The position numbers and the translations under genes were made by a program. Positions 1 through 57,683 of a stretch of DNA of 57,683 nt are shown piece by piece. The stretch covers positions 1 through 57,683 of the forward strand of contig JACPAF010000003.1 in the NCBI GenBank assembly GCA_016180965.1, read 5' to 3'. The notes beneath the pieces were generated by a model. The model had not been told where the DNA came from. It worked only from the letters and a program-made list of their open reading frames with translations, and searched no databases. This stretch comes from Candidatus Aenigmatarchaeota archaeon (lineage in GTDB: Archaea; Aenigmatarchaeota; Aenigmatarchaeia; JACPZZ01). Within the stretch, counting starts at the first letter, position 1. Each line of letters starts with the position of its first letter.

Positions 1-99
1 GCCAATGGGTATCTTCTGCTAGAAACAGACACTGTTAGTATGTGTCTGTTTCGGTCTACAACCTAAGCCCATCCCGTTAGACCGCTTCGGTACCCCCGC
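1..99 (-). tRNA. tRNA-Leu(TAG), partial, with anticodon-loop intron
   Basis: The 5' part of a tRNA-Leu runs off the left edge. The acceptor strand GCGGGGG begins at 99. The anticodon stem is ATGGG/CCCAT and the loop starts CTTAGG, giving anticodon TAG. A 51-nt intron (11-61) follows position 37. By eye the junction fits a bulge-helix-bulge: bulges GGU and AUA, with CUU pairing AAG and one A-G mismatch. The variable arm, T-arm and 3' end lie outside the window. A TATA-like ACTATATC near 126-133 suits transcription towards lower coordinates. Confidence is reduced only by the truncation. Confidence 0.85.
11..61 (-). other. tRNA-Leu intron carrying a family 1 palindrome
   Basis: The intron begins GTTGTAGACCG after one T and contains an 11-bp perfect stem, GAAACAGACAC with GTGTCTGTTTC (22-32 and 42-52), then CTAGC. 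Both flanks resemble the free-standing family 1 element at 40190-40230 (GTTGTAAACTG ... CTAGCTACAAC), so this intron and the dispersed palindromes appear to share ancestry. The exact splice points are inferred from the paired tRNA arms. Confidence 0.7.
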
Positions 100-170
100 G
101 TGTTTTAAATATCTTAGTTTTAAGCCAGATATAGTAAACCCACGCAAGGTTAAAAATTGAGGTTGCGGAA

Positions 171-971
171 TTGAATTCACGAAAATATCGGTTGGATAGG
201 CCGGACATTTCCGTGCTTCCTCTGCGTTACGCATATTTCGGTGATTTGTCCTATTTTGCAGCCAGTGACGTGAATATCGGCCGCGCTTTGGCTATGATGT
301 ATTCTGCGAAAACGGTTGAAGTTACCGGCAAAACCATTAAAACGGAGCGAGTAATAATTTTATCTGCCAACGTAGATGGAAGCCCAAAAAGGCTTTATGT
401 GAAAGAAGATGCAGAACCAGCTCCGATGGAGGCGCATGCTATTGCGCTTCATAATCTGGTTGCGAAACCTATAGTTTATGCGGCCTATAACAGGGGTCAT
501 TTATTGATCGTGGAGGAAATTCCCGGACAGCGGTTTGATTACAAATTTTTGGAAGACGATGAAATTGCAAGAAATTATGGAAGGGCGGCAGCTGTCGCAG
601 AATTTATCGGATTAAGCGACAGGCATAAAGCAAACCTGATCCTTGATGGAAACGAAGTGCGGCATGTAGATTTTGAACTTCCTTTCGAAGGGAATTTCTT
701 CCAGAACCCGTTGATGAATGTGGACGGATCCCTTTCGTACAGGGATAAACGAAAAATATATTCCAGACGGAAAGCCATAGTGGATGGCCACGATGAAGCG
801 GTTCAAAATATACGGTATTTTTGCGTCCAACGGAGAAATGATATTAAACGCATTATAACGTCCTTGAGGTCGTTGAACACAGATAATCAGGAATGGACGG
901 ACGCCAGGATTAAACGATTCCTGCAACAGCATGAGTATTTGGGATTGGAAGCGGAACTTTACGACGATTAA
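171..971 (+). CDS. Protein-kinase-fold protein, unassigned family
   Basis: This 266-residue protein is of unrecognised family but has an apparent kinase-like core. K78 lies in a strand (LYVKED), with a possible partner E87. A hinge-like LLIVEEIPG spans 111-119. A catalytic-loop-like D150-R-H-x-x-N155 is followed by D167-F-E. The D-R-H-x-x-N spacing recalls PI3K-like and other atypical kinases rather than Hanks kinases. The start is TTG, chosen because a GAGGT ribosome site lies just upstream and no nearby ATG covers the fold. No membrane segment is visible. Substrate unknown. It is divergent from the tRNA-Leu gene, and the next gene downstream is also an orphan. Confidence 0.6.
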   Translation: MNSRKYRLDRPDISVLPLRYAYFGDLSYFAASDVNIGRALAMMYSAKTVEVTGKTIKTERVIILSANVDGSPKRLYVKEDAEPAPMEAHAIALHNLVAKPIVYAAYNRGHLLIVEEIPGQRFDYKFLEDDEIARNYGRAAAVAEFIGLSDRHKANLILDGNEVRHVDFELPFEGNFFQNPLMNVDGSLSYRDKRKIYSRRKAIVDGHDEAVQNIRYFCVQRRNDIKRIITSLRSLNTDNQEWTDARIKRFLQQHEYLGLEAELYDD

Positions 972-1007
972 CCGGAGCTTAAATTTGTGCCCTATTAACT
1001 ATTTTCT

Positions 1008-1424
1008 ATGAGCTACAAACCTTTCTGGAGGGATTTCGCCGACGGTTTTTTGTCTGCAGCGGACAGGATTTCGGTAATGAGGTACGAGCACAGCAGATTT
1101 GACCCGCGCAAATGGGAGGATTACAGGAAAAGCACTTCGCCGGGAATAAGGGCGATACAATCCTATTCTTTAAGGGATGCGCATAATCTGGGAGACAACG
1201 GGTTTGTTCCTGACAGCAAATCGGCGAGAAGCGCGCGAAGGGAGCTTGCTTATTACGGTTTCGGAAGCGGGGGTTTTGTAGCAGGCCAACATATAGGAAA
1301 CGTTGCAATGGTATCCGGCATTGTCCCATTAGGTTTTTATTTATTTTCCGTGTGGGAGAGGACAAACAATGGAAGAATAGTGAGGCATTTTGAAAAACTC
1401 AAACAGGAGATAGATTCGGTTTAG
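1008..1424 (+). CDS. Hypothetical protein with one membrane segment
   Basis: This 138-residue protein of no recognised family has a basic, aromatic N-terminal half (many R, Y and S), a glycine-rich stretch near 83-92 and one hydrophobic segment at about 97-113, followed by a charged tail. It probably sits in the membrane with most of the chain on one side. It follows the kinase-fold gene by 36 bases and may be co-transcribed. Its stop codon overlaps the end of the convergent cobalamin adenosyltransferase gene by four bases. Confidence 0.55.
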   Translation: MSYKPFWRDFADGFLSAADRISVMRYEHSRFDPRKWEDYRKSTSPGIRAIQSYSLRDAHNLGDNGFVPDSKSARSARRELAYYGFGSGGFVAGQHIGNVAMVSGIVPLGFYLFSVWERTNNGRIVRHFEKLKQEIDSV

Positions 1425-1945
1425 TCCATTTCCATTTCATTTACGCCGGCTTTTTTGTTTGCTAGCCTTGCCAAATTAAACAGTAATTTCGACAATTTGT
1501 TCATGTAATCCATTATAATCGGATTAACGTCTTCCTTCGCGGAAAGTTCGATAATCTTTCTTTCAGCGCGCCTGCAAATTGTGCGACACACGTGCAACAT
1601 TGAAGCCAATTCCGAACCGCCCTGCAAAATGAACTTATGTAATGGGGGAAGCGATGAAAATATTTCCTCGTTGATCTTGTTTATCCAGTCTAACCGGTCT
1701 TGGGTTAAAATTTTAACAACCGGGTTTTTTCTTTGTTCGGCTGTCGAGGCCAAATCAGACCCTATGATATACATGTCCTTTTGCAATGCGAGCAGGGTTT
1801 TTTTAATTTCCTCGTCTGTTGATTTTGAATACGCCAAACCCAAAAAAGAATCCAGTTCATCGATGTTGCCGTAAGCTTCTATGCGCACGTTATCTTTACG
1901 CACAATTTTCCCCCCGAAAAGCAAGGTTTCGACCGGTTTGTTCAT
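1421..1945 (-). CDS. pduO: Cob(I)alamin adenosyltransferase, PduO type
   Basis: It transfers the adenosyl group of ATP to cob(I)alamin to make adenosylcobalamin. Family signatures are YGNIDELDSFLG (residues 25-36), a substrate region LPPLHKFILQGG (99-110) and the R121-x4-R126-A-E-R motif, then YMNKLSKLLFNLAR. At 174 residues it is slightly short. The usual glycine-rich ATP-binding N-terminus (T-x-x-G-D-x-G-x-T) is missing, and an in-frame TAG just upstream rules out a longer start. It is followed on the same strand, after one opposite gene, by a DUF4430 protein with a transcobalamin-like domain. No B12-dependent enzyme was seen here. Confidence 0.88.
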   Translation of the reverse strand: MNKPVETLLFGGKIVRKDNVRIEAYGNIDELDSFLGLAYSKSTDEEIKKTLLALQKDMYIIGSDLASTAEQRKNPVVKILTQDRLDWINKINEEIFSSLPPLHKFILQGGSELASMLHVCRTICRRAERKIIELSAKEDVNPIIMDYMNKLSKLLFNLARLANKKAGVNEMEMD

Positions 1946-2000
1946 AAAATCGCCCTAAATACAGTTAATTTTAAATACACTTCCAACATATTTATGCCTC

Positions 2001-2438
2001 ATGGCGAACGCGTTTGTTAGGTATATGGAGAAGTGTATTTTGGCGCTTGAAACAGAACTTCCGACCTTGCCTTCATTCGATCGATATGAAATTGACGAAG
2101 CCGTTCGATTAGGCCTCGTAGGCAGGTCGCCCGCTTCCCTGTATAAACCGGAGGGCGATGTTTTCTGGTCACGGGATTTTCACAGCGAATTGGGGCTCGC
2201 GCTTCTTGCAGAAAGATGTGTCAGGGACAATTGCAGCAACGGCAAATCGGAGTTCGTGGGAACTGTAAATAATTTAATCAGGGTTGATGGTGTTCCATTG
2301 GATCGGACGATTGCAACCGCAGCTTTGGTTTATGGGCGTGACTTGGGATTGATGGAAGAACATGACATCGGCGGAGTTTCAGTTTTCGTTTTGAACGATC
2401 AATACAGGGGAATAGTAAGGCCGATGGCTAAAAATTAA
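2001..2438 (+). CDS. Hypothetical protein
   Basis: This 145-residue soluble protein belongs to no family I recognise. It looks mostly helical with a mixed C-terminus, has two cysteines (in ERCVRDNC) and no membrane segment or signal peptide. It is divergent from the cobalamin adenosyltransferase gene; the 55-base AT-rich gap holds a TATA-like ACATATTTAT about 14 bases before the start, implying a leaderless or very short leader mRNA. It ends 12 bases before the convergent DUF4430 gene. Confidence 0.5.
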   Translation: MANAFVRYMEKCILALETELPTLPSFDRYEIDEAVRLGLVGRSPASLYKPEGDVFWSRDFHSELGLALLAERCVRDNCSNGKSEFVGTVNNLIRVDGVPLDRTIATAALVYGRDLGLMEEHDIGGVSVFVLNDQYRGIVRPMAKN

Positions 2439-2450
2439 TTTTTTGATAAA

Positions 2451-3215
2451 TCAGCATTTTATTTCTTCTTTTTTGAGCAGTCTCCATTCTATCAGGTCGC
2501 CGCTTTGCAATTGGAATTTGTCCACCGAAACGTCAGGTATTTTTCCATTTACTATGTACTCCCAGAAATAACCGTCCTGGCCGTTTTTGATCCCGTTTAT
2601 GGATTCTATGTACATGCCACCGTCTCCCCATGCCTCGTATCTGCGGGCTTCCATTCCCAGGTTGTGGCTGGCGGCCGTTTCTAACAGGGAATGATAAACA
2701 TCGGTTGGTCTCGAGTTTTCTATGATGATGCTTTGGAACGCCCTTTCCGAAGGATAACTGATGTTGTTCTGGTAGGCTATCTGCATTACTTTTTGCTCGG
2801 GTTCTGGTATTCTGTAAGCTCGCGGTTCGATAATTTCATGTTCGGTAGTTTCTTCAGGTAATTTATTTTTAACGGATTTTACGGATTTTTTCGCAACTTC
2901 TTTTATTTTTTCCTGGTCTTCGTTATTTGCTGTAGGGTATTCTTCCTCCTCATCTTCGTCGTCTTTGTAAACGTCTTCGTCATCGTCGCCGTAGAAAAAA
3001 CTTTTTTGCGATTTTTCATCGTATTTTCTGCTTGTAGTTTTTTTGGCTTTGCCTATTTTTCTTTCATTATCCTCGTTCAAGCTTTCCAGTAGGGTTTGCA
3101 AAGACCGCAAAGAAATAGAAATTTCCTCTTCGGTTATGTTGAAAATTTGGTCCGGAACAAATGTTTTAGCGGTTTGTGCGTGGTTTTCAACCAACATGAC
3201 AGCAGAATTAACCAT
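2451..3215 (-). CDS. DUF4430 (transcobalamin-like C-terminal domain) protein
   Basis: This 254-residue protein is built in three parts: a helical N-terminus (1-65), a very acidic low-complexity linker (about 72-120, runs of D and E) and a compact C-terminal domain (about 190-254). That domain reads GMYIESINGIKNG, then GYFWEYIVNGK, then LQSGDLIEWRL, which is typical of DUF4430, the fold shared with the C-terminal domain of transcobalamin and intrinsic factor. Family members are usually exported, yet no signal peptide is visible here. The nearby cobalamin adenosyltransferase gene makes a corrinoid role worth considering, but many DUF4430 proteins have no known ligand. Confidence 0.65.
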   Translation of the reverse strand: MVNSAVMLVENHAQTAKTFVPDQIFNITEEEISISLRSLQTLLESLNEDNERKIGKAKKTTSRKYDEKSQKSFFYGDDDEDVYKDDEDEEEEYPTANNEDQEKIKEVAKKSVKSVKNKLPEETTEHEIIEPRAYRIPEPEQKVMQIAYQNNISYPSERAFQSIIIENSRPTDVYHSLLETAASHNLGMEARRYEAWGDGGMYIESINGIKNGQDGYFWEYIVNGKIPDVSVDKFQLQSGDLIEWRLLKKEEIKC

Positions 3216-3266
3216 TCAATAAGGATGTAAAGAAGGATATAAAAACCCTGCGCACTACAGCTGGTG

Positions 3267-4394
3267 TCATTCGTTTTCGCGGGTCGTGGCCTTTCTCACG
3301 CGGTTAACAGCTATTTCCATGGCTGCGTCCCGCGGTTTTACCTTGTTTTTTTTGGATTCTTCCAGTACGAGCTTTGTGTTTTTCCTTATTTTTTTTTCAA
3401 CCATCTGGAACATGCGCGCCGGGTTTTCGCCCTTGTATTCTGCGTACGAGGATATTACACCGCCTGCGTTGGCGACGAAGTCTGGAACGACTAAAATCCC
3501 GTTCTTGTGCATTTTTTCTTCTATTTCCGGTGTTGTCGGTATGTTTGCGGCTTCGACTACTATTTTGCACTTTAATTTATCTACGTTGCCCTTGTTTATC
3601 ACATCCGGAACCGCAGAAGGTATGATTATGTCCACGTTGAGTTCAAACAATTTTTCATTAGTAATTATCGACGCCGGTTTGTAATTAGTAACCGATCCCG
3701 TGTCTTTTTTTATTTTGGACAATTTTTCCATATCCAACCCGTCTTTGTTGTAGGCGCAGCCTTTGCTGTCGCTTACTGATATTATTTTTGCGCCGAAAGC
3801 GTCCAGATATTCTGCAGCAAACGCCCCGACGTTTCCGTAGCCTTCAATCGCTATTGTTGTTCGTTTTATGTTCATTTTTAGGTGTTCAATCGCAACTAAA
3901 GTGGAATGCGCGACCCCGAAACCCGTCGAACCGTATTCATGGGGTATTCCGCATTTAACACCGGGCGCTACGCATAATGTTGATGGTTTGCCTGTGGCGG
4001 AACGGAAAGAGCCGTTTGCGCGCACGAATTCTTCCATTTCCTTTTCCGATGTGTTTATGTCCGGCGCAGCTATGTATTTGCTGGGGCAGATCGGTTTTAT
4101 TGCAGTTGAGAAAGCGTTAATAATTGCCATTTTTTGTTCCAATGAGATTTTTTTCGGATCCGCTACAATCCCGGACTTACCGCCGCCGAACGGCAGATCT
4201 GCCAATGAGCATTTCCATGTCATCGTGCGCGCAAGCTTCGCAACTTCGTCGATAGTAACGCTCGGTGTCATCCTTATGCCGCCTTTTGCCGGTCCGAGGG
4301 ATGTATTGTCAATAACGGTGAAGCCGTGCATGCCAGTTTTTTGGTCGAACACCTCAAGAATTTTTTCCGGCCCGAATTCGTCGAAATTAACCAT
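3267..4394 (-). CDS. gdhA: Glutamate (or leucine) dehydrogenase
   Basis: It catalyses reversible oxidative deamination of glutamate or a related amino acid with NAD(P). Visible are the substrate strand GPAKGGIRM (about 34-42), the lysine region LPFGGGKSGI, APDINTSEKEM, and the dinucleotide-binding GYGNVGAFAAEYL, with conserved VVEAANIPTTPE and FVANAGGV near the C-terminus. At 375 residues it lacks the first 30-40 residues of typical archaeal GDH, in this resembling leucine/phenylalanine dehydrogenases, so the substrate is uncertain. The upstream gene on the same strand is geranylgeranyl reductase, about 30 bases away. Confidence 0.85.
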   Translation of the reverse strand: MVNFDEFGPEKILEVFDQKTGMHGFTVIDNTSLGPAKGGIRMTPSVTIDEVAKLARTMTWKCSLADLPFGGGKSGIVADPKKISLEQKMAIINAFSTAIKPICPSKYIAAPDINTSEKEMEEFVRANGSFRSATGKPSTLCVAPGVKCGIPHEYGSTGFGVAHSTLVAIEHLKMNIKRTTIAIEGYGNVGAFAAEYLDAFGAKIISVSDSKGCAYNKDGLDMEKLSKIKKDTGSVTNYKPASIITNEKLFELNVDIIIPSAVPDVINKGNVDKLKCKIVVEAANIPTTPEIEEKMHKNGILVVPDFVANAGGVISSYAEYKGENPARMFQMVEKKIRKNTKLVLEESKKNKVKPRDAAMEIAVNRVRKATTRENE

Positions 4395-4423
4395 AACTAT
4401 CAGAGATAATAAATTTTTTTGCG

Positions 4424-5668
4424 TTATATAGTTTTTTTGAAATCTTTTGCGAGGCCTGTTAAATTGGCCAAATACCTGAAAGCTATTTTTGCCAATAAAT
4501 CTAGGGGTAATTTTACTTTTTCGGTTTTAGCTGTTATGAAAGCGGAGAATGCGGTGAGATATTCTGTTTTTTTGCCGATTTCCATCATGAAACTTTTGAA
4601 AAGCATCCTGTTTTCCAATATATTCATTACTGTCTGATTGGTTCGGAATTCGTCATTCATTGCTGTTTCCACAGATTTTTCATACTCTTTTGTAATACTA
4701 TAAGAAAAATCATTTTTTGCGATCGCATTTGAAATGGTGTTGGCGGCAAGTTTTCCACTAACCAACGCGTTTCCTATCCCTTCTCCGGTGAAAGGAATTA
4801 TCAGGGATGCTGCGTCGCCTATCAGGATGAATCCGTCGCCTGCGCGTTTCCTTTTCTGTGCGCCCGTCGGCAGGTTCCAGCCTTTTATTTCCGAAACTTG
4901 CCTTGAGTCTTTAAATTTATCCGCTACATAAGAGCTTTTGACGATCTCGTCTAGAAGGGATTTCAGGTTTATTTTTCTTTTTGGAATCTCCTCTGCAACC
5001 AGGCCCAAACCGACGTTGCACACGTTATTTCCTACGGGAAATATCCAAAAATAACCGGGCAGAACTTCGTCCATGAAATGTATCTCCAGTGAATCGTGCC
5101 GTATGTCCACGTTTTCGTAATAAGCCCTGATTGAAACGTAACATTTGTCTGTTTCGAAACTATTCAAACCGAGCTTGCGCGCGACTATTGAATTTGCCCC
5201 GTCCGCTCCTACAACAATGTTTGATGTGAATTGTTTTTCTTTTCCATCATTGCCAGTGCCTTTTATCCCCGTTACTTTGTTGCCGTCCATTAAGATATCG
5301 GTAACTGTGAAATTTTCAATCACATCAACTTTTTCTCTGGCCAGTTGGAATAATTCGTTATCGAACAAATAGCGTTTGCATGTGTAACCCGGATCTTTAT
5401 CGTTGCCCATGTAAGATATTTTCACACCGCCAGATGCGGATGTGATGAAACCCATAAGCCTTTCGTGGGGCAATTTATCTATTTTGTCTTTGACTCCGAG
5501 TTCTTCGATCATATTGACGGATTTTCCGGTTACTCCATCTCCACAGGCTTTGTCGCGAGGGAAAAAAGCTTTGTCCACTAAGAGAGTTTTTATCCCCTTT
5601 TTTCCCAGAAAAATAGAACATGAAGAACCCGCGGGCCCGCCGCCCACCACAATGACGTCATAATCCAT
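4424..5668 (-). CDS. Geranylgeranyl reductase family FAD enzyme
   Basis: This 414-residue flavoprotein is of the archaeal digeranylgeranylglycerophospholipid reductase type, which saturates the isoprenoid chains of ether lipids. The Rossmann motif VVGGGPAGS is at residues 7-15. The family signature RDKACGDG follows, then an FAD-contact GDAASLIIPFTGEGIGNAL near 285-305. Length is normal. It links functionally to the mevalonate operon two kilobases downstream, which supplies the isoprenoid precursors. Related proteins act on prenyl quinones, so the exact substrate is inferred. Confidence 0.85.
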   Translation of the reverse strand: MDYDVIVVGGGPAGSSCSIFLGKKGIKTLLVDKAFFPRDKACGDGVTGKSVNMIEELGVKDKIDKLPHERLMGFITSASGGVKISYMGNDKDPGYTCKRYLFDNELFQLAREKVDVIENFTVTDILMDGNKVTGIKGTGNDGKEKQFTSNIVVGADGANSIVARKLGLNSFETDKCYVSIRAYYENVDIRHDSLEIHFMDEVLPGYFWIFPVGNNVCNVGLGLVAEEIPKRKINLKSLLDEIVKSSYVADKFKDSRQVSEIKGWNLPTGAQKRKRAGDGFILIGDAASLIIPFTGEGIGNALVSGKLAANTISNAIAKNDFSYSITKEYEKSVETAMNDEFRTNQTVMNILENRMLFKSFMMEIGKKTEYLTAFSAFITAKTEKVKLPLDLLAKIAFRYLANLTGLAKDFKKTI

Positions 5669-5714
5669 GCTGTTACCCCGTTATTTTTTCGGAATTAATT
5701 GGAAACATATGCTC

Positions 5715-5743
5715 AGTTGCTAACTCGATATGCTTCAGTTTAC
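5715..5743. repeat. Degenerate family 1 palindrome beside tRNA-Glu
   Basis: Only one clear arm remains: ATATGCTTCAGTTTAC at the right side, starting four bases beyond the 3' end of the tRNA-Glu gene. The arm matches the element at 16251-16282 (stem GAAGCATATCG). A possible second arm, CATATG, lies at its left. It appears to be a decayed copy in the tRNA 3' trailer. Confidence 0.5.
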
Positions 5744-5747
5744 TCGA

Positions 5748-5870
5748 TGCTCCTGCTGGGATTTGAACCCAGGTCTTCGGCGTGAAAGGCCAATGTCCTA
5801 TCGGTTGGTGAAAATGCGCGTGTTTTTGGTACGCGCCTGTCGACCGCTGACCGGACTGGACGACAGGAGC
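5748..5870 (-). tRNA. tRNA-Glu(TTC) with a D-loop intron
   Basis: Acceptor strands GCTCCTG/CAGGAGC pair over seven bases, with A73 and no encoded CCA. The anticodon loop is CTTTCAC (TTC) on stem TTGGC/GCCGA, and the T-arm is CTGGG-TTCAAAT-CCCAG. The D-stem GTCC/GGAC is split by about 48 extra bases (5800-5847). Removing them leaves a textbook D-loop, AGUCCGGUCAA. The 5' half also encodes the last two dozen codons of the LAGLIDADG gene upstream, in the same direction. Confidence 0.9.
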
Positions 5871-6496
5871 CTGAACCTATGTTTATGATACGGGTTATTA
5901 AAACCTATCTCTTTGTTGTACTTTGCCAAATCCCGTTTGTTCCCGATATAAATTTCGGGCGTTCCTTTTTTGGACCATTTAGATGTTTTGTACCCCAAAA
6001 TACTCATCGCCCTATCGAAAGAGTTTCTTAAATTTTCCGATGCGGATTTGAACGATATATAAGTATAATTTCTGCCGGTTATTGGATAAACTGAACCGTC
6101 GGTGTCTATCAGTCCTCTAATGCATGCTTTTATAAATTCTTTAGACGAAAATATCCAACTGGGTATACATACGTTGTTTTTAATCTTGTTCCCTACGAGC
6201 AGGCCACATCTCTGAAAAGCCAGTATCACACCTTTTTCTTGGCTATATAGCCTGATTACATTTTTGCATAATTTTATGTGGAATTTTCTTCTGAACAATT
6301 TTTCTAACATTGGTTTTACGAATTTTGAAATATATTTGCGATCGTTGACTATATGGCCTGTTATTACAAATTGGTGCACACCATGCTTTTTGTTGACGTA
6401 TAGGCTTCCATCACCGAGTACGATACCTATTACTTCTGCCAGGTCTTTGGAAACTCTTTGTACTGGAGGTTTTTTGATTGATAACGTCTGTTGCAT
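5798..6496 (-). CDS. LAGLIDADG homing endonuclease
   Basis: This 232-residue single-chain endonuclease has two LAGLIDADG helices: LAEVIGIVLGDGSL near the N-terminus and ACIRGLIDTDGSV in the middle, each ending in the expected metal-binding aspartate. Such enzymes cut a long DNA site and spread the intron or intein that carries them. The ATG at 6496 is preferred; a TTG at 6508 is also in frame. Unusually, the gene is not inside the intron: its 3' end runs through the 5' half of tRNA-Glu and stops in the D-stem at 5798. The last residues are therefore dictated by tRNA sequence. Confidence 0.88.
   Translation of the reverse strand: MQQTLSIKKPPVQRVSKDLAEVIGIVLGDGSLYVNKKHGVHQFVITGHIVNDRKYISKFVKPMLEKLFRRKFHIKLCKNVIRLYSQEKGVILAFQRCGLLVGNKIKNNVCIPSWIFSSKEFIKACIRGLIDTDGSVYPITGRNYTYISFKSASENLRNSFDRAMSILGYKTSKWSKKGTPEIYIGNKRDLAKYNKEIGFNNPYHKHRFRLLSSSPVSGRQARTKNTRIFTNR
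5800..5847 (-). other. D-loop intron of tRNA-Glu
   Basis: By eye it fits a bulge-helix-bulge: exon CGGU pairs with intron ACCG near the 3' end, with bulges CAG and AUA. Inside is a stem GCGCGT/ACGCGC around an A-rich loop. Splicing CA|G and AU|A restores the normal D-loop. The boundaries are inferred and could shift by a base or two. No family 1 palindrome is present in this intron. Confidence 0.7.
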
Positions 6497-6508
6497 GGAG
6501 GCGATCAA

Positions 6509-6719
6509 TAAAAATCGGGTAGCGATAATATTAAAAGCGGCGTATTACACAATACCTATACGACTTGTCTGCCAATCATCATTACTAAAATTTAGTCGGT
6601 GTTATCCTGCCTTCCTGTAAAAATATCTTTTCCTTGTTTTTTATGGTCATTTGCCGGCAGTATTTATGCATCAGAATTATCCGGCTAAGGTTAATATGGT
6701 TTAAACCAATAATTTATCT
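6509..6719. other. Intergenic region, nothing identified
   Basis: These 211 bases lie between the divergent endonuclease and membrane-hydrolase genes. They are AT-rich with one ATGATGA box on the minus strand but no partner box. TATA-like sequence near 6660-6670 could serve the plus-strand gene. No RNA gene or open frame is supported. Confidence 0.4.
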
Positions 6720-7247
6720 ATGCCGTACGCGGTCACCCACATATTGTTGACAATCATTGCAGTCGACCTGTACAGGGATTACGCGGCTAAACACAGGAAA
6801 TATTTTACGCTTAATACGGTTTTTATCGCAGGTTTGGCCGGTTTATTACCGGACGCGGACATACCTCTGACCTGGTTTTTGAATCTGATTCTACCGGGTT
6901 CAGTCCCGTTGATATTGACGCACGGAGGGATTACGCACACGCTATTTTTTGGGCTGATTTTCCTTGCTCCTGCGCTGTACTTTTGGAAAAATAAAAAACA
7001 CAAATTTGCCATGTATTTTTTTGTGACAAGCTTCGGCGTGTTTTTGCACATATTTTTAGATTATCTTTTGGGCGGCGGAATGCACGGAGGGATAATGTTT
7101 TTCTGGCCATTGTCAACAGCTGGATTTAAAATACATCTGCTTAACAATCTGGGATTGAATGACGTCCCGCAGGCATTGGATGCGCTGATATTATTGGCGT
7201 GGCTTTATCATGAAGAAGTTAAGCATAAAATCAAGGATTTTTTTTGA
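6720..7247 (+). CDS. Membrane-bound metal-dependent hydrolase-like protein (YdjM/DUF457 family)
   Basis: This 175-residue integral membrane protein has about four hydrophobic segments. Family hallmarks are LLPDADIP (about 42-49), HGGITHT (about 68-74) and a later HIFLDYLLGGG (about 107-117), where His and Asp residues on the membrane face probably bind metal. Members resemble phospholipase-type membrane hydrolases and the YdjM/LexA-regulated family; the substrate is unknown. The gene ends exactly where a family 1 palindrome begins, just before the opposite-strand tRNA-Val. Confidence 0.7.
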   Translation: MPYAVTHILLTIIAVDLYRDYAAKHRKYFTLNTVFIAGLAGLLPDADIPLTWFLNLILPGSVPLILTHGGITHTLFFGLIFLAPALYFWKNKKHKFAMYFFVTSFGVFLHIFLDYLLGGGMHGGIMFFWPLSTAGFKIHLLNNLGLNDVPQALDALILLAWLYHEEVKHKIKDFF

Positions 7248-7296
7248 GTTGTAGCTAGAAACATGTGCTATTTGGCATGCACATGTTTCATTCTAC
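7248..7296. repeat. Family 1 palindrome, 3' side of tRNA-Val
   Basis: GTTGTAGCTAGAAACATGTGC and GCACATGTTTC form an 11-bp stem (7258-7268 with 7279-7289) with the standard left flank GTTGTAGCTA. The right flank ATTCTAC is altered but still closes GTTGTAG partly. It begins on the base after the stop codon of the membrane hydrolase and ends four bases from the tRNA-Val 3' end, so it lies in the tRNA trailer. Confidence 0.8.
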
Positions 7297-7300
7297 TATT

Positions 7301-7371
7301 TGGGCCCGAAGAGAATTGAACTCTTTTCTCCGCCGTGTCGAGGCGGCGTACTGCCGTTATACTACGAGCCC
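7301..7371 (-). tRNA. tRNA-Val(GAC), with C at position 33
   Basis: A complete 71-nt cloverleaf. The acceptor is GGGCTCG/CGGGCCC with A73, the D-stem GTAT/GTAC, the anticodon stem CCGCC/GGCGG and the T-arm AAGAG-TTCAATT-CTCTT. The loop TCGACAC gives GAC at 34-36 but puts C, not the near-universal U, at position 33. The usual Val loop is CTGACAC, so positions 32-33 look swapped. An alternative 8-nt loop register is possible, which leaves identity slightly uncertain. No intron. Palindromic elements flank both ends. Confidence 0.75.
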
Positions 7372-7374
7372 GTT

Positions 7375-7450
7375 GCAAACTGAAGCGGATTCCACGGCAA
7401 ACTGACGCATACATGGTATGCGTCTAGCTGCAGAATCTGCTTCTAGCTGC
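7375..7450. repeat. Nested pair of family 1 palindromes, 5' side of tRNA-Val
   Basis: The outer element has flanks GCAAACTG and CTAGCTGC and stem GAAGCGGATTC/GAATCTGCTTC (7382-7392 with 7433-7443, one G-U pair). In its loop sits a complete second element, 7397-7431, with identical flanks GCAAACTG and CTAGCTGC and stem ACGCATAC/GTATGCGT. The outer copy starts three bases from the tRNA-Val 5' end. This is direct evidence of one element inserted in another. Confidence 0.85.
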
Positions 7451-7501
7451 CCCGCTAGAACAGAAATACAACTTGCGACTTTAAATCATTTCCTTTAACT
7501 A

Positions 7502-7533
7502 AAAGCATACCGTATATCGTATCGGTATGCTTT
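7502..7533. repeat. Family 1 stem-loop with degenerate flanks
   Basis: AAAGCATACCG and CGGTATGCTTT form an 11-bp stem around a 10-base loop, TATATCGTAT. Stem and loop closely match copies at 16126-16157 and 47998-48029, but the flanks have changed (ACTA at the left, GGAGTT at the right). It lies about 45 bases upstream of the TATA box of the mevalonate operon. Confidence 0.75.
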
Positions 7534-7579
7534 GGAGTTAATAAGCCGGTTGGACAAAAAGTGTCTAGTCATACGTCAG

Positions 7580-7588
7580 TTATATATT
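7580..7588 (+). promoter_or_regulatory. TATA box of the mevalonate operon
   Basis: TTATATATT lies 23-31 bases before the ATG at 7611. That is the normal archaeal distance for a transcript beginning at or within a few bases of the start codon, and no ribosome-binding site is visible, so the mRNA is probably leaderless. Confidence 0.6.
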
Positions 7589-7610
7589 GCTTTTCGTTCA
7601 AACAGGGCTT

Positions 7611-8660
7611 ATGGTTGGCATAGTAGGCTACGGAGTTTACGTACCAAGATTTAGGATAAAGGTTGAGGACATAGCAAGAGTCTGGAACCGCAACGCAGAA
7701 TCGATAAAAAACGGGCTTGGGATCTTGGAAAAATCATTACCAGGCACGGACGAGGATACTGCGACGATATCTGTCGAGGCTGCGCGCAACGCTGTTCGGC
7801 ACGCAGGAATAAATCCTGTTGATATAGGCGCTGTTTTTGTCGGGTCTGAATCGCATCCATATGCTGTGAAGCCTACGTCAACGATTGTTGCTGAAGCCAT
7901 TGAAGCCACGCCGGTTATGACAGCAGCGGACACGGAATTTGCTTGCAAAGCCGGGACTGTTGCTATTCAAATGTGCATGGGGATGGCAGGCGCGAACATG
8001 ATAAAATACGGTTTGGCTATCGGCGCGGACACTGCTCAAGGAAGACCTGGGGACGCATTGGAGTACACAGCAGGCGCGGGCGGGGCAGCTTTCATTATCG
8101 GCAAAGACAACGTCATCGCGGAGATTGAAGACACATTTTCATTCACTACAGACACGCCAGATTTTTGGCGTCGAGATCTGGAGCATTTTCCCCAGCATGG
8201 ATCAAAGTTTACAGGTGAGCCGGCATATTTCCGCCATTTGACCGAGGCTGCGAAAGGCATGATGGAAAAGACCAAAACAACGCCAAACGATTTTGACCAT
8301 GTTGTATTCCACCAGCCTAACGAAAAGTTTCCGTTGCGCGCCGCTAAAATTTTAGGAATTCCGGCTGAAAAGTTAAGGCATTCATTGGTCGTTTCCAGAA
8401 TAGGCAACACATATTCGGGCGCATCGATGGTTGGCTTGGCATCGGTATTGGATTTTGCGAAAGCCGGCCAAAGGATTTTAGTGGTTTCATACGGTTCAGG
8501 AGCAGGTTCGGACGCTTTCGTAATTAAAACGACGCCCAAGATAGAAGAGAAAAGAAGCAGAATTGTCCCGTTTGAATATTATGCGAAAAACAAGGAGTAT
8601 GTAGATTACGCGATCTACCTGAAGCACAGGAAAACTATTGTGGGGATGACATCAGGATGA
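7611..8660 (+). CDS. mvaS: Hydroxymethylglutaryl-CoA synthase
   Basis: It condenses acetoacetyl-CoA with acetyl-CoA to HMG-CoA in the mevalonate pathway. This is the archaeal thiolase-fold form of 349 residues, with catalytic C112 in EFACKAGT, the glutamate region GSESHPYAVKPT (78-89) and a histidine in VVFHQPNEKFP. The ATG at 7611 is chosen because the protein then starts with the family's MVGIVGYGVYVPRFRI and the TATA box spacing fits; a TTG at 7587 is less likely. Its stop overlaps the thiolase start (ATGA). It leads a four-gene operon. Confidence 0.95.
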   Translation: MVGIVGYGVYVPRFRIKVEDIARVWNRNAESIKNGLGILEKSLPGTDEDTATISVEAARNAVRHAGINPVDIGAVFVGSESHPYAVKPTSTIVAEAIEATPVMTAADTEFACKAGTVAIQMCMGMAGANMIKYGLAIGADTAQGRPGDALEYTAGAGGAAFIIGKDNVIAEIEDTFSFTTDTPDFWRRDLEHFPQHGSKFTGEPAYFRHLTEAAKGMMEKTKTTPNDFDHVVFHQPNEKFPLRAAKILGIPAEKLRHSLVVSRIGNTYSGASMVGLASVLDFAKAGQRILVVSYGSGAGSDAFVIKTTPKIEEKRSRIVPFEYYAKNKEYVDYAIYLKHRKTIVGMTSG

Positions 8661-9823
8661 GAAAAGTTGCGGTTATCGGCGGCGGCCTTTCCAAATTCGG
8701 CGAACACTGGGATAAAGGTTTGAAAGAATTAATCGCAGAAGCGGGCGTTAATGCGATTGAAGATGCCAAAATTACCGGGAGGGAGATACAGGCCGTTTAC
8801 GGAGGCACGATGTCTGCGGGCGGATTTTCGAAACAAGAGCACATCGCCGCGCTGATAGCGGATCATATGGGATTAAATCCGCTGCCTGCTGTGCGCGTTG
8901 AAGCTGCTTGTGCATCCGGCGGTGTTGCGTTACGCCAAGCTTACATTTCTGTTGCGTCTGGTTTACACGACGTTGTAATCGTCGGCGGGGTTGAGAAGAT
9001 GACTGATGTCACAATTGGGGAAGCTACAACAATTTTAGGAGGAGCCTCAGATTACGAATGGGAAGTTTTTCATGGAGCCACATTTCCTGGGATATATGCG
9101 ATGATGGCAACGAGGCACATGCATGATTTCGGCACGACTGAAGAACAGATGGCCGCGGCGGCTGTTAAGAACCATGAGAACGGATCGAAAAACCCTTATG
9201 CACAATTCAGAAATAAGATAACTATCGAAGATGTGATGAAATCCGCGCCTGTTGCGCTTCCTTTGAAACTTTTAGACTGCTCTCCAATAACGGACGGGGC
9301 CGCGGCTGTTGTATTGGCGTCTGAGGAATTTGTAAAGAAGAACAAATGCAATCCTATATGGATTGCGGCTTCCGCCCAGGCAAGCGACACGCTTTCATTG
9401 CACGATAGGAAATCTCTAACAGAAATCAATTCTACCAAAGTCGCTGCAAAAGATGCGTTTACACAATCCGGGCTTGCGCCAAAGGATATTAATGTTGCCG
9501 AAGTTCACGATTGTTTCACGATAGCCGAGATAATGGCTATAGAGGATCTCGGATTTTTCAAGAAAGGCGAAGGCGGCAAGGCGACGGCTAACGGCGAGAC
9601 ATCATTGAATTCAAAAATTTCAGTCAATACGTCCGGCGGATTGAAAGCTTGCGGGCATCCTGTCGGAGCTACAGGAATAAAACAAGTTACAGAAATAATG
9701 TGGCAATTGCGAAACGAAGCCGGCGAGAGGCAAGTTAAGAATGCCAAATACGGATTGGCCCACAACGTCGGCGGTTCAGGCGGTACGTGCACTGTGCACA
9801 TATTTTCGAGGGATAGCAAATGA
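8657..9823 (+). CDS. Acetyl-CoA C-acetyltransferase (thiolase)
   Basis: It makes acetoacetyl-CoA from two acetyl-CoA. This 388-residue archaeal SCP-x-like thiolase has nucleophile C85 in EAACASGG, the histidine of VAEVHDCFT and the C-terminal CGHPVGATG with its general-base cysteine. It is translationally coupled at both ends: ATGA overlap with HMG-CoA synthase before it and with the DUF35 gene after it. In Methanothermococcus this trio forms one complex that channels acetoacetyl-CoA; the gene order here implies the same. Confidence 0.95.
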   Translation: MRKVAVIGGGLSKFGEHWDKGLKELIAEAGVNAIEDAKITGREIQAVYGGTMSAGGFSKQEHIAALIADHMGLNPLPAVRVEAACASGGVALRQAYISVASGLHDVVIVGGVEKMTDVTIGEATTILGGASDYEWEVFHGATFPGIYAMMATRHMHDFGTTEEQMAAAAVKNHENGSKNPYAQFRNKITIEDVMKSAPVALPLKLLDCSPITDGAAAVVLASEEFVKKNKCNPIWIAASAQASDTLSLHDRKSLTEINSTKVAAKDAFTQSGLAPKDINVAEVHDCFTIAEIMAIEDLGFFKKGEGGKATANGETSLNSKISVNTSGGLKACGHPVGATGIKQVTEIMWQLRNEAGERQVKNAKYGLAHNVGGSGGTCTVHIFSRDSK

Positions 9824-10218
9824 CAGGCATTGCAGCAACATGGAGACGAATGAAACATCGTTACAACCTTTTTGGGACCAAATGTGAGAATTGCAAAGGC
9901 GTTTATTTCCCTCCCAGGATCATTTGCCCTAATTGCAGAAGAAAGGGAAAGATGACTGATGAAAAATTAAGTGGCAAAGGCAAAATTATAACATTTTCCA
10001 TCGTACATGCTCCACCGGAAGGATACTCGCTGGAAATTCCTTATGTGTTGGCAATAATCGAACTGGCCGAGGGGTCCAGATTGACCGCCCAAGTAGTTGA
10101 CGTGAAACCTGATAAGGTGTCGATAGGCATGCCGGTTGAGATGGCTTTCCGCAAGTTGTTAGAACAGAATGCATATGACCTTATACATTACGGGTATAAG
10201 TTCAGGCCTGCGAAGTGA
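9820..10218 (+). CDS. DUF35 zinc-ribbon/OB-fold scaffold protein
   Basis: This 132-residue acyl-CoA-binding protein has a rubredoxin-like zinc ribbon, C22-x2-C25 and C36-x2-C39, followed by an OB-fold (about 50-125). In archaea it bridges thiolase and HMG-CoA synthase in a single complex with a shared CoA-binding site. It overlaps the thiolase stop by four bases and the HMG-CoA reductase start by four bases. It is not itself a catalyst as far as known. Confidence 0.92.
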   Translation: MTGIAATWRRMKHRYNLFGTKCENCKGVYFPPRIICPNCRRKGKMTDEKLSGKGKIITFSIVHAPPEGYSLEIPYVLAIIELAEGSRLTAQVVDVKPDKVSIGMPVEMAFRKLLEQNAYDLIHYGYKFRPAK

Positions 10219-11504
10219 ATAAAATGATTTCCAAAGAAGAGCTTCTGAAAAAACTGGAGAAAGGCGAATTGAGATTGCATGAACTTGAAAATATTATTTT
10301 TGAGAGTTTCGGTAAAAAAGATGGCAAGTGGGCTGAGTCGTGCGCGACAGCTAGTGAAATACGGTTGGCATTTGTAGAAAAAATCAAATCCAAGAAATTT
10401 TCTGGAATAAAAAATCATTTTGTTGATGCGGCTTTGAAACCGGGCGTCGTCGGAATCGAAAACCAGATCGGCGGGGCCGTGACGCCTTTGGGGATTGCAG
10501 GCCCCATTAAGATTTCAGGCGATTATGCAAAGGGAGAATTTTATCTGACTGTTGCGACGAATGAAGCGGCTTTGGTAGCCGGCTTGTCGCGCGGATGCAA
10601 AGCCATTAACGAGAGCGGCGGCGCGGTTACGATGATAACGCGTAATTGGATGACGCGGGCGCCTGTGCTTGACCTTGGTTCTGCATCGAAAGCGAGGGAG
10701 CTTGCGAATGCGGTTAACCACGACGAACAATTTTATCAAAAAATAAAGACTGCCGCAGAATCAGAGTCCACGGTCTCGAAACTTGATTTCATTGAAACGT
10801 TCCAGTTGGGAAAGAAAGTGTGGCTGCGTTTCGCATTCGAGACTGGCGACAGCATGGGAATGAACTCGGTTACGAAATATTCGGCGAATGCGGTCAAGGA
10901 AATAAAGAAAAAATTCCCGGGCGCTAAATTGATAGCGCTGTCGGGCAACATGTGCTCTGATAAGAAGTCAAACCATACAAATATTATACTGGGTCGAGGC
11001 AAAGCTGTTGAGGCGGAGGTTGTGATAAAAAAAGAAGTGCTGGAAAAGATATACAAAACCGATGCGCGCACGATCGAGAAGATAAATTTCACGAAGAATT
11101 ACCAGGGATCGGCTTTGTCTGGCACGATGGGCGGTTTCAATGCGAATGCAGCGAATGCTGTGGCAGCGCTTTTCTTAGCTACGGGCCAGGACGCTGCGCA
11201 GGTTGTTGAATCTTCATCGTGTTTTGTGACTGCTGAAGACCAGAATGGGGATTTATATTTTTCCGTGTCGATGCCAAACCTTGAAGTTGCAACCGTGGGC
11301 GGCGGAACGAATTATGCTACTGCTAAAGATTGCCTTGAAATCCTGGGATGCGTGGGCGCCGGAAAAAATCCGGGTGACAATTCGAAAAAGCTGGCTGAAA
11401 TAATAGCCGTTTCTGTGCTTGCGCAGGAATTGAACTTGCTGGGCGCTTTGGCAAACGAGTACGAATTGGCGGAGTCGCATATCAGGATGGCTAGGGGAAA
11501 ATAA
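10215..11504 (+). CDS. hmgA: Hydroxymethylglutaryl-CoA reductase, class I
   Basis: It reduces HMG-CoA to mevalonate with NADPH. At 429 residues it is typical for archaea. Visible are the catalytic glutamate E117 in TNEAALVAG, the cofactor motif GDSMGMN, the lysine in SDKK and the GQDAAQVVESS signature. The GTG start overlaps the DUF35 stop; an ATG three codons later is the alternative. This last gene of the operon completes the route from acetyl-CoA to mevalonate. The later kinases and decarboxylase are not in this window. It meets the E1-like gene tail to tail. Confidence 0.95.
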   Translation: MNKMISKEELLKKLEKGELRLHELENIIFESFGKKDGKWAESCATASEIRLAFVEKIKSKKFSGIKNHFVDAALKPGVVGIENQIGGAVTPLGIAGPIKISGDYAKGEFYLTVATNEAALVAGLSRGCKAINESGGAVTMITRNWMTRAPVLDLGSASKARELANAVNHDEQFYQKIKTAAESESTVSKLDFIETFQLGKKVWLRFAFETGDSMGMNSVTKYSANAVKEIKKKFPGAKLIALSGNMCSDKKSNHTNIILGRGKAVEAEVVIKKEVLEKIYKTDARTIEKINFTKNYQGSALSGTMGGFNANAANAVAALFLATGQDAAQVVESSSCFVTAEDQNGDLYFSVSMPNLEVATVGGGTNYATAKDCLEILGCVGAGKNPGDNSKKLAEIIAVSVLAQELNLLGALANEYELAESHIRMARGK

Positions 11505-12497
11505 TCATATTAAAACTATTTTTTTGAATATTTTTTCAGATTCTGATTTGTCGATGTTTTTTGATATCACTCTTCCGTCGTTGAATATTGTCAATTCTTT
11601 TTTGCCGTGAACCGAACGCAGAAGAAATTCATTTTTATTTTTTACCAAAAAACCTTTTGGAAGCCTCATTTTTGCGCCTTCTAGATCGAGTTTAATTTTC
11701 GAAGATGGGTGTATGTGGTAAGAGTTATCGCCGCACAATGCGGTTGTGTTTGAAATTGGCCTGTTGAGCATATCGAATTTCTTCAGCGAACAGGCTTCGC
11801 ACGCAGGGTCTTTTTCAACGATAAAATTTTTTATTGACATATTTTTTAAATTAGCGTTCAATAGCCTGCCGGATAGTGGAGGTTTTTCGCCTGTTAGATA
11901 CAATAACGCCTCGTTGGCCTGGATAGCTGAGATTAACGATGTTATCGTATTCGTTACGCCCGAAGTTTCGCACGTTTCGATTTCCGAAGGCGCGTTTTTG
12001 ATGAAGCATTTTAGACAATTTTTAGCCGGGTCTATGAAACTTGCATAGCCTTCGTTGCGTATGGCTGAACCATAAATCCACGGCACGCCCAATTTAACAC
12101 ACACTTCGTTCAAAAGGAAGCGCGAAGACATGTTGTCCAAACCGTCGATGACAAGGTCAAATCCTTCGATTAAGTTTTTTGCGTTAATCGGGTTGAAATC
12201 TGTTATCTCAAATTCTATCTTAATCGATGAATTGATTTTTTTTAATTTTTCCGCAAGTTGGGCAGATTTGGGTTTGTCAATGTCATCTTCGTCGAACAAT
12301 CTTTGTCGTTGTAAATTGGATAATTCAACAAAGTCGCGGTCTACGATCTTGATGCGATTAACGCCGGCGCGTGTTAACAATTCTGCGGACGACGATCCCA
12401 ATGCGCCGCAGCCTATGATGCAAACACTGGATCTTCCTATTTTTTCCTGTTTTTTACTTCCCAAATGGGCGATTTGCCTCGAATAGCGATTTTCCAT
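11505..12497 (-). CDS. ThiF/MoeB/HesA-family E1-like adenylyltransferase
   Basis: This enzyme adenylates the C-terminal glycine of a ubiquitin-like sulfur carrier. The Rossmann ATP-binding loop GCGALGS is at 29-35, with the arginines of LQRQRLF after it. The zinc cysteines lie in CLKCF and CEAC, and a candidate catalytic cysteine in ETCETSGV. The first 245 residues are MoeB/ThiF-like. The last 85 form an extension I do not recognise, ending in alternating strands that could be a small carrier-like or rhodanese-replacing domain. No MoaD/ThiS/SAMP gene was seen nearby, so the partner is unknown. Confidence 0.85.
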   Translation of the reverse strand: MENRYSRQIAHLGSKKQEKIGRSSVCIIGCGALGSSSAELLTRAGVNRIKIVDRDFVELSNLQRQRLFDEDDIDKPKSAQLAEKLKKINSSIKIEFEITDFNPINAKNLIEGFDLVIDGLDNMSSRFLLNEVCVKLGVPWIYGSAIRNEGYASFIDPAKNCLKCFIKNAPSEIETCETSGVTNTITSLISAIQANEALLYLTGEKPPLSGRLLNANLKNMSIKNFIVEKDPACEACSLKKFDMLNRPISNTTALCGDNSYHIHPSSKIKLDLEGAKMRLPKGFLVKNKNEFLLRSVHGKKELTIFNDGRVISKNIDKSESEKIFKKIVLI

Positions 12498-12550
12498 GAG
12501 TTAGAATGTGATTGATATGCATTTAAAAGTTTTATACCTTTTGTTTAGTT

Positions 12551-13231
12551 ATGGTTAAATCGCGCACGTTATCGGCTACTGGAAAGGATGTTGTTCAGGT
12601 TATTGAACAGTGGCAGGTTTATTTGAAAAGAAAGGGAGAAGCGGACCCTTTAATCGGCAGACGGGGCATAGTTGGTTCAAAGCTTGCGCCCGACTATGAA
12701 TTGCCTCCATTTGAAACAAGGACGGTGATGTTTTCACTTGTTGAAGGGGTTGCGCCTGAACTGGTAGAATTGGGTAAGTTGGTTGATGCAAAACGCCCGC
12801 ATGTTTATGTCGAAGGCGTGAGAGAACCTGGAAACGATTCAAATGATTGTTCAGTGTTTTTTGACGAATTGTATTCGCAGGCGCCGCCTTCCATGTTGAA
12901 AAATCCAGACAAGATAATTCCTTACAATCTTATTGGCAGCGTTCATAGCGGCAGCCGTTTTGTTTTGCGTGTTTATGCGGCGAACGATCTGGACATTACC
13001 GGAAAGGTTTTTGAAGACATTGACGCTAAGGATGTTATTGTTTTCAAGGATTGGTATGGGTCACACAAATCGATGACCGTGAGAAGCGGTTGGAGGACAT
13101 TGAGACATGTGCCATTCGCGGGTGTAATTCACAGCGATAAACACCCATACATAGCACCTTCAACCAGCAGTGAAATAGAAATTGTGTATAACGGTTTTGT
13201 GCACGCAGTTTCGGCATTGTCCAAATTGTGA
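12551..13231 (+). CDS. Hypothetical protein
   Basis: This 226-residue soluble protein matches no family I know. It is rich in beta-strand-like segments (for example TVMFSLVEGV and SRFVLRVYAA) with few cysteines and no membrane segment. The run HSDKHPYIAPSTSSEIEIVY near the C-terminus looks ordered. It is divergent from the E1-like gene, with a 53-base AT-rich gap, and followed after 39 bases by a CoA-binding protein on the same strand. Confidence 0.5.
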   Translation: MVKSRTLSATGKDVVQVIEQWQVYLKRKGEADPLIGRRGIVGSKLAPDYELPPFETRTVMFSLVEGVAPELVELGKLVDAKRPHVYVEGVREPGNDSNDCSVFFDELYSQAPPSMLKNPDKIIPYNLIGSVHSGSRFVLRVYAANDLDITGKVFEDIDAKDVIVFKDWYGSHKSMTVRSGWRTLRHVPFAGVIHSDKHPYIAPSTSSEIEIVYNGFVHAVSALSKL

Positions 13232-13270
13232 AATTCATCATCTTAAATCAATTCGCTGGCAATTAATTTC

Positions 13271-13699
13271 ATGGATCCGGCTCAAATTCTCAGGAAATAC
13301 CAGGTTATCGCGGTAATAGGCTGTTCGCGCGATGTTACGAAGGACGCTCACACGGTTCCAGCGTACCTGAAATCGAAAGGCTACCGGGTTGTTCCGATAA
13401 ACCCGTCCGGTGAAGACATATTGGGCGAGAAATCCTACAAAACGCTTGCCGAGATCCCGTACGGACTAAAGGATAAAATTGAGGTTGTTGACATATTCAG
13501 GCCTTCTTCCGAACTTTTGGGAATTATACAGTCGATAATCAAGGAGAAACGAAACCTTCCGGCACTAAAAGTAATATGGACTCAGCTGGGTATACAGGAC
13601 GATGCCGTGAAATCGATAGCGGAACAAAACGGGTTTATTTTTGTCCAAAACCGATGCATGATGCGGGATTACAAGGCTAAAATTTCCTTTTCCACTTGA
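13271..13699 (+). CDS. CoA-binding Rossmann protein (YccU-like)
   Basis: This 142-residue single-domain protein is of the CoA-binding-2 family. The nucleotide loop is VIGCSRDVTKDAHTVPAYL (about 16-34), then GYRVVPINPSGEDILG, VVDIFRPSS and VIWTQLGIQ, all in the expected order. Family members bind CoA or a disulfide of it, but their role is not established. Its 3' end overlaps the convergent cysS gene by 23 bases, so the last residues are constrained by two frames. Confidence 0.88.
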   Translation: MDPAQILRKYQVIAVIGCSRDVTKDAHTVPAYLKSKGYRVVPINPSGEDILGEKSYKTLAEIPYGLKDKIEVVDIFRPSSELLGIIQSIIKEKRNLPALKVIWTQLGIQDDAVKSIAEQNGFIFVQNRCMMRDYKAKISFST

Positions 13700-15053
13700 C
13701 ACCGTTTTTTGTATCTTCCAGGACTATTCCCATTTTTTCGAGTTTAACCCTTACAGCGTCCGCTTTTTTGTAATCCTTTTTTTTGCGTGCAATTTCGCGT
13801 TCGTCAATGAGTTTTTTTACATCCTCCGATATTTCCGGTGGGGCGTAATTTTTCAATATGCCGAAGATATTGCACATTTCCATTAAGGTTGTTCCCAATA
13901 AATCCTTTGAATTTTTACTTATTTTTTTCCCGGTGGACGCGAATTTGTTAACAAGATCAATGAGTTCAAAAATGGACGATATTGCGTACGGTGTGTTGAA
14001 GTCATCGTCCATGTGTTCTAAGAATGTTCTTTTTATCCGTTCGATTTCAGCCTGCAATCCGTCGTCTTCCTTCCCCTTTTCTATATTTTTCAAAACTGAG
14101 AGGGTGTTGTAAAGAGTTTCCAGCGTGTTTTTAGTTTGTTTAAGGTTGTTTTCGTCGAAGTTTATCGGACTCCGGTAATGGGACATTGCAAAGAATAGGC
14201 GAATAACCTCCGGGTCATGCTTTTTTACTGCGTCTTTTATTGTGATAAAATTACCGAGTGATTTTGACATTTTTTCGCTGTTTACCAAAAGAAACCCTGT
14301 ATGTGTCCATATACGGACCATCGGTTTTTTTCCCGATACGGATTCCATCTGGGCTATCTCCGCTTCGTGGTGCGGGAATATCAAATCTATTGCGCCGCCA
14401 TGAATGTCGTATTGCGTGCCTAAATATTTTTCCGATATTGCCGTGTCTTCTATGTGCCAGCCCGGCCTGCCGAAGCCAAAGGGCGAATCCCAGCCCAGTT
14501 CCGTTTTATCTTTTCTTTTCCATAATGAAAAATCGTGCGGATGTTTTTTGGTCGTATCGGGTTCGATCCTGTGTTTTTTTAATTCCTCTGTGTTCTGGTG
14601 TGATAATTTCCCGTAATCGTCGAATTTAGTTATGTCGAAATAAACCCCTGTAGCGGTTTCGTATGCGAATTTCTTTTTAACCAGCCTTTGGATTTGATCT
14701 ATTATTTCGGCTATGTGTTCGGAGGCGCGCGCGAATTTGTCTATGGTGTCTATACCAAGCGTTTTCAAGTCTTCCATGAATGCCTTTTCAAATTGTGCTG
14801 CGATTTGTTTCGGGTCTTTTTTCGTTTCGATTGCCCGGCTTATTATTTTGTCGTCAACGTCGGTTATGTTCATGAGGAAAAACAAGTTGTAGTTGCGGTA
14901 ACGAAGATACTTTGCAATAATATCGTAAGCTATGTATGTGCGGGCATGGCCTAGGTGGGAATTATCGTAAACTGTCGGGCCGCAGACGAACATCTTTACG
15001 TCTTTTTTTTCAAATCCTTCCTTTTCTTTTGACAGGGTGTTGAATATTTTCAT
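13677..15053 (-). CDS. cysS: Cysteinyl-tRNA synthetase
   Basis: This class I synthetase of 458 residues charges tRNA-Cys. The zinc ligand C24 is in FVCGPTVYD, the HIGH motif is HLGH (33-36), HGGAIDLIFPHHE supplies further zinc and cysteine contacts, and the KMSKS loop is EKMSKSLGN. The C-terminal anticodon-binding part is shortened, as in other small archaeal CysRS. Its start overlaps the stop of the Nudix gene by four bases, so the two are co-transcribed. An intron-containing tRNA-Cys gene lies about 470 bases away on the same strand. Confidence 0.95.
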   Translation of the reverse strand: MKIFNTLSKEKEGFEKKDVKMFVCGPTVYDNSHLGHARTYIAYDIIAKYLRYRNYNLFFLMNITDVDDKIISRAIETKKDPKQIAAQFEKAFMEDLKTLGIDTIDKFARASEHIAEIIDQIQRLVKKKFAYETATGVYFDITKFDDYGKLSHQNTEELKKHRIEPDTTKKHPHDFSLWKRKDKTELGWDSPFGFGRPGWHIEDTAISEKYLGTQYDIHGGAIDLIFPHHEAEIAQMESVSGKKPMVRIWTHTGFLLVNSEKMSKSLGNFITIKDAVKKHDPEVIRLFFAMSHYRSPINFDENNLKQTKNTLETLYNTLSVLKNIEKGKEDDGLQAEIERIKRTFLEHMDDDFNTPYAISSIFELIDLVNKFASTGKKISKNSKDLLGTTLMEMCNIFGILKNYAPPEISEDVKKLIDEREIARKKKDYKKADAVRVKLEKMGIVLEDTKNGVKWKRKF

Positions 15054-15454
15054 AACATTCCTCGTTCTATCATGAAAGGAAGTATCTTGTGTTTTGTTAT
15101 TTCCGAGATTATTTCAGATGTGGTTGTTTCCAATTCTTTTCTGGTAAACCATTTTAATTCCTCTATCTCGCCTGTTGCGACAGGATCCCTTTCTAATTCG
15201 CCTGCGTAGGCGCGTATGTGTATAATCTTTTCAGGTCCGTCGTTATAAACGAACTCGTTAAGAAATTTCAACGTGCTTTCTTTGGCCTTTGTCCCGACTT
15301 CTTCAATTAACTCCCGCTGGAGGCATTGTAGATCCGTTTCGCCGTTTTCAAATTTACCCCCAACAGTCAGGAAGCGATTTTCTCCGAATTCACGGGATAG
15401 CAGCAGTTTATTGTTCTTAACCAGCAACAACGCGCATTTGTGTATAACCCTCAT
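15050..15454 (-). CDS. Nudix hydrolase
   Basis: This 134-residue protein has a complete Nudix box: G33-x5-E39-x7-R47-E-L-x-E51-E52-x-G54, which binds magnesium and hydrolyses a nucleoside diphosphate linked to another group. The family's beta-grasp-like core fills the rest. The substrate cannot be read from sequence; a house-cleaning role on oxidised nucleotides is typical. It is coupled to cysS downstream. Confidence 0.9.
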   Translation of the reverse strand: MRVIHKCALLLVKNNKLLLSREFGENRFLTVGGKFENGETDLQCLQRELIEEVGTKAKESTLKFLNEFVYNDGPEKIIHIRAYAGELERDPVATGEIEELKWFTRKELETTTSEIISEITKHKILPFMIERGML

Positions 15455-15525
15455 TCAATCACTATTAGAATTTGAAACATAAGGAATTAAACTTATTTTC
15501 TTGGGAACAGGCGACTCCCCAATAT

Positions 15526-15636
15526 AGCTCGGAGGGAGAGTCGAACTCCCCTTTGACGCTGTCCGCAATTTTTGATCGACCTTTTTTCTAAAAAGGTCGT
15601 CTGCAGGCGCCCACATAGCCGATCTGTCATCCGAGC
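15526..15636 (-). tRNA. tRNA-Cys(GCA) with anticodon-loop intron
   Basis: The acceptor is GCTCGGA/TCCGAGC with U73, the Cys identity base. The anticodon stem is GGCGC/GCGTC and the loop CTGCAG plus A38, anticodon GCA. The T-arm is GGGAG-TTCGACT-CTCCC. A 40-nt intron (15561-15600) follows position 37. The D-stem is short with a G-G mismatch. Exon CUGC pairs with intron GCGG, with bulges AGA and ACA, a regular bulge-helix-bulge. Confidence 0.9.
15561..15600 (-). other. tRNA-Cys intron formed by a family 3 hairpin
   Basis: On the tRNA strand the intron is a CGACCTTTTT/AAAAAGGTCG stem followed by ATCAAAAATT and then the BHB strand GCGG. The same stem type followed by AxCAAAA recurs at 40630, 41698, 42851 and 47916, next to protein genes. 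The intron therefore seems to be a member of a dispersed hairpin family different from family 1. Confidence 0.75.
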
Positions 15637-15644
15637 TTTTGCAA

Positions 15645-15677
15645 CCGAAATAGGCGCTTGATATGCGTCCATTTCGG
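15645..15677. repeat. Family 1-related palindrome, 5' side of tRNA-Cys
   Basis: CCGAAATAGGCGC pairs with GCGTCCATTTCGG with one mismatch and one G-U pair. The flank GACCGAAA (minus strand) matches the intron of tRNA-Leu rather than the commoner AACTGAA flank. It ends eight bases from the tRNA-Cys 5' end, in the tRNA leader. Confidence 0.65.
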
Positions 15678-15773
15678 TCTAACACGACCACTATCTTTTC
15701 CTTAGTAGTCAGTACGATAATAAAAACATCAGTTCACACTTTTTTTGACCGATTTTTTTGTAAAAATGTTATT

Positions 15774-15846
15774 TGCGGCGGCCGGGATTTGAACCCGGGT
15801 TTTGAACTTGGCAAGCTCATGTCTTACCAGGCTGGACCACCGCCGC
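15774..15846 (-). tRNA. tRNA-Gly(GCC)
   Basis: An uninterrupted 73-nt cloverleaf. The acceptor is GCGGCGG/CCGCCGC with A73, the D-arm GGTCC-AGCCTGGTAA-GAC, the anticodon stem TGAGC/GTTCA with loop TTGCCAA (GCC), and the T-arm CCGGG-TTCAAAT-CCCGG. A family 1 palindrome abuts its 5' end with one base between. No CCA is encoded. Confidence 0.95.
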
Positions 15847-15847
15847 A

Positions 15848-15896
15848 GTTGTAGCTAGAAACAGACGCTATTGTGTATGCGTCTGTTTCAGTTTAC
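15848..15896. repeat. Family 1 palindrome, 5' side of tRNA-Gly
   Basis: A full-length copy: left flank GTTGTAGCTA, stem GAAACAGACGC/GCGTCTGTTTC (15858-15868 with 15879-15889) and right flank AGTTTAC. GT...AC at the ends, AGCT with AGTT inside them and the main stem make a three-part hairpin with single-base bulges. It sits directly against the tRNA-Gly 5' end. Confidence 0.88.
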
Positions 15897-15998
15897 GATG
15901 TGTCTATTTCAGTTTACTACTATGCATCCGTTTCAGCTCACTCTTCCTATTAATAGAAAACCTATAGTTTTCTATTTATGAAAACTGACGTTTTCATA
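15897..15998. repeat. Family 1 fragments and two tandem family 2 hairpins
   Basis: 15901-15940 holds two single arms, each ending in the family 1 tail (TTTCAGTTTA, TTTCAGCTCA). They are followed by two tight hairpins in tandem: ATAGAAAAC/GTTTTCTAT (15953-15975) and TATGAAAAC/GTTTTCATA (15977-15998). The tandem pair resembles those at 21542-21589 and 22245-22289. No gene or open frame is seen in this stretch between tRNA-Gly and tRNA-Ser. Confidence 0.65.
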
Positions 15999-16020
15999 AT
16001 TTACATTGTTATTATTTTAA

Positions 16021-16060
16021 GAAGCATACCGTATGCTTTTTTGGTATGCTTCAGTTTGTA
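16021..16060. repeat. Family 1 palindrome, 3' side of tRNA-Ser(GCT)
   Basis: GAAGCATACC and GGTATGCTTC form a 10-bp stem around GTATGCTTTTTT, with right flank AGTTTGTA. The loop contains a partial copy of the right arm (GTATGCTT), perhaps a slippage product. It ends four bases from the tRNA-Ser 3' end. Confidence 0.8.
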
Positions 16061-16063
16061 TAG

Positions 16064-16241
16064 CGTCGGGGGCGGGATTTGAACCCGCGCTGGCTACGTC
16101 GACTGAAACAGACGCTTTACAGCCAGAAACATACCGATGCAGTATACGGTATGTTTCAGTTTCCGATGCGTCTGTTTCTAACTCCTTTAACGCCAACAGG
16201 TTTAGCAAACCTGCGCCCTAACCTGGCTAGGCGACCCCGAC
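16064..16241 (-). tRNA. tRNA-Ser(GCT) with a variable-arm intron
   Basis: The acceptor is GTCGGGG/CCCCGAC with G73, as expected for Ser. The anticodon stem is CAGGT/ACCTG with loop TTGCTAA (GCT), and the T-arm GCGGG-TTCAAAT-CCCGC. The long variable arm is split by 92 bases (16095-16186). Splicing at AA|A and UA|G leaves UUGGC-GUUAA-GCCAG, a perfect class II variable arm. The gene is 178 nt in total. Confidence 0.92.
16095..16186 (-). other. Variable-arm intron of tRNA-Ser(GCT) with nested palindromes
   Basis: A regular bulge-helix-bulge can be drawn: UUGG/CCAG outside, CGUU/GACG as the 4-bp centre, 3-nt bulges AAA and UAG. Inside is an outer stem GAAACAGACGC/GCGTCTGTTTC, and in its loop a second hairpin GAAACATACCG/CGGTATGTTTC (16126-16136 with 16147-16157) with family 1 flanks AAACTG and TGGCTG in the opposite orientation. 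The intron is thus two family 1 elements, one inside the other. Confidence 0.82.
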
Positions 16242-16248
16242 TTACTAC

Positions 16249-16315
16249 TAGAAGCATATCGTATACTGTATCGATATGCTTCAGTTTATGACGGTATGCT
16301 TCAGTTTCCGATGCA
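16249..16315. repeat. Family 1 palindrome plus a partial copy, 5' side of tRNA-Ser(GCT)
   Basis: The complete copy has stem GAAGCATATCG/CGATATGCTTC (16251-16261 with 16272-16282), loop TATACTGTAT and right flank AGTTTATG. A partial copy follows, CGGTATGCTTCAGTTTCC at 16292-16309. The same right-arm fragment is found at 25020 and, with one change, at 16147. Confidence 0.82.
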
Positions 16316-16346
16316 CCTCTTTCAACAGCTTACTCATCCGCAAAGC

Positions 16347-16355
16347 TTTATATTT
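16347..16355 (+). promoter_or_regulatory. TATA box of the PRC-barrel gene
   Basis: TTTATATTT lies 48-56 bases before the ATG at 16403. A purine-rich GGTGG near 16394-16398 gives a ribosome site, so this transcript probably has a short leader of about 25 bases. Confidence 0.5.
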
Positions 16356-16402
16356 GTACGAATAAATATCCTTTTAGAATAATAGGATTAACAGGTGGAT
16401 TA

Positions 16403-16708
16403 ATGCCGATCAACGTAAAAGATGTTTCTGAAATTTTTGGGAAAGACGTTTTCACAGACAAAGGATCTTATTGCGGTAAAATCTCCGATTTGGAGTTTGA
16501 CCTTACCAAATACAAGATCCGCGCAGTTGTTATTGAGGCTATCAAAGGCTCTTATTTGGCTCAGATTGTCGGAGGAAAGCGCGGTGTTATTGTTCCGTTC
16601 CCGATGGTCCAGGCCGTGGGCGATGTGGTTGTAATAAAACACATAACTGCGCCTACAAATGACATGACCGAAGATGTGGCTTCAACCACAGATACGGTCG
16701 CAGAATAA
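16403..16708 (+). CDS. PRC-barrel domain protein
   Basis: This 101-residue protein has a PRC-barrel core over residues 1-85 (GKDVFTDKGSYCGKISDLEFDL, then YKIRAVVIE and GVIVPFPMVQAVGDVVVIK), the small barrel also found in RimM and photosynthetic reaction centre H subunit. Archaeal free-standing copies are common and have no fixed function; RNA or protein binding is usual. The tail is acidic and Thr-rich. It stands alone with its own promoter. Confidence 0.82.
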   Translation: MPINVKDVSEIFGKDVFTDKGSYCGKISDLEFDLTKYKIRAVVIEAIKGSYLAQIVGGKRGVIVPFPMVQAVGDVVVIKHITAPTNDMTEDVASTTDTVAE

Positions 16709-16781
16709 ATTGGTAATTCTTGTTTTGGTTCCAAGTTGCTTTTAATCTAAGCTTTTTTTAAACCCCCGATAAATCATTGTT

Positions 16782-17756
16782 ATGGATAATGTTTTGAAAG
16801 GCTCTTTGTACACAGTTATTGCAGCTGTGATATGGGGACTTACCCCGATAATTGAAAAGGCTGCGATGGGTTACGTTAATCCTGTAGTACTTGGCGCGTG
16901 GCGTTATTTTTTGTCCGGCATTATGATTTTTGTTTATCTTAGGACCAAAAAAATCGGCATGGACGTTGACAAAGTTGTAGGAAAGCGGCTTTTCTTTGCG
17001 TCAATACTTGGTTCGGCATTGCTGCCAGCCTTTTTCTACATGGGACTGTTCCTAACAGATCCAATCACGGCGTCGTCGGTGTCCAATATCGGAGTGGTGT
17101 GGGTTGCGCTTTTCGGATTAATCTTCTTGAAGGAGAAAATCAAAGTTGACGAGTTTATAGGCACCATGCTGGTTTTGGCAGGCGTTTTCGTCATGCTGAA
17201 TAAAATCGGATTCGACGCATCTATTGGGGCGCTGATGCTTGCAGGCGCTTCGGTTTTCGGCGCTATTACAGCTGTAATAGAAAGAAAATCGTTGCGCTCA
17301 ACAAACACTTGGGTCGTTGCGCTTTACGATCGTCTTGTCGGCGGTTCAATTTCAATGATAGTTTCGCTTTTCCTGTTTGGGGCCGGCGCTGTAGTTCTTA
17401 GTTCGCAGGCTTGGTATTATCTGTTGTTTTTAGCCTTTTTCGGTTCAATGATACCGGCCTTGTTATTCCTCCATGGGTTGAGTTTGATAGAGGCTGAGAG
17501 ATCGGTTGCAATAATTTCCACCGCACCTTTATTCACTGTTTTATTCACAGCCCTATTTACGAATTCGCCTGTTACACAAGGACAGTTTATCGGCGCGGTG
17601 CTGATCGCGGGCGGGGTTCTGGTCCTGTCGGTTTCAAAGAAACTTTTTGTGGCCATGAAATATTACGTATCCGTGGTTGTAAATCGTGAAATGAGCGGGA
17701 TAAGAAGAATGAAAAGCGTTTTCCTTGACATACAGAATTGGGCGAAAGCACGATAA
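16782..17756 (+). CDS. EamA/DMT-family transporter
   Basis: This 324-residue membrane protein has about ten hydrophobic helices in two repeated EamA halves. Each half opens with the family pattern (AAVIWGLTPIIEKAAM and ASVFGAITAVIERKS) and ends with a strongly hydrophobic pair. Such carriers export amino acids, nucleotides or other metabolites. A basic cytoplasmic tail of about 35 residues follows. The substrate is unknown. It starts 73 bases after the PRC-barrel gene and may be read from its own promoter. Confidence 0.88.
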   Translation: MDNVLKGSLYTVIAAVIWGLTPIIEKAAMGYVNPVVLGAWRYFLSGIMIFVYLRTKKIGMDVDKVVGKRLFFASILGSALLPAFFYMGLFLTDPITASSVSNIGVVWVALFGLIFLKEKIKVDEFIGTMLVLAGVFVMLNKIGFDASIGALMLAGASVFGAITAVIERKSLRSTNTWVVALYDRLVGGSISMIVSLFLFGAGAVVLSSQAWYYLLFLAFFGSMIPALLFLHGLSLIEAERSVAIISTAPLFTVLFTALFTNSPVTQGQFIGAVLIAGGVLVLSVSKKLFVAMKYYVSVVVNREMSGIRRMKSVFLDIQNWAKAR

Positions 17757-17804
17757 TCGGTTATACTTTATATTCTAGAATATCGAAATTTTTATAGGCT
17801 GGCT

Positions 17805-17942
17805 ATGAACACGGAAAGATGTCCTAGTTGTAGTTCTGAACTTGTCATGTTTTCAGACGCCTTGGGCTATGTAAAGCCTGTCGCGGACAAGTGCATGAAA
17901 TGCGGAATTTCAGTGGAAAAAGATCCCTGTGGGGTAAATTAA
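17805..17942 (+). CDS. Small zinc-ribbon protein
   Basis: A 45-residue protein with two CxxC pairs: C6-P-S-C9 and C30-M-K-C33, plus C42. The first knuckle near the N-terminus and the second about 20 residues later fit a single zinc ribbon. Base 17805 is the ATG; a TATA-like TTTTTATAGG lies just ahead, giving a nearly leaderless start. The function is unknown; it could bind nucleic acid or a partner protein. Confidence 0.6.
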   Translation: MNTERCPSCSSELVMFSDALGYVKPVADKCMKCGISVEKDPCGVN

Positions 17943-17967
17943 AAAACCTGATAAAATGGAACGGTTC

Positions 17968-18090
17968 TTAATCATCTTTTTCTGTCAACTGTGCGGCTTT
18001 CAGGCTGGGCCTGTTTAAAAACTCGTTTATCTCGGCTTCTTTGGCCTTAGTTTCCAATTCATTCAAAAATTTTTCAACTTCGCTTACCAT
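17968..18090 (-). CDS. Small helical protein, 40 residues
   Basis: It begins ATG with a good ribosome site (AGGTGAT five bases before) and encodes 40 residues, mostly one charged amphipathic helix (SEVEKFLNELETKAKEAE) then a short tail. Composition and upstream site make a real gene likely; no family is recognised. Convergent with the zinc-ribbon gene, 25 bases apart. Confidence 0.5.
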   Translation of the reverse strand: MVSEVEKFLNELETKAKEAEINEFLNRPSLKAAQLTEKDD

Positions 18091-18200
18091 TTTATCACCT
18101 AAGTTAGATTATCGGGACATAGTCAAGGGAGTTTCGCTTAAACGGAGTTCCGATATGAAGGAAAGAGTTCCGATAGAAGTTGAATGAAAAGAAAAACAGT
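18091..18200. other. Gap with a direct repeat GAGTTCCGATA
   Basis: The 11-base direct repeat GAGTTCCGATA lies at about 18145 and 18163, eighteen bases apart, between the small helical gene and the cytidylate kinase stop. It might be an operator for the small gene, since it lies upstream of it, but no promoter is obvious. Confidence 0.35.
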
Positions 18201-18818
18201 CTAGAGCAAACCTTTATCCTTCAAAACTTGGCGGACGATTTTTACGGTTTCCTTTTTTGAGGTTTCTATGTCCATGTTTGTAGTGTCAATGATAGCGTCG
18301 TAGAACGATGGATCAGAACCATCCGTGCCGTAAAGTTTCATGTATTTCGCGGAGTCGCTTGTGTCGCGCACGCCGAGTTTTTGCTTTGTCTCCGCCACTC
18401 CGAGTTTTTCGCGCTTTGCGACCCTTCCGGATTTCGTTTCCATATCGCATTCGAGCATTATACGGCAATCAGCATAATCGCCGGCAACCATGCCGGACAT
18501 CCGCGCGTCGATTACAACCCCGCCGCGCATTGAAAGCTCGAGGCATTTTTTTTCTATCTGGTAATCTATTTCATCCTCCCTGGTTGCGGAAAACTTCTCA
18601 AGTTCCATGCCACGCTCCCTTGCGACGCTCCTGAATATTTCCCCCATGACGATTTTTTCCAGTCCGAGGTCTTTCGCGACTGCTTCGGCCACGGTGCTTT
18701 TGCCAATTCCAGACAATCCTGAAATTGTTATGGTTAATCCGCTTTTCTTCATACGCTTTTCCATAAGTTTCTCGTGATTTTCTAGGTAAGGTAGGAAAGT
18801 TTTCATACGAAATCCCAT
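18201..18818 (-). CDS. cmk: Archaeal cytidylate kinase-like P-loop kinase
   Basis: A nucleoside monophosphate kinase with Walker A GLSGIGKS (34-41), followed by the family's GEIFRSVARERG and the DYQIEKK and VVIDARMSG segments, then REKLGVAETKQKLGVRDTSD forming the lid and a C-terminal YDAIIDTTNMD. This is the compact archaeal CMP kinase pattern. The real start may be at M19 or M23, since family members normally begin a few residues before the P-loop; the first 25 residues here look like extra sequence. Confidence 0.82.
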   Translation of the reverse strand: MGFRMKTFLPYLENHEKLMEKRMKKSGLTITISGLSGIGKSTVAEAVAKDLGLEKIVMGEIFRSVARERGMELEKFSATREDEIDYQIEKKCLELSMRGGVVIDARMSGMVAGDYADCRIMLECDMETKSGRVAKREKLGVAETKQKLGVRDTSDSAKYMKLYGTDGSDPSFYDAIIDTTNMDIETSKKETVKIVRQVLKDKGLL

Positions 18819-18834
18819 GTTAGAAAAATATGTT

Positions 18835-19770
18835 TTATTTCATGTTCTCGTCTATGATTTTAATGCATTTTAGCGCGTCTATTTCCTTGCCCGGAGTGTC
18901 AACGATTATGGTGCAGGGCATTCCGCGGTTAATTAATTCTTTTGCGATGTTTTCGAATTTTAAGTTGGATTTTGACATTGTCGTAACACCGGTCTCGCCG
19001 GACGGCCCGTATGATAAGGTTGTAAAATACATGACCGGATTTTTCAGGTATTCTGAACCGAGTTTAGATTCTATTTCATCGAATATTTTTGATATGTCCA
19101 ACTGCGATGTCAGCGAACCGGATCCGCGCGCGTGCAATGTTCCGAAGTTAATTAGCGGCTCGGTCTGATGGGTGTTTTTTACTATTTCAATCACATTGTT
19201 GAGGCTTCCTATGTCCGTTAACTTTCCAGTGGTTTCTATGCCTATCGGAGTGTCAACTTTAAGCGATTCTGTTATTGTGTTTAACTCCTGTACAACAGTG
19301 CGCACAGCTTCTTTTTCGTACATGCCTTTGGCTTCGCCTGGCTTGATTCCGAATAAACGGCCGTCGAGTATGTGAGACGAGTGGCAGAACACGCGGACAG
19401 CTTCCCTGTACAATTCTTTTTTATGTGCTTCATCCGAGCTAAGTATGCTCATGGTATCGGCGTGAAACGATAATTCAATACGGTATTTTTTGGCAGTGCG
19501 GTTTATCTTTAACAGGCCGGTATAAATTTCTTTATAGAGCCCAGACATGCTGACTATGCTTTTTGGGTTGTTTGGGGCGGCAAGCACGTTTTGCGGCACA
19601 ACAAGCGAGCGAAAACCGTATTTGTAACAGGTTTTTAATGTCTCAACTACGCTGCCGAATTGGTCTGGAATAACCAGTTCGACCTCACGAAAGCCGTCTT
19701 TTAAACCTATGTTTATGCCCGACCTCTCCTGTATCTTAAGATTCCGTTTACGTTCCTGGTCTAGTATCAT
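18835..19770 (-). CDS. Endonuclease IV-like TIM-barrel protein
   Basis: This 311-residue protein has the AP-endonuclease family 2 barrel pattern: ELSFHADTMSI (about 98-108), FCHSSHILDGRLFG, a metal-site glutamate in IGIETTGK, FGTLHARGSGSL and a late glutamate strand VDTPGKE. It is the divergent archaeal form, of normal length. It probably repairs abasic DNA, but several metal ligands differ from bacterial Nfo, so a sugar-isomerase-like activity cannot be excluded. It precedes cmk on the same strand by 17 bases. Confidence 0.7.
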   Translation of the reverse strand: MILDQERKRNLKIQERSGINIGLKDGFREVELVIPDQFGSVVETLKTCYKYGFRSLVVPQNVLAAPNNPKSIVSMSGLYKEIYTGLLKINRTAKKYRIELSFHADTMSILSSDEAHKKELYREAVRVFCHSSHILDGRLFGIKPGEAKGMYEKEAVRTVVQELNTITESLKVDTPIGIETTGKLTDIGSLNNVIEIVKNTHQTEPLINFGTLHARGSGSLTSQLDISKIFDEIESKLGSEYLKNPVMYFTTLSYGPSGETGVTTMSKSNLKFENIAKELINRGMPCTIIVDTPGKEIDALKCIKIIDENMK

Positions 19771-19834
19771 GTATATTATTAGTGGTTTTCGGATAAAAGC
19801 AGACTATTTTAGCAGCATGACGGAATAATGATCT

Positions 19835-20440
19835 ATGAAATTGGACTTGGGAGAGCTGTCCAGAAAGGCGGTTCACATATCCGGCGTTTTGGCAGTGCCG
19901 TTGTTGTACGCACTTGGGCGAACTAAAACCGCCTTTTTGTTCTTCTTTCTGGCAGCCTTGCTTTACATTTACCCTTCAGTTGTGGAATCCACGAAAAAAA
20001 CGTTTTTGGGCGGGTTTTTGCGCAGTTTCAGAAGCGCGCTGGATTTTTTTGAGCAGAGCAGGAAAAGACGCTACGCCGGTGCGATAAACTTTCTCGCGGG
20101 CATAGGCCTGACAATATTCATTTTTCCCGAAAAAATAGCTTCAATTTCCATAATCGCGCTTTGTATCGGGGATGGCGTGTCTACGCTGGTCGGAAGATAC
20201 TTCGGCAAGAACAGGCTGTTCCATAACGAATCAAAATCCTGGGAAGGTTCCTTATCAGGATTAATTGCGTCTGTTATTGTTTGTTTGTCAATCACAAGCT
20301 TGCCTGTCGCTTTGTTCGGGTCCTTCGTCGGCATGTTGACGGAATCTTTGGACCTGGGCGTCGATGACAATTTATCCGTACCTTTTGCTGTTGGAGTTAG
20401 CGTTTACCTGGTTTCGTATGCCGGGTTGCTGGCAGTTTAA
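19835..20440 (+). CDS. Polyprenol/dolichol kinase family membrane protein
   Basis: This 201-residue protein has about six hydrophobic helices. The family's catalytic block is clear: IGDGVSTLVGRYFGK (about 111-125), then ESKSWEGSLSG (about 131-141), as in CTP-dependent dolichol and phytol kinases, with SRKAVHISG at the N-terminus. It probably phosphorylates a lipid alcohol used as a glycan carrier. Its end overlaps the opposite-strand methyltransferase gene by 44 bases. Confidence 0.78.
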   Translation: MKLDLGELSRKAVHISGVLAVPLLYALGRTKTAFLFFFLAALLYIYPSVVESTKKTFLGGFLRSFRSALDFFEQSRKRRYAGAINFLAGIGLTIFIFPEKIASISIIALCIGDGVSTLVGRYFGKNRLFHNESKSWEGSLSGLIASVIVCLSITSLPVALFGSFVGMLTESLDLGVDDNLSVPFAVGVSVYLVSYAGLLAV

Positions 20441-20711
20441 ACATGTGCTTTTCGAGGTTGATTTTGCCGTCTTTTACGATTATGCCGTCTTTTTTCAGAA
20501 GTTTTATTTTATTTTTTACTCCGCCGCCATAACCTCCCACACGGCCGTCGCTCATTACGACTTTGTAACATGGAAATTCCCTGGGAAATTCGTTTGAGTG
20601 CATAACCGCTCCGATAACGCGCGGGTGCGTTCCGGTGGCGCGAGCCAGTTCCTTGTAGGTTGTGATCTTGCCTTTCGGTATTTTTTTCAAAAGTTCAATC
20701 GCTTTATGCAT
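20397..20711 (-). CDS. Methylated-DNA-protein cysteine methyltransferase-like protein
   Basis: This 104-residue protein corresponds to the C-terminal DNA-binding and active-site domain of O6-alkylguanine-DNA alkyltransferase. The helix-turn-helix GTHPRVIGAVMHSN precedes the active site EFPCYKVVMSDGRVGGYGGG. The acceptor cysteine is present; the usual PCHRV is PCYKV. The first domain is absent, as in alkyltransferase-like and minimal forms. Its start overlaps the end of ksgA by eight bases, so the two are likely co-transcribed. Confidence 0.85.
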   Translation of the reverse strand: MHKAIELLKKIPKGKITTYKELARATGTHPRVIGAVMHSNEFPREFPCYKVVMSDGRVGGYGGGVKNKIKLLKKDGIIVKDGKINLEKHMFKLPATRHTKPGKR

Positions 20712-21519
20712 ATTTTTTCATACCATCCGATATTTTTGCTATTTCACGGCCTTCCAGAGTGAAAACGCGGCGCGATTCCAACCCTGGAAATTTCAGCAGT
20801 TTCAATTCCTTTTTATTCAGTTTGAGAATTTTTGACGAATGCACCAGAGCGTTGCGGACGGTTTGTTTTTTATGCTGGAACAGCAATGCCGTGATTTTGA
20901 AGAAGAATTCCTCGTCGACCACATCGTAGGGTTTTTCCTCCTTCAATTTTAGTGATACTATTGCCGAGTCGACTTTGGGCTGCGGGTAAAAGCTTTTCCG
21001 AGGCACGTCCATCAAAATTGACGCGTCTGCGAAATAATCAGTCATAACAGACAGGCGTGAATAATCCTTGGTTCCGGGTTTCGCAGCCATCCGCTGCGCA
21101 AATTCTTTTTGGTAGCATATTACCGCTATGTCGAAATTTTTCTTTAGCAGCGAGAAAGTTATTTGGGATGATAGTTCATACGGAATGTTGGCAACGATTT
21201 TGTTGAAATTTAATTTTTCTACAAGATCAATTATGTCGCCCTCTACGATTTTCACGTTTTTCGTGGATTGAAACCTGGCTTTGAGATAATTAACCAGTTT
21301 TTTATCCAATTCCACAGCAATAACTTCGCCGGCGTGCTTGGAAAGCTTTTCAGTTAGAAAACCAAAACCAGCGCCTATGTCCAATACGACGTCCTCACGG
21401 CACAAGTTGGCGAATTTTACTTCGGATTCTATGAAATTTTCGTCTACCAGGAAATTCTGCGAAAGCTTTTTTGCCGGTTTTGCGTTTATCGAAGAAAGCA
21501 ATTTTTCAACGTCGTACAT
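20704..21519 (-). CDS. ksgA: rRNA adenine dimethyltransferase KsgA/Dim1
   Basis: It dimethylates two adenines near the 3' end of 16S rRNA. Motifs in the 271-residue form are LSQNFLVD (19-26), the SAM-binding VLDIGAGFG (45-53) and the catalytic NIPYE. The start MYDVEKLL at 21519 is preferred: the in-frame extension upstream would run through the hairpins at 21542-21589. It is preceded by DUF655, a conserved archaeal arrangement, with three hairpins in the gap. Confidence 0.94.
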   Translation of the reverse strand: MYDVEKLLSSINAKPAKKLSQNFLVDENFIESEVKFANLCREDVVLDIGAGFGFLTEKLSKHAGEVIAVELDKKLVNYLKARFQSTKNVKIVEGDIIDLVEKLNFNKIVANIPYELSSQITFSLLKKNFDIAVICYQKEFAQRMAAKPGTKDYSRLSVMTDYFADASILMDVPRKSFYPQPKVDSAIVSLKLKEEKPYDVVDEEFFFKITALLFQHKKQTVRNALVHSSKILKLNKKELKLLKFPGLESRRVFTLEGREIAKISDGMKKYA

Positions 21520-21541
21520 TCCAAATCCCTTTTGTAAAACA

Positions 21542-21631
21542 ACGAAAATCAATAGATTTTCGTGCACAGGAAATCCTTGATTTCCTGTGAGGTCTTTGGA
21601 AACCCCAAAATATCTTTGGTTTTTCCAGACC
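21542..21631. repeat. Three tandem hairpins between DUF655 and ksgA
   Basis: The first is ACGAAAATC/GATTTTCGT with loop AATA (21542-21563), the second CACAGGAAATC/GATTTCCTGTG with loop CTT (21565-21589), the third a longer stem closed by GGTCT/AGACC with GGAAA and TTTCC inside (21591-21631). The first two match, with compensatory changes, the pair at 22245-22289. They lie in the leader of ksgA and behind DUF655. Confidence 0.75.
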
Positions 21632-21636
21632 CAGCA

Positions 21637-22191
21637 CTATTGCGGCCTTTGGACATTGCTGGCCACGAACAGCTTGTATTTGTCTTTGTCCTCAAGTTCG
21701 TCGAGTATCCGGTGGATTATCATTTTTCTCGGGTCAGGCAAGAATTTCACACGGTTTGATATGTCTTCGAAAGATTCGAACGGTTTTTCTTTGCGCGCTT
21801 CTATTATGTCCCACAGATGTTTTTTCCCCACGCCCGGTATTAACTCTAACTGGTGCAGCCTGTTCGTAACCGGTCCGGCCCTGGAAAAGAAATCCACGAA
21901 TCTTTTTTGGTCTGCATCGACCAGCTTTTCGATGACGTTTTGCAGTTCCTGTTTCGCAGACACGGTGAGATCGAAGTATGTTATACGGCCGTGTATGTAT
22001 TTCACGTTGTCCCTTTTGCCCTCGCCTATGTAGACCCGGTCGCCAACTTTGAATTCGACGCCTTCCCTCGGTATGATTTCCAGTAAAGAGAAGTATTTCT
22101 CCCCAATCGTCTGCGCGATCGGTTCAGACCTCTGCATGCCAATGCGCCCACGCGACAGGTAGTCTATAGTAATAACCCATTCATCTCTCAT
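21637..22191 (-). CDS. DUF655 RNA-binding protein (OB-fold plus helix-hairpin-helix)
   Basis: The 184-residue form starts at MRDEWVITIDYL, matching the family N-terminus; an in-frame TTG at 22245 would add 18 residues and run into a hairpin. The first half is an OB-like barrel (VGDRVYIGEGKRDNVKYIHGRI). The second half holds ELIPGVGKKHLWDIIEARKE, a helix-hairpin-helix. DUF655 genes sit beside ksgA in many archaea and are thought to act in rRNA or tRNA handling; this is context, not proof. Confidence 0.85.
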   Translation of the reverse strand: MRDEWVITIDYLSRGRIGMQRSEPIAQTIGEKYFSLLEIIPREGVEFKVGDRVYIGEGKRDNVKYIHGRITYFDLTVSAKQELQNVIEKLVDADQKRFVDFFSRAGPVTNRLHQLELIPGVGKKHLWDIIEARKEKPFESFEDISNRVKFLPDPRKMIIHRILDELEDKDKYKLFVASNVQRPQ

Positions 22192-22244
22192 TTTTTCATC
22201 TTCCACCAGCGGGATATATGTACGACTCAACAATTCCCGTTTCA

Positions 22245-22289
22245 ACGAAAAGCATTGCTTTTCGTGTATAGGAAACTTTGGTTTCCTAT
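22245..22289. repeat. Two tandem family 2 hairpins upstream of DUF655
   Basis: ACGAAAAGC/GCTTTTCGT with loop ATT is followed at once by ATAGGAAAC/GTTTCCTAT with loop TTTG. The order and arm pattern repeat those between DUF655 and ksgA, with paired substitutions (AT to GC) that keep the stems. They lie in the DUF655 leader. Confidence 0.75.
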
Positions 22290-22355
22290 ATCATAGACTT
22301 CTTATAAAACCGAGATTTATAAAGTTAAGACATAAATTAAAACTGTTGATTTTTG

Positions 22356-22703
22356 ATGGATTTTCAGAAAAGACTTCCGGCGGTTGAGAAATCGATAACT
22401 GAAATTGAGGCGGAGAAAGACATACGGGTGAAAATAGTCGGTAAGATTGTAGATCTGGGGTCAGAATCTTTTGTAATTGACGACGGCAAGGGTACGGTAC
22501 ATGTCACGACGGATCCGGAAATAAACATGGAAAACTTGAAAGTCGGCGATAATGCCCGTGTAACCGGGCGCGTTTTTGCATCGGAGAGCGGGTTTGAGCT
22601 TCGAGCAGAAGCAGTCCAGAACGTCAATGGAATTGATACGAACCTTTTGAAAAAGGTGAGGGAACTTGAGAAGTCGAGTTACGTATCGGACATAAGTCCT
22701 TGA
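22356..22703 (+). CDS. Small OB-fold nucleic-acid-binding protein
   Basis: This 115-residue protein carries an RPA-like OB-fold over about 25-95: IRVKIVGKIVDLGSESFVIDDG, then VHVTTDP, KVGDNARVTGRV and GFELRAEAVQNV. The C-terminal helix is charged. It lies directly ahead of the PCNA gene, so a single-strand-binding role in replication or repair is plausible. The start is taken at ATG 22356, one codon after a TTG. Confidence 0.75.
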   Translation: MDFQKRLPAVEKSITEIEAEKDIRVKIVGKIVDLGSESFVIDDGKGTVHVTTDPEINMENLKVGDNARVTGRVFASESGFELRAEAVQNVNGIDTNLLKKVRELEKSSYVSDISP

Positions 22704-22737
22704 TTATCCATACGTAACTTCGTTGTGGGTTGTAACA

Positions 22738-23490
22738 ATGTTCGAAATAACAGTTTCAAATGCGGATATGCTCAAAAATTCGGTTAGCGTGGCTGCCGAA
22801 ATTATCGACGAGGGTATTTTCAGGATTAGTAAAGAAGGATTAAGGTTTGTAGCCGCAGACCGCGCGCTGGTATCTGTCGTCGACCTGAGAATGAATGCGT
22901 CGGCTTTTGAGAAAATAGAATTAACAGAGGACACTGCAGTGGGAGTGAATATGAGCAATTTTGTTTCCGTGCTGCGCCGCGCTTCCGGAAGCGACAAGAT
23001 AACCCTGAAAAAAGAGGATCATAAGAATAAATTAAAAATAATTATTGAAGGATCTTCCAAGAGAAGGTTCGAAGTTCCTATACTTGATATTTCAGAGTCC
23101 GATTTGCCGCCGACTGACAAGCTTGAATTTTCTTCATCAGTTGAAATAAAATCCGACGTTCTTGAACAGGGGATGGCGGATGCAGAAATAGCGTCCGACA
23201 TAGTTATTTTTGAAGCGTCATCGGAGCTTTTTAAAATAAAATCCGAAGGCGAATCTTCGACGTCTGAATTGGAACTTGAAAAGGGTAACCCGATGCTGGT
23301 TAAACTGGAATCATCCGCAGCCACGAAATCCGGCTATCCTCTGGATTACCTGAAAAAGATGGTTAAAGCGGCCAAATTGGCTGAGACCGCGACCATAAGA
23401 TTTTCTTCGGATTTCCCGATGAAAATGGAATTTGACGGGGGGGACGCATTGAAAATGTCTTTTGTGCTTGCGCCTCATATGATAGAATAA
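22738..23490 (+). CDS. pcn: DNA polymerase sliding clamp PCNA
   Basis: It forms the ring that tethers polymerase and repair enzymes to DNA. The 250-residue length and two-domain pattern are standard: EGLRFVAADRALVSVVDLRM in the first domain, the interdomain DISESDLPPTDKLEF loop and a C-terminal MSFVLAPHMIE, which forms the partner-docking edge. The start at MFEITVS is preferred over an upstream TTG. It heads a block with primase and GINS, all on the plus strand. Confidence 0.95.
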   Translation: MFEITVSNADMLKNSVSVAAEIIDEGIFRISKEGLRFVAADRALVSVVDLRMNASAFEKIELTEDTAVGVNMSNFVSVLRRASGSDKITLKKEDHKNKLKIIIEGSSKRRFEVPILDISESDLPPTDKLEFSSSVEIKSDVLEQGMADAEIASDIVIFEASSELFKIKSEGESSTSELELEKGNPMLVKLESSAATKSGYPLDYLKKMVKAAKLAETATIRFSSDFPMKMEFDGGDALKMSFVLAPHMIE

Positions 23491-23554
23491 TTGAAAGGGA
23501 ATCTTCTAACAGAAAGCCTTTTAACGCATCTCATCGTACTAAACACAGATCCGC

Positions 23555-24973
23555 ATGAGCTACAAGCAAATTTTTGACTATTATTCACGGGACGACGTGC
23601 AGCAGGCTCTGTTGGAGGTTTCCGTGGACAAAGAAATCGCGGGTATTTTCAAAACAGGATCGTTCGGGCAGCGTCCAAATGTTTTGGTTTATCCAACGGA
23701 CATAGTGAACATGGTTAAATCCGGTACTGTGTCTTTCCATGGCTCAGTTGAACGCTGGGATAACGCGATGTCGCTGCGGTCTGGAATGTTAAAGGAGGAC
23801 CTGGACAGCCTAAGGAAGGGGTTCGAGTTAATAATCGATATAGACATCAAGGATTTTGAATTTGCAAAGGTTTGCACAAAAATATTTTTTGACGAATTAT
23901 CCAGACACGGGATAAAAAACATAGGCGTAAAATACACGGGCGGCAAGTCTTTTCATATAGGGGTTCCTTTTGAGGCGTTTCCCGCGAGCATAGATTATGT
24001 TCCAACAAAATCCCAATACCCGGCTGTTCCGCAGGTTATAATATCCTACCTCAAACACAAGACCGTCCCGAAAATCAGGGACGCCATATTGAGTTTGGAA
24101 CCGGATATAGAGAAAATAGCTAACAGGCTTAATTTGCAGGCTACGGCACTAATAGGAACTGACGGGCTGGATGTTGACAAGATCATAGGATCTTCCAGAA
24201 AAATGTTATCTCAGGATATGGGAATTAAATCAGTCGATAAAGCAGTGACAGGATTTGTGGGCGGGGCGATAACCGAGTTCGGACTTTTCACCAGCCGCCA
24301 TATGTTTCGGCTCCCGTACTCGCTGCACGAATCAAGTTTGTTGGTGAGCCTGCCAATGAAAATCTCTGACATAGATAAATTCGACAAGGCGGATGCTGCA
24401 CCTGAAAATGTGGAGGTGAAAGAAAAATTCCTCGACCGTTCCGTCAGGGACAGCGCAGGAATGGAATCACTTATAACCGAAGCGATGGACTGGAATTCCT
24501 CAAGGATGAAACAGGAAGAGGTGAAGAAAAAATTTATAATTACCAACTCGGATAAGATAACGGAATCATTTTTCCCGCCTTCAATAAAGAAAATAATGGG
24601 AGGGATGGCAGACGGGCGCAAGCGCTCTGTTTTAATATTATTTAATTTCCTGCGGAATATGAATTGGGAAGACGATGAAATAGAAAATTTTATAGGATCA
24701 TGGAACGAGAAAAATACACCGCCTTTGCCATTGAACTACATACGCTCCCAAATAAGATGGCTGCGCGCTTCGCGCAAAATGCTGCCACCGAATTTTGAGA
24801 ATGAGAATTTTTACAAGCCCATGGGCATAAACTGCGATGTTGAGATTAATGCGGGTTCCAGGAATCCTGTTACTTATGCCATCAGGGAATTCCGGTCTTC
24901 TTCCAGGAAAATGTATAAAAAGCCGGTTAAAAAGCAATCGAAGAAGGAAAACGATGAATACGTGGATGGGTAA
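23555..24973 (+). CDS. priS: DNA primase: PriS fused to a PriL C-terminal-like domain
   Basis: A 472-residue fusion. The first 290 residues are the archaeal/eukaryotic small primase: metal-binding D95-I-D97 in ELIIDIDIKD, then YTGGKSFHIGVPF (127-139). Residues from about 340 follow the large-subunit C-terminal pattern: FFPPSIKKIMGG, ILFNFLRNMNWEDDEIENFI, NTPPLPLNYIRSQI. In PriL that segment starts PPC and holds a 4Fe-4S cluster; here it is PPS and only one cysteine (in GINC) remains, so the cluster is probably lost. Fused primases are known from small-genome archaea such as Nanoarchaeum. Confidence 0.85.
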   Translation: MSYKQIFDYYSRDDVQQALLEVSVDKEIAGIFKTGSFGQRPNVLVYPTDIVNMVKSGTVSFHGSVERWDNAMSLRSGMLKEDLDSLRKGFELIIDIDIKDFEFAKVCTKIFFDELSRHGIKNIGVKYTGGKSFHIGVPFEAFPASIDYVPTKSQYPAVPQVIISYLKHKTVPKIRDAILSLEPDIEKIANRLNLQATALIGTDGLDVDKIIGSSRKMLSQDMGIKSVDKAVTGFVGGAITEFGLFTSRHMFRLPYSLHESSLLVSLPMKISDIDKFDKADAAPENVEVKEKFLDRSVRDSAGMESLITEAMDWNSSRMKQEEVKKKFIITNSDKITESFFPPSIKKIMGGMADGRKRSVLILFNFLRNMNWEDDEIENFIGSWNEKNTPPLPLNYIRSQIRWLRASRKMLPPNFENENFYKPMGINCDVEINAGSRNPVTYAIREFRSSSRKMYKKPVKKQSKKENDEYVDG

Positions 24974-24977
24974 CAGC

Positions 24978-25058
24978 TTCAGGTTTTCTCAATTAGAAAA
25001 CCACAGGTTTTCTAATTACGGTATGCTTCAGTTTCTGGTGCGTCTGCTTCTAACTGCA
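24978..25058. repeat. Family 2 hairpin and family 1 remnants
   Basis: A perfect TTAGAAAACC/GGTTTTCTAA hairpin (24993-25015) follows a partial copy of its right arm. Then comes CGGTATGCTTCAGTTTCTGG and GCGTCTGCTTCTAACTG (25020-25056), nearly identical to the right half of the tRNA-Ser(GCT) intron at 16147-16184. No tRNA is present, so this looks like a stranded half of a nested pair. Confidence 0.65.
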
Positions 25059-25097
25059 CAGCTTTTATCCTTACCTTACATCTAATAGTAGGTTAAA

Positions 25098-25625
25098 ATG
25101 CCGGAGATACTAACTTTCGAAACTATAAGAAAAATACACAAGGACGAAGAGTCATCGGTGAAATTATCCAAGATACCCGAAGATTTTTTTGAGAAAGCAA
25201 AGGAATATGTGAAGTCCAAAGAGGAGGCCGGCAAAAACGACCCTTCGGTTGCGCAGGAATTCCAGAACGTTAAGCACAGGCTGATGTTCATAATGGAAGC
25301 GCGTGAGCGGAAAATATTGAATATGGCGCTATACTCGGTGCGCACGGGATTGCCCCCTGAAAATTTAACTGTGGCTGAAAAATCATTTTTTGAAAACATA
25401 CTCACTTCTTTGAAAAATTTCAAGCAGTTCCGCGAAGATGTTTTGGAGCCAAAAATCAACGCGTCATTGAAGGTTGTCGCTTTGATCGAAGATATTGAAG
25501 CTTTTTTGGGGGAGGATATGATCTCCTACGGGCCGTTCAAAAAGGGCGATATAGCCTCGATACCAGGAAGGAATGCGGATATACTCATCGAGGGCAAGAA
25601 AGCCGAATTTATGAAAACAGAATAA
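25098..25625 (+). CDS. GINS complex subunit (Gins51-like)
   Basis: The replicative helicase accessory complex GINS links MCM to Cdc45/RecJ. This 175-residue protein has the helical A-domain first (VKHRLMFIMEARERKILNMAL near 58-78) and a short beta-rich B-domain at the end (MISYGPFKKGDIASIPGRNADIL), the order of the Gins51/Sld5-Psf1 type. Placing it after PCNA and primase is typical in archaea. No second GINS gene was seen, so it may form a homotetramer. Confidence 0.85.
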   Translation: MPEILTFETIRKIHKDEESSVKLSKIPEDFFEKAKEYVKSKEEAGKNDPSVAQEFQNVKHRLMFIMEARERKILNMALYSVRTGLPPENLTVAEKSFFENILTSLKNFKQFREDVLEPKINASLKVVALIEDIEAFLGEDMISYGPFKKGDIASIPGRNADILIEGKKAEFMKTE

Positions 25626-25629
25626 GCTG

Positions 25630-26295
25630 TCAGACAGATTTCAACCCGTTTGCTATACCCTCTATCACACTTTCCGGATTTTTTGATTTTGCTATTGCGG
25701 ACGCAGCCGCAACGCCGATTGCCCCCAATTTTTTCGCTATGGCCGCGTCTTCGCCGGTCGCAACACCGGCGCCGCAGATTATTCCCACGTTTGGATTAAC
25801 CGATTTGACCATTTTGACCGTCCGGCTTATTATGTCAGGCTTGGTTTTTGAGATGGAAGCGGACGTGCCTATCAGTTCGGGCGATTCTATCAGAATGTAG
25901 TCCGGATTTAATTTTGCGATCGTGGCTGCAGTTTCAGACGAGTCTGCGCAGCAAATTGTTGTAAGGTTGTTTTTTCTGGCGCGTGTTATGCATCGTGAAA
26001 TGTCCTCTAAATCCAGTTTTTTCTCGGAATGGTTTATCAGAGCGCCGATTGCCCCAGCGGACTTGGCGGATTCAGCTGTCATGCGGCCCGTATGCGCGCC
26101 CGGTTCCACAGGGTCGATGCTCTGCGCAATCAGAGGTATTATTCCAGACAGCAACCGGAGGTCTGCGTGGTTGGGCGCAACTACTATGTTAACGCCTGAA
26201 CGATTGGCCACGCGTCTTGCAGCCTCAGCCAGATTTTTTCCGTTTTCTCCGAGCGTTTCGCTATACAATTTCAGGTTTATCAGGAAAATGGACAT
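25630..26295 (-). CDS. tpiA: Triosephosphate isomerase, archaeal type
   Basis: It interconverts dihydroxyacetone phosphate and glyceraldehyde 3-phosphate. The 221-residue compact archaeal form has N7-L-K9 in FLINLKLYS, catalytic H89 in GALINHSEK and E137 in ILIESPELIGT, with the phosphate loop CGAGVATGED near the end. It is last in the minus-strand series pgk-gap-fbp-tpiA, four bases after fbp. Confidence 0.95.
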   Translation of the reverse strand: MSIFLINLKLYSETLGENGKNLAEAARRVANRSGVNIVVAPNHADLRLLSGIIPLIAQSIDPVEPGAHTGRMTAESAKSAGAIGALINHSEKKLDLEDISRCITRARKNNLTTICCADSSETAATIAKLNPDYILIESPELIGTSASISKTKPDIISRTVKMVKSVNPNVGIICGAGVATGEDAAIAKKLGAIGVAAASAIAKSKNPESVIEGIANGLKSV

Positions 26296-26299
26296 GATA

Positions 26300-27394
26300 T
26301 CAGCGCTGTTTAAATAATTTTTCTATGCGGCCCATTATGTCCTTGTAACCTTCGTTGTATTCCAGCTCTTCCGGAATTAACGTGGCCGGATGTATGAAGC
26401 CTTGCGTACGCAAACCTTCAGACTTTTCAGCTGCACGCTTTCTGACTACGTCCCAGTTGGGCCCTTCGAAACCGTCTATGGGGCCGGTAAATTTCCCGTC
26501 GTGTATGCTGAACAACAATGCGGACACAAGGGGGTTGCAGAAATACGATGTTGCTGTAGTGTTTATCGTAACCGGCATTAAAGTCATGTGGTGCGATCCT
26601 CGCGTGTTGCCGGCGACGAAATGCGCGTCCTTGAATGCGTAGCAAGCCTCTTCTGTTGCGGGAAATGTTTTTTGAAGGCGCACTATCATGGCCGGATCAT
26701 CTTTGCCGACATAAGTTCCTTTTATGTTGTGCAAACGGTCTGTGGTTGCGGAAACAATGGGTTCTCCGGTTTTTGTTTTTACAGATTCCACCACATAGCG
26801 TCCGGGATACATCAATATGGCTGCGATTTCCGGAACTTGCAGCCAAGTTTCCAAGTCAACGACGCGGTTTTTCATCACGTCCATCACAGTAAACACGACT
26901 CCTTTTGCCAAGGACGGATTGATCAATAATCCAGTGTTGGATTTTATGTCGCAGAACATTGTGAACAATGGATAATTAAATGCGCCAGGTTCGGTTTTAT
27001 CTGCGGCAAAAACGGCGAAAGCCTCGTTGTGCCGCTCTTCAAACTCCATTTCAGCGACGCCCGGCCCCATGCCTTTTACATTCCCGGAAAAAGAATCTGC
27101 CAATAAATCTTGGCCCGCTCCATAAAGGCCTTGGTTTTTTGCGACAGTTACGCTGTTGCTAAATGCATCCCATGCCATTTTGTGTATTTCGCTGTTATTT
27201 ACGCCTTTTGTGTGCGACATGACTATGTGTATATCATCTCCGGCGTAACCAACGTAACGGTCTATGATCATTCCGGAATTTTTTGCGTCATCGACAAAAC
27301 CTTTGACGCTGTCCAACAGTTCTTGTGAAGGCCTCGTGTGGCCTCCGATTGAACCGATGTCGGCTTTTATCACCGTTACTGTAATTTTTGCCAT
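26300..27394 (-). CDS. fbp: Bifunctional fructose-1,6-bisphosphate aldolase/phosphatase
   Basis: This archaeal type V FBPase joins triose phosphates and removes the 1-phosphate, driving gluconeogenesis in one direction. The 364-residue protein is highly conserved: TVIKADIGSIGGHTRPS (7-23), VGYAGDDIHIVMSH, GMGPGVAEMEFEER, FPATEEACYAFKD, and the catalytic-loop region GSHHMTLMPV. No classical aldolase or phosphofructokinase is in this window. It lies between gap and tpiA. Confidence 0.96.
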   Translation of the reverse strand: MAKITVTVIKADIGSIGGHTRPSQELLDSVKGFVDDAKNSGMIIDRYVGYAGDDIHIVMSHTKGVNNSEIHKMAWDAFSNSVTVAKNQGLYGAGQDLLADSFSGNVKGMGPGVAEMEFEERHNEAFAVFAADKTEPGAFNYPLFTMFCDIKSNTGLLINPSLAKGVVFTVMDVMKNRVVDLETWLQVPEIAAILMYPGRYVVESVKTKTGEPIVSATTDRLHNIKGTYVGKDDPAMIVRLQKTFPATEEACYAFKDAHFVAGNTRGSHHMTLMPVTINTTATSYFCNPLVSALLFSIHDGKFTGPIDGFEGPNWDVVRKRAAEKSEGLRTQGFIHPATLIPEELEYNEGYKDIMGRIEKLFKQR

Positions 27395-27437
27395 TCATTT
27401 TCCCTCCATTTTTTATTTTTAATTTTTATTATACTTA

Positions 27438-28469
27438 TCATGCAAACGCCGCTTCCAGCTTGCTTTTTATGTTTCCCATGCCCAGAATTTTTTCCGTCAT
27501 CTCCATTGATTTTTCCTGGTTCATTGCGCCGGTCATGCCCATTATAGCATCCACATCTTCCGGCGTGACTATTGATTCCTGCGGAACTGTTATTGCCATT
27601 GACAATTCATTTTTATCGGACACAATTGTGTTCGTGTGCAAATTAACAAGGAATATGTCGTTCCTGTTGAACCCAAGGTCGCGCGCCTTTTCTATCACGT
27701 CCGACGTCGAGTTTGCAGTCCTTAACAGTGCGACTCTTGATTCTTTTCCGTAGATATTTTCCACGTCTTGTTTCGAAGGCGCAATCCCGTGGAATTTCAT
27801 TGATATCGAGTGGACGTGCATCAATGTTTGTGGCGCCTTGAATGCGGTTGTGGTTATCGGAATCGGCCCGAGAACAGTCTGCACGTCGTGGGCGTGATGT
27901 GAATTGGCTTCCCATTCCACGGAATTCAAAGCGGAACCTTTGGAATCGTTCGGGTCTGCGCCTCGTCTGATAAGGGACACGGATATTTTTTCCAGGTCGT
28001 CGCGGTTTTCTATCATCGGCTTGATTATCCTGCACAAACCTGTCGTATTACAGCTAACAACGCGCACATAATTTTTGTTTTTTGCATTGTTGAAATTGCT
28101 GCGCGCATTGAAGCTCATTTCCGCGATGTTTTCCTTTTCCCCGCCCTGAAATATTGCCTTTTTGTTTTTTGGCATGTAAATTTCTTCCTTGTTCTTAACG
28201 CCTTTCTTGTCCGGCGACGTATCAACCACGATTTCAGACGCGTTTATCATTTCATCAATGCTGCCCGACGGCTGGACCCCGAATTTTATGAACGCTTCGT
28301 AATTTTCCTTGGGCACGAATATCCTGATGTTTTTCGAGGCCGCAATCCGTGCGTCAGCGTCGGGAGTGAATTTGGAAACTCCTATCATCCTTATTTCGGG
28401 ATGTTTGTCCAACGCGTCTGCGACGCGTTTTCCTATAGTTCCGTAGCCGTTTACACAGACCGAAATCAT
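27438..28469 (-). CDS. gap: Glyceraldehyde-3-phosphate dehydrogenase, type II (archaeal)
   Basis: This phosphorylating GAPDH uses NAD(P). At 343 residues it has the dinucleotide motif NGYGTIGKRVADAL (7-20), the catalytic cysteine in VSCNTTGLCR, SLIRRGADPND and the archaeal HAHDVQTVLGPI. The start at MISVCVNGYG (28469) is chosen because it gives a four-base ATGA overlap with the upstream PGK stop; an earlier in-frame start would lie deep inside PGK. Confidence 0.95.
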   Translation of the reverse strand: MISVCVNGYGTIGKRVADALDKHPEIRMIGVSKFTPDADARIAASKNIRIFVPKENYEAFIKFGVQPSGSIDEMINASEIVVDTSPDKKGVKNKEEIYMPKNKKAIFQGGEKENIAEMSFNARSNFNNAKNKNYVRVVSCNTTGLCRIIKPMIENRDDLEKISVSLIRRGADPNDSKGSALNSVEWEANSHHAHDVQTVLGPIPITTTAFKAPQTLMHVHSISMKFHGIAPSKQDVENIYGKESRVALLRTANSTSDVIEKARDLGFNRNDIFLVNLHTNTIVSDKNELSMAITVPQESIVTPEDVDAIMGMTGAMNQEKSMEMTEKILGMGNIKSKLEAAFA

Positions 28470-29671
28470 ACTTTTATCTCCTGTTTTTTTAACCATTCCA
28501 GACCGTAGTACGGGCCATAGATCACACGCTTGAAAAACGCTTTGCCAGACGAGCTGTTGATGTGCGGTTTGAAACCTAAACGGTTGAATAAAGCCATCGA
28601 ATCGCCTCCGAAGCCCATGACTATGTGGCCGTGTTTCTCATCAAAAGCCTCGGAGTACACATGTGCCGCGCCGCGCATGCCCGGTTCGTTAACTGATGGT
28701 GCGGCCTCGTAAAAACCGGTTGCGCCGTTCACCAGCACGCTGGCGTTTTTTGCGGAGCCCAGCGTTTCCATATATTTTAAAATAGTATCGGGTCCGATAT
28801 CAATGACTTTTCCAGTATGCAATTCTTTCACGGGCGCGCACACAAAACCCGAGCCGTTGTTTATGCAGTAATCCGTGGGCAACATTATCCGCCCGTTGAA
28901 TTCTGTTATCATTGTTTTTGCGGATTCGAGAAGTTTATCTTCATCTTTCCACAATTTTTCGTTATCGCCCACGTTTTTGCCCTGCGCGCGTTCCATGTAG
29001 ACCGAGAATAAACCTCCTAACATTGCTCTCATGCGCGGGAATTTTTTCAACATCTGCGGCAATATTTCCAGCTGGTCGGGAAGTTTTTTGCCGCCCAATA
29101 TGGCGAATGAATCCGTTTCCTCCAAAATTTTTGAAACCTTTTCTGCGAGGTCGATGTCTTCCTGCAATACGGGGCCGGTGAAGACCTGAAAACCTTCTTC
29201 ATGAAGCGTTTTTGGGATATGATAAGTTGTCAATTCTTTTCTGTGCGACGCAGGGTCGTCTTTTAGAAAAACCAAATTTGGAATTTGTTTAATCATTTTG
29301 TACATTTTCGTTTGCTTGATGTCATTGGAATTCCATTCTTCTTCGTCTGCGCGCGTGTTTTCAAGGACTATCACAGCATTTTCATCGAGCATGTTTAACA
29401 CGTCATCGCCAGCCCGCACGCCGGCAAATTTTACCTTTAGGTGAGGCAAATGCAATTGCATGATCGGTACGTGGTTTTTCAAAGTTTCGTTTTTACCCTG
29501 GTCGCCTTGATGCGACGCAACTATTACGGATCGTGCGTCGTTGTCGAAAGCGAATTTTATGGTGCGCACTGCTTGTAAAATCTTTTCCACGTCCCTGAAT
29601 GCGCCCGTCTTTTCGTCGAAAGACGAATTGATGTCGACCTTGGCGAAGACGTTTTTCCCATTCAAATCCAT
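28466..29671 (-). CDS. pgk: Phosphoglycerate kinase, divergent
   Basis: It transfers phosphate between 1,3-bisphosphoglycerate and ADP. At 401 residues it keeps the overall order of PGK, but signature motifs have drifted: KVDINSSFDEKTG instead of RVDFNVPLD, SHQGDQG for SHLGRP, GGKKLPDQ for GGAKVSDK, and GFGGDSMALFN followed by INSSSGKAFFKRVIYG for GGGDT and STGGGA. The adjacent gap gene, coupled by overlap, supports the call. It heads the gluconeogenic cluster; the upstream gap is AT-rich. Confidence 0.85.
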   Translation of the reverse strand: MDLNGKNVFAKVDINSSFDEKTGAFRDVEKILQAVRTIKFAFDNDARSVIVASHQGDQGKNETLKNHVPIMQLHLPHLKVKFAGVRAGDDVLNMLDENAVIVLENTRADEEEWNSNDIKQTKMYKMIKQIPNLVFLKDDPASHRKELTTYHIPKTLHEEGFQVFTGPVLQEDIDLAEKVSKILEETDSFAILGGKKLPDQLEILPQMLKKFPRMRAMLGGLFSVYMERAQGKNVGDNEKLWKDEDKLLESAKTMITEFNGRIMLPTDYCINNGSGFVCAPVKELHTGKVIDIGPDTILKYMETLGSAKNASVLVNGATGFYEAAPSVNEPGMRGAAHVYSEAFDEKHGHIVMGFGGDSMALFNRLGFKPHINSSSGKAFFKRVIYGPYYGLEWLKKQEIKV

Positions 29672-29806
29672 AGCAATCACGAGTAGTATACTATCCTACA
29701 TTATCCTATAGTTGTATGTATTTATAGTTTGCTGTTTTTGAGCTGTTTTTTACGCAGATGATACTTGATGAGGTTGAAAAATTAAATAAATGTAGACTCG
29801 TATTAA

Positions 29807-30472
29807 ATGGAGAGGGAAATCGTGGGCGAAATTACAATAAACGGCGTCAGAATTGAACACCTTGGCCACGCCTCGTTCAGGATATCGTTTGAAGAACAGT
29901 CGCTTTACATAGACCCGTTCGTAAAGCCTGAGGATGCAAGAAAATCCGAATTGATTTTGGCAACGCACGAGCATTTTGACCACTGCCACGAGGAAAATAT
30001 CAGGGAATTGCTGGAAGACGGCGGAACAGTTGTGGTTCCGGATGGCTGTGCTAATATGCTGGAAGGACTTGAAGCGAAAATCGTAGAAGCCGGCGATGAG
30101 TTTGATATTGACAATATTGCGATTCGGGTTGTTCCTGCATACAACGTGAACAAATTCCGCGAACCCGGAAAACCGTTCCATCCGAAAGGCTTGGGTGTTG
30201 GTTATTTAATCACAATCAACAAAGTCGCAATCTATCATGCAGGCGACACGGATTTTATACCGGAAATGAAAACACTCGGAAAAATTGATGTGGCATTGTT
30301 GCCCATAGGCGGGCATTTCACTATGGACTATAAAGAAGCTGCGGCCGCCGCAAACGTTATAAAACCGAAAATAGTTGTGCCGATGCATTACAGTTCGAAC
30401 GATAAAATAAAAGCCAACCCCGAAGATTTTAAAAAACTTGTAGACAAAACGATAAAGGTCGAGATAATTTAG
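29807..30472 (+). CDS. UPF0173-type metallo-beta-lactamase-fold hydrolase
   Basis: This 221-residue protein has the metal motif H54-E-H56-F-D58-H59, a later HAGDTDF (aspartate bridging two metals) and MHYSS near the C-terminus. This is the YtkL/UPF0173 subfamily, whose substrate is not settled. Its stop overlaps the convergent glycosyltransferase gene by four bases. It is divergent from pgk, with about 135 AT-rich bases between. Confidence 0.88.
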   Translation: MEREIVGEITINGVRIEHLGHASFRISFEEQSLYIDPFVKPEDARKSELILATHEHFDHCHEENIRELLEDGGTVVVPDGCANMLEGLEAKIVEAGDEFDIDNIAIRVVPAYNVNKFREPGKPFHPKGLGVGYLITINKVAIYHAGDTDFIPEMKTLGKIDVALLPIGGHFTMDYKEAAAAANVIKPKIVVPMHYSSNDKIKANPEDFKKLVDKTIKVEII

Positions 30473-31605
30473 TATAATCCCAATTCTCTGATACGATTTG
30501 CCATATATCCTATACCGTCCAAAGTTTCAAACTCGTTCATCAGTTCCGCGTTCATAGCTTTTATTGCGGGAATGCAAGCTTGCGACGCTTCGACTGCGGC
30601 GTCAATTTCTTTCGGATCCTTGATTTCAATTCCCAGGCCGAATTTCCTTATCGTTCTTGAATTGTGCAAAAATTCATCGTCGTCGCCTTTTTCATATTGC
30701 GGAAACACAACAGGTTTTCCAGCATTCCACGCGCTCCATAACATGCCGTATCCTGTCTGCCCGATAACAGCTTTTATTCGCGGGTCAGCATAGACATGAA
30801 CGAATTCTGCGCGCGGCGGAACAATCTTTGTGTACCTTCCGCCTTCGACCGGGGAAAATGTTCCTGTTACTATAGGATGTGCAGTTGCGTCTGCCATCGA
30901 TTTCAATGTTTCAACCTTTCTCCCAGTTCCGCTGAAAACCATTCCTATTGAATTTTCAGGCAGCCAGAGATCTGTTTGCGCGGGCGCTTCTTTCATGTGG
31001 GGCGTGAATTCTTCGTTGTTTAATTGCAGATAATTGTTGTCGTAGCTGAGAGTGTGAATCCTGGGAATAAAGCTAACGGCCCTTCTTTTTTCCATGTTAA
31101 TAAGGAAATTTCCAAACCCTTTATAACCTGAATTTTTTGAACGCGCGGTTACTTCGCCGTATCTTAGCGGAAATATATAAACAACCGACGCATCCAAACC
31201 GAGATTGTCGTGCAAGCTTCCGGCATTAAGAATTAACCTGGTTTTATTGCCTTTGAATTCTTTCTTTTCGCCTTCGAGATTCGTCGCGATAAATGTCTGA
31301 TAATGATCTCTTAGATCTGTTTCAACTCTATTCATGTTAGTTACATTATTGGCAATCCATGTGCGGTAGTCCATTCCGTTTTCTCTTGTGACTCCGTATG
31401 CGGAAGAAATTTTTGCTGCCTCATCATCTATGTAAACCCTTCTGCGGTCGATGTTTTTACCATCGGCTATTTCCCCGATCAAACCTGTTTTTGATTGTGA
31501 TACGGGAACTACAATATCGTCGTTGAAATATGCGGCCACACCCAACGCTAAAAAATACGGTTCGTAACCGTGTGACATTCTTGTTAAAATATGATAGTCG
31601 GACAT
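30469..31605 (-). CDS. GT-B-fold glycosyltransferase-like protein
   Basis: This 378-residue protein resembles UDP-glycosyltransferase/MurG-like enzymes in its second half: VFSGTGRKVETLKSM, then AVIGQTGYGMLWSAWNAGKPVVFPQ with a following GDDDEFLHNSRTIRKFGLG, which is where the nucleotide-sugar is bound. The N-terminal half holds HGYEPYFLALGVAAYF. Donor and acceptor are unknown; a glycolipid or surface glycan is likely. The start at MSDYHILTR is favoured over an ATA-adjacent upstream codon. Confidence 0.7.
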   Translation of the reverse strand: MSDYHILTRMSHGYEPYFLALGVAAYFNDDIVVPVSQSKTGLIGEIADGKNIDRRRVYIDDEAAKISSAYGVTRENGMDYRTWIANNVTNMNRVETDLRDHYQTFIATNLEGEKKEFKGNKTRLILNAGSLHDNLGLDASVVYIFPLRYGEVTARSKNSGYKGFGNFLINMEKRRAVSFIPRIHTLSYDNNYLQLNNEEFTPHMKEAPAQTDLWLPENSIGMVFSGTGRKVETLKSMADATAHPIVTGTFSPVEGGRYTKIVPPRAEFVHVYADPRIKAVIGQTGYGMLWSAWNAGKPVVFPQYEKGDDDEFLHNSRTIRKFGLGIEIKDPKEIDAAVEASQACIPAIKAMNAELMNEFETLDGIGYMANRIRELGLY

Positions 31606-31704
31606 ATAGATCACCACTACTAAGTGGCAATGTTATATAAATATTATATACGTTAATTGACGTATTAAATTTTATTGTGCATTGAGATGAATTTTCTATC
31701 AAAT

Positions 31705-31714
31705 CATATATTTA
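31705..31714 (+). promoter_or_regulatory. TATA-like box ahead of the eL42 operon
   Basis: CATATATTTA lies 35-44 bases before the ATG of the eL42 gene, giving a short leader. A separate TATA-rich run, TTATATAAATATTATATAC near 31630-31650, suits the divergent glycosyltransferase gene. Confidence 0.5.
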
Positions 31715-31748
31715 AGCTGAAACCGCGAAATCAAAGCTTGATCGGTTT

Positions 31749-32042
31749 ATGAAATACCCAAAGAAACTCAGGACATATTGTCCAGTCTGTCGCAAACACA
31801 CAGAACACACGGTAGAGCGTGCGAAGAAAAGAGGGCGTTCAGCCGGACATCCGGATTCGCAATCCCAGAGGCGCTTTAAAAGAAAGCTTGCCGGTTATGG
31901 CTCGTTCCCGAGGCCAAACCCAAAAGGGCGTGCGAAACCAACTGTGAAAATTGATTTGAGATTCAAATGCACGGTATGCGGCAAAAAGCACACCTCCGGA
32001 AAGGGATTCAGGGTAAAGAAATTTGAGTTATCCAATGAGTAA
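31749..32042 (+). CDS. rpl44e: Ribosomal protein eL42 (L44e)
   Basis: This 97-residue 50S protein sits near the E-site. It carries a four-cysteine zinc ribbon, C11-x2-C14 and a second pair in FKCTVCGKK, with the conserved basic loop [20 protein letters not shown] between. It begins the archaeal order eL42, eS27, aIF2-alpha, Nop10, all plus strand with short gaps. Confidence 0.97.
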
Positions 32043-32062
32043 ACTAAAGGGGATGTTGAATC

Positions 32063-32239
32063 ATGACAAAAGAAAAATCAAACTTTTTGCGGGTAAAATG
32101 CAGCAAGTGCAATAACGAACAATCCATTTTTTCCCGTCCTTCCACAACTGTCAAATGCCTGGTTTGCGGCGAAGTTTTGGCCGAATCAACGGGCGGGCGC
32201 GCCAAGTTAAATGCGCAAGTGCTTGAGACGCTGAAGTAA
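32063..32239 (+). CDS. rps27e: Ribosomal protein eS27
   Basis: This 58-residue 30S protein has a zinc ribbon, C14-x2-C17 and C32-x2-C35 (KCSKCNNEQ and KCLVCGEVLAE), and the family's C-terminal GGRAKLNAQVLETL. It starts 20 bases after eL42 with GGGGAT as ribosome site. Small size is normal for this protein. Confidence 0.95.
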   Translation: MTKEKSNFLRVKCSKCNNEQSIFSRPSTTVKCLVCGEVLAESTGGRAKLNAQVLETLK

Positions 32240-32275
32240 TAAATCTGCTTTTTTAGAAATTTTCAGGGAGATACA

Positions 32276-33043
32276 ATGAAAAGACGAGATGCGTTTCCGG
32301 GCGTGGGCGAGTTAATCGTAGGCACAATCACAACAGTCAATCCTTATTCTGCGGCTGTGCGTTTGGAAGAGTATGACCGTTTCGGCATGATACACATATC
32401 CGAAGTGTCTTCGCGTTGGGTCCGCGACATAAAGGAATTCGCGAAAGAAAACCAGCGCTGTGTTTGCAAGGTCATCAAAGTCGACGAAGAACAGGGACAT
32501 ATCAACCTTTCGTTGAAACGCGTTTCGAAAGAAGAGTATGACAGGAAGATGTCCGACTTCAAGAGCGAGGAAAAGGCCGAAAAGATCCTCGAAGACATAG
32601 GGAAGACATTCGGCAAGAATCTGGAGCAGTTTTATGACGAAGTAGGATATCCGCTACAGGATAATTTCGGTTCGCTTTTCAAGGCTTTCAAAATTTCACT
32701 GAAGGACAAAAAATTACTTGTGAAAAAGGGGCTGGATGAAAAATATGCCAATGCAATTTCAGAAGCGGCCGCAAACATTTTCCAGGATGAAGATGCGGAA
32801 ATAAAATGCAGACTCACTTTGACTTCGTTGAAGCCGGACGGAATTTTATCGATAAAGAAGGTTTTGATGGACGCTGAAAGGGAAGGGGTTGAGATCAGGT
32901 ATATTTCCGCGCCGATTTACATGATGAAACTGGTCGGCAAGGATCCAAAAAAGACGGAGAAAAAGATTAAATCGATTGCTGACACAATTTCAGCGAATAT
33001 GGAAAAAAGCGGCGGCGAAGCAAGTTACGAATTAGTTTATTAA
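32276..33043 (+). CDS. eif2a: Translation initiation factor aIF2 alpha subunit
   Basis: This 255-residue subunit of the aIF2 complex helps deliver initiator tRNA. It has an N-terminal S1 RNA-binding domain (VGELIVGTITTVNPYSAAVRL, HISEVSSRWVRDI) followed by the helical domain and the C-terminal alpha-beta domain that docks on the gamma subunit. The S51-equivalent region is present. It lies in the conserved eS27-aIF2alpha-Nop10 order. Confidence 0.96.
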   Translation: MKRRDAFPGVGELIVGTITTVNPYSAAVRLEEYDRFGMIHISEVSSRWVRDIKEFAKENQRCVCKVIKVDEEQGHINLSLKRVSKEEYDRKMSDFKSEEKAEKILEDIGKTFGKNLEQFYDEVGYPLQDNFGSLFKAFKISLKDKKLLVKKGLDEKYANAISEAAANIFQDEDAEIKCRLTLTSLKPDGILSIKKVLMDAEREGVEIRYISAPIYMMKLVGKDPKKTEKKIKSIADTISANMEKSGGEASYELVY

Positions 33044-33055
33044 GAGGCTTTTATC

Positions 33056-33202
33056 ATGGACAAAATAAAAAAATGTTCCTGCTCTTTGTATACACTGAAA
33101 GAGACTTGTCCAAATTGCGGGTCTAAAACCAGATCGGCGCATCCGATGAAATTTTCCCCCGAAGACAAGTACGGGAAATACCGCAGGATGGCCGGCGGAT
33201 AA
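33056..33202 (+). CDS. nop10: H/ACA RNP protein Nop10
   Basis: This 48-residue component of the pseudouridylation complex with Cbf5, Gar1 and L7Ae has a zinc ribbon of C7-x-C9 and C18-x2-C21 ([18 protein letters not shown]) followed by the conserved [17 protein letters not shown], which wraps around Cbf5. Cbf5 and L7Ae genes are also in this window. Confidence 0.95.
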
Positions 33203-33239
33203 GTTATATATTTGGAAATTCAACAAACTTTTGATGGTT

Positions 33240-34031
33240 ATGGAAACGAAGATAACAGTCCTGGACAAACCGAAGCTTAACAATCCCATACTGATTGAAG
33301 GGCTGCCCGGCATAGGCAATGTCGGCCGTGTGGCTGCGGGCTATTTGATAGACCAGACGAAAGCGGTTAAATTTGCCGAACTTTATTCAAGCCATTTTTT
33401 GCCTTTTGTGCTAGTGCATGAAAACTCTGAAATAGCATTGTTAAAAAATGAATTTTATTATATCAAGGGAAAGAAGGGCGGCAGGGACATAATAGTATTG
33501 ATCGGGGACGCGCAATCCTTGGATCAGATTGGCCATTATGAGATAGCTGAAAAAATACTTGAGTTCGTTGAAAGTTTCGGCTGCAAGGAGATTTACACGC
33601 TCGGCGGGCTCGGGACAGGCCAGTTAGAAACACCAAACCCTAAAGTTTTTGGCGCACTGACCTCGCAGAAAATGAAGAAAAAACTGGAAAGTTACGGCGT
33701 CGATTTTAGCGTGGCGTCTAAATTGGGCACCATTGTCGGTGCTTCTGGTCTGTTGTTAGGACTGGGAAAATTGCGTGGAATGGACGGAGTCTGCTTAATG
33801 GGCGAGACAGCGGGATTTCCCATTGTAACAGACCCAAAATCTGCAGAAGCCGTGTTGAAAATCCTTATGAAAATACTGGGCATGAATGTTGATTTGAAAA
33901 CATTGGACCAAAGGGTCAAGGAAATGGAATCGTTCATAAACAAAATTGAAAATTTACAGCGCAAAGCAGTCGAGGAGATGACCAGGGGCGTGCAGAAAGA
34001 AGGCAAAGAAGATTTGAGATATATAGGATAA
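33240..34031 (+). CDS. PAC2-family proteasome assembly chaperone-like protein
   Basis: This protein of about 263 residues has the PAC2 hallmark ILIEGLPGIGNVGRVAAGYLI near the N-terminus, the middle strand LIGDAQSLDQIGHYEIAEKI, and GGLGTGQ. Its C-terminal half has coiled-coil-like helices. Archaeal members assist 20S proteasome assembly. It follows Nop10 as in many archaea. Starts at 33231 (TTG) and 33234 (ATG) are also possible. Confidence 0.85.
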   Translation: METKITVLDKPKLNNPILIEGLPGIGNVGRVAAGYLIDQTKAVKFAELYSSHFLPFVLVHENSEIALLKNEFYYIKGKKGGRDIIVLIGDAQSLDQIGHYEIAEKILEFVESFGCKEIYTLGGLGTGQLETPNPKVFGALTSQKMKKKLESYGVDFSVASKLGTIVGASGLLLGLGKLRGMDGVCLMGETAGFPIVTDPKSAEAVLKILMKILGMNVDLKTLDQRVKEMESFINKIENLQRKAVEEMTRGVQKEGKEDLRYIG

Positions 34032-34067
34032 AAACGGGTTTTAATTTCTAACTATTCAATCTTCGGT

Positions 34068-34421
34068 ATGCTGTTCGAGAAATATGTCGGCTTGGAGGTT
34101 TTAACAGAAGCAAATTTCAATTATTGGGAGCCAAGCACATTTTTTCAAAAAGGACCTTATCATTGCACAGCGTACATGAGCTATCTTGAACGAAGAGGCA
34201 TGAACATCGTTGTTATTGAAACGCGCAGCAATGAAACCGCGAGGGCTAGAAGAGAATTGTTTTTCGGCACATTTCAAGCATCGTCTGCCGAATTGAACGA
34301 ACCGGCTTTTGAAGAAGTTAGAAACATCGCCAGCAGAAAGAACAGGATAGCGGGCAGAAAATTGGAGCAGGCTCTTTTGGGCGTTGTAAATTCTGATTAC
34401 AGCGTTGTTGGTAAAGCTTAA
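34068..34421 (+). CDS. Hypothetical protein
   Basis: This 117-residue protein matches no family I recognise. It is charged, with an arginine-rich middle (SNETARARRELFFG) and no memb­rane segment; two cysteines at most. It lies between PAC2 and RpoK on the same strand with gaps of 36 and 53 bases, so it may be part of this informational operon. Confidence 0.5.
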   Translation: MLFEKYVGLEVLTEANFNYWEPSTFFQKGPYHCTAYMSYLERRGMNIVVIETRSNETARARRELFFGTFQASSAELNEPAFEEVRNIASRKNRIAGRKLEQALLGVVNSDYSVVGKA

Positions 34422-34474
34422 AAGCATAGTTGTTCAGATTAATTGATTGCTGGCTAAGTGTTTTTGGCGATTTT

Positions 34475-34651
34475 ATGGAATACACAAGATTTGAGCGGGT
34501 TAGAATCATTGGGGCAAGAGCTTTGCAGATTTCTTTGGGCGCGCCTGTTTTAGCTAAAGATGTCGAAGGCGAAACGGATCCTGTAAAAATCGCGATAAAG
34601 GAAATGGACCAAAACCTTATACCGATAACAGTTGTAAGGCCGAAGGCTTGA
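34475..34651 (+). CDS. rpoK: RNA polymerase subunit K (Rpb6-like)
   Basis: This 58-residue small subunit stabilises the polymerase assembly. The conserved core [22 protein letters not shown] is intact, followed by the helix [17 protein letters not shown]. The ATG at 34475 matches the family start; longer in-frame starts would add non-conserved sequence. It is followed by enolase, an order seen in other archaea. Confidence 0.95.
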
Positions 34652-34711
34652 TTCTGAGTTTTAATCGGAAATAACAAACTTTTATACACGAACAAAACCA
34701 AAAACAAATTG

Positions 34712-35884
34712 ATGATCAAAGACCTTCGTTTTTTGAAAGTGCCTAATTCAAAAGGCACGGAATCAATTGCTATTCGCGCGATGACGGACAAGTATTACAT
34801 GGCCTCGATCCCATCCGGTACTTCGAAAAGCGAATCTGAAGCCGTCGACATTCAGATGGACGCTGCTGAAAACAAATTTTTTTCCATCAAAGACAAAATT
34901 ATAGGAATGGATGAAAACGATATTGAGAAAATTGACGACCTGTTGAAACAAATTGACGGCACAAATAATTTCCGCAAGATCGGCGGCAACCTAGCTCTCG
35001 GTATTTCCATGGCAGTTTTCAAAGCCGCATCGAAGGGCAATATTTGGAAATTGATAAACCAGTTTGCGACAACGTTCCCGTATCCGCTTGGTAATGTGAT
35101 TGGCGGGGGCGCGCACGGCGGTAATACTTCGATACAAGAATTTTTAGTTGTGCCAAGAAAAGCGAGAACAATTGAAGAAGCGATACAAACAAACAGGGAA
35201 ATCCGTGAGACAGTTAAACAACAAATGGATGCGCGCGGTTGGTTGATAGGAGAGAATGCGGAGAAAGCGTTAACAACCAGTTTAGACGACATTAAAACGC
35301 TGGAAATATTATCGTCGGTTGCTAAAAATTACGGCGCTGTTGTCGGAATAGACATGGCAGCGTCGCAATTTTATTTTGACGGCAGATATTCCTATAATTC
35401 ACTGGGAAAAAGTTTGAACCCGGCGCAGCAGCTGGACTTCGCGGAAAATCTTGCGAAGACTTACAATTTATTGTACGTCGAGGATCCGTTTTTTGAAAAG
35501 GATTTTGACCATTTTGCCCAGCTCACGTCTAAAGTTAAGAATTGTATGATTACCGGCGACGACCTTTATTCCACGAATAAAGCTTTGATAGCGAAAGGCA
35601 TAGAAAAAAAATCGACGAACGGCGCTATAATCAAACCTAACCAATGTGGGACCGTGACAGGCTCGATTGGTGCGGCGATGCTTGCAAAGAAAGCTGGATT
35701 TTATTTAATAGCTTCGCATCGTTCCGTCGAAACAACAGACAACTGGATTTCAGATTTCGCGGTGGGGATAGGTGCGCATCTTATTAAAACGGGCATAATT
35801 GGAAAAGAACGAGAGGCGAAATTAAACCGCTTAATTGAGATATGGAACATGATGGAAAAACCGAGAATGGCCAAGCTGGTTTAA
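34712..35884 (+). CDS. eno: Enolase
   Basis: It converts 2-phosphoglycerate to phosphoenolpyruvate. The 390-residue form is somewhat short. Magnesium ligands sit in GIDMAAS, YVEDPF and TGDDL; the catalytic lysines are in IKPNQCGT and nearby; ASHRS lines the substrate site. The usual SHRSGET is SHRSVET, and the N-terminal ARxxxDSRGxPT motif is replaced by KVPNSKGTESIAI, so the enzyme is divergent. Together with PGK and pyruvate kinase it completes much of lower glycolysis within the window. Confidence 0.9.
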   Translation: MIKDLRFLKVPNSKGTESIAIRAMTDKYYMASIPSGTSKSESEAVDIQMDAAENKFFSIKDKIIGMDENDIEKIDDLLKQIDGTNNFRKIGGNLALGISMAVFKAASKGNIWKLINQFATTFPYPLGNVIGGGAHGGNTSIQEFLVVPRKARTIEEAIQTNREIRETVKQQMDARGWLIGENAEKALTTSLDDIKTLEILSSVAKNYGAVVGIDMAASQFYFDGRYSYNSLGKSLNPAQQLDFAENLAKTYNLLYVEDPFFEKDFDHFAQLTSKVKNCMITGDDLYSTNKALIAKGIEKKSTNGAIIKPNQCGTVTGSIGAAMLAKKAGFYLIASHRSVETTDNWISDFAVGIGAHLIKTGIIGKEREAKLNRLIEIWNMMEKPRMAKLV

Positions 35885-35899
35885 ATTGTTCCCGGCATT

Positions 35900-36097
35900 T
35901 CATTTGCTATATTCGGCAACGGCTAGGATTACAATCAGTATCACGGTGAGTGATGCGTAGATGAAAACGGACTTTTTTGCAAGAGCTATACGTTTGGGCA
36001 GGTTTATTTTTTCATGCCTTGCACTGGTATGCAGGCCCAATGCGTCTTTAATATCGAATTTTTTCCCGCAATAGGCACATTCGAATTTCTTTTCCAT
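35900..36097 (-). CDS. C2H2 zinc finger with one membrane anchor
   Basis: This 65-residue protein has one classical finger, C7-x2-C10 and H23-x4-H28, in an N-terminal soluble part and one hydrophobic helix (FIYASLTVILIVILAVA) close to the C-terminus. It is likely a tail-anchored membrane protein with the finger in the cytoplasm. The function is unknown. It follows the two Cys-rich exported protein genes on the same strand, 12 bases away. Confidence 0.6.
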   Translation of the reverse strand: MEKKFECAYCGKKFDIKDALGLHTSARHEKINLPKRIALAKKSVFIYASLTVILIVILAVAEYSK

Positions 36098-36109
36098 TTT
36101 AATCCGACT

Positions 36110-37009
36110 TTAAACGCTGCAGCTTCCGCCGCCTGCTGCGCTTGGCAATAAATTCTTTTCTTGCAGCGGCTTGTAAACGTTTGCGGCCCAACCGCTGTAA
36201 CTGGAATATTTCACGCCTGCGATTTCTTTTGCGTTGCTCCAATAATCCACGCCTTGCGATTTTAACAAAACGGCTGTTGACAAATAGTTTTGCGGGAACC
36301 ATAATGTGTTTACCTGCAAAGCCAATTGGTACAATTCGGTTTCATTCATACCCTGCGATGCGCCCAGTTCTAACAAGGCCAACAAAGCCGCGCCGTGGTT
36401 GCAGTCCGGGAATGCGGTCGGGTTGTCGCAACATGGCCTGTATGTGTTTTTCGCCACTTCTTCGAAAATTGCCTGTTGCTCCTCATTAAGCTTAACGATC
36501 TCAAGTTTGTTGAAATATGCCATTGAATCGTTTTTAGACAAAGTCCAGCCTCCGGTCGAGGCTAAATTACCGACGCTGTCATATTTTGACATTTCATCGA
36601 GAATCGGGTTTTTATTGGATATGCCCAGCGCCCACATTATGTTTAGCAGAAAGTTTACGTTTGACGGTTTGATAACGAGTTGTTCATTGGAAGGTTCAAT
36701 TAAAAGTTGTAATTCCTCGTCGGCAAGGCCGCCTCTGGCAGAATAAATTTGCTTGAACTTTTCCAGGTCTATAGCTCCGTTTTCGACAAGTTTCGGGATT
36801 GTGCCTCCCAATACGATTTTTGTATTAAAACCTGACTCTGAAAAAAGTTCGGCTTTCAGTTCGGAATAATCCACAGTATTTTGGGTAGCGTTCGTATCGG
36901 CCTTCATGTTTTTAGAAATTGCGGGGGCAAACAACGCCAAAACCATTACCAGAGAAATAATCCCCAAAGATGCAACAGGCCCTACAAATCCCTTAAATTT
37001 CAATTTCAA
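36110..37009 (-). CDS. Exported Cys-motif protein, second of a pair
   Basis: This protein of about 300 residues has an N-terminal signal/anchor (FVGPVASLGIISLVMVLALFAPA). A repeat domain near 170-225 holds EEQQAIFEEVAKNTYR then P-C193-C194-x8-C203-N-H205. The same pattern is found in the upstream gene product (SEQQEIYDEAMKM... GGPCCCKC), so the two share a domain. A C-terminal GGGSC adds one more cysteine. The TTG start overlaps the upstream stop codon (TTGA). The metal or haem partner is unknown; the family resembles PCYCGC-type exported proteins only loosely. Confidence 0.6.
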   Translation of the reverse strand: MKLKFKGFVGPVASLGIISLVMVLALFAPAISKNMKADTNATQNTVDYSELKAELFSESGFNTKIVLGGTIPKLVENGAIDLEKFKQIYSARGGLADEELQLLIEPSNEQLVIKPSNVNFLLNIMWALGISNKNPILDEMSKYDSVGNLASTGGWTLSKNDSMAYFNKLEIVKLNEEQQAIFEEVAKNTYRPCCDNPTAFPDCNHGAALLALLELGASQGMNETELYQLALQVNTLWFPQNYLSTAVLLKSQGVDYWSNAKEIAGVKYSSYSGWAANVYKPLQEKNLLPSAAGGGSCSV

Positions 37010-37593
37010 AAGCCTCCCTCTATGTCCATATTTTGATGAGTGTGACCTTCGCCACCGCAACCATCTTCCAGATCCCATATTTCTGCGATTTGCGCAGCGC
37101 TGAAATTGTATTCCGTTATCAGATGTTTGGCAAGGCCTTCAAACGCATCCCATCTCCAGCATTTGCAGCAGCATGGCCCGCCCTCGTGCGACATTTTCAT
37201 TGCCTCATCATATATTTCCTGCTGTTCCGAAGTCAATATAATGTTTTTCTGGTATTCCAAAAGTTCTTTTGCCAGTGACACAGGGATGTCGTAGGGGTCG
37301 GAAGGAATTTTTTCTATATGCGAATATTTTTTCAACCCTTCAACCTGTTCCACATACCTGTGAAAATCCATCGCCGAACAGCACGAGCCTTGGATACGTT
37401 CATTGTTATTTTTATAATCTATAAAACCGGGGGCTGCACAAAGGTTAGTGTTTGCGGCGCTTAAGACGGCAAATTTGGATTCCATGTCATTTGGAGTTTT
37501 ACCTGCGTTAATAACAGCCAAGAACAGCGCACCTGACACAATAATAGCAAGAAGGGCAGGAAAAAGGCGGTTGTGTTTTGGGCGATTTTTCAT
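37006..37593 (-). CDS. Exported Cys-rich protein, first of a pair
   Basis: This 195-residue protein has a signal or anchor helix (LFPALLAIIVSGALFLAVINA, about 10-30) and then an extracytoplasmic chain with cysteines at 52, 71-72, 141-143, 145 and 179 and histidines at 184 and 186. The PCCCKCWRWDAFEGLAKHL region resembles the metal-binding motif class of PCYCGC-domain proteins. Residues 120-180 are related to a domain of the overlapping downstream gene. A metal-binding or electron-transfer surface role is inferred. Confidence 0.6.
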   Translation of the reverse strand: MKNRPKHNRLFPALLAIIVSGALFLAVINAGKTPNDMESKFAVLSAANTNLCAAPGFIDYKNNNERIQGSCCSAMDFHRYVEQVEGLKKYSHIEKIPSDPYDIPVSLAKELLEYQKNIILTSEQQEIYDEAMKMSHEGGPCCCKCWRWDAFEGLAKHLITEYNFSAAQIAEIWDLEDGCGGEGHTHQNMDIEGGF

Positions 37594-37654
37594 AACATTT
37601 ATTTGATATCACCATTTAAAAACCTATTTAAATGCCACCAGCTTATCTCTATGG

Positions 37655-38323
37655 ATGCAAGAGGATCTATTGATACCGCGCGCCGATTACCTGTCCGCAG
37701 GCGTACACATAGGAATGCGACAGCGCACAGAGGACATGAAAGAGTTCATATTCAAAATTCGTTCAGACGGCATGGCTGTTTTAGACATCAAAAAACTGGA
37801 CGAAAGAATACGCGTTGCGGCCAAATTCCTTTCTACCAGAAATAGCATACTTGTGGTTTCAAGGCGCGGCGTCGGGGCGAAAGCTGCTGAAAAATTCGCC
37901 GAACTTGCGGGCGGGCGCGCGATAACCGGACGTTTTTATCCTGGCACACTCACGAACCCTGCTTATGAGAGGTTTTTCCAGCCGGATATAGTCGTTGTAA
38001 TGGATCCGTTGGTTGATGCGCAAGCGGTTACAGAAGCAGTTGATGAAAGGATACCTGTCATAGCTTTATGCGACACTTTCAATGAAACCAAGAATCTTGA
38101 TTTGGTCTTACCTACAAACAACAAGGGCAAAAGATCGATAGCGCTTATATTCTGGCTATTGACGCGTGAGACCATGAAGCTAAAAGGCCTGATAAAATCG
38201 GACGAGGAATACACTGCCAAAATAGAGGATTTCGAAGGGATTGAAACCTACGAAGACCGCGCACAGGAAGAGAAGAAAAACGAAAGAAAGGAAAAGCCTA
38301 AAAGGAAGCAGACGCGCAGATAA
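37655..38323 (+). CDS. rps2: Ribosomal protein uS2
   Basis: This 222-residue 30S protein has the archaeal core: YLSAGVHIGMRQRTEDM, FIFKIRSDGMAVLDIKK, RFYPGTLTNP, and VVVMDPLVDAQAVTEA with ALCDTFNETKNLDLVLPTNNKG. The C-terminus is a lysine/arginine-rich tail of about 35 residues. It is divergent from the Cys-rich gene pair and followed by GluRS. Confidence 0.96.
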   Translation: MQEDLLIPRADYLSAGVHIGMRQRTEDMKEFIFKIRSDGMAVLDIKKLDERIRVAAKFLSTRNSILVVSRRGVGAKAAEKFAELAGGRAITGRFYPGTLTNPAYERFFQPDIVVVMDPLVDAQAVTEAVDERIPVIALCDTFNETKNLDLVLPTNNKGKRSIALIFWLLTRETMKLKGLIKSDEEYTAKIEDFEGIETYEDRAQEEKKNERKEKPKRKQTRR

Positions 38324-38370
38324 ACGATAGTATTTTATTCTGAAGTTTCATTTCTTGGTTAGTGGAAGTT

Positions 38371-40089
38371 ATGGACAAAGACCTTTTGAGGGAATTGGCG
38401 AGGAAATATGCTTTACAAAATGCAGTTTTTTTTAACGGTAAAGCAAACGCAGGCGCAGTGCTAGGAAAAATAATAGCCGACAACCCGGATTCAAAAAACA
38501 TGGTTAGAGAGGTTCAATTAATTGCGCGGGAAGAGACTGAAAAAATAAACAATCTCACTCCCAGTGAACAGCGTGAAATGCTAACTTCTATCGATCCGTC
38601 GCTTCTTGAGAAGAAGGAAAAGGAACAGCGCAAAGGATTGCCGGAATTGGTTAATGCTATCAATGGCAAAGTCGTGACACGCTTCCCGCCAGAGCCGAAT
38701 GGTTATCCCCATTTGGGCCATGCAAAAGCAGCGATAATAGACGAAGGCTATGCAAGGATGTATGACGGAAAATTCGTTTTGCGTTTCGACGACACCAATC
38801 CTACGAAAGAAAAGAAGGAGTATTATGAGGCGATTTTAAACGGGTTAAAGTGGCTCGGAATACGGCCGGATAAAATAAAAAACACGTCCGACGACATGGA
38901 GAAAATTTACAAATATGCGGAAAAATTGATTGACGACGGCAACGCTTACGTATGTTTTTGTAAAATTGAGGAAATGAGAAGGAACCGCGCTGCAGGGGTT
39001 GAATGTAAATGCAGAGAGGCTGATGCAATGACAAACAAAGAGAACTGGAAGCTAATGTTTTCTAAATTGATGCCGAGTGAAGCCATTCTTAGGTTAAAGA
39101 CGAACATGCAGAACGTCAACACGGCCGTGCGCGATCCAACGCTGTTCAGGATCATAGCGGGCGAACACCCGATCCAGGGGAAAAAATACCGCGTTTGGCC
39201 TACGTACGATTTTTCCGTTTCCATAGAAGACCATATTGACGGCGTGACGCACTCGATGCGTACGAAAGAATATGAGTTGCGTGACGAGTTGTACTTCCTT
39301 TTGATAAAATTATTGAACCTGAACAAAACGGAATTGATAGAATTTTCGCGATTGGACATGGAAAATGCACCGCTTTCCAAACGTAAAATAAATCCGTTAA
39401 TAGAGCAGAAACTAGTTGGCGGTTGGGATGACCCGCGATTACCTACTTTAGCAGGATTGCGAAGACGTGGTATACTTCCGGAGGCGATCCGCGAATTCAT
39501 AATGGGTCTGGGTGTTGCCAAATCCGAAGCTGTCGTTAAGATGGAGGCTTTGGAAAGCATAAACAAGAAAATCCTTGACCCGATTGCGAACAGGTATTAT
39601 TTCGTCGTAGATCCTATTCGCGTTGAAGTGAAAGGCGCGCCCGATAAAATTATTACTGACGCCAAAATACATCCGGATAAGGATGAAGTAAAGAGTTATG
39701 AATTAAATGGAAAAGATTTGTACGTTTACATAGCGGGCGACGATGCGAAAGATTTGCGCAAAGATGACAATGTACGGTTAATGCATTTGTTCAATATCAA
39801 AATAACGAAAATAGGCGAAAAATATATGGAAGCGGATTACGCGGGCAATGACAAGGCCGCTAAAAAATTGCATTGGACGCCTGCGAATTCGGTGAGGGCG
39901 AAAATACACATTTTTGGGCCAGTTTTCCTTAACGAAGAGTTTAACAAAAACAGCTTAACAGTTAAAGAAGGTTTGTTGGAGCCTTACGGCAATAACATCA
40001 AAGAGGGCGAACGCATCCAATTTGAAAGAGTCGGATATGCCATTTTAGAGGATAAAAAAATTATGAAGTTTAATTTGATTCATGGGTGA
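38371..40089 (+). CDS. gltX: Glutamyl-tRNA synthetase, archaeal type
   Basis: This 572-residue synthetase of the GlnRS-like archaeal class charges tRNA-Glu and probably tRNA-Gln for later amidation. The HIGH motif is in FPPEPNGYPHLGHAKAA, then VLRFDDTNP, YDFSVSIEDHIDGVTHSMR and KMSKS-equivalent PLSKRKI. The C-terminal anticodon-binding beta-barrels are complete. The ATG at 38371 is chosen over an in-frame GTG nine bases earlier. Confidence 0.95.
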   Translation: MDKDLLRELARKYALQNAVFFNGKANAGAVLGKIIADNPDSKNMVREVQLIAREETEKINNLTPSEQREMLTSIDPSLLEKKEKEQRKGLPELVNAINGKVVTRFPPEPNGYPHLGHAKAAIIDEGYARMYDGKFVLRFDDTNPTKEKKEYYEAILNGLKWLGIRPDKIKNTSDDMEKIYKYAEKLIDDGNAYVCFCKIEEMRRNRAAGVECKCREADAMTNKENWKLMFSKLMPSEAILRLKTNMQNVNTAVRDPTLFRIIAGEHPIQGKKYRVWPTYDFSVSIEDHIDGVTHSMRTKEYELRDELYFLLIKLLNLNKTELIEFSRLDMENAPLSKRKINPLIEQKLVGGWDDPRLPTLAGLRRRGILPEAIREFIMGLGVAKSEAVVKMEALESINKKILDPIANRYYFVVDPIRVEVKGAPDKIITDAKIHPDKDEVKSYELNGKDLYVYIAGDDAKDLRKDDNVRLMHLFNIKITKIGEKYMEADYAGNDKAAKKLHWTPANSVRAKIHIFGPVFLNEEFNKNSLTVKEGLLEPYGNNIKEGERIQFERVGYAILEDKKIMKFNLIHG

Positions 40090-40137
40090 CAGGTATCTTT
40101 TTATACCTATCTTGTCGAATTAAAGACTGGTTGAATA

Positions 40138-40166
40138 CTAACATACACTCGGTGTATGTCCAGTTA
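40138..40166. repeat. Short family 1 palindrome
   Basis: ACATACAC/GTGTATGT (40141-40148 with 40152-40159) around TCG, with flanks CTA at the left and CCAGTTA at the right, matches the family 1 outline but with a shorter stem. No tRNA lies nearby. Confidence 0.65.
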
Positions 40167-40189
40167 TCACGACTAATGAGAAAATGTGG

Positions 40190-40230
40190 GTTGTAAACTG
40201 ACTCATACAAAGTATGAGTCTAGCTACAAC
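40190..40230. repeat. Free-standing family 1 palindrome upstream of rpl7ae
   Basis: The clearest intact copy: GTTGTA and TACAAC at the ends, AACTG and CTAGC inside them, and a stem ACTCATAC/GTATGAGT with a 3-base loop. On the opposite strand GUUGU/ACAAC, AGCU/AGUU and the main stem stack with single-base bulges on alternate sides, recalling a bulge-helix-bulge. It lies in the presumed 5' leader of rpl7ae, just before its ribosome site. Confidence 0.88.
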
Positions 40231-40249
40231 TTGAATGGAGGTTGTTGAA

Positions 40250-40615
40250 ATGGCGATTGAAAAGAAGTTTGAAGTTTCGAAGGATCTTGTAAACAAAGTC
40301 TATGAAGCGATTGAAATAGCGAAGAATTCTGGTAAAATACGCAAAGGCACTAACGAAGCGACCAAGTCCATCGAACGCGGCGAAGCTAAGCTTGTCGCGA
40401 TTGCCGAGGACGTGGATCCTGCGGAAATAGTCATGCACATTCCCGTAATTTGCGGGGAGAAGAAAATTCCTTTTGTGTATGTCCCGAACAAGGTTGAATT
40501 GGGCAAGGCATCAGGCGTTGATGTCGGAACCGCAGCTGTAGCGATTGCAGAAGAAGGCGATGCTGCTGCCGTTGTGAAGGATATTATTAGCAAGCTTTCC
40601 AGCATCAAGAAGTAA
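40250..40615 (+). CDS. rpl7ae: Ribosomal protein eL8 (L7Ae)
   Basis: This 121-residue kink-turn-binding protein belongs to the 50S subunit, box C/D and H/ACA RNPs and archaeal RNase P. The core KIRKGTNEATKSIERGEAKLV (29-49) contains the RNA-contact residues, followed by VAIAEDVDPAEIVMHIPVICGEKKIPFVYV. The ATG at 40250 has GGAGGT nine bases upstream; an ATG at 40235 is less well placed. A family 1 palindrome is in the leader and a family 3 hairpin follows the stop. Confidence 0.95.
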   Translation: MAIEKKFEVSKDLVNKVYEAIEIAKNSGKIRKGTNEATKSIERGEAKLVAIAEDVDPAEIVMHIPVICGEKKIPFVYVPNKVELGKASGVDVGTAAVAIAEEGDAAAVVKDIISKLSSIKK

Positions 40616-40629
40616 GCCTTTCTTCCAAA

Positions 40630-40657
40630 CAAACTTTAAAAAAGTTTGATCAAAAAG
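40630..40657 (+). repeat. Family 3 hairpin after rpl7ae
   Basis: CAAACTTT/AAAGTTTG (40630-40637 with 40641-40648) is followed by ATCAAAAAG. It lies 14 bases after the rpl7ae stop codon and before eS28. The pattern matches the copies at 41698, 42851 and 47916. Confidence 0.7.
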
Positions 40658-40692
40658 GGAAAGAAATTAAATTGAAAATACGGTGATATCGA

Positions 40693-40905
40693 ATGGCAAA
40701 TGAACCAACAGCTGCAGAGGTTGTTCAGTTACTCGGGCGTACAGGTGTGCGCGGAGTCACCCAAATCCGCTGCAAATTAATTGAAGGCAAAGACACAGGA
40801 AAGATACTTGTACGCAATGTTACGGGACCAGTGAGACTAGGCGACATAATCATGCTGAGAGAGACGGAAATGGAATTTGCCGGTGAAATGAGGGGAAGAA
40901 GGTAA
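40693..40905 (+). CDS. rps28e: Ribosomal protein eS28
   Basis: This 70-residue 30S protein contains an OB-fold: [21 protein letters not shown], then [22 protein letters not shown], ending in AGEMRGRR. Length and sequence are standard. It is part of the archaeal order eL8-eS28-eL24; the next gene begins two bases after its stop. Confidence 0.97.
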
Positions 40906-40906
40906 A

Positions 40907-41083
40907 ATGAAATGCACATTCTGCGGAAATAATATTGAAGCGGGCACGGGTAAAGCCATAGTAAGAAAAGACGGTTCTATGATAACTTTCTGCGGGACGA
41001 AATGCGAGCGCAACCATAAGATCAGGAACCCTTTGAAAATCAAGTGGACGGAAGGGCATAGAAAAGCGTCTAACAAAGTGTGA
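40907..41083 (+). CDS. rpl24e: Ribosomal protein eL24
   Basis: This 58-residue 50S protein has zinc-binding cysteines C3-x2-C6 and C29-x3-C33 (MKCTFCGNN and TFCGTKCERN) and the conserved RNPLKIKWTEGHRK tail. It starts with ATG one base after the eS28 stop and ends TGA overlapping the Bud32 GTG start (GTGA). Confidence 0.95.
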   Translation: MKCTFCGNNIEAGTGKAIVRKDGSMITFCGTKCERNHKIRNPLKIKWTEGHRKASNKV

Positions 41084-41733
41084 TTTGCGTGCTGATGAAA
41101 AGAGGCGCCGAGGCAATTGTTAGTTCTGTGTTTTTTGACGGCATTGATTCCGTTTTAAAAGAACGTGTCAGGAAAAATTACAGGGTTGAAGAGCTGGATA
41201 AAAAATTACGTTCGCAGAGAACAAGATCCGAGGCGAGAATAACCGGTGAAGCGAGGCGCGCGGGCGTTAAAACAGCGGCCATCTATTCAACGGACGAAAA
41301 AAATTTCAGGATATATTTCGAACTTTTGGACGGAGTTTTGCTCAAAAATGTTTTTAACTCCTCGGATGAACGTAAAATGGAAATCGCGAAAAAATGGGGT
41401 TTGTCTGTTGCGAAACTTCATGCTGCGGGGATAATACACGGAGATTTGACTACGTCTAATATGATCGTAATGAACGATGAATTGTATTTCATCGATTTTG
41501 GTCTTGCCTTTTTTTCCAAAAGGGAAGAGGATAAGGCGGAAGACATTAATTTATTACGCCAGTCCATAGAAGCGACGCACAGCGAATTTGCGGAGTTGAT
41601 ATGGAAGCATTTCCTTGCCGGATATTCGACATATTCAAACAACACCAATACGGTAAAACGGGCAGCGGAGATAGGTTCGAGAGGACGTTATTCGAAACGA
41701 ACTTTTCCAAAAAGTTCGATCAAAAGAGAATGA
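41080..41733 (+). CDS. bud32: Bud32 kinase/ATPase of the KEOPS complex
   Basis: A small atypical kinase that works with Kae1 in t6A modification of tRNAs. It has GAEA near residue 9-12, E58 as the likely ion-pair glutamate, the catalytic IIHGDLTTSNMIV (D122, N127) and IDFGLAF (D139). The canonical family terminus R-G-R-Y is at about 201-204; 13 further residues ending KRE come entirely from a family 3 hairpin, which also supplies the stop. The GTG at 41080 overlaps the eL24 stop; the ATG at 41095 is the alternative start. No kae1 gene is adjacent. Confidence 0.92.
   Translation: MICVLMKRGAEAIVSSVFFDGIDSVLKERVRKNYRVEELDKKLRSQRTRSEARITGEARRAGVKTAAIYSTDEKNFRIYFELLDGVLLKNVFNSSDERKMEIAKKWGLSVAKLHAAGIIHGDLTTSNMIVMNDELYFIDFGLAFFSKREEDKAEDINLLRQSIEATHSEFAELIWKHFLAGYSTYSNNTNTVKRAAEIGSRGRYSKRTFPKSSIKRE
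41698..41733 (+). repeat. Family 3 hairpin forming the 3' end of bud32
   Basis: CGAACTTTT/AAAAGTTCG (41698-41706 with 41710-41718) is followed by ATCAAAAGAGAATGA, whose TGA is the bud32 stop. The rps5 copy ends AACAAAAAAGAGAATGA in the same frame, so both genes end in -KRE. Confidence 0.8.
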
Positions 41734-41781
41734 CAAAAACACCGGGCAAGCCTTTAAAAATAATGGACGCGTGATATTTCT

Positions 41782-42018
41782 GTGAAAAACCTCAAAAAGC
41801 TGATTAAAGGCGAAAAGCCTGGATTTTATGATTTGGCGGAAGAGGTTGCCATTCTCGGTTTGATAATAGGCGCATTGTTATTGGTTGCCGGCATAATCTT
41901 GTCTGCATTCGCCCCGGCCGGTTTCGCTGCATTATCGGCCATGTTGGGGGCTTTATTAAGCTTCCTGTCATTAATTTTTATGGCCATTCTTTGGTTCGCC
42001 AAAGACGGTTTTAGGTGA
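41782..42018 (+). CDS. Small two-helix membrane protein
   Basis: This 78-residue protein starts GTG. After a basic N-terminus come two hydrophobic helices (about 24-46 and 49-72) separated by a short APAGFA turn, ending in KDGFR. It lies between bud32 and rps5 on the same strand. No family is recognised; the gap to rps5 is 46 bases. Confidence 0.6.
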   Translation: MKNLKKLIKGEKPGFYDLAEEVAILGLIIGALLLVAGIILSAFAPAGFAALSAMLGALLSFLSLIFMAILWFAKDGFR

Positions 42019-42064
42019 ACGACAAAGCTTAAGTTAACACAACTGTTATAATAGGAAGATAAAA

Positions 42065-42892
42065 ATGGAAGAAAAGGCCAAGGAAATTCTGGACAAAGAG
42101 AAGATTGAAAGCGTGGCCGCGGTTGAACAGGCTGTGGATGCGGTTGTAGAACCTGTTGCGCCTGTCGATGCTGTCAAAGAGGAGATAGTTCCGGAAGATG
42201 TCAAAAATTTACACCCTTCTTTGGATAAATGGAAGCCAAAAACTAAACTTGGAAAGGAAGTGATGGAAGGCAAATGGGACATACGAACTGTTTTACAAAA
42301 CGGCATAAAGATCAAGGAATTCCAAATTGTGGATAAATTGCTGCCGGAACTGGGCCATGAAATTATTTACATCGGCGGTTCGCCCGGAAAGGGAGGAGGC
42401 AGCCAAAGGACAATTACTAAAAAAACCGCGAGAATGCACAAATCCGGACGACGTTTCAGGATATCATCCCTTGTTGTAGTTGGAACTGGAGACGGCATTA
42501 TTGGGGTCGGGCAAGGCACCGGCAAAGAACACCGCAATGCGATTGAAAAAGCAGTTGAGCACGCCAAACTCAATTTAATGCTGATAAAAAGAGGCTGTGG
42601 TTCTTGGCAATGCAGTTGCGGACAGCCGCATTCATTACCTTTGCGCGGTTTCGGAAGGGCCGGCTCAGTAACAGTGGAATTAAAACCCGCGCCAAGAGGA
42701 ACAGGCCTTGCTATGAGCGACGACTTAAAAAAGATCATGAAAGCTGCCGGAGTAAAGGATGCGTGGAGCCGTACTAGCGGAAACACGTCGGCGAGAACAA
42801 ATTTGATCAAGGCGGGTTTTAATGCGTTAAAAAGCATGAACAACATGAAACAACCTTTTTTGGAAAAAAAGGTTGAACAAAAAAGAGAATGA
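42065..42892 (+). CDS. rps5: Ribosomal protein uS5
   Basis: This 30S protein of the decoding region has the dsRBD-like KEFQIVDKLLPELGHEIIYIG followed by the S5 fold GDGIIGVGQGTGKEHRNAIEKA and LKPAPRGTGL. At 275 residues it is longer than usual: about 45 acidic, alanine/valine-rich residues precede the conserved part. The last 15 residues (from KQPFLEKK to KRE) are encoded by a family 3 hairpin that also gives the stop. It is coupled to uL30 by ATGA. Confidence 0.95.
   Translation: MEEKAKEILDKEKIESVAAVEQAVDAVVEPVAPVDAVKEEIVPEDVKNLHPSLDKWKPKTKLGKEVMEGKWDIRTVLQNGIKIKEFQIVDKLLPELGHEIIYIGGSPGKGGGSQRTITKKTARMHKSGRRFRISSLVVVGTGDGIIGVGQGTGKEHRNAIEKAVEHAKLNLMLIKRGCGSWQCSCGQPHSLPLRGFGRAGSVTVELKPAPRGTGLAMSDDLKKIMKAAGVKDAWSRTSGNTSARTNLIKAGFNALKSMNNMKQPFLEKKVEQKRE
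42851..42892 (+). repeat. Family 3 hairpin forming the 3' end of rps5
   Basis: CAACCTTTTTT/AAAAAAGGTTG (42851-42861 with 42865-42875, one extra A) is followed by AACAAAAAAGAGAATGA. The TGA is the rps5 stop and the preceding ATG begins uL30. Stem bases differ from the bud32 copy at paired positions, keeping the fold. Confidence 0.8.
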
Positions 42893-43260
42893 TTTTTATG
42901 TATATTGCAGTACGATTGCGCGGGCATGCGGGAGTAAAAGGCGACATTGAAGAGACTATGTTGCTGCTTGGTTTGAAGACTCCTAATACGTGCGTTATAA
43001 TCCCCGAAAATGTGGTTAACCGGGGGATGCTGAATAAGGTTAAGGATTATGTGGCCTGGGGAGAGGTTGACGAAAAAACCGCTGTCACATTCGGAGTGAA
43101 GGAAAAAGATGCAAAAACAATACTTCATTTTAGCCCGCCTTCCAAGGGTTTCAGAAGCCTAAAATTACATTATCCAAAAGGCGATTTGGGATACCGCGGA
43201 AAAGCGATCGGCGAATTCGTAAGGACTTTTGGAAAATTTGATCATAAGAATGGTGTATAA
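42889..43260 (+). CDS. rpl30: Ribosomal protein uL30
   Basis: This 123-residue archaeal-length uL30 has the conserved AVRLRGHAGVKGDIEETMLLLGLKTPNTCVI at the start, then the archaeal extension with GRSS-like FGVKEKDAK and SPPSKGFRSLK. The ATG at 42889 overlaps the uS5 stop and lies inside the family 3 element; the ATG at 42898 is also possible. Order uS5-uL30-uL15-SecY is the archaeal spc operon end. Confidence 0.93.
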   Translation: MIFMYIAVRLRGHAGVKGDIEETMLLLGLKTPNTCVIIPENVVNRGMLNKVKDYVAWGEVDEKTAVTFGVKEKDAKTILHFSPPSKGFRSLKLHYPKGDLGYRGKAIGEFVRTFGKFDHKNGV

Positions 43261-43263
43261 ATA

Positions 43264-43653
43264 ATGGCAAGAAAAGAAAAGAAAACAAAATTCATGCGCG
43301 GTTTGCATACTCACGGGCACGGCAATAAGAAGAAATGGAGAGGCGCCGGTTCACGGGGAGGCCGCGGTGAAGCGGGCAAATACCATCATAAAAAAACATG
43401 GGCAATGAGATGGGGCAAGGTCAACATCAAGAAAGGTTTCACTTCGATAGGCAGGAAAGAAAAGAGCGTCATAAACGTGGGTGAAATCGAAGATCTCGCA
43501 AAAAATAATTCAATAAATCTTATAGAACTTGGCTATGATAAAGTCCTTGGTTCCGGCGAAATAAAGCGCGCTATCAAGGTGGAGGCCGTTGAATTTTCCA
43601 AGATTGCCAAAGAAAAGATAGAAAAAGCGGGCGGCCAGGCGATCCAGAAATGA
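43264..43653 (+). CDS. rpl15: Ribosomal protein uL15
   Basis: This 129-residue protein has the glycine- and basic-rich N-terminus RGLHTHGHGNKKKWRGAGSRGG and the C-terminal globular part GYDKVLGSGEIKRAIKVEAVEFSKIAKEKIEKAGG. It is typical in length for archaea, starts three bases after uL30 and overlaps the SecY start by four bases. Confidence 0.96.
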   Translation: MARKEKKTKFMRGLHTHGHGNKKKWRGAGSRGGRGEAGKYHHKKTWAMRWGKVNIKKGFTSIGRKEKSVINVGEIEDLAKNNSINLIELGYDKVLGSGEIKRAIKVEAVEFSKIAKEKIEKAGGQAIQK

Positions 43654-45206
43654 TTCTTGAGCCTTTATTCAAATTTTTACCTTCTGTAAAAAAGCCGACG
43701 GAAAAACAGTCGTTGAGCAAAAAATTAAAGTGGACAGGCATAATGCTGCTGCTTTATTTTGCAATGTCGCACGTGACGGTTTACGGCGTTTCTGAAACTG
43801 CTTTGCAGCGTTTCGCTTTCCTCGAGCTGATATTGGGATCGAGATTCGGGTCATTGATGACACTCGGTATCGGGCCCATAGTAACTGCGTCAATAATTTT
43901 GCAGCTTATGGTCGGTTCGAAGATAATAAACTGGGACCTTTCCAAGCGCGACCAAAAATTAAAATTTGAATCCACGCAAAAACTTTTGGCAATAGTTATC
44001 ACAGTCATCGAAGCGGTTGCATACGTTTCTTTCGGAGCGGTTCCGGCGAAAGCGGGAGCTTCTGCAATGCTTGTCATACTTTTGATATTGCAGCTTTCGC
44101 TGGGCGGTTGGTTAGTCATATTGATGGATGAAATCGTTACGAAATGGGGTTTCGGTTCCGGAATAAGCTTGTTCATCGCAGCAGGCGTTTCGAGCCAGAT
44201 AATCATACACATGATAAACCCGCTGGCGCCGTGCGTCGACAACCCGCTGAAATTGTGCATACCCGACGAGACGAATAAGCCTGCCGGACTTCTGCCAAAC
44301 GCATTGTTAAGTTTGTTGTCGGGAAATGTTGCGGATGCATCGGCGAACCTTATACCTATATTTTCCACGTTGATTGTTTTCTTAATCGTAATCTATGCGC
44401 AAGCGATTCGCGTTGAAATACCATTAGCTTTCGGCTATTTCCGCGGTTTCGGAAGAAGCTGGCCTTTGAAATTCATTTACACCAGCAACATTCCGGTGAT
44501 ATTAACAGCCGCGCTGATCGCGAACGTCCAGGTCATGGGCGCGTTAATGGCAGCTAAGGGTTTACCGATACTCGGGACGTTTGATGCCAACAACTCACCA
44601 ACGGGCGGGCTTGTATTTTTGCTTTCCGTGCCCAGAGAGCTTCCAATACAGACTGTGATGCTGACTGTGGGGATTTTCGCGGTTTTGGGCGCGCTGTTTT
44701 CCGTTTACTACCTTAAAAAATATCTTTTGGAAACCACGTTGCTTTCGGCTTTGTTGGGTGTAATAGCCTGGCATTTCGGGTTCCAGGCGCTCGGCTTTAC
44801 TGCGGCGACGGCGTTAACCGCGCAAAGCGTGCTAAGGTTATTCACTTACACTTTGTTCCTAACAGCAGGCTCGGTGTTATTTTCAATATTCTGGGTTAAC
44901 ACGGCTAATATGAATTCGGAGAGCGTGGCAAAACAGATACAATCCATAGGCATGCAAATTCCTGGATTCCGCCGCGACCCGCGCATCATAGAATCGGTTC
45001 TGGACAAATACATACCAAACCTTGCTGTGTTGGGAGGAGTGTTTATAGGAATTTTGGCTGCGTTCGCAGACTCGGTTAACGCATTAGGAACAGGCACAGG
45101 TATCCTATTAACTGTAATGATAATATACAGCATGTACGAACAGCTCGGCGCGCAACAGATGGAGGATATGCACCCGGCGATAAGGAAGATGTTCGGTAAG
45201 GAATAG
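43650..45206 (+). CDS. secY: Preprotein translocase subunit SecY
   Basis: The protein-conducting channel, 518 residues with ten transmembrane helices. The N-terminal ...SKKLKWTGIMLLLYFAMS helix, the plug-region ILGSRFGSLMTLGIGP and cytoplasmic loop LAFGYFRGFGRSWPLKFIY are recognisable. It follows uL15 with ATGA coupling and precedes adkA and DUF106, a conserved archaeal arrangement. Confidence 0.97.
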   Translation: MILEPLFKFLPSVKKPTEKQSLSKKLKWTGIMLLLYFAMSHVTVYGVSETALQRFAFLELILGSRFGSLMTLGIGPIVTASIILQLMVGSKIINWDLSKRDQKLKFESTQKLLAIVITVIEAVAYVSFGAVPAKAGASAMLVILLILQLSLGGWLVILMDEIVTKWGFGSGISLFIAAGVSSQIIIHMINPLAPCVDNPLKLCIPDETNKPAGLLPNALLSLLSGNVADASANLIPIFSTLIVFLIVIYAQAIRVEIPLAFGYFRGFGRSWPLKFIYTSNIPVILTAALIANVQVMGALMAAKGLPILGTFDANNSPTGGLVFLLSVPRELPIQTVMLTVGIFAVLGALFSVYYLKKYLLETTLLSALLGVIAWHFGFQALGFTAATALTAQSVLRLFTYTLFLTAGSVLFSIFWVNTANMNSESVAKQIQSIGMQIPGFRRDPRIIESVLDKYIPNLAVLGGVFIGILAAFADSVNALGTGTGILLTVMIIYSMYEQLGAQQMEDMHPAIRKMFGKE

Positions 45207-45213
45207 TATTTAA

Positions 45214-45242
45214 CCCTTTTCTTTTGAAAAAGAAAAGCTTTA
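45214..45242 (+). other. Hairpin between secY and adkA
   Basis: CTTTTCTTTT pairs with AAAAGAAAAG (45216-45225 with 45228-45237) just before the adkA ATG. It resembles family 3 in its T/A stem but lacks the following ATCAAAA. It could mask the adkA start, which has no separate ribosome site. Confidence 0.45.
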
Positions 45243-45851
45243 ATGGAAAAGAAAATATGTGATCTTATGCCATTGGTAATTCTTGCGGGCGCTCCGGGCG
45301 TTGGAAAAACAACAGTCCAGAATGTGGCTTTGGAACAATTGCAGACTGTTAAACCGGTTAAAGTCGCGACATTCGGGGATTACATGTTTGAGATAGCTAG
45401 TCGTGATCGACTGGTTACGAACAGGGACGAAATGCGCACTAAAATACCGCGCGAAAAATACAAAGACCTGCAGAGAAAAGCGGCGGAACAGATAGCGCGC
45501 GATGCGAAAGACCGAAATATTATTGTTAACACGCATTTGTCCATGGTTACGTCGTTTGGTTTGATTCCAGGATTGCCGTTGGAGATTTTGAAACTCCTTG
45601 ACCCGAAGATCATAATTATCGTTGAAGCGGATCCTTCGGAAATATCATTGAGGCAAAAGGAGGATAAGGATCGCGAAAGATCGGATTTCGGTGACGCCAG
45701 CAAGCTTGAAGCTTTCCAGAATTATTCCCGTTCATGCGCGGCGGCCTATTCGGTTGTGCAGAACATACCCGTGAAAATCATAATCAACAAGCAGGGAAAA
45801 ATACGCGACTCTTCCAACGAATTGATAGAGGTTTTGAAAAATGTTTTTTGA
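45243..45851 (+). CDS. adkA: Adenylate kinase, archaeal AdkA type
   Basis: It converts AMP and ATP to two ADP. This 202-residue protein has Walker A GAPGVGKT (16-23), the AMP-site RDEMRTKIPREKYKDLQRKAAEQIA and the late RQKEDKDRERSDFGDA lid. Archaeal AdkA lacks the bacterial zinc lid, as here. An internal ATG at 45267 would start nearer to the P-loop and may be the true start. It overlaps DUF106 by 11 bases. Confidence 0.92.
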   Translation: MEKKICDLMPLVILAGAPGVGKTTVQNVALEQLQTVKPVKVATFGDYMFEIASRDRLVTNRDEMRTKIPREKYKDLQRKAAEQIARDAKDRNIIVNTHLSMVTSFGLIPGLPLEILKLLDPKIIIIVEADPSEISLRQKEDKDRERSDFGDASKLEAFQNYSRSCAAAYSVVQNIPVKIIINKQGKIRDSSNELIEVLKNVF

Positions 45852-46308
45852 GAGCCAGATGAACATCATTTTCGCCCCATTGATAGCCGGCGGCATGTTT
45901 TTCGCACTTACCGCCATTTCTGTTTTGATGTCTTCAATTACGACGGTTTTTTACAGGATTTTTGTGGACCAGTCTTCGATGAAAGAGGTCAGGAAAAACA
46001 TGGAAACTTACCGCGAAGCCGCAAACAAGTACCAAAAAGAAAATGACATTGCGAAAATGAACGAAAATGTCTCCAAAATGATGGAATTAAACAAGAAATA
46101 TTTTTCATTGTCTACGAAGCCGTTGTTATTTTCTTTAATAATTTTTGCCGTGGTTTTTCCTTGGATGGGTAAAGAATTTATCGGTGTGACAGTTAATCTC
46201 CCTATTTCTGTGCCGTTTATCGGAAATAACGTCGGCTGGTTCGGCTGGTATTTCCTGCTTGCTGTGCCGTCGAGCGTGATAATGCGCAAGCTTCTGGACG
46301 TGCAATAA
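45841..46308 (+). CDS. DUF106/EMC3-like membrane insertase
   Basis: This 155-residue archaeal YidC/Oxa1-superfamily protein has three hydrophobic helices and, between the first and second, a long charged cytoplasmic coiled coil (SSMKEVRKNMETYREAANKYQKEND ... VSKMMELNKKYF). That layout is diagnostic. It inserts membrane proteins with or beside SecY. Position after SecY-AdkA is the classical archaeal one. Confidence 0.92.
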   Translation: MFFESQMNIIFAPLIAGGMFFALTAISVLMSSITTVFYRIFVDQSSMKEVRKNMETYREAANKYQKENDIAKMNENVSKMMELNKKYFSLSTKPLLFSLIIFAVVFPWMGKEFIGVTVNLPISVPFIGNNVGWFGWYFLLAVPSSVIMRKLLDVQ

Positions 46309-46348
46309 TAAAAATTGGTTTTAAAAACCTCCCCGCTTAATAAATTTT

Positions 46349-46957
46349 GTGATAAAGGCTGTAATTTTTGATCTTGGCGGGGTTTGTTTTTTTGATGCGA
46401 CTCAGCGGGTTATTGATATGTTGAAATCGGACTACGGAGTGGATGAGGTTAAAGCCTATTCTGTATTATCCCCTAAATCAGAGATGGGAAAACTTTACCG
46501 CAGGGGAATGATAACTGCGAAAGAGTTTTGGACAGCCGCTTTGAAAGAGCTGAGCGTTAAAGAAAATTATGACAAATTCCTAAAATTGTGGGTTGATTCG
46601 CCGGAAATGGAAGGTACGGTTGAGATAGTGCGTAAACTTAAACAAAACGGATTGAAATTGTTTTTCCTTTCCGACAATATCAAGGAGCGGGCGGACATAC
46701 TGGATAAAAAATTTGGAGTGATGAAATATTTTGACGGCGGAATATTCTCGAATTTAGTCGGTAAAATAAAACCAGACGGTGAGGATGTTTTTTTGATGGC
46801 GCTGGATAAGACTGGAGAAGTTGCGGCTGATGTCGTTTTTGTGGACGATAAAGAGAAAAATGTCGACACTGCCAGAGGCGTCGGGATGAAGGTTATACAT
46901 TTTAAGAATCCGGCCCAACTAGAAAAAGAGTTGAAATTGTTGGGAGTCAAATTTTAG
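46349..46957 (+). CDS. HAD-superfamily hydrolase
   Basis: This 202-residue protein has HAD motif I FDLGGV with nucleophile D8, motif II FFLSDN, and motif III/IV KIKPDGEDVF and FVDDKEKNV. The cap lies after motif I. The DLGG form of motif I places it near the epoxide-hydrolase N-terminal/haloacid type rather than the DxDGT kinases. The substrate is unknown. GTG start, 40 bases after DUF106; nine bases before cbf5. Confidence 0.88.
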   Translation: MIKAVIFDLGGVCFFDATQRVIDMLKSDYGVDEVKAYSVLSPKSEMGKLYRRGMITAKEFWTAALKELSVKENYDKFLKLWVDSPEMEGTVEIVRKLKQNGLKLFFLSDNIKERADILDKKFGVMKYFDGGIFSNLVGKIKPDGEDVFLMALDKTGEVAADVVFVDDKEKNVDTARGVGMKVIHFKNPAQLEKELKLLGVKF

Positions 46958-46965
46958 CTGATTTT

Positions 46966-47916
46966 ATGATAACGAAAGAAGACTCAGTCACGAATGATAA
47001 ATACGGCACCCGCGCCGAAAAAAGAACCATCGAACAATTGATGGAGTACGGCGTAATTAATTTGAATAAACCGCAAGGGCCGACGAGCCACCAAACTGTT
47101 GCGTGGATAAGGGATATGTTGAAATTAAAAAAAGTCTCTCACACAGGCACTATAGACCCGATGGTGAGCGGTGTTTTAGTTGTAATGTTAAATGAGTCGG
47201 TTAAAGCTACGGAATTGATAGGCCACGAAGAGAAGGAATATGCCGCTTTGATGCATGTGCACCAGCAGCTTCCGAAGGAAGTTGTGGAAAAATCCATAAA
47301 AAAATTCATTGGCAAGATAAAACAATTACCGCCGTTGAAATCCGCTGTCGCGCGCCGCGAGCGCATACGCGAAATAATGGATATACAGGTATTGGAAATA
47401 AACGGCAAGGACGTATTGTTCAAGGTCAAATGCGAAGCGGGCACATACATACGGCGCTTAGTCGACGATATCGGCAAGGATTTGAAATGCGGCGCGCACA
47501 TGGCCGAGCTGCGAAGAACGCGCGCGGGCATTTTCCGTGAAAACTATTCTTTTACGATGCACGAATTGAAGGATGCGTGGGAGATTTACAAGGAAAACGG
47601 AGATGACACAAGATTAAGGAAAATAATAAAGCCGTTGGAAGATATTCTATATGCGTTAAAGATTAAAAAAGTAATTGTTAAAGATTCTGCTGTAAATAAG
47701 ATTTGCAACGGCGCTGCTGTCGGGGTTAACGGAATCGCGAGCTTGGATGAAGGAATATCGAAGGGCGATAGAATTGTTATTTTATCGCTGAAAGGCGAGG
47801 TTGTTGCGATTGCGACGTCGCTAATGAGTTCCAATGAAATGGCCAAAGCCGATCGTGGCTTGGCAGCGAAAACAGACCGCGTTTTGATGAAATTGAATAC
47901 GTATCCGTATATGTAA
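46966..47916 (+). CDS. cbf5: tRNA/rRNA pseudouridine synthase Cbf5
   Basis: The catalytic subunit of H/ACA RNPs, 316 residues. The catalytic aspartate D64 is in SHTGTIDPMVSGVL, which replaces the usual HSGTLDPKVTG. GVINLNKPQGPTSHQ precedes it and RRLVDDIGKDLKCGAHMAELRRTRAG follows. A PUA domain (CNGAAVGVNGIASLDEGISKGDRI) closes the chain. Nop10 and L7Ae partners are encoded in the window. A family 3 hairpin begins at the stop codon. Confidence 0.95.
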   Translation: MITKEDSVTNDKYGTRAEKRTIEQLMEYGVINLNKPQGPTSHQTVAWIRDMLKLKKVSHTGTIDPMVSGVLVVMLNESVKATELIGHEEKEYAALMHVHQQLPKEVVEKSIKKFIGKIKQLPPLKSAVARRERIREIMDIQVLEINGKDVLFKVKCEAGTYIRRLVDDIGKDLKCGAHMAELRRTRAGIFRENYSFTMHELKDAWEIYKENGDDTRLRKIIKPLEDILYALKIKKVIVKDSAVNKICNGAAVGVNGIASLDEGISKGDRIVILSLKGEVVAIATSLMSSNEMAKADRGLAAKTDRVLMKLNTYPYM

Positions 47917-47950
47917 AACCTTTTTGATAAAAAGGTTTATCAAAAAAAAT
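47916..47950 (+). repeat. Family 3 hairpin after cbf5
   Basis: AAACCTTTTT/AAAAAGGTTT (47916-47925 with 47929-47938) is followed by ATCAAAAAAAAT. Read on the minus strand the same A-run is a T-run just after the tRNA-Ser gene and may end its transcript. The stem overlaps the cbf5 stop codon. Confidence 0.7.
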
Positions 47951-47987
47951 CAGGCGCCGAGGAAGGGATTTGAACCCTTACGGAGCA

Positions 47988-48035
47988 AACGTCGACTGAA
48001 GCATACCGTATACTGCATCGGTATGCTTCTAGCTG
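47988..48035 (-). other. Variable-arm intron of tRNA-Ser(UCN), a family 1 palindrome
   Basis: On the tRNA strand AGCTAGAAGCATACCG and CGGTATGCTTCAGTC form the family 1 hairpin with loop ATGCAGTATA. The junction resembles that of tRNA-Ser(GCT): CGU/ACG, bulges AAC and UUU. Removal leaves GGGGC-GUAAAU-GCUCC. The flank CAGTCGACGT is shared with the other Ser intron. Confidence 0.75.
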
Positions 48036-48057
48036 TTTACGCCCCACCGGATTTCTA

Positions 48058-48167
48058 AGGCTCCAAACTTAAAGGATTCCTCATTTCGCCGCCATGATCA
48101 GAATCAAGCCTTGATGTCATAGCCTCTCAAGTATCGCCTATGCGCCAATCATCTCTGGCATCAGCAT
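48058..48167 (-). other. Anticodon-loop intron of tRNA-Ser(UCN), about 110 nt
   Basis: Its ends cannot be fixed to the base. A 7-bp helix forms between exon AUGCGCC and intron GGCGCAU, which may compete with the tRNA fold before splicing. Two CTGA boxes and one ATGAGGA occur but not in a convincing box C/D order. No family 1 stem is present. Confidence 0.45.
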
Positions 48168-48194
48168 ATCCGGCGCATTTAACCTGGTTCTGCC

Positions 48195-48275
48195 ATCGAT
48201 CAGACCGAAGCACATTTCCGGCTGAAGCATGTCCTATGGCACGCTTCGGTTTACGTTGTGCTTCCGATGGCCCGC
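48195..48275 (-). other. Intron between acceptor stem and D-arm of tRNA-Ser(UCN)
   Basis: Cutting GU|G and AU|G joins GCCGAGGU to GGCAGAACC, the normal U8-G9-D-arm order. CGA/UCG can form the central helix. Inside is ACCGAAGC paired with GCTTCGGT and a fragment ATGCTTCAGC of the family 1 arm. A second copy of GCCGAGG stands three bases upstream of the tRNA 5' end. Confidence 0.6.
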
Positions 48276-48327
48276 ACCTCGGCTTTCCTCGGCATATTTT
48301 AATTGCGACGGAAGGTTAATAAACTTC

Positions 48328-48336
48328 TTATTTATA
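48328..48336 (+). promoter_or_regulatory. TATA box of the aldehyde dehydrogenase gene
   Basis: TTATTTATA lies 23-31 bases before the ATG at 48359, the spacing for a leaderless archaeal mRNA. Confidence 0.55.
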
Positions 48337-48358
48337 ACATGCCGCTTAATTTTGTTCT

Positions 48359-49717
48359 ATGAAATTGCAGTCCATCAACCCGTACACTGAAGAGGTTATG
48401 AAAGAGTTCGATTACTCGAAAACGGATGATGTCCTAACCACATTAAAACGTTTGAAGGAGAACAAAGGCTGGGCTAATTTGGACATAAAAGATCGTGCGG
48501 GTGCGGTTAAGAAAGTTGCGCGCATACTTGAACGGGACAAGAAGGAAAATGCAAAGCTTATTTCGATGGAGATGGGCAAGCCTATCAAAGAATCAATTTC
48601 GGAGATAGAGCGTTCCGTACAGGTGTGCGATTATTTCGCTGAAATCGCGGAGAAATTCCTACAAGACGAGATTTTGGGGACGGAATATTCGAAAAGTTAC
48701 ATTGCTATGCAGCCTTTGGGAATGATTCTGGGCGTGATGCCTTGGAATTTCCCTTTCCACCAGGTGATAAGGTTTGCCATACCGACAATTCTTGCGGGTA
48801 ACACGATCGCGGTTAAACACTCAAGCAATGTCCCTCAGTGCGCGTTGAAAATCGAGGACGCGTTTAATGAAGGGTTGCCGGAAAATGTTTATTCAAATTT
48901 GTTCATCGAATCAACCGATGTAGGGAAGTTAATAGAATCCGATTATGTTGATGGCGTCTCGCTAACAGGCAGTGTGGCTGCTGGAGCAAGCGCTGCTAAG
49001 GTTGCTGGAGAAAACGTGAAGAAAACTGTTTTGGAACTGGGCGGCAGCGACCCGTTCATTGTGTTGGACGATGCTGATTTAAACAAGTGCTGCGATTCCG
49101 CGACGTTCGCGAGATTCCGAAATTGCGGGCAGGCGTGCGCGGCTTCGAAAAGATTCATAGTGCAAAAAGGCGTTTACAATGATTTTCTCGAGTCTTTTGT
49201 TGATAATATTAAAAAATTGCGCTTGGGAAATCCGTTGGACGAAGCGACGGACATAGGTCCTTTGGCCAGAGGCGATTTGAGAGATAATTTAGATAAAGCT
49301 GTCAAAAAATCCGTTGGTATGGGAGCGAAAATTTTAGTCGGTGGTAAAACTAAGCAGGGCAAAGGTTTTTTCTACGAGCCGACTGTGATTACAAATATCA
49401 ACGAAAGTATGCCCGTTTTTAGGGAAGAAATGTTCGGGCCCGTTGCAATTGTCATTCCGGTTGAGGCTGAGGACGATGCAATACGGATGGCCAATAATAC
49501 AGAATACGGGCTTGGATCGAGTTTGTGGACGCGCGACTTGGTTAAAGCTGAGAAGTTGGCGAAACGCATCGATTCGGGAATGGTTTTCATAAACACAAAT
49601 TTGCGTTCGGAGCCGAAACTTCCTTTTGGCGGGGTCAAAAAATCCGGTTACGGGCGCGAGTTGTCTTATTTGGCATTGCGGGAATTTGTCAATATGAAAA
49701 CGGTAGTAGTAAGATAA
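48359..49717 (+). CDS. NAD(P)-dependent aldehyde dehydrogenase (succinate-semialdehyde type)
   Basis: This 452-residue protein of the ALDH superfamily shows PWNFPFHQ, the general-base glutamate in LELGGSDPFIV, the catalytic cysteine in RFRNCGQACAASKR and the C-terminal EMFGPVAIV and LPFGGVKKSGYGRELS. The QAC context and PFGGVKxSG suggest a succinate-semialdehyde dehydrogenase-like enzyme, but substrate prediction in this family is weak. It stands alone with its own promoter. Confidence 0.88.
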   Translation: MKLQSINPYTEEVMKEFDYSKTDDVLTTLKRLKENKGWANLDIKDRAGAVKKVARILERDKKENAKLISMEMGKPIKESISEIERSVQVCDYFAEIAEKFLQDEILGTEYSKSYIAMQPLGMILGVMPWNFPFHQVIRFAIPTILAGNTIAVKHSSNVPQCALKIEDAFNEGLPENVYSNLFIESTDVGKLIESDYVDGVSLTGSVAAGASAAKVAGENVKKTVLELGGSDPFIVLDDADLNKCCDSATFARFRNCGQACAASKRFIVQKGVYNDFLESFVDNIKKLRLGNPLDEATDIGPLARGDLRDNLDKAVKKSVGMGAKILVGGKTKQGKGFFYEPTVITNINESMPVFREEMFGPVAIVIPVEAEDDAIRMANNTEYGLGSSLWTRDLVKAEKLAKRIDSGMVFINTNLRSEPKLPFGGVKKSGYGRELSYLALREFVNMKTVVVR

Positions 49718-49750
49718 TTATGTAAGATTCCAGATTAATCACCATACCCT

Positions 49751-50407
49751 TCAATTGATCGAGAATTTGTATTTTGGCGCAAAATTGCTGACCCAATGTT
49801 TCCTTTCCAACGAATAATATTCGTTTTTTGGTTCCACCTCACCGCTGATCAGTTTACAGGCAGTTTCTATGAGATTGGGCATGTACATTATCCATTCTTC
49901 CAGTTTCTGGACAGTTGCCACGAATTCATTTTTTACGTCTTCGCTGCCCGGGTATTTTATAATTATCTTGGCGTCTAAAATATCGCAGTGTTTGAATACC
50001 GGATGATTTTTTAGGCAAAACGCATATGTGGCGAGCTGAATTTTATAATCGTCAAAAAATTTTGGGTTACCGGTACTTGGCATTTTGTTGTGAGAAAACG
50101 AGATTTGTTTATTTCCATACTCTCCTGTACCCACGAATTCCAGCCTATTCAGTTTGCCTACAAAGTTGTTGTTCATGTCGCCTAGCCTAATATTTAATAA
50201 GGAAAATTTGTGATTTTCTTCCATCCAACCGTTTATTTTGTTTATATCCAGATCATAACCCGTTTGGTCGGGTTGTTGCCTCGAAAAGTTGTTTGTTGAG
50301 ACGTCTTTGAATTCCGATAGGAATGATGCTTGAGATACGCCCAATCTGGCGAATGTTGAAATATTCATCGGTTGTTGGAATTTCCTTGGGAAATAATCTT
50401 CTAACAT
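49751..50407 (-). CDS. Hypothetical protein, possible PD-(D/E)XK nuclease fold
   Basis: This 218-residue protein of no certain family has a middle part (VGKLNRLEFVGTGEYGNKQISFSH, then YKIQLATYAFCLKNHPVF) that follows the RecB/Cas4 nuclease outline of substrate strand, metal-binding strand with a lysine and a Q-x3-Y helix. The expected acidic pair before the lysine is not clear, so it may be inactive or unrelated. Four scattered cysteines or fewer; no iron-sulfur pattern. Divergent from the small membrane genes. Confidence 0.45.
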   Translation of the reverse strand: MLEDYFPRKFQQPMNISTFARLGVSQASFLSEFKDVSTNNFSRQQPDQTGYDLDINKINGWMEENHKFSLLNIRLGDMNNNFVGKLNRLEFVGTGEYGNKQISFSHNKMPSTGNPKFFDDYKIQLATYAFCLKNHPVFKHCDILDAKIIIKYPGSEDVKNEFVATVQKLEEWIMYMPNLIETACKLISGEVEPKNEYYSLERKHWVSNFAPKYKFSIN

Positions 50408-50460
50408 TATTAAAAATTGTCCGCCGATAGTTAAAAATACTTTAATGTGTTAAATGTGAT

Positions 50461-50661
50461 ATGATTGAAGCATATGGTTTGATTATGTCCGCCCCATTCA
50501 AAGCGTATTGGACACAGGTACATCCGATATTCATGGTTGCGGTCTATTTGTGCTTCTATTTCGGATTTGGGGCAAAAAAATCTTTTTTAATACAATTTAC
50601 GAAATTAAGTTATGCAGTCGGACGAGGAAGGCTTTCATTTGGGTGGTTACGTAATAAATAA
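50461..50661 (+). CDS. Doubtful small open frame
   Basis: A 66-residue frame with a hydrophobic middle (IFMVAVYLCFYFGFG) and basic end. It has an ATG soon after an AT-rich stretch but its last 50 bases overlap the better-supported frame at 50612. The composition is not clearly coding. Listed for completeness. Confidence 0.25.
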   Translation: MIEAYGLIMSAPFKAYWTQVHPIFMVAVYLCFYFGFGAKKSFLIQFTKLSYAVGRGRLSFGWLRNK

Positions 50662-50728
50662 AAAAATATTTCCTATTTTGCTGGTTATCTTGGGTGTAAT
50701 ACTTCTTGTATCGGGCCTGTTAAAATGA
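50612..50728 (+). CDS. Small single-helix membrane protein
   Basis: A 38-residue protein: a short acidic-to-polar start, then one strong transmembrane helix (IFPILLVILGVILLVSGLL) and a lysine. A TATA-like TTTTTTAATACAA lies about 25 bases upstream, so the mRNA would be leaderless. No family is recognised. Confidence 0.5.
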   Translation: MQSDEEGFHLGGYVINKKIFPILLVILGVILLVSGLLK

Positions 50729-50757
50729 TTTATTAAGCCCGTCTATGTGATAATATT

Positions 50758-51051
50758 ATGCCGTTGCTGCCTAGAAGGATAAATGAAAGATGGGAAGCCG
50801 TTATGCGCATACCGGTCGCATTGATTTCCGGCATAATACTAGGTCTGTGGAAAATGGTTGTTGAATTTGTTTTGATCATACACTGGTTTGTCGTAATTAT
50901 CACCGGCAAACGAAATGCAGATTTAGCCAGTTTTGCAAACGCGTGGATAACGGAATATTATAAATTTGTCAGGTATATCAATTTCACAACCAACGAGAGG
51001 CCGTTCCCGTTCACGCCCATGCATAAGCCCGTTGAACCTGTCAAGAAGTAA
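50758..51051 (+). CDS. DUF4389-like membrane protein
   Basis: This 97-residue protein has one or two hydrophobic helices (VALISGIILGLWKMVVEFVLIIHWFVVIITG) followed by KRNADLASFANAWITEYYKFVRYINFTTNERPFPF, which matches the DUF4389 layout of a membrane part, a helix with an RY motif and a terminal PPF-like turn. The function of the family is unknown. Confidence 0.65.
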   Translation: MPLLPRRINERWEAVMRIPVALISGIILGLWKMVVEFVLIIHWFVVIITGKRNADLASFANAWITEYYKFVRYINFTTNERPFPFTPMHKPVEPVKK

Positions 51052-51111
51052 ATTTTTTGAGGTTACTTTTCCGTACTTCGGTTTTTTATTCAGCTTCGGC
51101 TAATGATATTT

Positions 51112-51861
51112 ATGAATTTCTCTGGTAAAGTCGCTTTAGTCACAGGTTCGAGCAGGGGTATTGGAAGGGCTATAGCGCTGAAATTGGCAGAGCTTGGCGC
51201 GGACGTTATAGTCAATAGCACCAAACTTGAGTCAGCTAAAACCGTTTCCAAGGAAATAGAATCCATGGGGCGTGATTCGTTTGCCGTGCAGGCGGATGTG
51301 TCTAACGGCAGACAAGTGAGAGACATGCTAGATTCCGCGATCAAAAAATTTGATAAGGTCGACATACTTGTCAACAATGCGGGCATAGTCAACCAAGGAT
51401 CATTATTGAATTTGGAGGAAAAACAATGGGATAAACTTATTTCCGTTGACCTGAAAGGCGTTTTCCTTTGCTCGAAGGGCGCCGCAAAGTATATGGCAGA
51501 ACAAAAATACGGTAAAATTGTCAACATAGCTTCCGTTGCCGGTTTGATGTCGTTCCAGGGACTTGCGCATTATTGTTCGGCGAAGGCGGCTGTGATAAGT
51601 TTCACAAAAGAAATCGCACTGGAACTTGCGCCTTTGGGGATAAACGTCAATGCTATTGCGCCGGGTGCCATAGAAACGGATATGACAAAAGACATCAAAA
51701 ACAATCCGGACGCGTTGAATGCCGTACTTTCCAGAATACCAATGGGACGGCTGGGCAAACCTGAGGAGATAGCATCAGCAGCTGCGTTCCTTGTTTCGGA
51801 TGAGGCCAGTTACATAACCGGCGCGACTTTGGTCGTGGACGGCGGATGGACAACTGGGTAG
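51112..51861 (+). CDS. Short-chain dehydrogenase (FabG-like)
   Basis: This 249-residue classical SDR has the cofactor loop TGSSRGIGRA, VNNAG, the catalytic serine in IASVAGLM, Y-x3-K in HYCSAKAAV and the PGAIETDM segment, ending SGGWTTG-like DGGWTTG. The charge pattern after the first strand (NSTKLES) suggests NADP. It resembles 3-oxoacyl-ACP reductase, but archaea usually lack that pathway, so another carbonyl substrate is likely. An ATG at 51103 is also in frame. Confidence 0.88.
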   Translation: MNFSGKVALVTGSSRGIGRAIALKLAELGADVIVNSTKLESAKTVSKEIESMGRDSFAVQADVSNGRQVRDMLDSAIKKFDKVDILVNNAGIVNQGSLLNLEEKQWDKLISVDLKGVFLCSKGAAKYMAEQKYGKIVNIASVAGLMSFQGLAHYCSAKAAVISFTKEIALELAPLGINVNAIAPGAIETDMTKDIKNNPDALNAVLSRIPMGRLGKPEEIASAAAFLVSDEASYITGATLVVDGGWTTG

Positions 51862-52005
51862 CTATTTAGCAAATTTTTCCGGATTATTTGAAAAATTCTG
51901 CTCGCAATTTTTACTGCAAAAAAAATAAAATTTGCCTTTGTGTTCTTTTTTGATGGCGCTTTTTTCATCGACGTCCATACCGCATACGGGGTCTCGAACA
52001 AGCAT
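51862..52005 (-). CDS. YHS-domain metal-binding protein
   Basis: A 47-residue stand-alone YHS domain: DPVCGMDVDEKSA, then FYFFCSKNCEQNF, with C8 and C30/C34 as likely copper or heavy-metal ligands. The same domain is fused at the N-terminus of the CopA ATPase 2.4 kb downstream (DPVCGMHVDEKNA). Its start lies five bases before the stop of the 2TM gene, so the two are probably one transcript in the copper cluster. Confidence 0.82.
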   Translation of the reverse strand: MLVRDPVCGMDVDEKSAIKKEHKGKFYFFCSKNCEQNFSNNPEKFAK

Positions 52006-52009
52006 GGCA

Positions 52010-52288
52010 TCACTTCATGTTTTTCAATGTCCAATTGTACACGACCGCGAACAACCAGCCGTAGAACGCGCCTATCAGCAGGCCGCCAAGCAACGAGACG
52101 GGATAACTCATCATGCTACCCCAGAAATTGGGATACATCATGTTCATTATCGAAGGCTGTCCCATCATACCGTGCCAAACAACTCCTGTCGCAGCCACGG
52201 CTGCTCCGAATAAACCGGATGCAGTTGCAACAATTTTTTCGTCAAGTTCATGCATAACTTTTGCCTTTATTTTTGCCAATTCATACAC
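52010..52288 (-). CDS. Small two-helix membrane protein of the copper cluster
   Basis: This 92-residue protein has two hydrophobic segments (TASGLFGAAVAATGVVWHG and VSLLGGLLIGAFYGWLFAVVY) separated by a methionine-rich loop, MMGQPSIMNMMYPNFWGSMM. Met-rich loops bind Cu(I). It resembles the DUF5676-type 2TM proteins often found beside CopA and YHS genes. Divergent from the PadR-TRASH regulator. Confidence 0.68.
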   Translation of the reverse strand: MYELAKIKAKVMHELDEKIVATASGLFGAAVAATGVVWHGMMGQPSIMNMMYPNFWGSMMSYPVSLLGGLLIGAFYGWLFAVVYNWTLKNMK

Positions 52289-52320
52289 CCCGATAAAATA
52301 TTTGAAGCTGCAGTTAATAA

Positions 52321-52390
52321 GTTAATCCGTATAGGATAAACATATTTCTAATATGATATATCATAGATAAGATATATATACTTTATTTAC
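52321..52390. promoter_or_regulatory. Divergent promoter and palindrome of the copper cluster
   Basis: The region contains the 12-base palindrome ATGATATATCAT (52353-52364) and a TATA run GATATATATAC (52371-52381) 22-32 bases before the regulator ATG. The palindrome sits between the two divergent genes and overlaps likely BRE/TATA positions, as an operator for the PadR-TRASH repressor would. Confidence 0.55.
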
Positions 52391-52402
52391 CATAATGGGA
52401 TT

Positions 52403-52822
52403 ATGAAATCCAACCTCCTGATGCATGGACTCAAGCTAAGCGCGCTGCTTCTTTTGAATGCTAAACCGCGCCACGGTTATGAATTAATCAAAAACCTGGG
52501 AGTCATCTCTGGGCGGCGTGTGAGCCCCGGACAGGTTTACCCGCTGTTAAAACAATTGCAAGACAGCGGCCTTGTACAAATTAAATCCCGCGGTGAACGT
52601 GATAAAAAAATTTATTCCCTGACGAAAGTCGGCAGGCGCGCCGTAATAGAATCCGTGCAAAAGATAGGCGGCTTGTTGGATTTTTTCGTTAGGTCTAAGC
52701 TCACGGTTTGTGCACATTGCAACTGCGAAGTTTATAGCGGGGGCTATAAAATTTCCTTGAAATCAAAGACTTTGCATTTTTGTTGCAAAAATTGCGCAAA
52801 CGCCTATGGAGCGGCCGGCTGA
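52403..52822 (+). CDS. PadR-type winged-helix regulator with TRASH metal domain
   Basis: This 139-residue protein has residues 1-95 as a PadR-like winged helix (HGYELIKNLG, then SPGQVYPLLKQLQDSGLVQIK and DKKIYSLTKVGRR). Residues 100-135 are a TRASH domain, C103-x2-C106 ... C127-x3-C131 with extra C108 and C128, the metal sensor fold seen in archaeal copper regulators such as CopT/CopR. It is likely a copper-sensing repressor of its own cluster. The PadR-TRASH combination is unusual; the known archaeal ones use other helix-turn-helix types. Confidence 0.85.
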   Translation: MKSNLLMHGLKLSALLLLNAKPRHGYELIKNLGVISGRRVSPGQVYPLLKQLQDSGLVQIKSRGERDKKIYSLTKVGRRAVIESVQKIGGLLDFFVRSKLTVCAHCNCEVYSGGYKISLKSKTLHFCCKNCANAYGAAG

Positions 52823-52831
52823 GGTGTTCAT

Positions 52832-53413
52832 GTGAAACTGTTCAAAAAAAATACATTTATTTTCTTCGTAATGCCAGCATTGATAATTTTAATAGGAATT
52901 TTCTGGTTTTCGGGAGCTGACAGTAAAACCGCGCAGAAGGTTTCTTTCGATAGCGCTATTGGGAAACAGGCACCGGATTTTGAGCTGCAAAGCATCGATG
53001 GGAATTTTGTGAAATTGAGCGATTACCGGGGAAAATTTGTCGTTTTATTCTTTAATGAGGGGGCGATGTGCTATCCAGGTTGCTGGAACCAAATTGCCGA
53101 GTTGGGCAAAGATGACAGGTTAAATAATGCGGACGTGGCTTCGTTTTCCGTTGTGATTGATAAAAAAAGCACATGGGATGAAATACTCCAGAAAGTTACC
53201 CAGATGAAAGAATCCAAGTTATTATTTGATGCTGACAGGAAGGTTTCTTTATCTTATGATGTTTTATCCGTCGAGTCTTCGATGCATCCAGGTTACTATC
53301 CGGGCCATACATATTTTATCATAGGCCGCGACGGCTCTATAAAATTCGTTCTTGACGACCCTTCCATGGGCATACGAAATGACGAACTTGTGGAGATCAT
53401 ATCTAAATTGTGA
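52832..53413 (+). CDS. Membrane-anchored peroxiredoxin/thioredoxin-like protein
   Basis: This 193-residue protein has an N-terminal anchor (about 8-27) followed by an AhpC/TSA-type domain: KQAPDFELQSIDGNFVKLSDYRGKFVVLFF, then C80-Y-P-G-C84 in NEGAMCYPGCW. Facing outward, it could reduce peroxide or carry electrons from the CcdA-like protein encoded next. GTG start, nine bases after the regulator; its stop overlaps the next GTG start. Confidence 0.82.
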   Translation: MKLFKKNTFIFFVMPALIILIGIFWFSGADSKTAQKVSFDSAIGKQAPDFELQSIDGNFVKLSDYRGKFVVLFFNEGAMCYPGCWNQIAELGKDDRLNNADVASFSVVIDKKSTWDEILQKVTQMKESKLLFDADRKVSLSYDVLSVESSMHPGYYPGHTYFIIGRDGSIKFVLDDPSMGIRNDELVEIISKL

Positions 53414-54315
53414 TTACGATGAGCGACGTACTGATAACAGCATCAATGATAACGGCTTTTGTCGCAGGCATAGCGGCTCTTTTTGCGCCTTGTTGCATAA
53501 CAGTTTTGTTGCCTGCATATTTGGGTTCGATATTCAGGCAAAAGCGCACGATATTCTTGATGACATTCATCTTTTTCCTCGGACTCTTGGCTGTTTTCCT
53601 CCCGTTAGGACTTGGAATGGCGGGAATCGGAAAATTTTTCAAAGATTATCACAATGGTTTGTTTTTGGCAGGATCGGCGTTCTTTCTGGTTCTCGGTTTG
53701 TCAATACTTTTGGGCAGACATTTTTCATTCCCCTTTTCAATTAACATGAACTTTAAAGTCAAAGACGCAGGATCTGTGTTTGTACTTGGAATATTTTCGG
53801 CATTTGCTACGCTATGCTGCGCGCCCGTGCTTGCAGGTGTTATGGCCTTATCGGTTTTACCGGGATCATTATTTTGGGGAAGCGTTTATTCGCTCATGTA
53901 CGTTTTGGGCATGACCATACCGCTTTTTGTACTTGCGTACTTCTTCGACAAGTCGGAGATATCCGAAAGAATGTCGATTTTCAGAAAGAAAATTTCTTAC
54001 AATTTACTGGGTAGGAAGGTGAGTATCACAGTTTCTGAAGCGCTCTCCGGCGGCATGTTCGTTTTCATGGGAATAGTACTGGTTTACCTGACTTACACAA
54101 ATCAGCTTGCCATGGGCGGCGACTACCAAACATCGATAAACATGCAGGTGGCGAATATTGCCGAATTCTTAAAAAACTTTATCGGTTCTATACCTTCAAT
54201 AACCTGGATAATCCTGGTTATTGTTGCGCTTTATGCGATAGTCAAAATTGCGATGAAAGAGAACAAGAAGAGCCGCACCAACTTGGATAAATTTTTTGAT
54301 TATTTTAGGACATGA
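53410..54315 (+). CDS. CcdA/DsbD-type thiol-electron transporter
   Basis: This 301-residue membrane protein has about seven to eight helices. The CcdA signatures are APCCITVLLPAYLG (C28-C29) in the first helix and TLCCAPVLAG in the fourth, the cysteines that pass electrons across the membrane. Coupled to the peroxiredoxin gene by GTGA overlap, it probably delivers reductant to it. Its end lies 32 bases before the CopA start. An ATG at 53419 may be used instead of the GTG. Confidence 0.82.
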   Translation: MITMSDVLITASMITAFVAGIAALFAPCCITVLLPAYLGSIFRQKRTIFLMTFIFFLGLLAVFLPLGLGMAGIGKFFKDYHNGLFLAGSAFFLVLGLSILLGRHFSFPFSINMNFKVKDAGSVFVLGIFSAFATLCCAPVLAGVMALSVLPGSLFWGSVYSLMYVLGMTIPLFVLAYFFDKSEISERMSIFRKKISYNLLGRKVSITVSEALSGGMFVFMGIVLVYLTYTNQLAMGGDYQTSINMQVANIAEFLKNFIGSIPSITWIILVIVALYAIVKIAMKENKKSRTNLDKFFDYFRT

Positions 54316-54346
54316 ATTAATTTTATATGTAAGAGAGGGCGTTTTA

Positions 54347-56413
54347 ATGGCTACGGATCCTGTATGCGGAATGCATGTAGATGAGAAGAACGCGGTTTAC
54401 AAAAAGGAAAAAGACGGCCAGATATTTTATTTTTGCAGCGAGAAATGTTTGAAAGAATTTGAACAGCCGGAAGTTGAATATAAAAAGCTCAAACAAATGA
54501 CCGTTTTCAGCGCGGTTTTTTCTTTTATAGCACTTTTCCTTACGTATTTTCCCGTTTTGCCCGTTCTTCCCAATAACATCTGGCTGTTCATTTTTGCGAC
54601 GCCAGTTCAATTCATTGCAGGCCGGACATTTTACAAAGGCGCCTGGGATGCGATAAAAGCCAAAACAGCGAATATGGACACATTGATAGCTTTGGGCACG
54701 TCAGCAGCGTGGTTGTACAGTACCCTGTTAATTTTTTTGCCTCAAACATTCAAAGGCGAAGTTTATTTCGATACTTCCGCAGTTATAATTTCTTTGATAT
54801 TGATCGGAAAGCTCCTCGAAGAAATTGCGAAAGGCAAGGCTTCCGAGTCTTTGCGAAAACTACTTGACCTGATGCCGAAAATTGCGACAGTTGTAAGAGA
54901 CGGCAAAGAAACTACGATATCCACTGATGAAATAAAAGTCGGCGATATTATGATTGTGAAGCCTGGAGAATCCATACCAACGGACGGAGTTATCGTTGAA
55001 GGCCATACAGAAATCAATGAATCAATGATAACCGGTGAAAGCCTTCCTGTAAGCAGAAAGGAAGGAGACAAGGTAATAGGTTCTACGATAAACAAATCCG
55101 GATTGTTGAAAATAAAAGCGGCTAATGTGGGAGCGGATACGACTCTTGCCCAGATTATTGATTTGGTGGGAAAGGCACAATTGTCAAAAGTTCCGATACA
55201 GCGTTTGGCCGATAAAGTTTCCGCTTATTTCGTGCCGATTGTCATACTAATCGCGCTCATTTCCTCAGTTGCGTGGTACGCGGTTACTTCGGATTTCATT
55301 TTTTCATTGACTGTAGCGATTATGGTTTTAATTATAGCATGCCCGTGCGCGTTGGGGCTTGCGACGCCTACGGCTATTCTTGTGGGAACAGGAAAAGCGG
55401 CTGAAAACGGGATATTAATCAGAAACGGCGAATCGCTTGAAACTGCGCACAAAATTAATGTTATTGTATTCGACAAAACAGGCACGCTCACAAAAGGCGA
55501 GCCTTCGGTGACCGATATAATGTCATTGACCGGCAACACGGAAGAGCTTTTGAAAATAGCCGCAATAACGGAGAAAGGATCCGAACATCCGATAGGCGAA
55601 GCGATATTAAGGAAATCGGAAGAGCAAAAAATTAAAGTTGATTACGCGAAATTTTACGAAACAATTTCCGGAAAGGGAATAAAGGCCCAATATCTGGGTA
55701 AGACGGCTCTTGTAGGCAACTTGGAATTTGCAAAAGAATCGGGCGTGGACGCCAGCCAATTACAAACAGGTATGGAAAAACTCGAAAAGGACGGCAAGAC
55801 AGTTGTAGTTGTCGCGTACAATAGCAAACCTTTGGGGGTCATAGGTATAGCGGACACACTGCAGGATTATTCCGCCGAAGCCGTAAAAGCGCTGAAAAGC
55901 AAAGGCGTTGAAGTGATTATGATCACAGGAGACAACGAGCGGACTGCGAGAGCGATAGCGTCTTTGGCAGGAATAGAAAAAGTGTTTGCGCGTGTGTTGC
56001 CGCAGAACAAGGCTGATAAAATTAAAGAGTTGCAATCGGAAGGAAAGATAGTTGCATTCGTGGGCGACGGAATAAATGATGCCCCAGCGCTTGCACAGGC
56101 CGACGTTGGCATCGCAATCGGGTCCGGCACTGATGTCGCGAAAGAAACGGGCGGCGTAATCCTAATTAAACACGATTTGCGCGATGTTTTTACTGCAATC
56201 GATATTAGCAGATACACAATGAAAAAAATAAAACAGAACCTTTTCTGGGCTTTTTTTTACAATACCGCGGGGATACCAATTGCCGCCGGTTTGTTATACC
56301 CCTATTTCGGTTTGCTGCTGACCCCGATAATTGCAGCTGCGGCGATGGCATTTAGCTCTTTCTTTGTTGTAGGCAATTCGGTTTTGATGAAAAGATACAA
56401 ACCTAAATTTTAA
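54347..56413 (+). CDS. copA: Copper-exporting P1B-type ATPase with N-terminal YHS domain
   Basis: This 688-residue pump has an N-terminal YHS domain (DPVCGMHVDE ... FYFCSEKCLKEF), eight transmembrane helices, C332-P-C334 in the sixth, phosphorylation site D376 in FDKTGTLTKG, TGES, the P1B SEHPIGEA and GDGINDAPAL. The late YN and M-x-x-S-S residues (FYNTAGIP, AMAFSSF) with CPC are those of Cu(I) exporters. The ATG at 54347 is chosen for its GAGAGGG ribosome site. It ends the copper cluster. Confidence 0.95.
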   Translation: MATDPVCGMHVDEKNAVYKKEKDGQIFYFCSEKCLKEFEQPEVEYKKLKQMTVFSAVFSFIALFLTYFPVLPVLPNNIWLFIFATPVQFIAGRTFYKGAWDAIKAKTANMDTLIALGTSAAWLYSTLLIFLPQTFKGEVYFDTSAVIISLILIGKLLEEIAKGKASESLRKLLDLMPKIATVVRDGKETTISTDEIKVGDIMIVKPGESIPTDGVIVEGHTEINESMITGESLPVSRKEGDKVIGSTINKSGLLKIKAANVGADTTLAQIIDLVGKAQLSKVPIQRLADKVSAYFVPIVILIALISSVAWYAVTSDFIFSLTVAIMVLIIACPCALGLATPTAILVGTGKAAENGILIRNGESLETAHKINVIVFDKTGTLTKGEPSVTDIMSLTGNTEELLKIAAITEKGSEHPIGEAILRKSEEQKIKVDYAKFYETISGKGIKAQYLGKTALVGNLEFAKESGVDASQLQTGMEKLEKDGKTVVVVAYNSKPLGVIGIADTLQDYSAEAVKALKSKGVEVIMITGDNERTARAIASLAGIEKVFARVLPQNKADKIKELQSEGKIVAFVGDGINDAPALAQADVGIAIGSGTDVAKETGGVILIKHDLRDVFTAIDISRYTMKKIKQNLFWAFFYNTAGIPIAAGLLYPYFGLLLTPIIAAAAMAFSSFFVVGNSVLMKRYKPKF

Positions 56414-56458
56414 TTTTTATCGGCTGCCATATTTTTTGCCGTGCATAGTGCAGTAGTG

Positions 56459-56467
56459 TTTTATATT
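56459..56467 (+). promoter_or_regulatory. TATA box of the pyruvate kinase gene
   Basis: TTTTATATT lies 36-44 bases before the ATG at 56503, which allows a leader of roughly ten bases. No strong ribosome site is visible. Confidence 0.5.
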
Positions 56468-56502
56468 CTTTGCGGCTGATAAAAGTTCTTCAGAAGATTA
56501 CT

Positions 56503-57683
56503 ATGTCTAATCCTGTAAAAATCATTGCTACCATAGGCCCGGCCAGCAATAAGCGGGATATTATCGAAAAATTGATTAATAACGGCGTCGATGTTTTCCG
56601 TTTTAATTTCAAGCACAACGAGTCGGAATGGCACGCGGAAACGATAGGACTGGTTCGCGAAGTGGCCAAACAAATCGGTTCGAATGTTGCTATACTCCTT
56701 GATTTGCCGGGACCGAGGGTAAGGCTTGATCTGGGCAAAGAAAAAATTGATGTTAAAAAAGACCAACTCTTTTCTGTGGAAGGCGAGTTAGCGGACGGAA
56801 ATTTTATACGCATTTCCCATCCCGAAGTAATAAACAAGCTGCAGAGCGGACACAAGGTCATGGCGGATGACGGGGCTTTCGACTTCCGCGTAGAAGTTAT
56901 AAAAGGTAAGAAATTCCTTCGCTCGGAGAGTTCGGGCGTTTTGAAGAACAATAAATCAGTCAACTTTGTTGATGTTGACATAGACCTTCCGATCATAGAG
57001 GAACGCGATATTGAAGGTTTGCGTCTCGCAGGCGCGGTCGGCATAGATTTTATAGCGTTATCTTCGGTGAAGGATGAAAATGACATAAAATACCTGAGAG
57101 GTGAGATGAAGAAAGCCGGCATGGACGCGGACATAATATCCAAAATAGAAACGAGGGGAGCCATAGATAACATAGATAAAATCATAGAATTCTCGGACGG
57201 TATAATGGTTGCACGCGGGGATTTGGGCGTCGAGATTCCGATAGAACAAGTCCCTTATTACCAGAAAATAGTGGTTAGGAAATGCATAGAACGGGGGGTT
57301 CCGGTGATAATCGCCACGCAAATGTTGCATTCAATGGTTGACAACTCCTATCCGACACGCGCCGAAGTTTCCGATGTTGCCAATGCAGCTTACGAGTTAG
57401 CGGATGCGGTCATGTTATCTGCGGAAACGGCTTTCGGTAATTATCCTGCCGAGGCCGTTTCTATGATGCGAAATATTTCCGAATTTAATTCGAGAAAATT
57501 CGACGTGGATACCAGGAAAAAATTTAATTTTAAACTCGATAACCAGGCGTCTGCGCTTTGCGATGCGGCTTACAATTTGTATTTACAATCCCGGCAAAAG
57601 GATGACAAGATCGAAGGTTTTGTTGTGCTTACCCAAAGCGGGAAAACCGCAAAACTGTTATCCAGATACAGGCCGGCAGCTCC
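56503..57683 (+). CDS. pyk: Pyruvate kinase, partial (3' end beyond window)
   Basis: It converts phosphoenolpyruvate and ADP to pyruvate and ATP. The visible 393 codons cover most of the enzyme: KIIATIGPAS, LLDLPGPRVRLD (family: DTKGPEIR), ISKIETRGAIDNID with the catalytic lysine and metal-binding glutamate, GIMVARGDLGVEIP and IIATQMLHSMVDNSYPTRAEVSDVANA. The first motif's DLPGPRVR is a variant. The frame is open to the edge. It links with enolase and PGK elsewhere in the window. Confidence 0.93.
   Translation, partial: MSNPVKIIATIGPASNKRDIIEKLINNGVDVFRFNFKHNESEWHAETIGLVREVAKQIGSNVAILLDLPGPRVRLDLGKEKIDVKKDQLFSVEGELADGNFIRISHPEVINKLQSGHKVMADDGAFDFRVEVIKGKKFLRSESSGVLKNNKSVNFVDVDIDLPIIEERDIEGLRLAGAVGIDFIALSSVKDENDIKYLRGEMKKAGMDADIISKIETRGAIDNIDKIIEFSDGIMVARGDLGVEIPIEQVPYYQKIVVRKCIERGVPVIIATQMLHSMVDNSYPTRAEVSDVANAAYELADAVMLSAETAFGNYPAEAVSMMRNISEFNSRKFDVDTRKKFNFKLDNQASALCDAAYNLYLQSRQKDDKIEGFVVLTQSGKTAKLLSRYRPAA

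Follow-up and report, generated by a model that had tools for sequence, protein, structure and literature searches.

The origin of introns in archaeal tRNA genes is a long-standing question. In the locus described here, short palindromes lie both beside tRNA genes and inside them: are these palindromes mobile, and could they become introns? The window, i.e., the whole analysed stretch of 57,683 nucleotides, comes from a Candidatus Aenigmatarchaeota MAG of 0.73 Mb. A sequence-only reading of it had taken the palindromes for mobile or formerly mobile, intron-like units that use tRNA genes as safe sites.

Hairpin copies in the window

The palindrome family proved to be real, and its range extends past the window. 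Copies proposed at 7248, 15848, 16251, 40190 and 47998 were recovered by a covariance model with E = 2e-5 or better, and the one at 7397 was recovered within a composite at 7373–7452 (E 1e-4). The copies reported at the 5′ ends of tRNA-Val(GAC), -Gly(GCC) and -Ser(GCT) and at the 3′ ends of tRNA-Glu, -Val and -Ser(GCT) were present, as was a degenerate copy at the 5′ end of tRNA-Cys(GCA). Intron copies had been placed in tRNA-Leu, -Ser(GCT) and -Ser(UCN). The first two were found, but no tRNA-Ser(UCN) gene was found in the window; the multi-intron gene at 47956–48283 reads as tRNA-Leu(UAA). Of two supposed free copies, that at 40190 was detected, whereas that at 40138 is so degenerate that the model misses it.

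Table 1. Hairpin copies and associated tRNA genes in the window.
Feature	Position	Strand	Basis
Element copy, long type, intergenic	13..61	+	R1 cmsearch, 52.3 bits
Element copy, 3′ flush with tRNA-Glu, 4 nt from tRNA end	5693..5745	+	R1, 26.9 bits
tRNA-Glu with D-loop intron	5749..5870	-	T-arm/acceptor search, locus read; RF00005, 28.1 bits
Element copy, 3′ flush with tRNA-Val	7249..7298	+	R1, 59.5 bits
tRNA-Val(GAC)	7302..7371	-	ARAGORN, Rfam
Nested pair, 5′ flush with tRNA-Val; outer arms 7382-7392/7433-7443, short inner copy about 7395-7433 in loop	7373..7452	-	R1, 30.7 bits, and sequence
Element copy upstream of tRNA-Val	7493..7544	+	R1, 39.9 bits
tRNA-Cys(GCA), intron of a different hairpin type	15527..15636	-	
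Degenerate copy, 5′ flush with tRNA-Cys; stem 15647-15675, 10 nt from nucleotide 1	15637..15684	-	Sequence reading; below model threshold
tRNA-Gly(GCC)	15775..15846	-	ARAGORN, Rfam
Element copy, 5′ flush with tRNA-Gly; top-scoring copy of the genome	15849..15898	+	R1, 67.5 bits
Element copy, 3′ flush with tRNA-Ser(GCT)	16009..16061	+	R1, 26.8 bits
tRNA-Ser(GCT), variable-arm insertion bearing element	16065..16241	-	
Outer element of tRNA-Ser insertion, arms 16105-16115/16168-16178	16105..16178	-	Inverted repeat I1; 12-bp outer stem
Inner element, in loop of outer tRNA-Ser element	16117..16166	+	R1, 57.6 bits, nesting
Element copy, 5′ flush with tRNA-Ser(GCT)	16242..16291	+	R1, 59.1 bits
Short-type element between protein genes	40191..40229	-	R1, 33.4 bits
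tRNA-Leu(UAA) with several insertions	47956..48283	-	
Element copy in tRNA-Leu variable arm	47989..48038	-	R1, 59.6 bits
Nested element-like hairpins in tRNA-Leu D-loop	outer 48207-48264, inner 48224-48247	-	Sequence reading; below model threshold

Structure and distribution of the family

The source genome contains about 76 copies, each about 49 nt or 39 nt in length. The long type (about 49 bp) includes a 32-nt stem-loop, and the short type measures about 39 bp. The hairpin is a near-complete palindrome with inverted ends, like the terminal inverted repeats of MITEs, and occurs in both orientations. The paired stem changes noticed in the window held across the family: 10 pairs were doubly changed, and the covariation score was 0.41 versus 0.18 ± 0.015 for shuffled and at most 0.094 for slid controls. 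The closing pair had also been thought to change as a unit. This signal turned out to be weak, the outer GTA/TAC pairs being unpaired in 14–17 of 32 copies. GTAG and GTAA/GCAA forms of the tag near the hairpin are about equally frequent, and CTA separates the tag from the stem; GTAG does not stand at the hairpin foot as in the GTAG superfamily of REP sequences.

The family is restricted to the genus, with all four sister genomes carrying it and none of 35 class genomes outside the genus. A pattern search gave 24 matches in G0, 7–29 in each of the sister genomes (n = 4) and 0 in the 35 other class genomes, and the reversed pattern, used as a control, gave 0 matches in every genome.

Placement at tRNA genes

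The association with tRNA genes was put to a genome-wide test and stood: 31 of 76 and 34 of 89 copies lie in or within 60 nt of tRNA genes, against about 10% expected (for the source genome, about 40% in or beside tRNA genes versus 10%). About half of the family is found away from tRNA genes, between protein genes, with no gene-orientation bias. The term "intron-like" suits the D-loop copies in tRNAs but not the many leader, trailer and intergenic ones, and "safe sites" is one wording among several, insertion preference and selective tolerance not being separated.

The spacing is very tight. On the 5′ side, the stem base lies 9–12 nt from nucleotide 1 in 27 of the 48 copies within 150 nt, and in none of them at 13–30 nt; on the 3′ side, 11 of 15 copies stand at 9–13 nt. 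Copies flush with a tRNA are opposed to it in 19 cases and share its direction in 10. A 5′ copy is present in 29 of 66 tRNAs. An upstream palindrome longer than 8 bp was found at 0 of 29 tRNA loci in six class genomes from other families.

The spacing, the share of tRNAs with a 5′ copy and the compensation that conserves the stems could suit functional processing or regulatory hairpins in tRNA leaders and trailers that selection maintains and ordinary recombination relocates. We consider this explanation unlikely. Both orientations occur at one place and are flipped between species (the 5′ copy of Thr(UGU) has opposite orientations in G0 and G4), many orthologous tRNAs have no copy, and loop nesting and copies far from tRNAs are left unexplained. 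Furthermore, with the RNase P RNA gene found in G0, G3 and G4, a stand-in for RNase P is unnecessary, and such a role of the hairpins was rejected. Two other roles were rejected as well. As terminators or convergent-gene markers, the non-tRNA copies show no clear preference in gene arrangement; as for a portable promoter, TATA-like hexamers lie upstream of the copies, not within them, though their peak is weaker than at element-free tRNAs.

Nesting and RNase P RNA

Of 157 copies, 18 are enclosed in the loop of an older one whose outer stem spans 9 bp or more, against 0.3% in the control, and the inner copies are mostly of one subtype. RNase P RNA carries copies in two hairpins, and those in the P3 and P12 loops differ in subtype or orientation across three species. 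RNase P RNA would be an example of an RNA that has grown through a mobile element.

Turnover between species

The two species compared share about 73% nucleotide identity, and many sites are occupied in one of them and empty in the other. Copies fixed at identical places in all relatives would have spoken against mobility; they are not fixed, and empty sites do exist. Among syntenic non-tRNA gaps counted from G0, the element is present in both species in 15 and in G0 only in 13; counted from G4, the corresponding numbers are 15 and 15. Some empty gaps are just 7–22 nt long, and a few "empty" sites retain decayed remnants. At tRNA genes, the D-loops of Ile, Thr and Leu and the sites 5′ of Lys, Gln and Arg are occupied or empty depending on the species. 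Occupied and empty sites in relatives are a mark of mobile elements and agree with the description "mobile or formerly mobile"; transposition itself we infer from sequence comparison. At D-loop sites, a GGYA repeat is a possible target-site duplication in genomes only about 73% identical. With a divergence of about 27% between the genomes, and with the loop lost through nesting, target-site duplications are not readable at fine scale.

Three tRNAs with a common D-arm carry the insertion at the same D-loop site, and half-elements and nested arms are frequent among the copies. Gene conversion among tRNA paralogues, combined with template switching at hairpins, could produce such a picture with no dedicated mobile element involved. 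It seems to us very improbable, given that copies at protein genes and in RNase P RNA have no flanking homology to tRNAs and that the more than 75 dispersed copies per genome fall into distinct subtypes.

D-loop copies as predicted introns

Three D-loop insertions, in Thr(CGU), Thr(GGU) and Leu, form a 3-4-3 bulge-helix-bulge (BHB), that is, the hBHBh′ motif with two 3-nt bulges and a 4-bp helix at the exon–intron junctions. In silico splicing restores the uninterrupted orthologous arm exactly in Thr(GGU) and with one difference in Thr(CGU) and Leu; flank-shuffled controls gave 0.35%, 0.65% and 0%. The Ile D-loop copy fits a BHB solely with a 4-nt 3′ bulge. A canonical 3-4-3 scan of variable-arm and anticodon insertions gave good candidates in Ser (G0) and Leu (G001) and none for the Ser (G4) or Pro(GGG) insertions. 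At the Thr D-loop site, 14 of 142 non-tRNA copies would be splice-ready, in one orientation only. The splicing endonuclease gene (PF01974) is present in all five genomes. D-loop copies in at least three tRNA genes are predicted from these motifs to be excised as introns, and the family may show the origin of archaeal tRNA introns.

The 3′ flank of the element pairs with the target exon, and the insertion points match RNA loops and mature tRNA ends. Both features would be expected of spread at the RNA level, where an intron, once excised, would be ligated or reverse-spliced into loops or ends of tRNAs, RNase P RNA and other transcripts and then be copied back into DNA by reverse transcriptase and recombination. 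One reverse transcriptase gene each was found in G002 and G004. However, no match was obtained in G000, G001 and G003 (incomplete MAGs), and the two orientations at tRNAs, together with the unbiased half of the family between protein genes, speak against this route, which we regard as doubtful.

A search of the Y1 and reverse transcriptase families recognised no mobilising enzyme or related autonomous element. In these incomplete genomes, Y1 transposase genes occur only in G003 and G004, and the repeat was not found flanking a RAYT/Y1 gene as in REP systems. The Y1 elements are flanked by other palindromes, and their ends are unrelated to the hairpin family; IS200/IS605-type ends were rejected on this ground. 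A virus or plasmid origin was also rejected: three viral-contig and two Desulfobacterales matches cover only the stem and leave out the flanks, which is consistent with chance palindromes.

Proposed mechanism

Based on the above results, we suggest that the family is probably a genus-specific, very small mobile palindrome of the REP/MITE kind, non-autonomous, which inserts at the ends and in the loops of structured-RNA genes and, in tRNA D-loops, is spliced as an intron. A trans-acting enzyme would recognise the hairpin and insert new copies at helix ends, at the outer foot or the inner loop, probably during a single-stranded DNA state. Leader, trailer, RNase P hairpin and intergenic copies would be harmless helix extensions or spacers. 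When a sense copy enters a tRNA D-loop, the stem would be extended by ACU-[A]-stem-AGU, and the next four bases would pair with the tRNA. The resulting bulge-helix-bulge should be removed by the splicing endonuclease, and a new tRNA intron would thereby be born. More tentatively, the family could be an archaeal introner, a transposable palindrome that carries half a BHB and chooses targets by structure (helix ends), not by sequence; we give this somewhat less than even chances. If insertion follows hairpin shape, the target rule would be unusual.

Comparison with known systems

The family offers a concrete candidate source of introns: the repeat turns up in free genomic copies as well as in the form of a predicted spliceable intron, with empty sites in sister species. 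Large-scale transposition of tRNA introns was described in Thermoproteales in 2010, the mechanism being left open in the description given in PMC4090602. By that description, the two cases have in common that introns at equivalent positions in different tRNAs resemble each other, that they were gained late, and that BHB splicing makes insertion tolerable. The hairpin family also has dispersed copies next to the ends of tRNAs, within RNase P RNA, in protein-gene gaps and inside itself, and its host is a DPANN genus.

For Caldiarchaeum, too, a tRNA intron was proposed to derive from a mobile element (PMC3293823), but that was a 1.9-kb integrase-type event with attP/attB recombination, whereas here repeats of about 50 bp occupy many sites. 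The GTAG REP palindromes associated with RAYT transposases (PMC3733652), for which that paper reports no archaeal cases, are likewise short, dispersed, imperfect palindromes in many copies, with covarying stems and GTAG/GTAA near one end. The hairpin family differs in its GTAR tag, 3 nt off the stem foot, in having no associated RAYT, in its precise positioning at tRNAs and in hairpin loops, and in its predicted formation of introns. Introners, i.e., transposon-derived spliceosomal introns (PMC9860276), are similar in being repeats with inverted ends that create introns on insertion, with splice signals taken partly from the target. They depend on the spliceosome and mRNA, while the hairpins would use BHB tRNA splicing by a protein enzyme, belong to a prokaryotic host, and are much shorter and nearly wholly palindromic. 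The hairpin family would correspond in archaea to the introners of eukaryotes.

Hairpin family and its range

The comparison included the source genome (G000; 731,509 bases, 7 contigs, of which the window is C5; 81% complete) and the four other genomes of its genus (G001-G004), which are Candidatus Aenigmatarchaeota groundwater MAGs recognized from pattern searches. G000 and the best relative, G004, were covered whole, including N stretches of ~28 kb and 28 kb, respectively, and G001-G003 in parts. DNA identity was ~72-76% for every genome pair.

The hairpin family is real. When all hairpins of at least 8 bp were enumerated, the GAARCATACCG class was the commonest long hairpin of G000, and inspection of the window confirmed the six copies named in the sequence-only reading (7248, 7397, 15848, 16251, 40190 and 47998). 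Based on a covariance model with 32 oriented copies as input, and a stem-and-flank search that added a few short copies, ~76 distinct copies were found in G000 and 89 in G004. The long type has a 32-nt stem-loop (~49 nt in total) and the short type a 21-nt stem-loop (~39 nt). Stem covariation was strong, with double changes in 10 pairs and a score of 0.41 (0.18 +/- 0.015 when shuffled, at most 0.094 when slid), and a CU/AG flank helix with one bulged A was likewise conserved. The proposal that the closing pair changes as a unit was right in part, the outer GTA/TAC closure being unpaired in nearly half of the copies.

Each of the five genomes in the genus contained matches to a 38-letter family pattern (7-29 per relative). 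Among 35 further genomes from the class there was no match, and the pattern reversed as a control matched nowhere. Flush 5' hairpins were absent from 29 tRNA loci of the class outside the genus. Matches in Desulfobacterales and viral contigs were rejected as family members, since their similarity was restricted to the stem.

Placement at tRNA and RNase P RNA genes

Copies lying inside a tRNA gene or within 60 nt of one made up 31 of 76 in G000 and 34 of 89 in G004, against ~10% and ~9% expected for random noncoding positions. The 5' spacing was sharp: among 48 copies up to 150 nt upstream, the stem base lay 9-12 nt from tRNA nucleotide 1 in 27 and 13-30 nt from it in none. On the 3' side, 11 of 15 copies were spaced by 9-13 nt. 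Such spacing may reflect target choice or selection for a harmless place; the empty 13-30 nt interval argues for some target choice. A close 5' copy was present at 29 of 66 tRNA genes, with 19 copies opposed to the tRNA and 10 in the same orientation. Where a tRNA lacked a 5' copy, TATA-like hexamers peaked at -40 to -31; where a copy was present, the peak was weaker and lay upstream of it, so that 5' copies are probably part of transcribed tRNA leaders.

The remaining half of the family was flanked by protein genes, whose orientation showed no clear bias, and some of these copies contribute their neighbour's stop codon. RNase P RNA also contained copies, in the P3 and P12 regions as read from the model alignment; the three genomes concerned, G000, G003 and G004, differed in the subtype or orientation of these copies. 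Here, a copy would lengthen a helix, and splicing would not be required.

D-loop copies and predicted splicing

A strict bulge-helix-bulge (BHB), the archaeal splicing motif, was formed by the D-loop copy and the tRNA in Thr(CGU) and Leu of G004 and Thr(GGU) of G001. The D-stem is followed by a 4-bp central helix, a 3-nt bulge on each side, and then ACU/AGU with the element stem; the central helix pairs the D-loop exon with the four bases following the AGU of the element. Predicted splicing of the three copies restored the arm of an orthologue that has no insertion, with 0, 1 and 1 differences, and flank-shuffled copies kept this restoration in 0.35%, 0.65% and 0% of trials. A like arrangement in Ile of G004, read by hand, restores the G000 sequence given a 4-nt 3' bulge. 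In silico, 14 of 142 copies from outside tRNAs would be splice-ready at the Thr D-loop site if placed in sense, and none if reversed. Several variable-arm and anticodon insertions had no strict BHB; they may use relaxed motifs or may have changed later. A gene for the splicing endonuclease (EndA) was found in all five genomes.

Turnover and nesting

Syntenic gaps differed between the two best-covered genomes. For G000 gaps with a copy, the G004 counterpart was occupied in 15 cases and empty in 13; in the reverse direction, the numbers were 15 and 15. Some empty gaps were very small (7, 20 and 22 nt); decayed remnants persisted at a few of the sites scored as "empty". In Ile(GAU), G000 has 5' and 3' copies and an intact D-loop; in G004, both flank copies are missing and the D-loop carries an insertion. 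The 5' copies at Lys and Gln tRNAs of G000 are absent in G004, the Arg 5' copy is absent in G001, and the Thr(UGU) copy is reversed between G000 and G004. Among D-loop copies, that of Thr(GGU) occurs only in G001, and that of Leu in G004 and G001, not G000.

Nesting, the usual mark of successive insertion, was seen in 18 of 157 copies, each enclosed by a second stem that is at least 9 bp long and made of family arms (0.3% in shifted controls). The inner copy, predominantly of the GAAGCAT subtype, stands where the outer loop would be and nearly abuts the outer stem; ~8-10 nt remain on either side of the inner stem, near the spacing at tRNA ends.

Half-elements (one arm and its flank, the partner arm missing) were also observed in series beside full copies and look as if nested copies had lost one side.

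Other hairpin families

Mini-hairpins arranged in chains make up a second dispersed family, two examples being ACGAAAATC-n-GATTTTCGTG / CATAGGAAATC-n-GATTTCCTATG and TTGAGAAAATC-n-GATTTTCTCAA / TAGTTTGC-n-GCAAACTATT. Main-family loops and a tRNA-Arg intron are among its insertion sites. One copy of ~48 nt lies in frame within a Y1 transposase gene of G004 (locus L141/L201); the related G003 gene (L200) is without it. A third type, ~ARRCYTTTT-n-AAAARGYYYRAYCAAAA, was seen repeatedly in the introns and trailers of tRNAs; sequences resembling it lie 3' of tRNAs in G005, G009 and G012, genomes of other families of the class.

Locations of hairpin features (C, contig)
Feature	Genome	Position	Context
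Four tandem copies, main family	G000	C2:40875-41043	upstream of tRNA-Arg gene; successive stems ~11-15 nt apart
Half-elements	G000	window 15890-15950	
Half-elements	G004	C6:109250-109340	
Mini-hairpins	G000	window 21542-21589, 22245-22290, 24991-25017	
Mini-hairpins	G000	C6:1080-1439, C2:228132-228260, C3:87624-87672	
Mini-hairpins	G000	C7:28992-29091	main-family loop
Mini-hairpins	G004	C7:5029-5127	main-family loop
Mini-hairpins	G004	C7:4830-5005	tRNA-Arg intron
Mini-hairpin copy	G004	C5 ~95322-95369	Y1 transposase gene
Third type	G000	window 15527-15636	tRNA-Cys intron
Third type	G000	window 47921-47946	
Third type	G000, G004		many tRNA introns

Proposed mechanism and known systems

Several features were read from sequence: the copies are dispersed in either orientation, a given site may be occupied or empty, copies are nested and lie flush with the ends of helices, and a BHB occurs at three D-loops. 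They suggest the following scheme. An enzyme acting in trans, probably on a folded single strand, would insert the copies, and EndA would remove the inserted copy. A search of the five genomes for Y1 transposases and reverse transcriptases linked no candidate mobilising enzyme to the family: the former occurred only in G003 and G004, within other elements, and the latter only in G002 and G004.

No description of the family was found in the open-access literature, to which the search was confined, subscription papers lying outside it. Large-scale tRNA intron transposition of unknown mechanism is reported for Thermoproteales (Fujishima 2010, as cited in PMC4090602), and one tRNA intron of Caldiarchaeum has been proposed to derive from a mobile element (PMC3293823). 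Introners are a eukaryotic parallel (PMC9860276). GTAG REPs are bacterial palindromes (PMC3733652); the present family differs from them in the tag, and no transposase of the kind that defines a REP could be tied to it. The family is thus read as a probable case of tRNA intron transposition by means of a REP/MITE-like palindrome.

Follow-up and report, generated by a model that had tools for sequence, protein, structure and literature searches.

A tRNA-Ser(UGA) gene with four probable BHB introns in a Candidatus Aenigmatarchaeota archaeon

Results

Organization of the tRNA-Ser gene

The window analyzed in our study was a stretch of 57,683 nucleotides of contig JACPAF010000003.1 from a Candidatus Aenigmatarchaeota archaeon. 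Its minus strand was found to contain, at 47955-48283, all arms of a class II tRNA-Ser in order together with G73, exactly where the first-pass annotation had placed them. That annotation had counted at least four pieces and three removals; the gene was indeed in several pieces, but four removals were needed, leaving five exons. Exon 1 (48276-48283, GCCGAGGU) contained tRNA positions 1-8 and was identical in G001, G003, and G004, followed by the 81-nt intron 1 at 8/9 (48195-48275), a hairpin with a second hairpin in its loop. Exon 2 (48170-48194, 25 nt) contained positions 9-30, with the D-arm and the 5' side of the anticodon stem, followed by the 37-nt intron 2 at 30/31 (48133-48169). Exon 3 (48126-48132) contained the 7 nt ACUUGAG of positions 31-37, with the anticodon UGA, and was followed by the 73-nt intron 3 at the canonical site 37/38 (48053-48125), which is box C/D-like. 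Exon 4 (48037-48052, 16 nt, AUCCGGUGGGGCGUAA) contained positions 38-43 and the 5' side of the variable arm, followed by the 50-nt intron 4 in the variable arm (47987-48036), a copy of the palindromic element R1. Exon 5 (47955-47986, 32 nt) contained the 3' side of the variable arm, the T-arm, the 3' acceptor strand, and G73; CCA was not encoded. All parts were collinear within 329 nt, which is not the arrangement of a split or permuted tRNA.

The 5' leader GCCGAGGAAA (48284-48293, minus strand) duplicated the acceptor 5' strand 10 nt ahead of the strand used in the tRNA and was identical in all four species in which the gene was found. A TATA-like TTTATTAA (48316-48323, minus strand), recognized by eye and near-identical in the four species, was centered about 26 nt upstream of the leader; from its position, transcription likely starts at the leader copy, with the box as the putative promoter. 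An oligo-T run, TTTTTTTT (47943-47950, minus strand), lay 3' of the gene and was T-rich in all four species; it is the likely terminator. In the unspliced precursor, the leader was predicted by ViennaRNA to pair with the 3' acceptor strand (P=1.0), and it may be a placeholder on this strand that would free exon 1 for the 8/9 BHB. Removing or changing the leader left the predicted 8/9 BHB unaffected, and in free-energy folding this BHB was absent from the dominant structure with the leader present or absent. The first GCCGAGG copy was rejected by eye as the acceptor strand: U8 follows the second copy only, and in G001 and G004 this U8 would be lost.

BHB search and splicing model

Every possible intron was scored for a strict BHB, with the cut two bases into a 3-nt bulge, a 4-bp central helix, and outer and inner helices, and a beam search was made over successive removals of canonical BHB introns. 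The scoring was blind to the anticodon. The beam search yielded no tRNA-shaped product before the fourth removal; the two then obtained had the anticodon UGA, differed in the variable arm only, and had summed BHB scores of 106.5 and 102.5, respectively. When the introns were dinucleotide-shuffled 5,000 times, the mean score was 33.4 and the maximum was 74, so that none reached 106.5. The spliced product of the best solution was 88 nt long (GCCGAGGUGGCAGAACCAGGUUAAAUGCGCCGGACUUGAGAUCCGGUGGGGCGUAAGCUCCGUAAGGGUUCAAAUCCCUUCCUCGGCG) and was identified by ARAGORN as tRNA-Ser(UGA), with all arms paired, G73, and a long variable arm. The intact gene was seen neither by ARAGORN nor by Rfam at the gathering score, and the sole scoring segment of the unspliced gene was an 18-nt T-arm stub (E 2.6).

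The 3-nt bulges and the 4-bp helix were found at all four introns. The central helices of introns 1 and 3 each had a single mismatch (U.U in the latter), and the BHB of the variable arm contained an A.C mismatch in the intron-side helix. In the unspliced precursor, the two best BHB candidates were those at 30/31 (score 27) and then at 8/9 (score 26). The 30/31 intron contained the central helix CGCC:GGCG and the inner helix UAUGC:GCAUA. The score of intron 1 was reached by 0.06% of shuffles, and that of intron 4 was 23. The BHB of intron 3 scored 18.5 in the unspliced precursor and rose to 30.5, the best value, once intron 2 was removed, since exons 2 and 3 jointly supply its outer helix, CCGGA:UCCGG.

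In the proposed mechanism, the archaeal tRNA splicing endonuclease, encoded by a single gene, would cut the precursor at each BHB, and the usual ligase would join the exons. Removal of the 30/31 intron should precede that of the 37/38 intron: the BHB of the latter is completed by an anticodon-stem helix to which exons 2 and 3 both contribute.

Anticodon and serine tRNA genes

The first-pass annotation had raised the possibility of a further intron near the anticodon, and 48169-48053 was found to be two introns flanking a 7-nt exon. Its puzzle over the anticodon is thereby resolved: the reassembled loop was CUUGAGA. Simple joining had given it AGA, to which none of the BHB solutions led, and a two-base micro-exon at about 48146 had given it GGA; this micro-exon was not needed, the middle exon being ACUUGAG with the anticodon UGA. 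In the outgroup genes, the corresponding stretch was uninterrupted, CCAGACUUGAG in G017, CCGGACUUGAG in G011 and G023, and CUGGUCUUGAA in G046, so that without intron 2 the upstream anticodon stem was joined directly to the exon 3 sequence.

Ser(GGA), Ser(CGA), and Ser(GCU) were found as separate genes in the same bin, all of them reassembled with BHB introns, and Ser(UGA) is therefore the isoacceptor that the bin otherwise lacks. The genome sequence examined consisted of stretches around tRNAs and repeats. No second Ser(UGA) gene was found in the bin; because the bin is 81% complete, a further one could sit outside it. The locus was to have been regarded as a pseudogene had normal GGA, UGA, and CGA genes existed elsewhere; GGA and CGA genes do, but in the sequence examined a UGA gene was found at this locus only. 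The codon UCA, which is read by tRNA-Ser(UGA), was common, accounting for 184 of the 14,206 codons in the ORFs of the window. The decoding was thus ordinary, with GGA, CGA, and GCU supplied by their own genes and UGA reading UCA, and not the unusual strategy that had been considered.

The tRNA-Ser(CGA) gene (L023, G000:C2 ~50268-50431) contained two introns, of 15 nt at 30/31 and of 73 nt in the variable arm. The tRNA-Ser(GCU) gene (window 16063-16242, minus strand) contained a 92-nt variable-arm BHB intron with a nested palindromic element, and was also seen neither by ARAGORN nor by Rfam at the gathering score. A probable tRNA-Glu(UUC) with a D-loop intron was found at about 5748-5865 of the window on the minus strand, from a weak Rfam match of 28.1 bits and an anticodon read by eye. 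Another tRNA gene (L026, G000:C2 ~60480-60684, minus strand) appeared to be interrupted in the T-loop and by further introns near the anticodon.

Conservation of the gene and gain of introns

In G001 and G004, of the same genus, the gene contained the same four introns in the same places and adjoined cbf5. In G003, it contained these four together with a D-loop intron and a T-loop intron, that is, six introns and seven exons. The locus was absent from the G002 bin, which is fragmented. The closest named records of the Cbf5 protein were JACQNZ010000004.1 (83% identity) and JACPZZ010000019.1 (82% identity), both from Candidatus Aenigmatarchaeota. The mature tRNAs of the four species were identical except in the variable arm, and the identity of the 8/9 intron among the species was 25-64%. 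By this comparison, the spliced product is under strong selection.

The intron between the acceptor stem and the D-arm, which the first-pass annotation had already recognized, had a BHB whose central helix, CGAG:NUCG, was kept in the four species. Its intron helix showed paired changes between G000 (CGGGCC:GGUCUG) and G001 (CGGACA:UGUCUG), and the inner helix of intron 3 contained a compensatory change from GGCU:AGCC to AGCU:AGCU in G004. Four outgroup Ser(UGA) genes from other families (G011, G017, G023, and G046) contained the 37/38 intron only. For this reason, the 8/9, 30/31, and variable-arm introns are interpreted as gains within the genus and the 37/38 intron as old.

Variable-arm intron and the element R1

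The R1 model, which is palindromic and 52 nt long, matched 47988-48039 with 65.3 bits (E 4e-15), the place of intron 4. About 49 distinct copies of R1 were found in G000, and R1 was present in all five genomes of the genus and absent from the other class members searched (55 genomes). Of the copies, 21 lay in a tRNA or RNase P RNA gene or at most 60 bp from one, a zone covering 1.2% of the genome; the binomial P of about 8e-28 treats coding DNA as open to R1, from which the elements may be kept out, and the extents of several interrupted tRNA genes in this count were set by eye. For most of these 21 copies, the mature tRNA end lay 0-3 nt from the 52-nt model. R1 copies were also found between genes and within the loops of other copies. 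The stem covariation in A1 is partly built in, because the copies were selected by pairing.

In the window, further R1 copies were found at 12-62, 7248-7299, 7394-7434, 7492-7544, 15848-15899, 16014-16062, 16116-16167, 16241-16292, and 40190-40230, mostly within or flush with tRNA genes. One copy of the variable-arm intron was intergenic (L050, G000:C2:234078-234140), with the flanks GGGCGCAA...GCGCCC and no tRNA around it. The RNase P RNA gene (L102, G000:C2:311566-311971), whose match in G000 was below the gathering score, seemingly had two R1 copies, an internal one (311646-311696) and one spanning its 5' end.

Three genes, Ser(UGA), Ser(CGA), and Ser(GCU), contained a variable-arm intron, which the outgroup Ser(UGA) genes lacked. 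This pattern, with like introns in more than one tRNA gene and none in the outgroup, is that of tRNA intron transposition of the Thermoproteales type. Hairpins of the R1 kind, with differing stems, preceded many orthologous tRNAs by 8-12 nt in several species (e.g., L006, L109, L128, L151, and L160), and tRNA-Phe in all five genomes (G000-G004). Because they recur upstream of orthologous tRNAs in several species, a fixed role of these hairpins is suggested. R1 could be a mobile element or a processing or promoter signal. It is possible, though doubtful, that a mobile palindromic element, of which the tRNA introns of the genus are copies, also inserts between genes, in its own loops, in the RNase P RNA gene, and flush with mature tRNA ends.

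Canonical intron as a candidate guide RNA

Unlike the other introns, intron 3 was conserved at 93-96% identity between G000, G001, and G003; it contained an extra hairpin in G004. In the outgroups, its layout was that of a box C/D sRNA, with box C AUGAGGA or AUGUGGA, box D' CUGA, box C' GUGAUGG, GUGAUGU, or AUGAUGA, and a CCGA-like box D. In the genus, D' CUGA and C' AUGAGGA were clear and C was weak; no clear 3' D box was found in intron 3. Rfam gave nothing convincing for the introns, the candidate box C/D intron 3 included.

The stretch before the D' box CUGA, GAUGGCUUGAC, was a perfect complement of 16S h44 CACCGCCC[GUCAAGCCAUC] in G011 and G017. The pairing with this site was 11 bp in G011 and G017, 9 bp in G046, and 8 contiguous bp in the genus, where one more pair followed beyond a mismatch. 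The match was reached by 1/4000 and 4/4000 shuffles for G011 and G017, respectively, and by 355/4000 for the species of the window, so that the outgroup matches are convincing as sequence matches and that of the window's species is unconvincing alone. In all four members of the genus, the guide contained U instead of C, and the 16S of G003 contained A instead of the first target G, a compensatory difference. By the five-nucleotide rule, the predicted methylation target would be an A of 16S h44, which we take to be E. coli position 1408.

A second guide in G011, G017, and G023 was complementary, by eye, to the 16S 3' end UCACCUCCU. The second guide of the genus, UCCUUUAAGUUU, matched 16S at about 907-918 with one G.U pair (by eye) and was not followed by a D box; in G003, introns interrupt the 16S at this site, and the match is a lead only. 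A 12-nt exact match of the second guide in L105 was rejected: it fell outside the rRNA proper, in an inserted part of the 16S gene where an ORF-like motif is present. The 16S rRNA gene of G003 (L105, 760-4093) was 3.3 kb long and contained several insertions, with introns near E. coli 906-918 and, by eye, an ORF with an IDGDG (LAGLIDADG-like) motif.

Across the class, intron 3 thus probably has a second role, in guiding 16S rRNA methylation in the manner of a box C/D RNA. For this genus the chances of such a guide are about even, this lower estimate following from the poor boxes C and D.

Splicing endonuclease

One endonuclease gene per genome was found in all five genomes of the genus. The enzyme was of the short alpha type and closest over its length to that of M. 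jannaschii (1A79). A short lysine-rich, KRGPK-like insertion between the catalytic Tyr and His was present in 16/16 class members aligned and absent in M. jannaschii. It was also found in class members whose Ser(UGA) contained the canonical intron alone. The loop was therefore discarded as a genus-specific key to many introns, since it occurs throughout the class. Previous studies reported that loops near the active site broaden endonuclease specificity in Crenarchaea and ARMAN (PMC12397907), and by analogy the KRGPK-like insertion could be a third case.

Discussion

In our study, the locus is in all likelihood a functional tRNA-Ser(UGA) gene whose four BHB introns interrupt positions 8/9, 30/31, and 37/38 and the loop of the variable arm. 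One of the inserts is a copy of a dispersed repeat, and repeats often kill genes, so that a decayed tRNA-Ser pseudogene broken by repeat insertions has to be considered. A BHB bounds every insert, however, the Ser(GCU) and Ser(CGA) genes of the same bin carry a like variable-arm intron, and the bin offered no other Ser(UGA); a pseudogene is very unlikely because the exons, outside the variable arm, were kept in four species while the 8/9 intron diverged. Another anticodon is scarcely credible. The sequence UUAGAAA precedes the 3' anticodon stem, where a simple join spells AGA, and a GG near 48146 would serve as the 2-nt exon of GGA; no BHB path to either was found, the outgroup genes spell CUUGA(G/A) without interruption, and Ser(GGA) has its own gene.

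The same tRNA with slightly shifted cuts, e.g., with the variable arm UGGACGUUUGCUCC or with CUUGA^...^AAUCCGG (A37 instead of G37), is unlikely but deserves more weight. Direct repeats at the junctions leave some cuts ambiguous, and the second solution of the search differed from the best in the variable arm only, whereas the chosen cuts fit the strict BHB geometry and lead to mature arms of one kind in all four species. The functional gene with its four introns is the reading followed below.

Previous studies reported a maximum of three introns in one archaeal tRNA gene (PMC8450103, PMC4390854, PMC4033280). The multi-intron genes of Thermoproteales, such as tRNA-Pro(UGG) and tRNA-Glu(UUC) of Pyrobaculum, likewise contain several canonical and noncanonical BHB introns, and related introns are common to different tRNAs there (PMC4390854, PMC4090602, PMC4033280); intron transposition between tRNAs is known in this order (Fujishima et al. 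2010, as cited in PMC4090602). The Thermoproteales genes contain up to three introns (PMC8450103, PMC4390854, PMC4033280), whereas four were found here and six in G003. The present lineage also differs in belonging to DPANN, in its alpha-type endonuclease, and in an intron family with dozens of copies outside tRNA genes. In the Asgard Atabeyarchaeia and Freyarchaeia, more than half of the tRNA genes were reported in 2024 to contain multiple, often noncanonical introns (PMC11291895). These genes are multiply interrupted, as here, and a four-intron tRNA gene may exist in Asgard archaea. In ARMAN-1/2, too, the genomes are tiny, tRNA introns are found at noncanonical sites, and a loop with lysine lies close to the active site of the endonuclease (PMC12397907, PMC4033280), which is of the epsilon-2 type and not the short alpha type found here. 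The euryarchaeal tRNA-Trp intron also contains a C/D guide; it is described, as cited in PMC7994747, as methylating its own tRNA in cis, whereas the guide in intron 3 is complementary to 16S h44.

The number of introns in one archaeal tRNA gene would thus rise from three, the maximum in the literature consulted, to four, and to six in a sister species. Such numbers would occur together with a simple alpha-type endonuclease, whereas introns of this kind are usually associated with a heteromeric or epsilon-2 enzyme. The conserved canonical intron has a probable second function, suggested by its complementarity, in guiding modification of the ribosomal decoding site. If the mobile reading of R1 is true, the tRNA introns of this genus would derive from an element living outside tRNAs, and the splicing enzyme would neutralize its insertions into essential tRNAs. 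With five genomes of the genus that contain the gains and outgroups that lack them, the spread of archaeal tRNA introns becomes directly testable.
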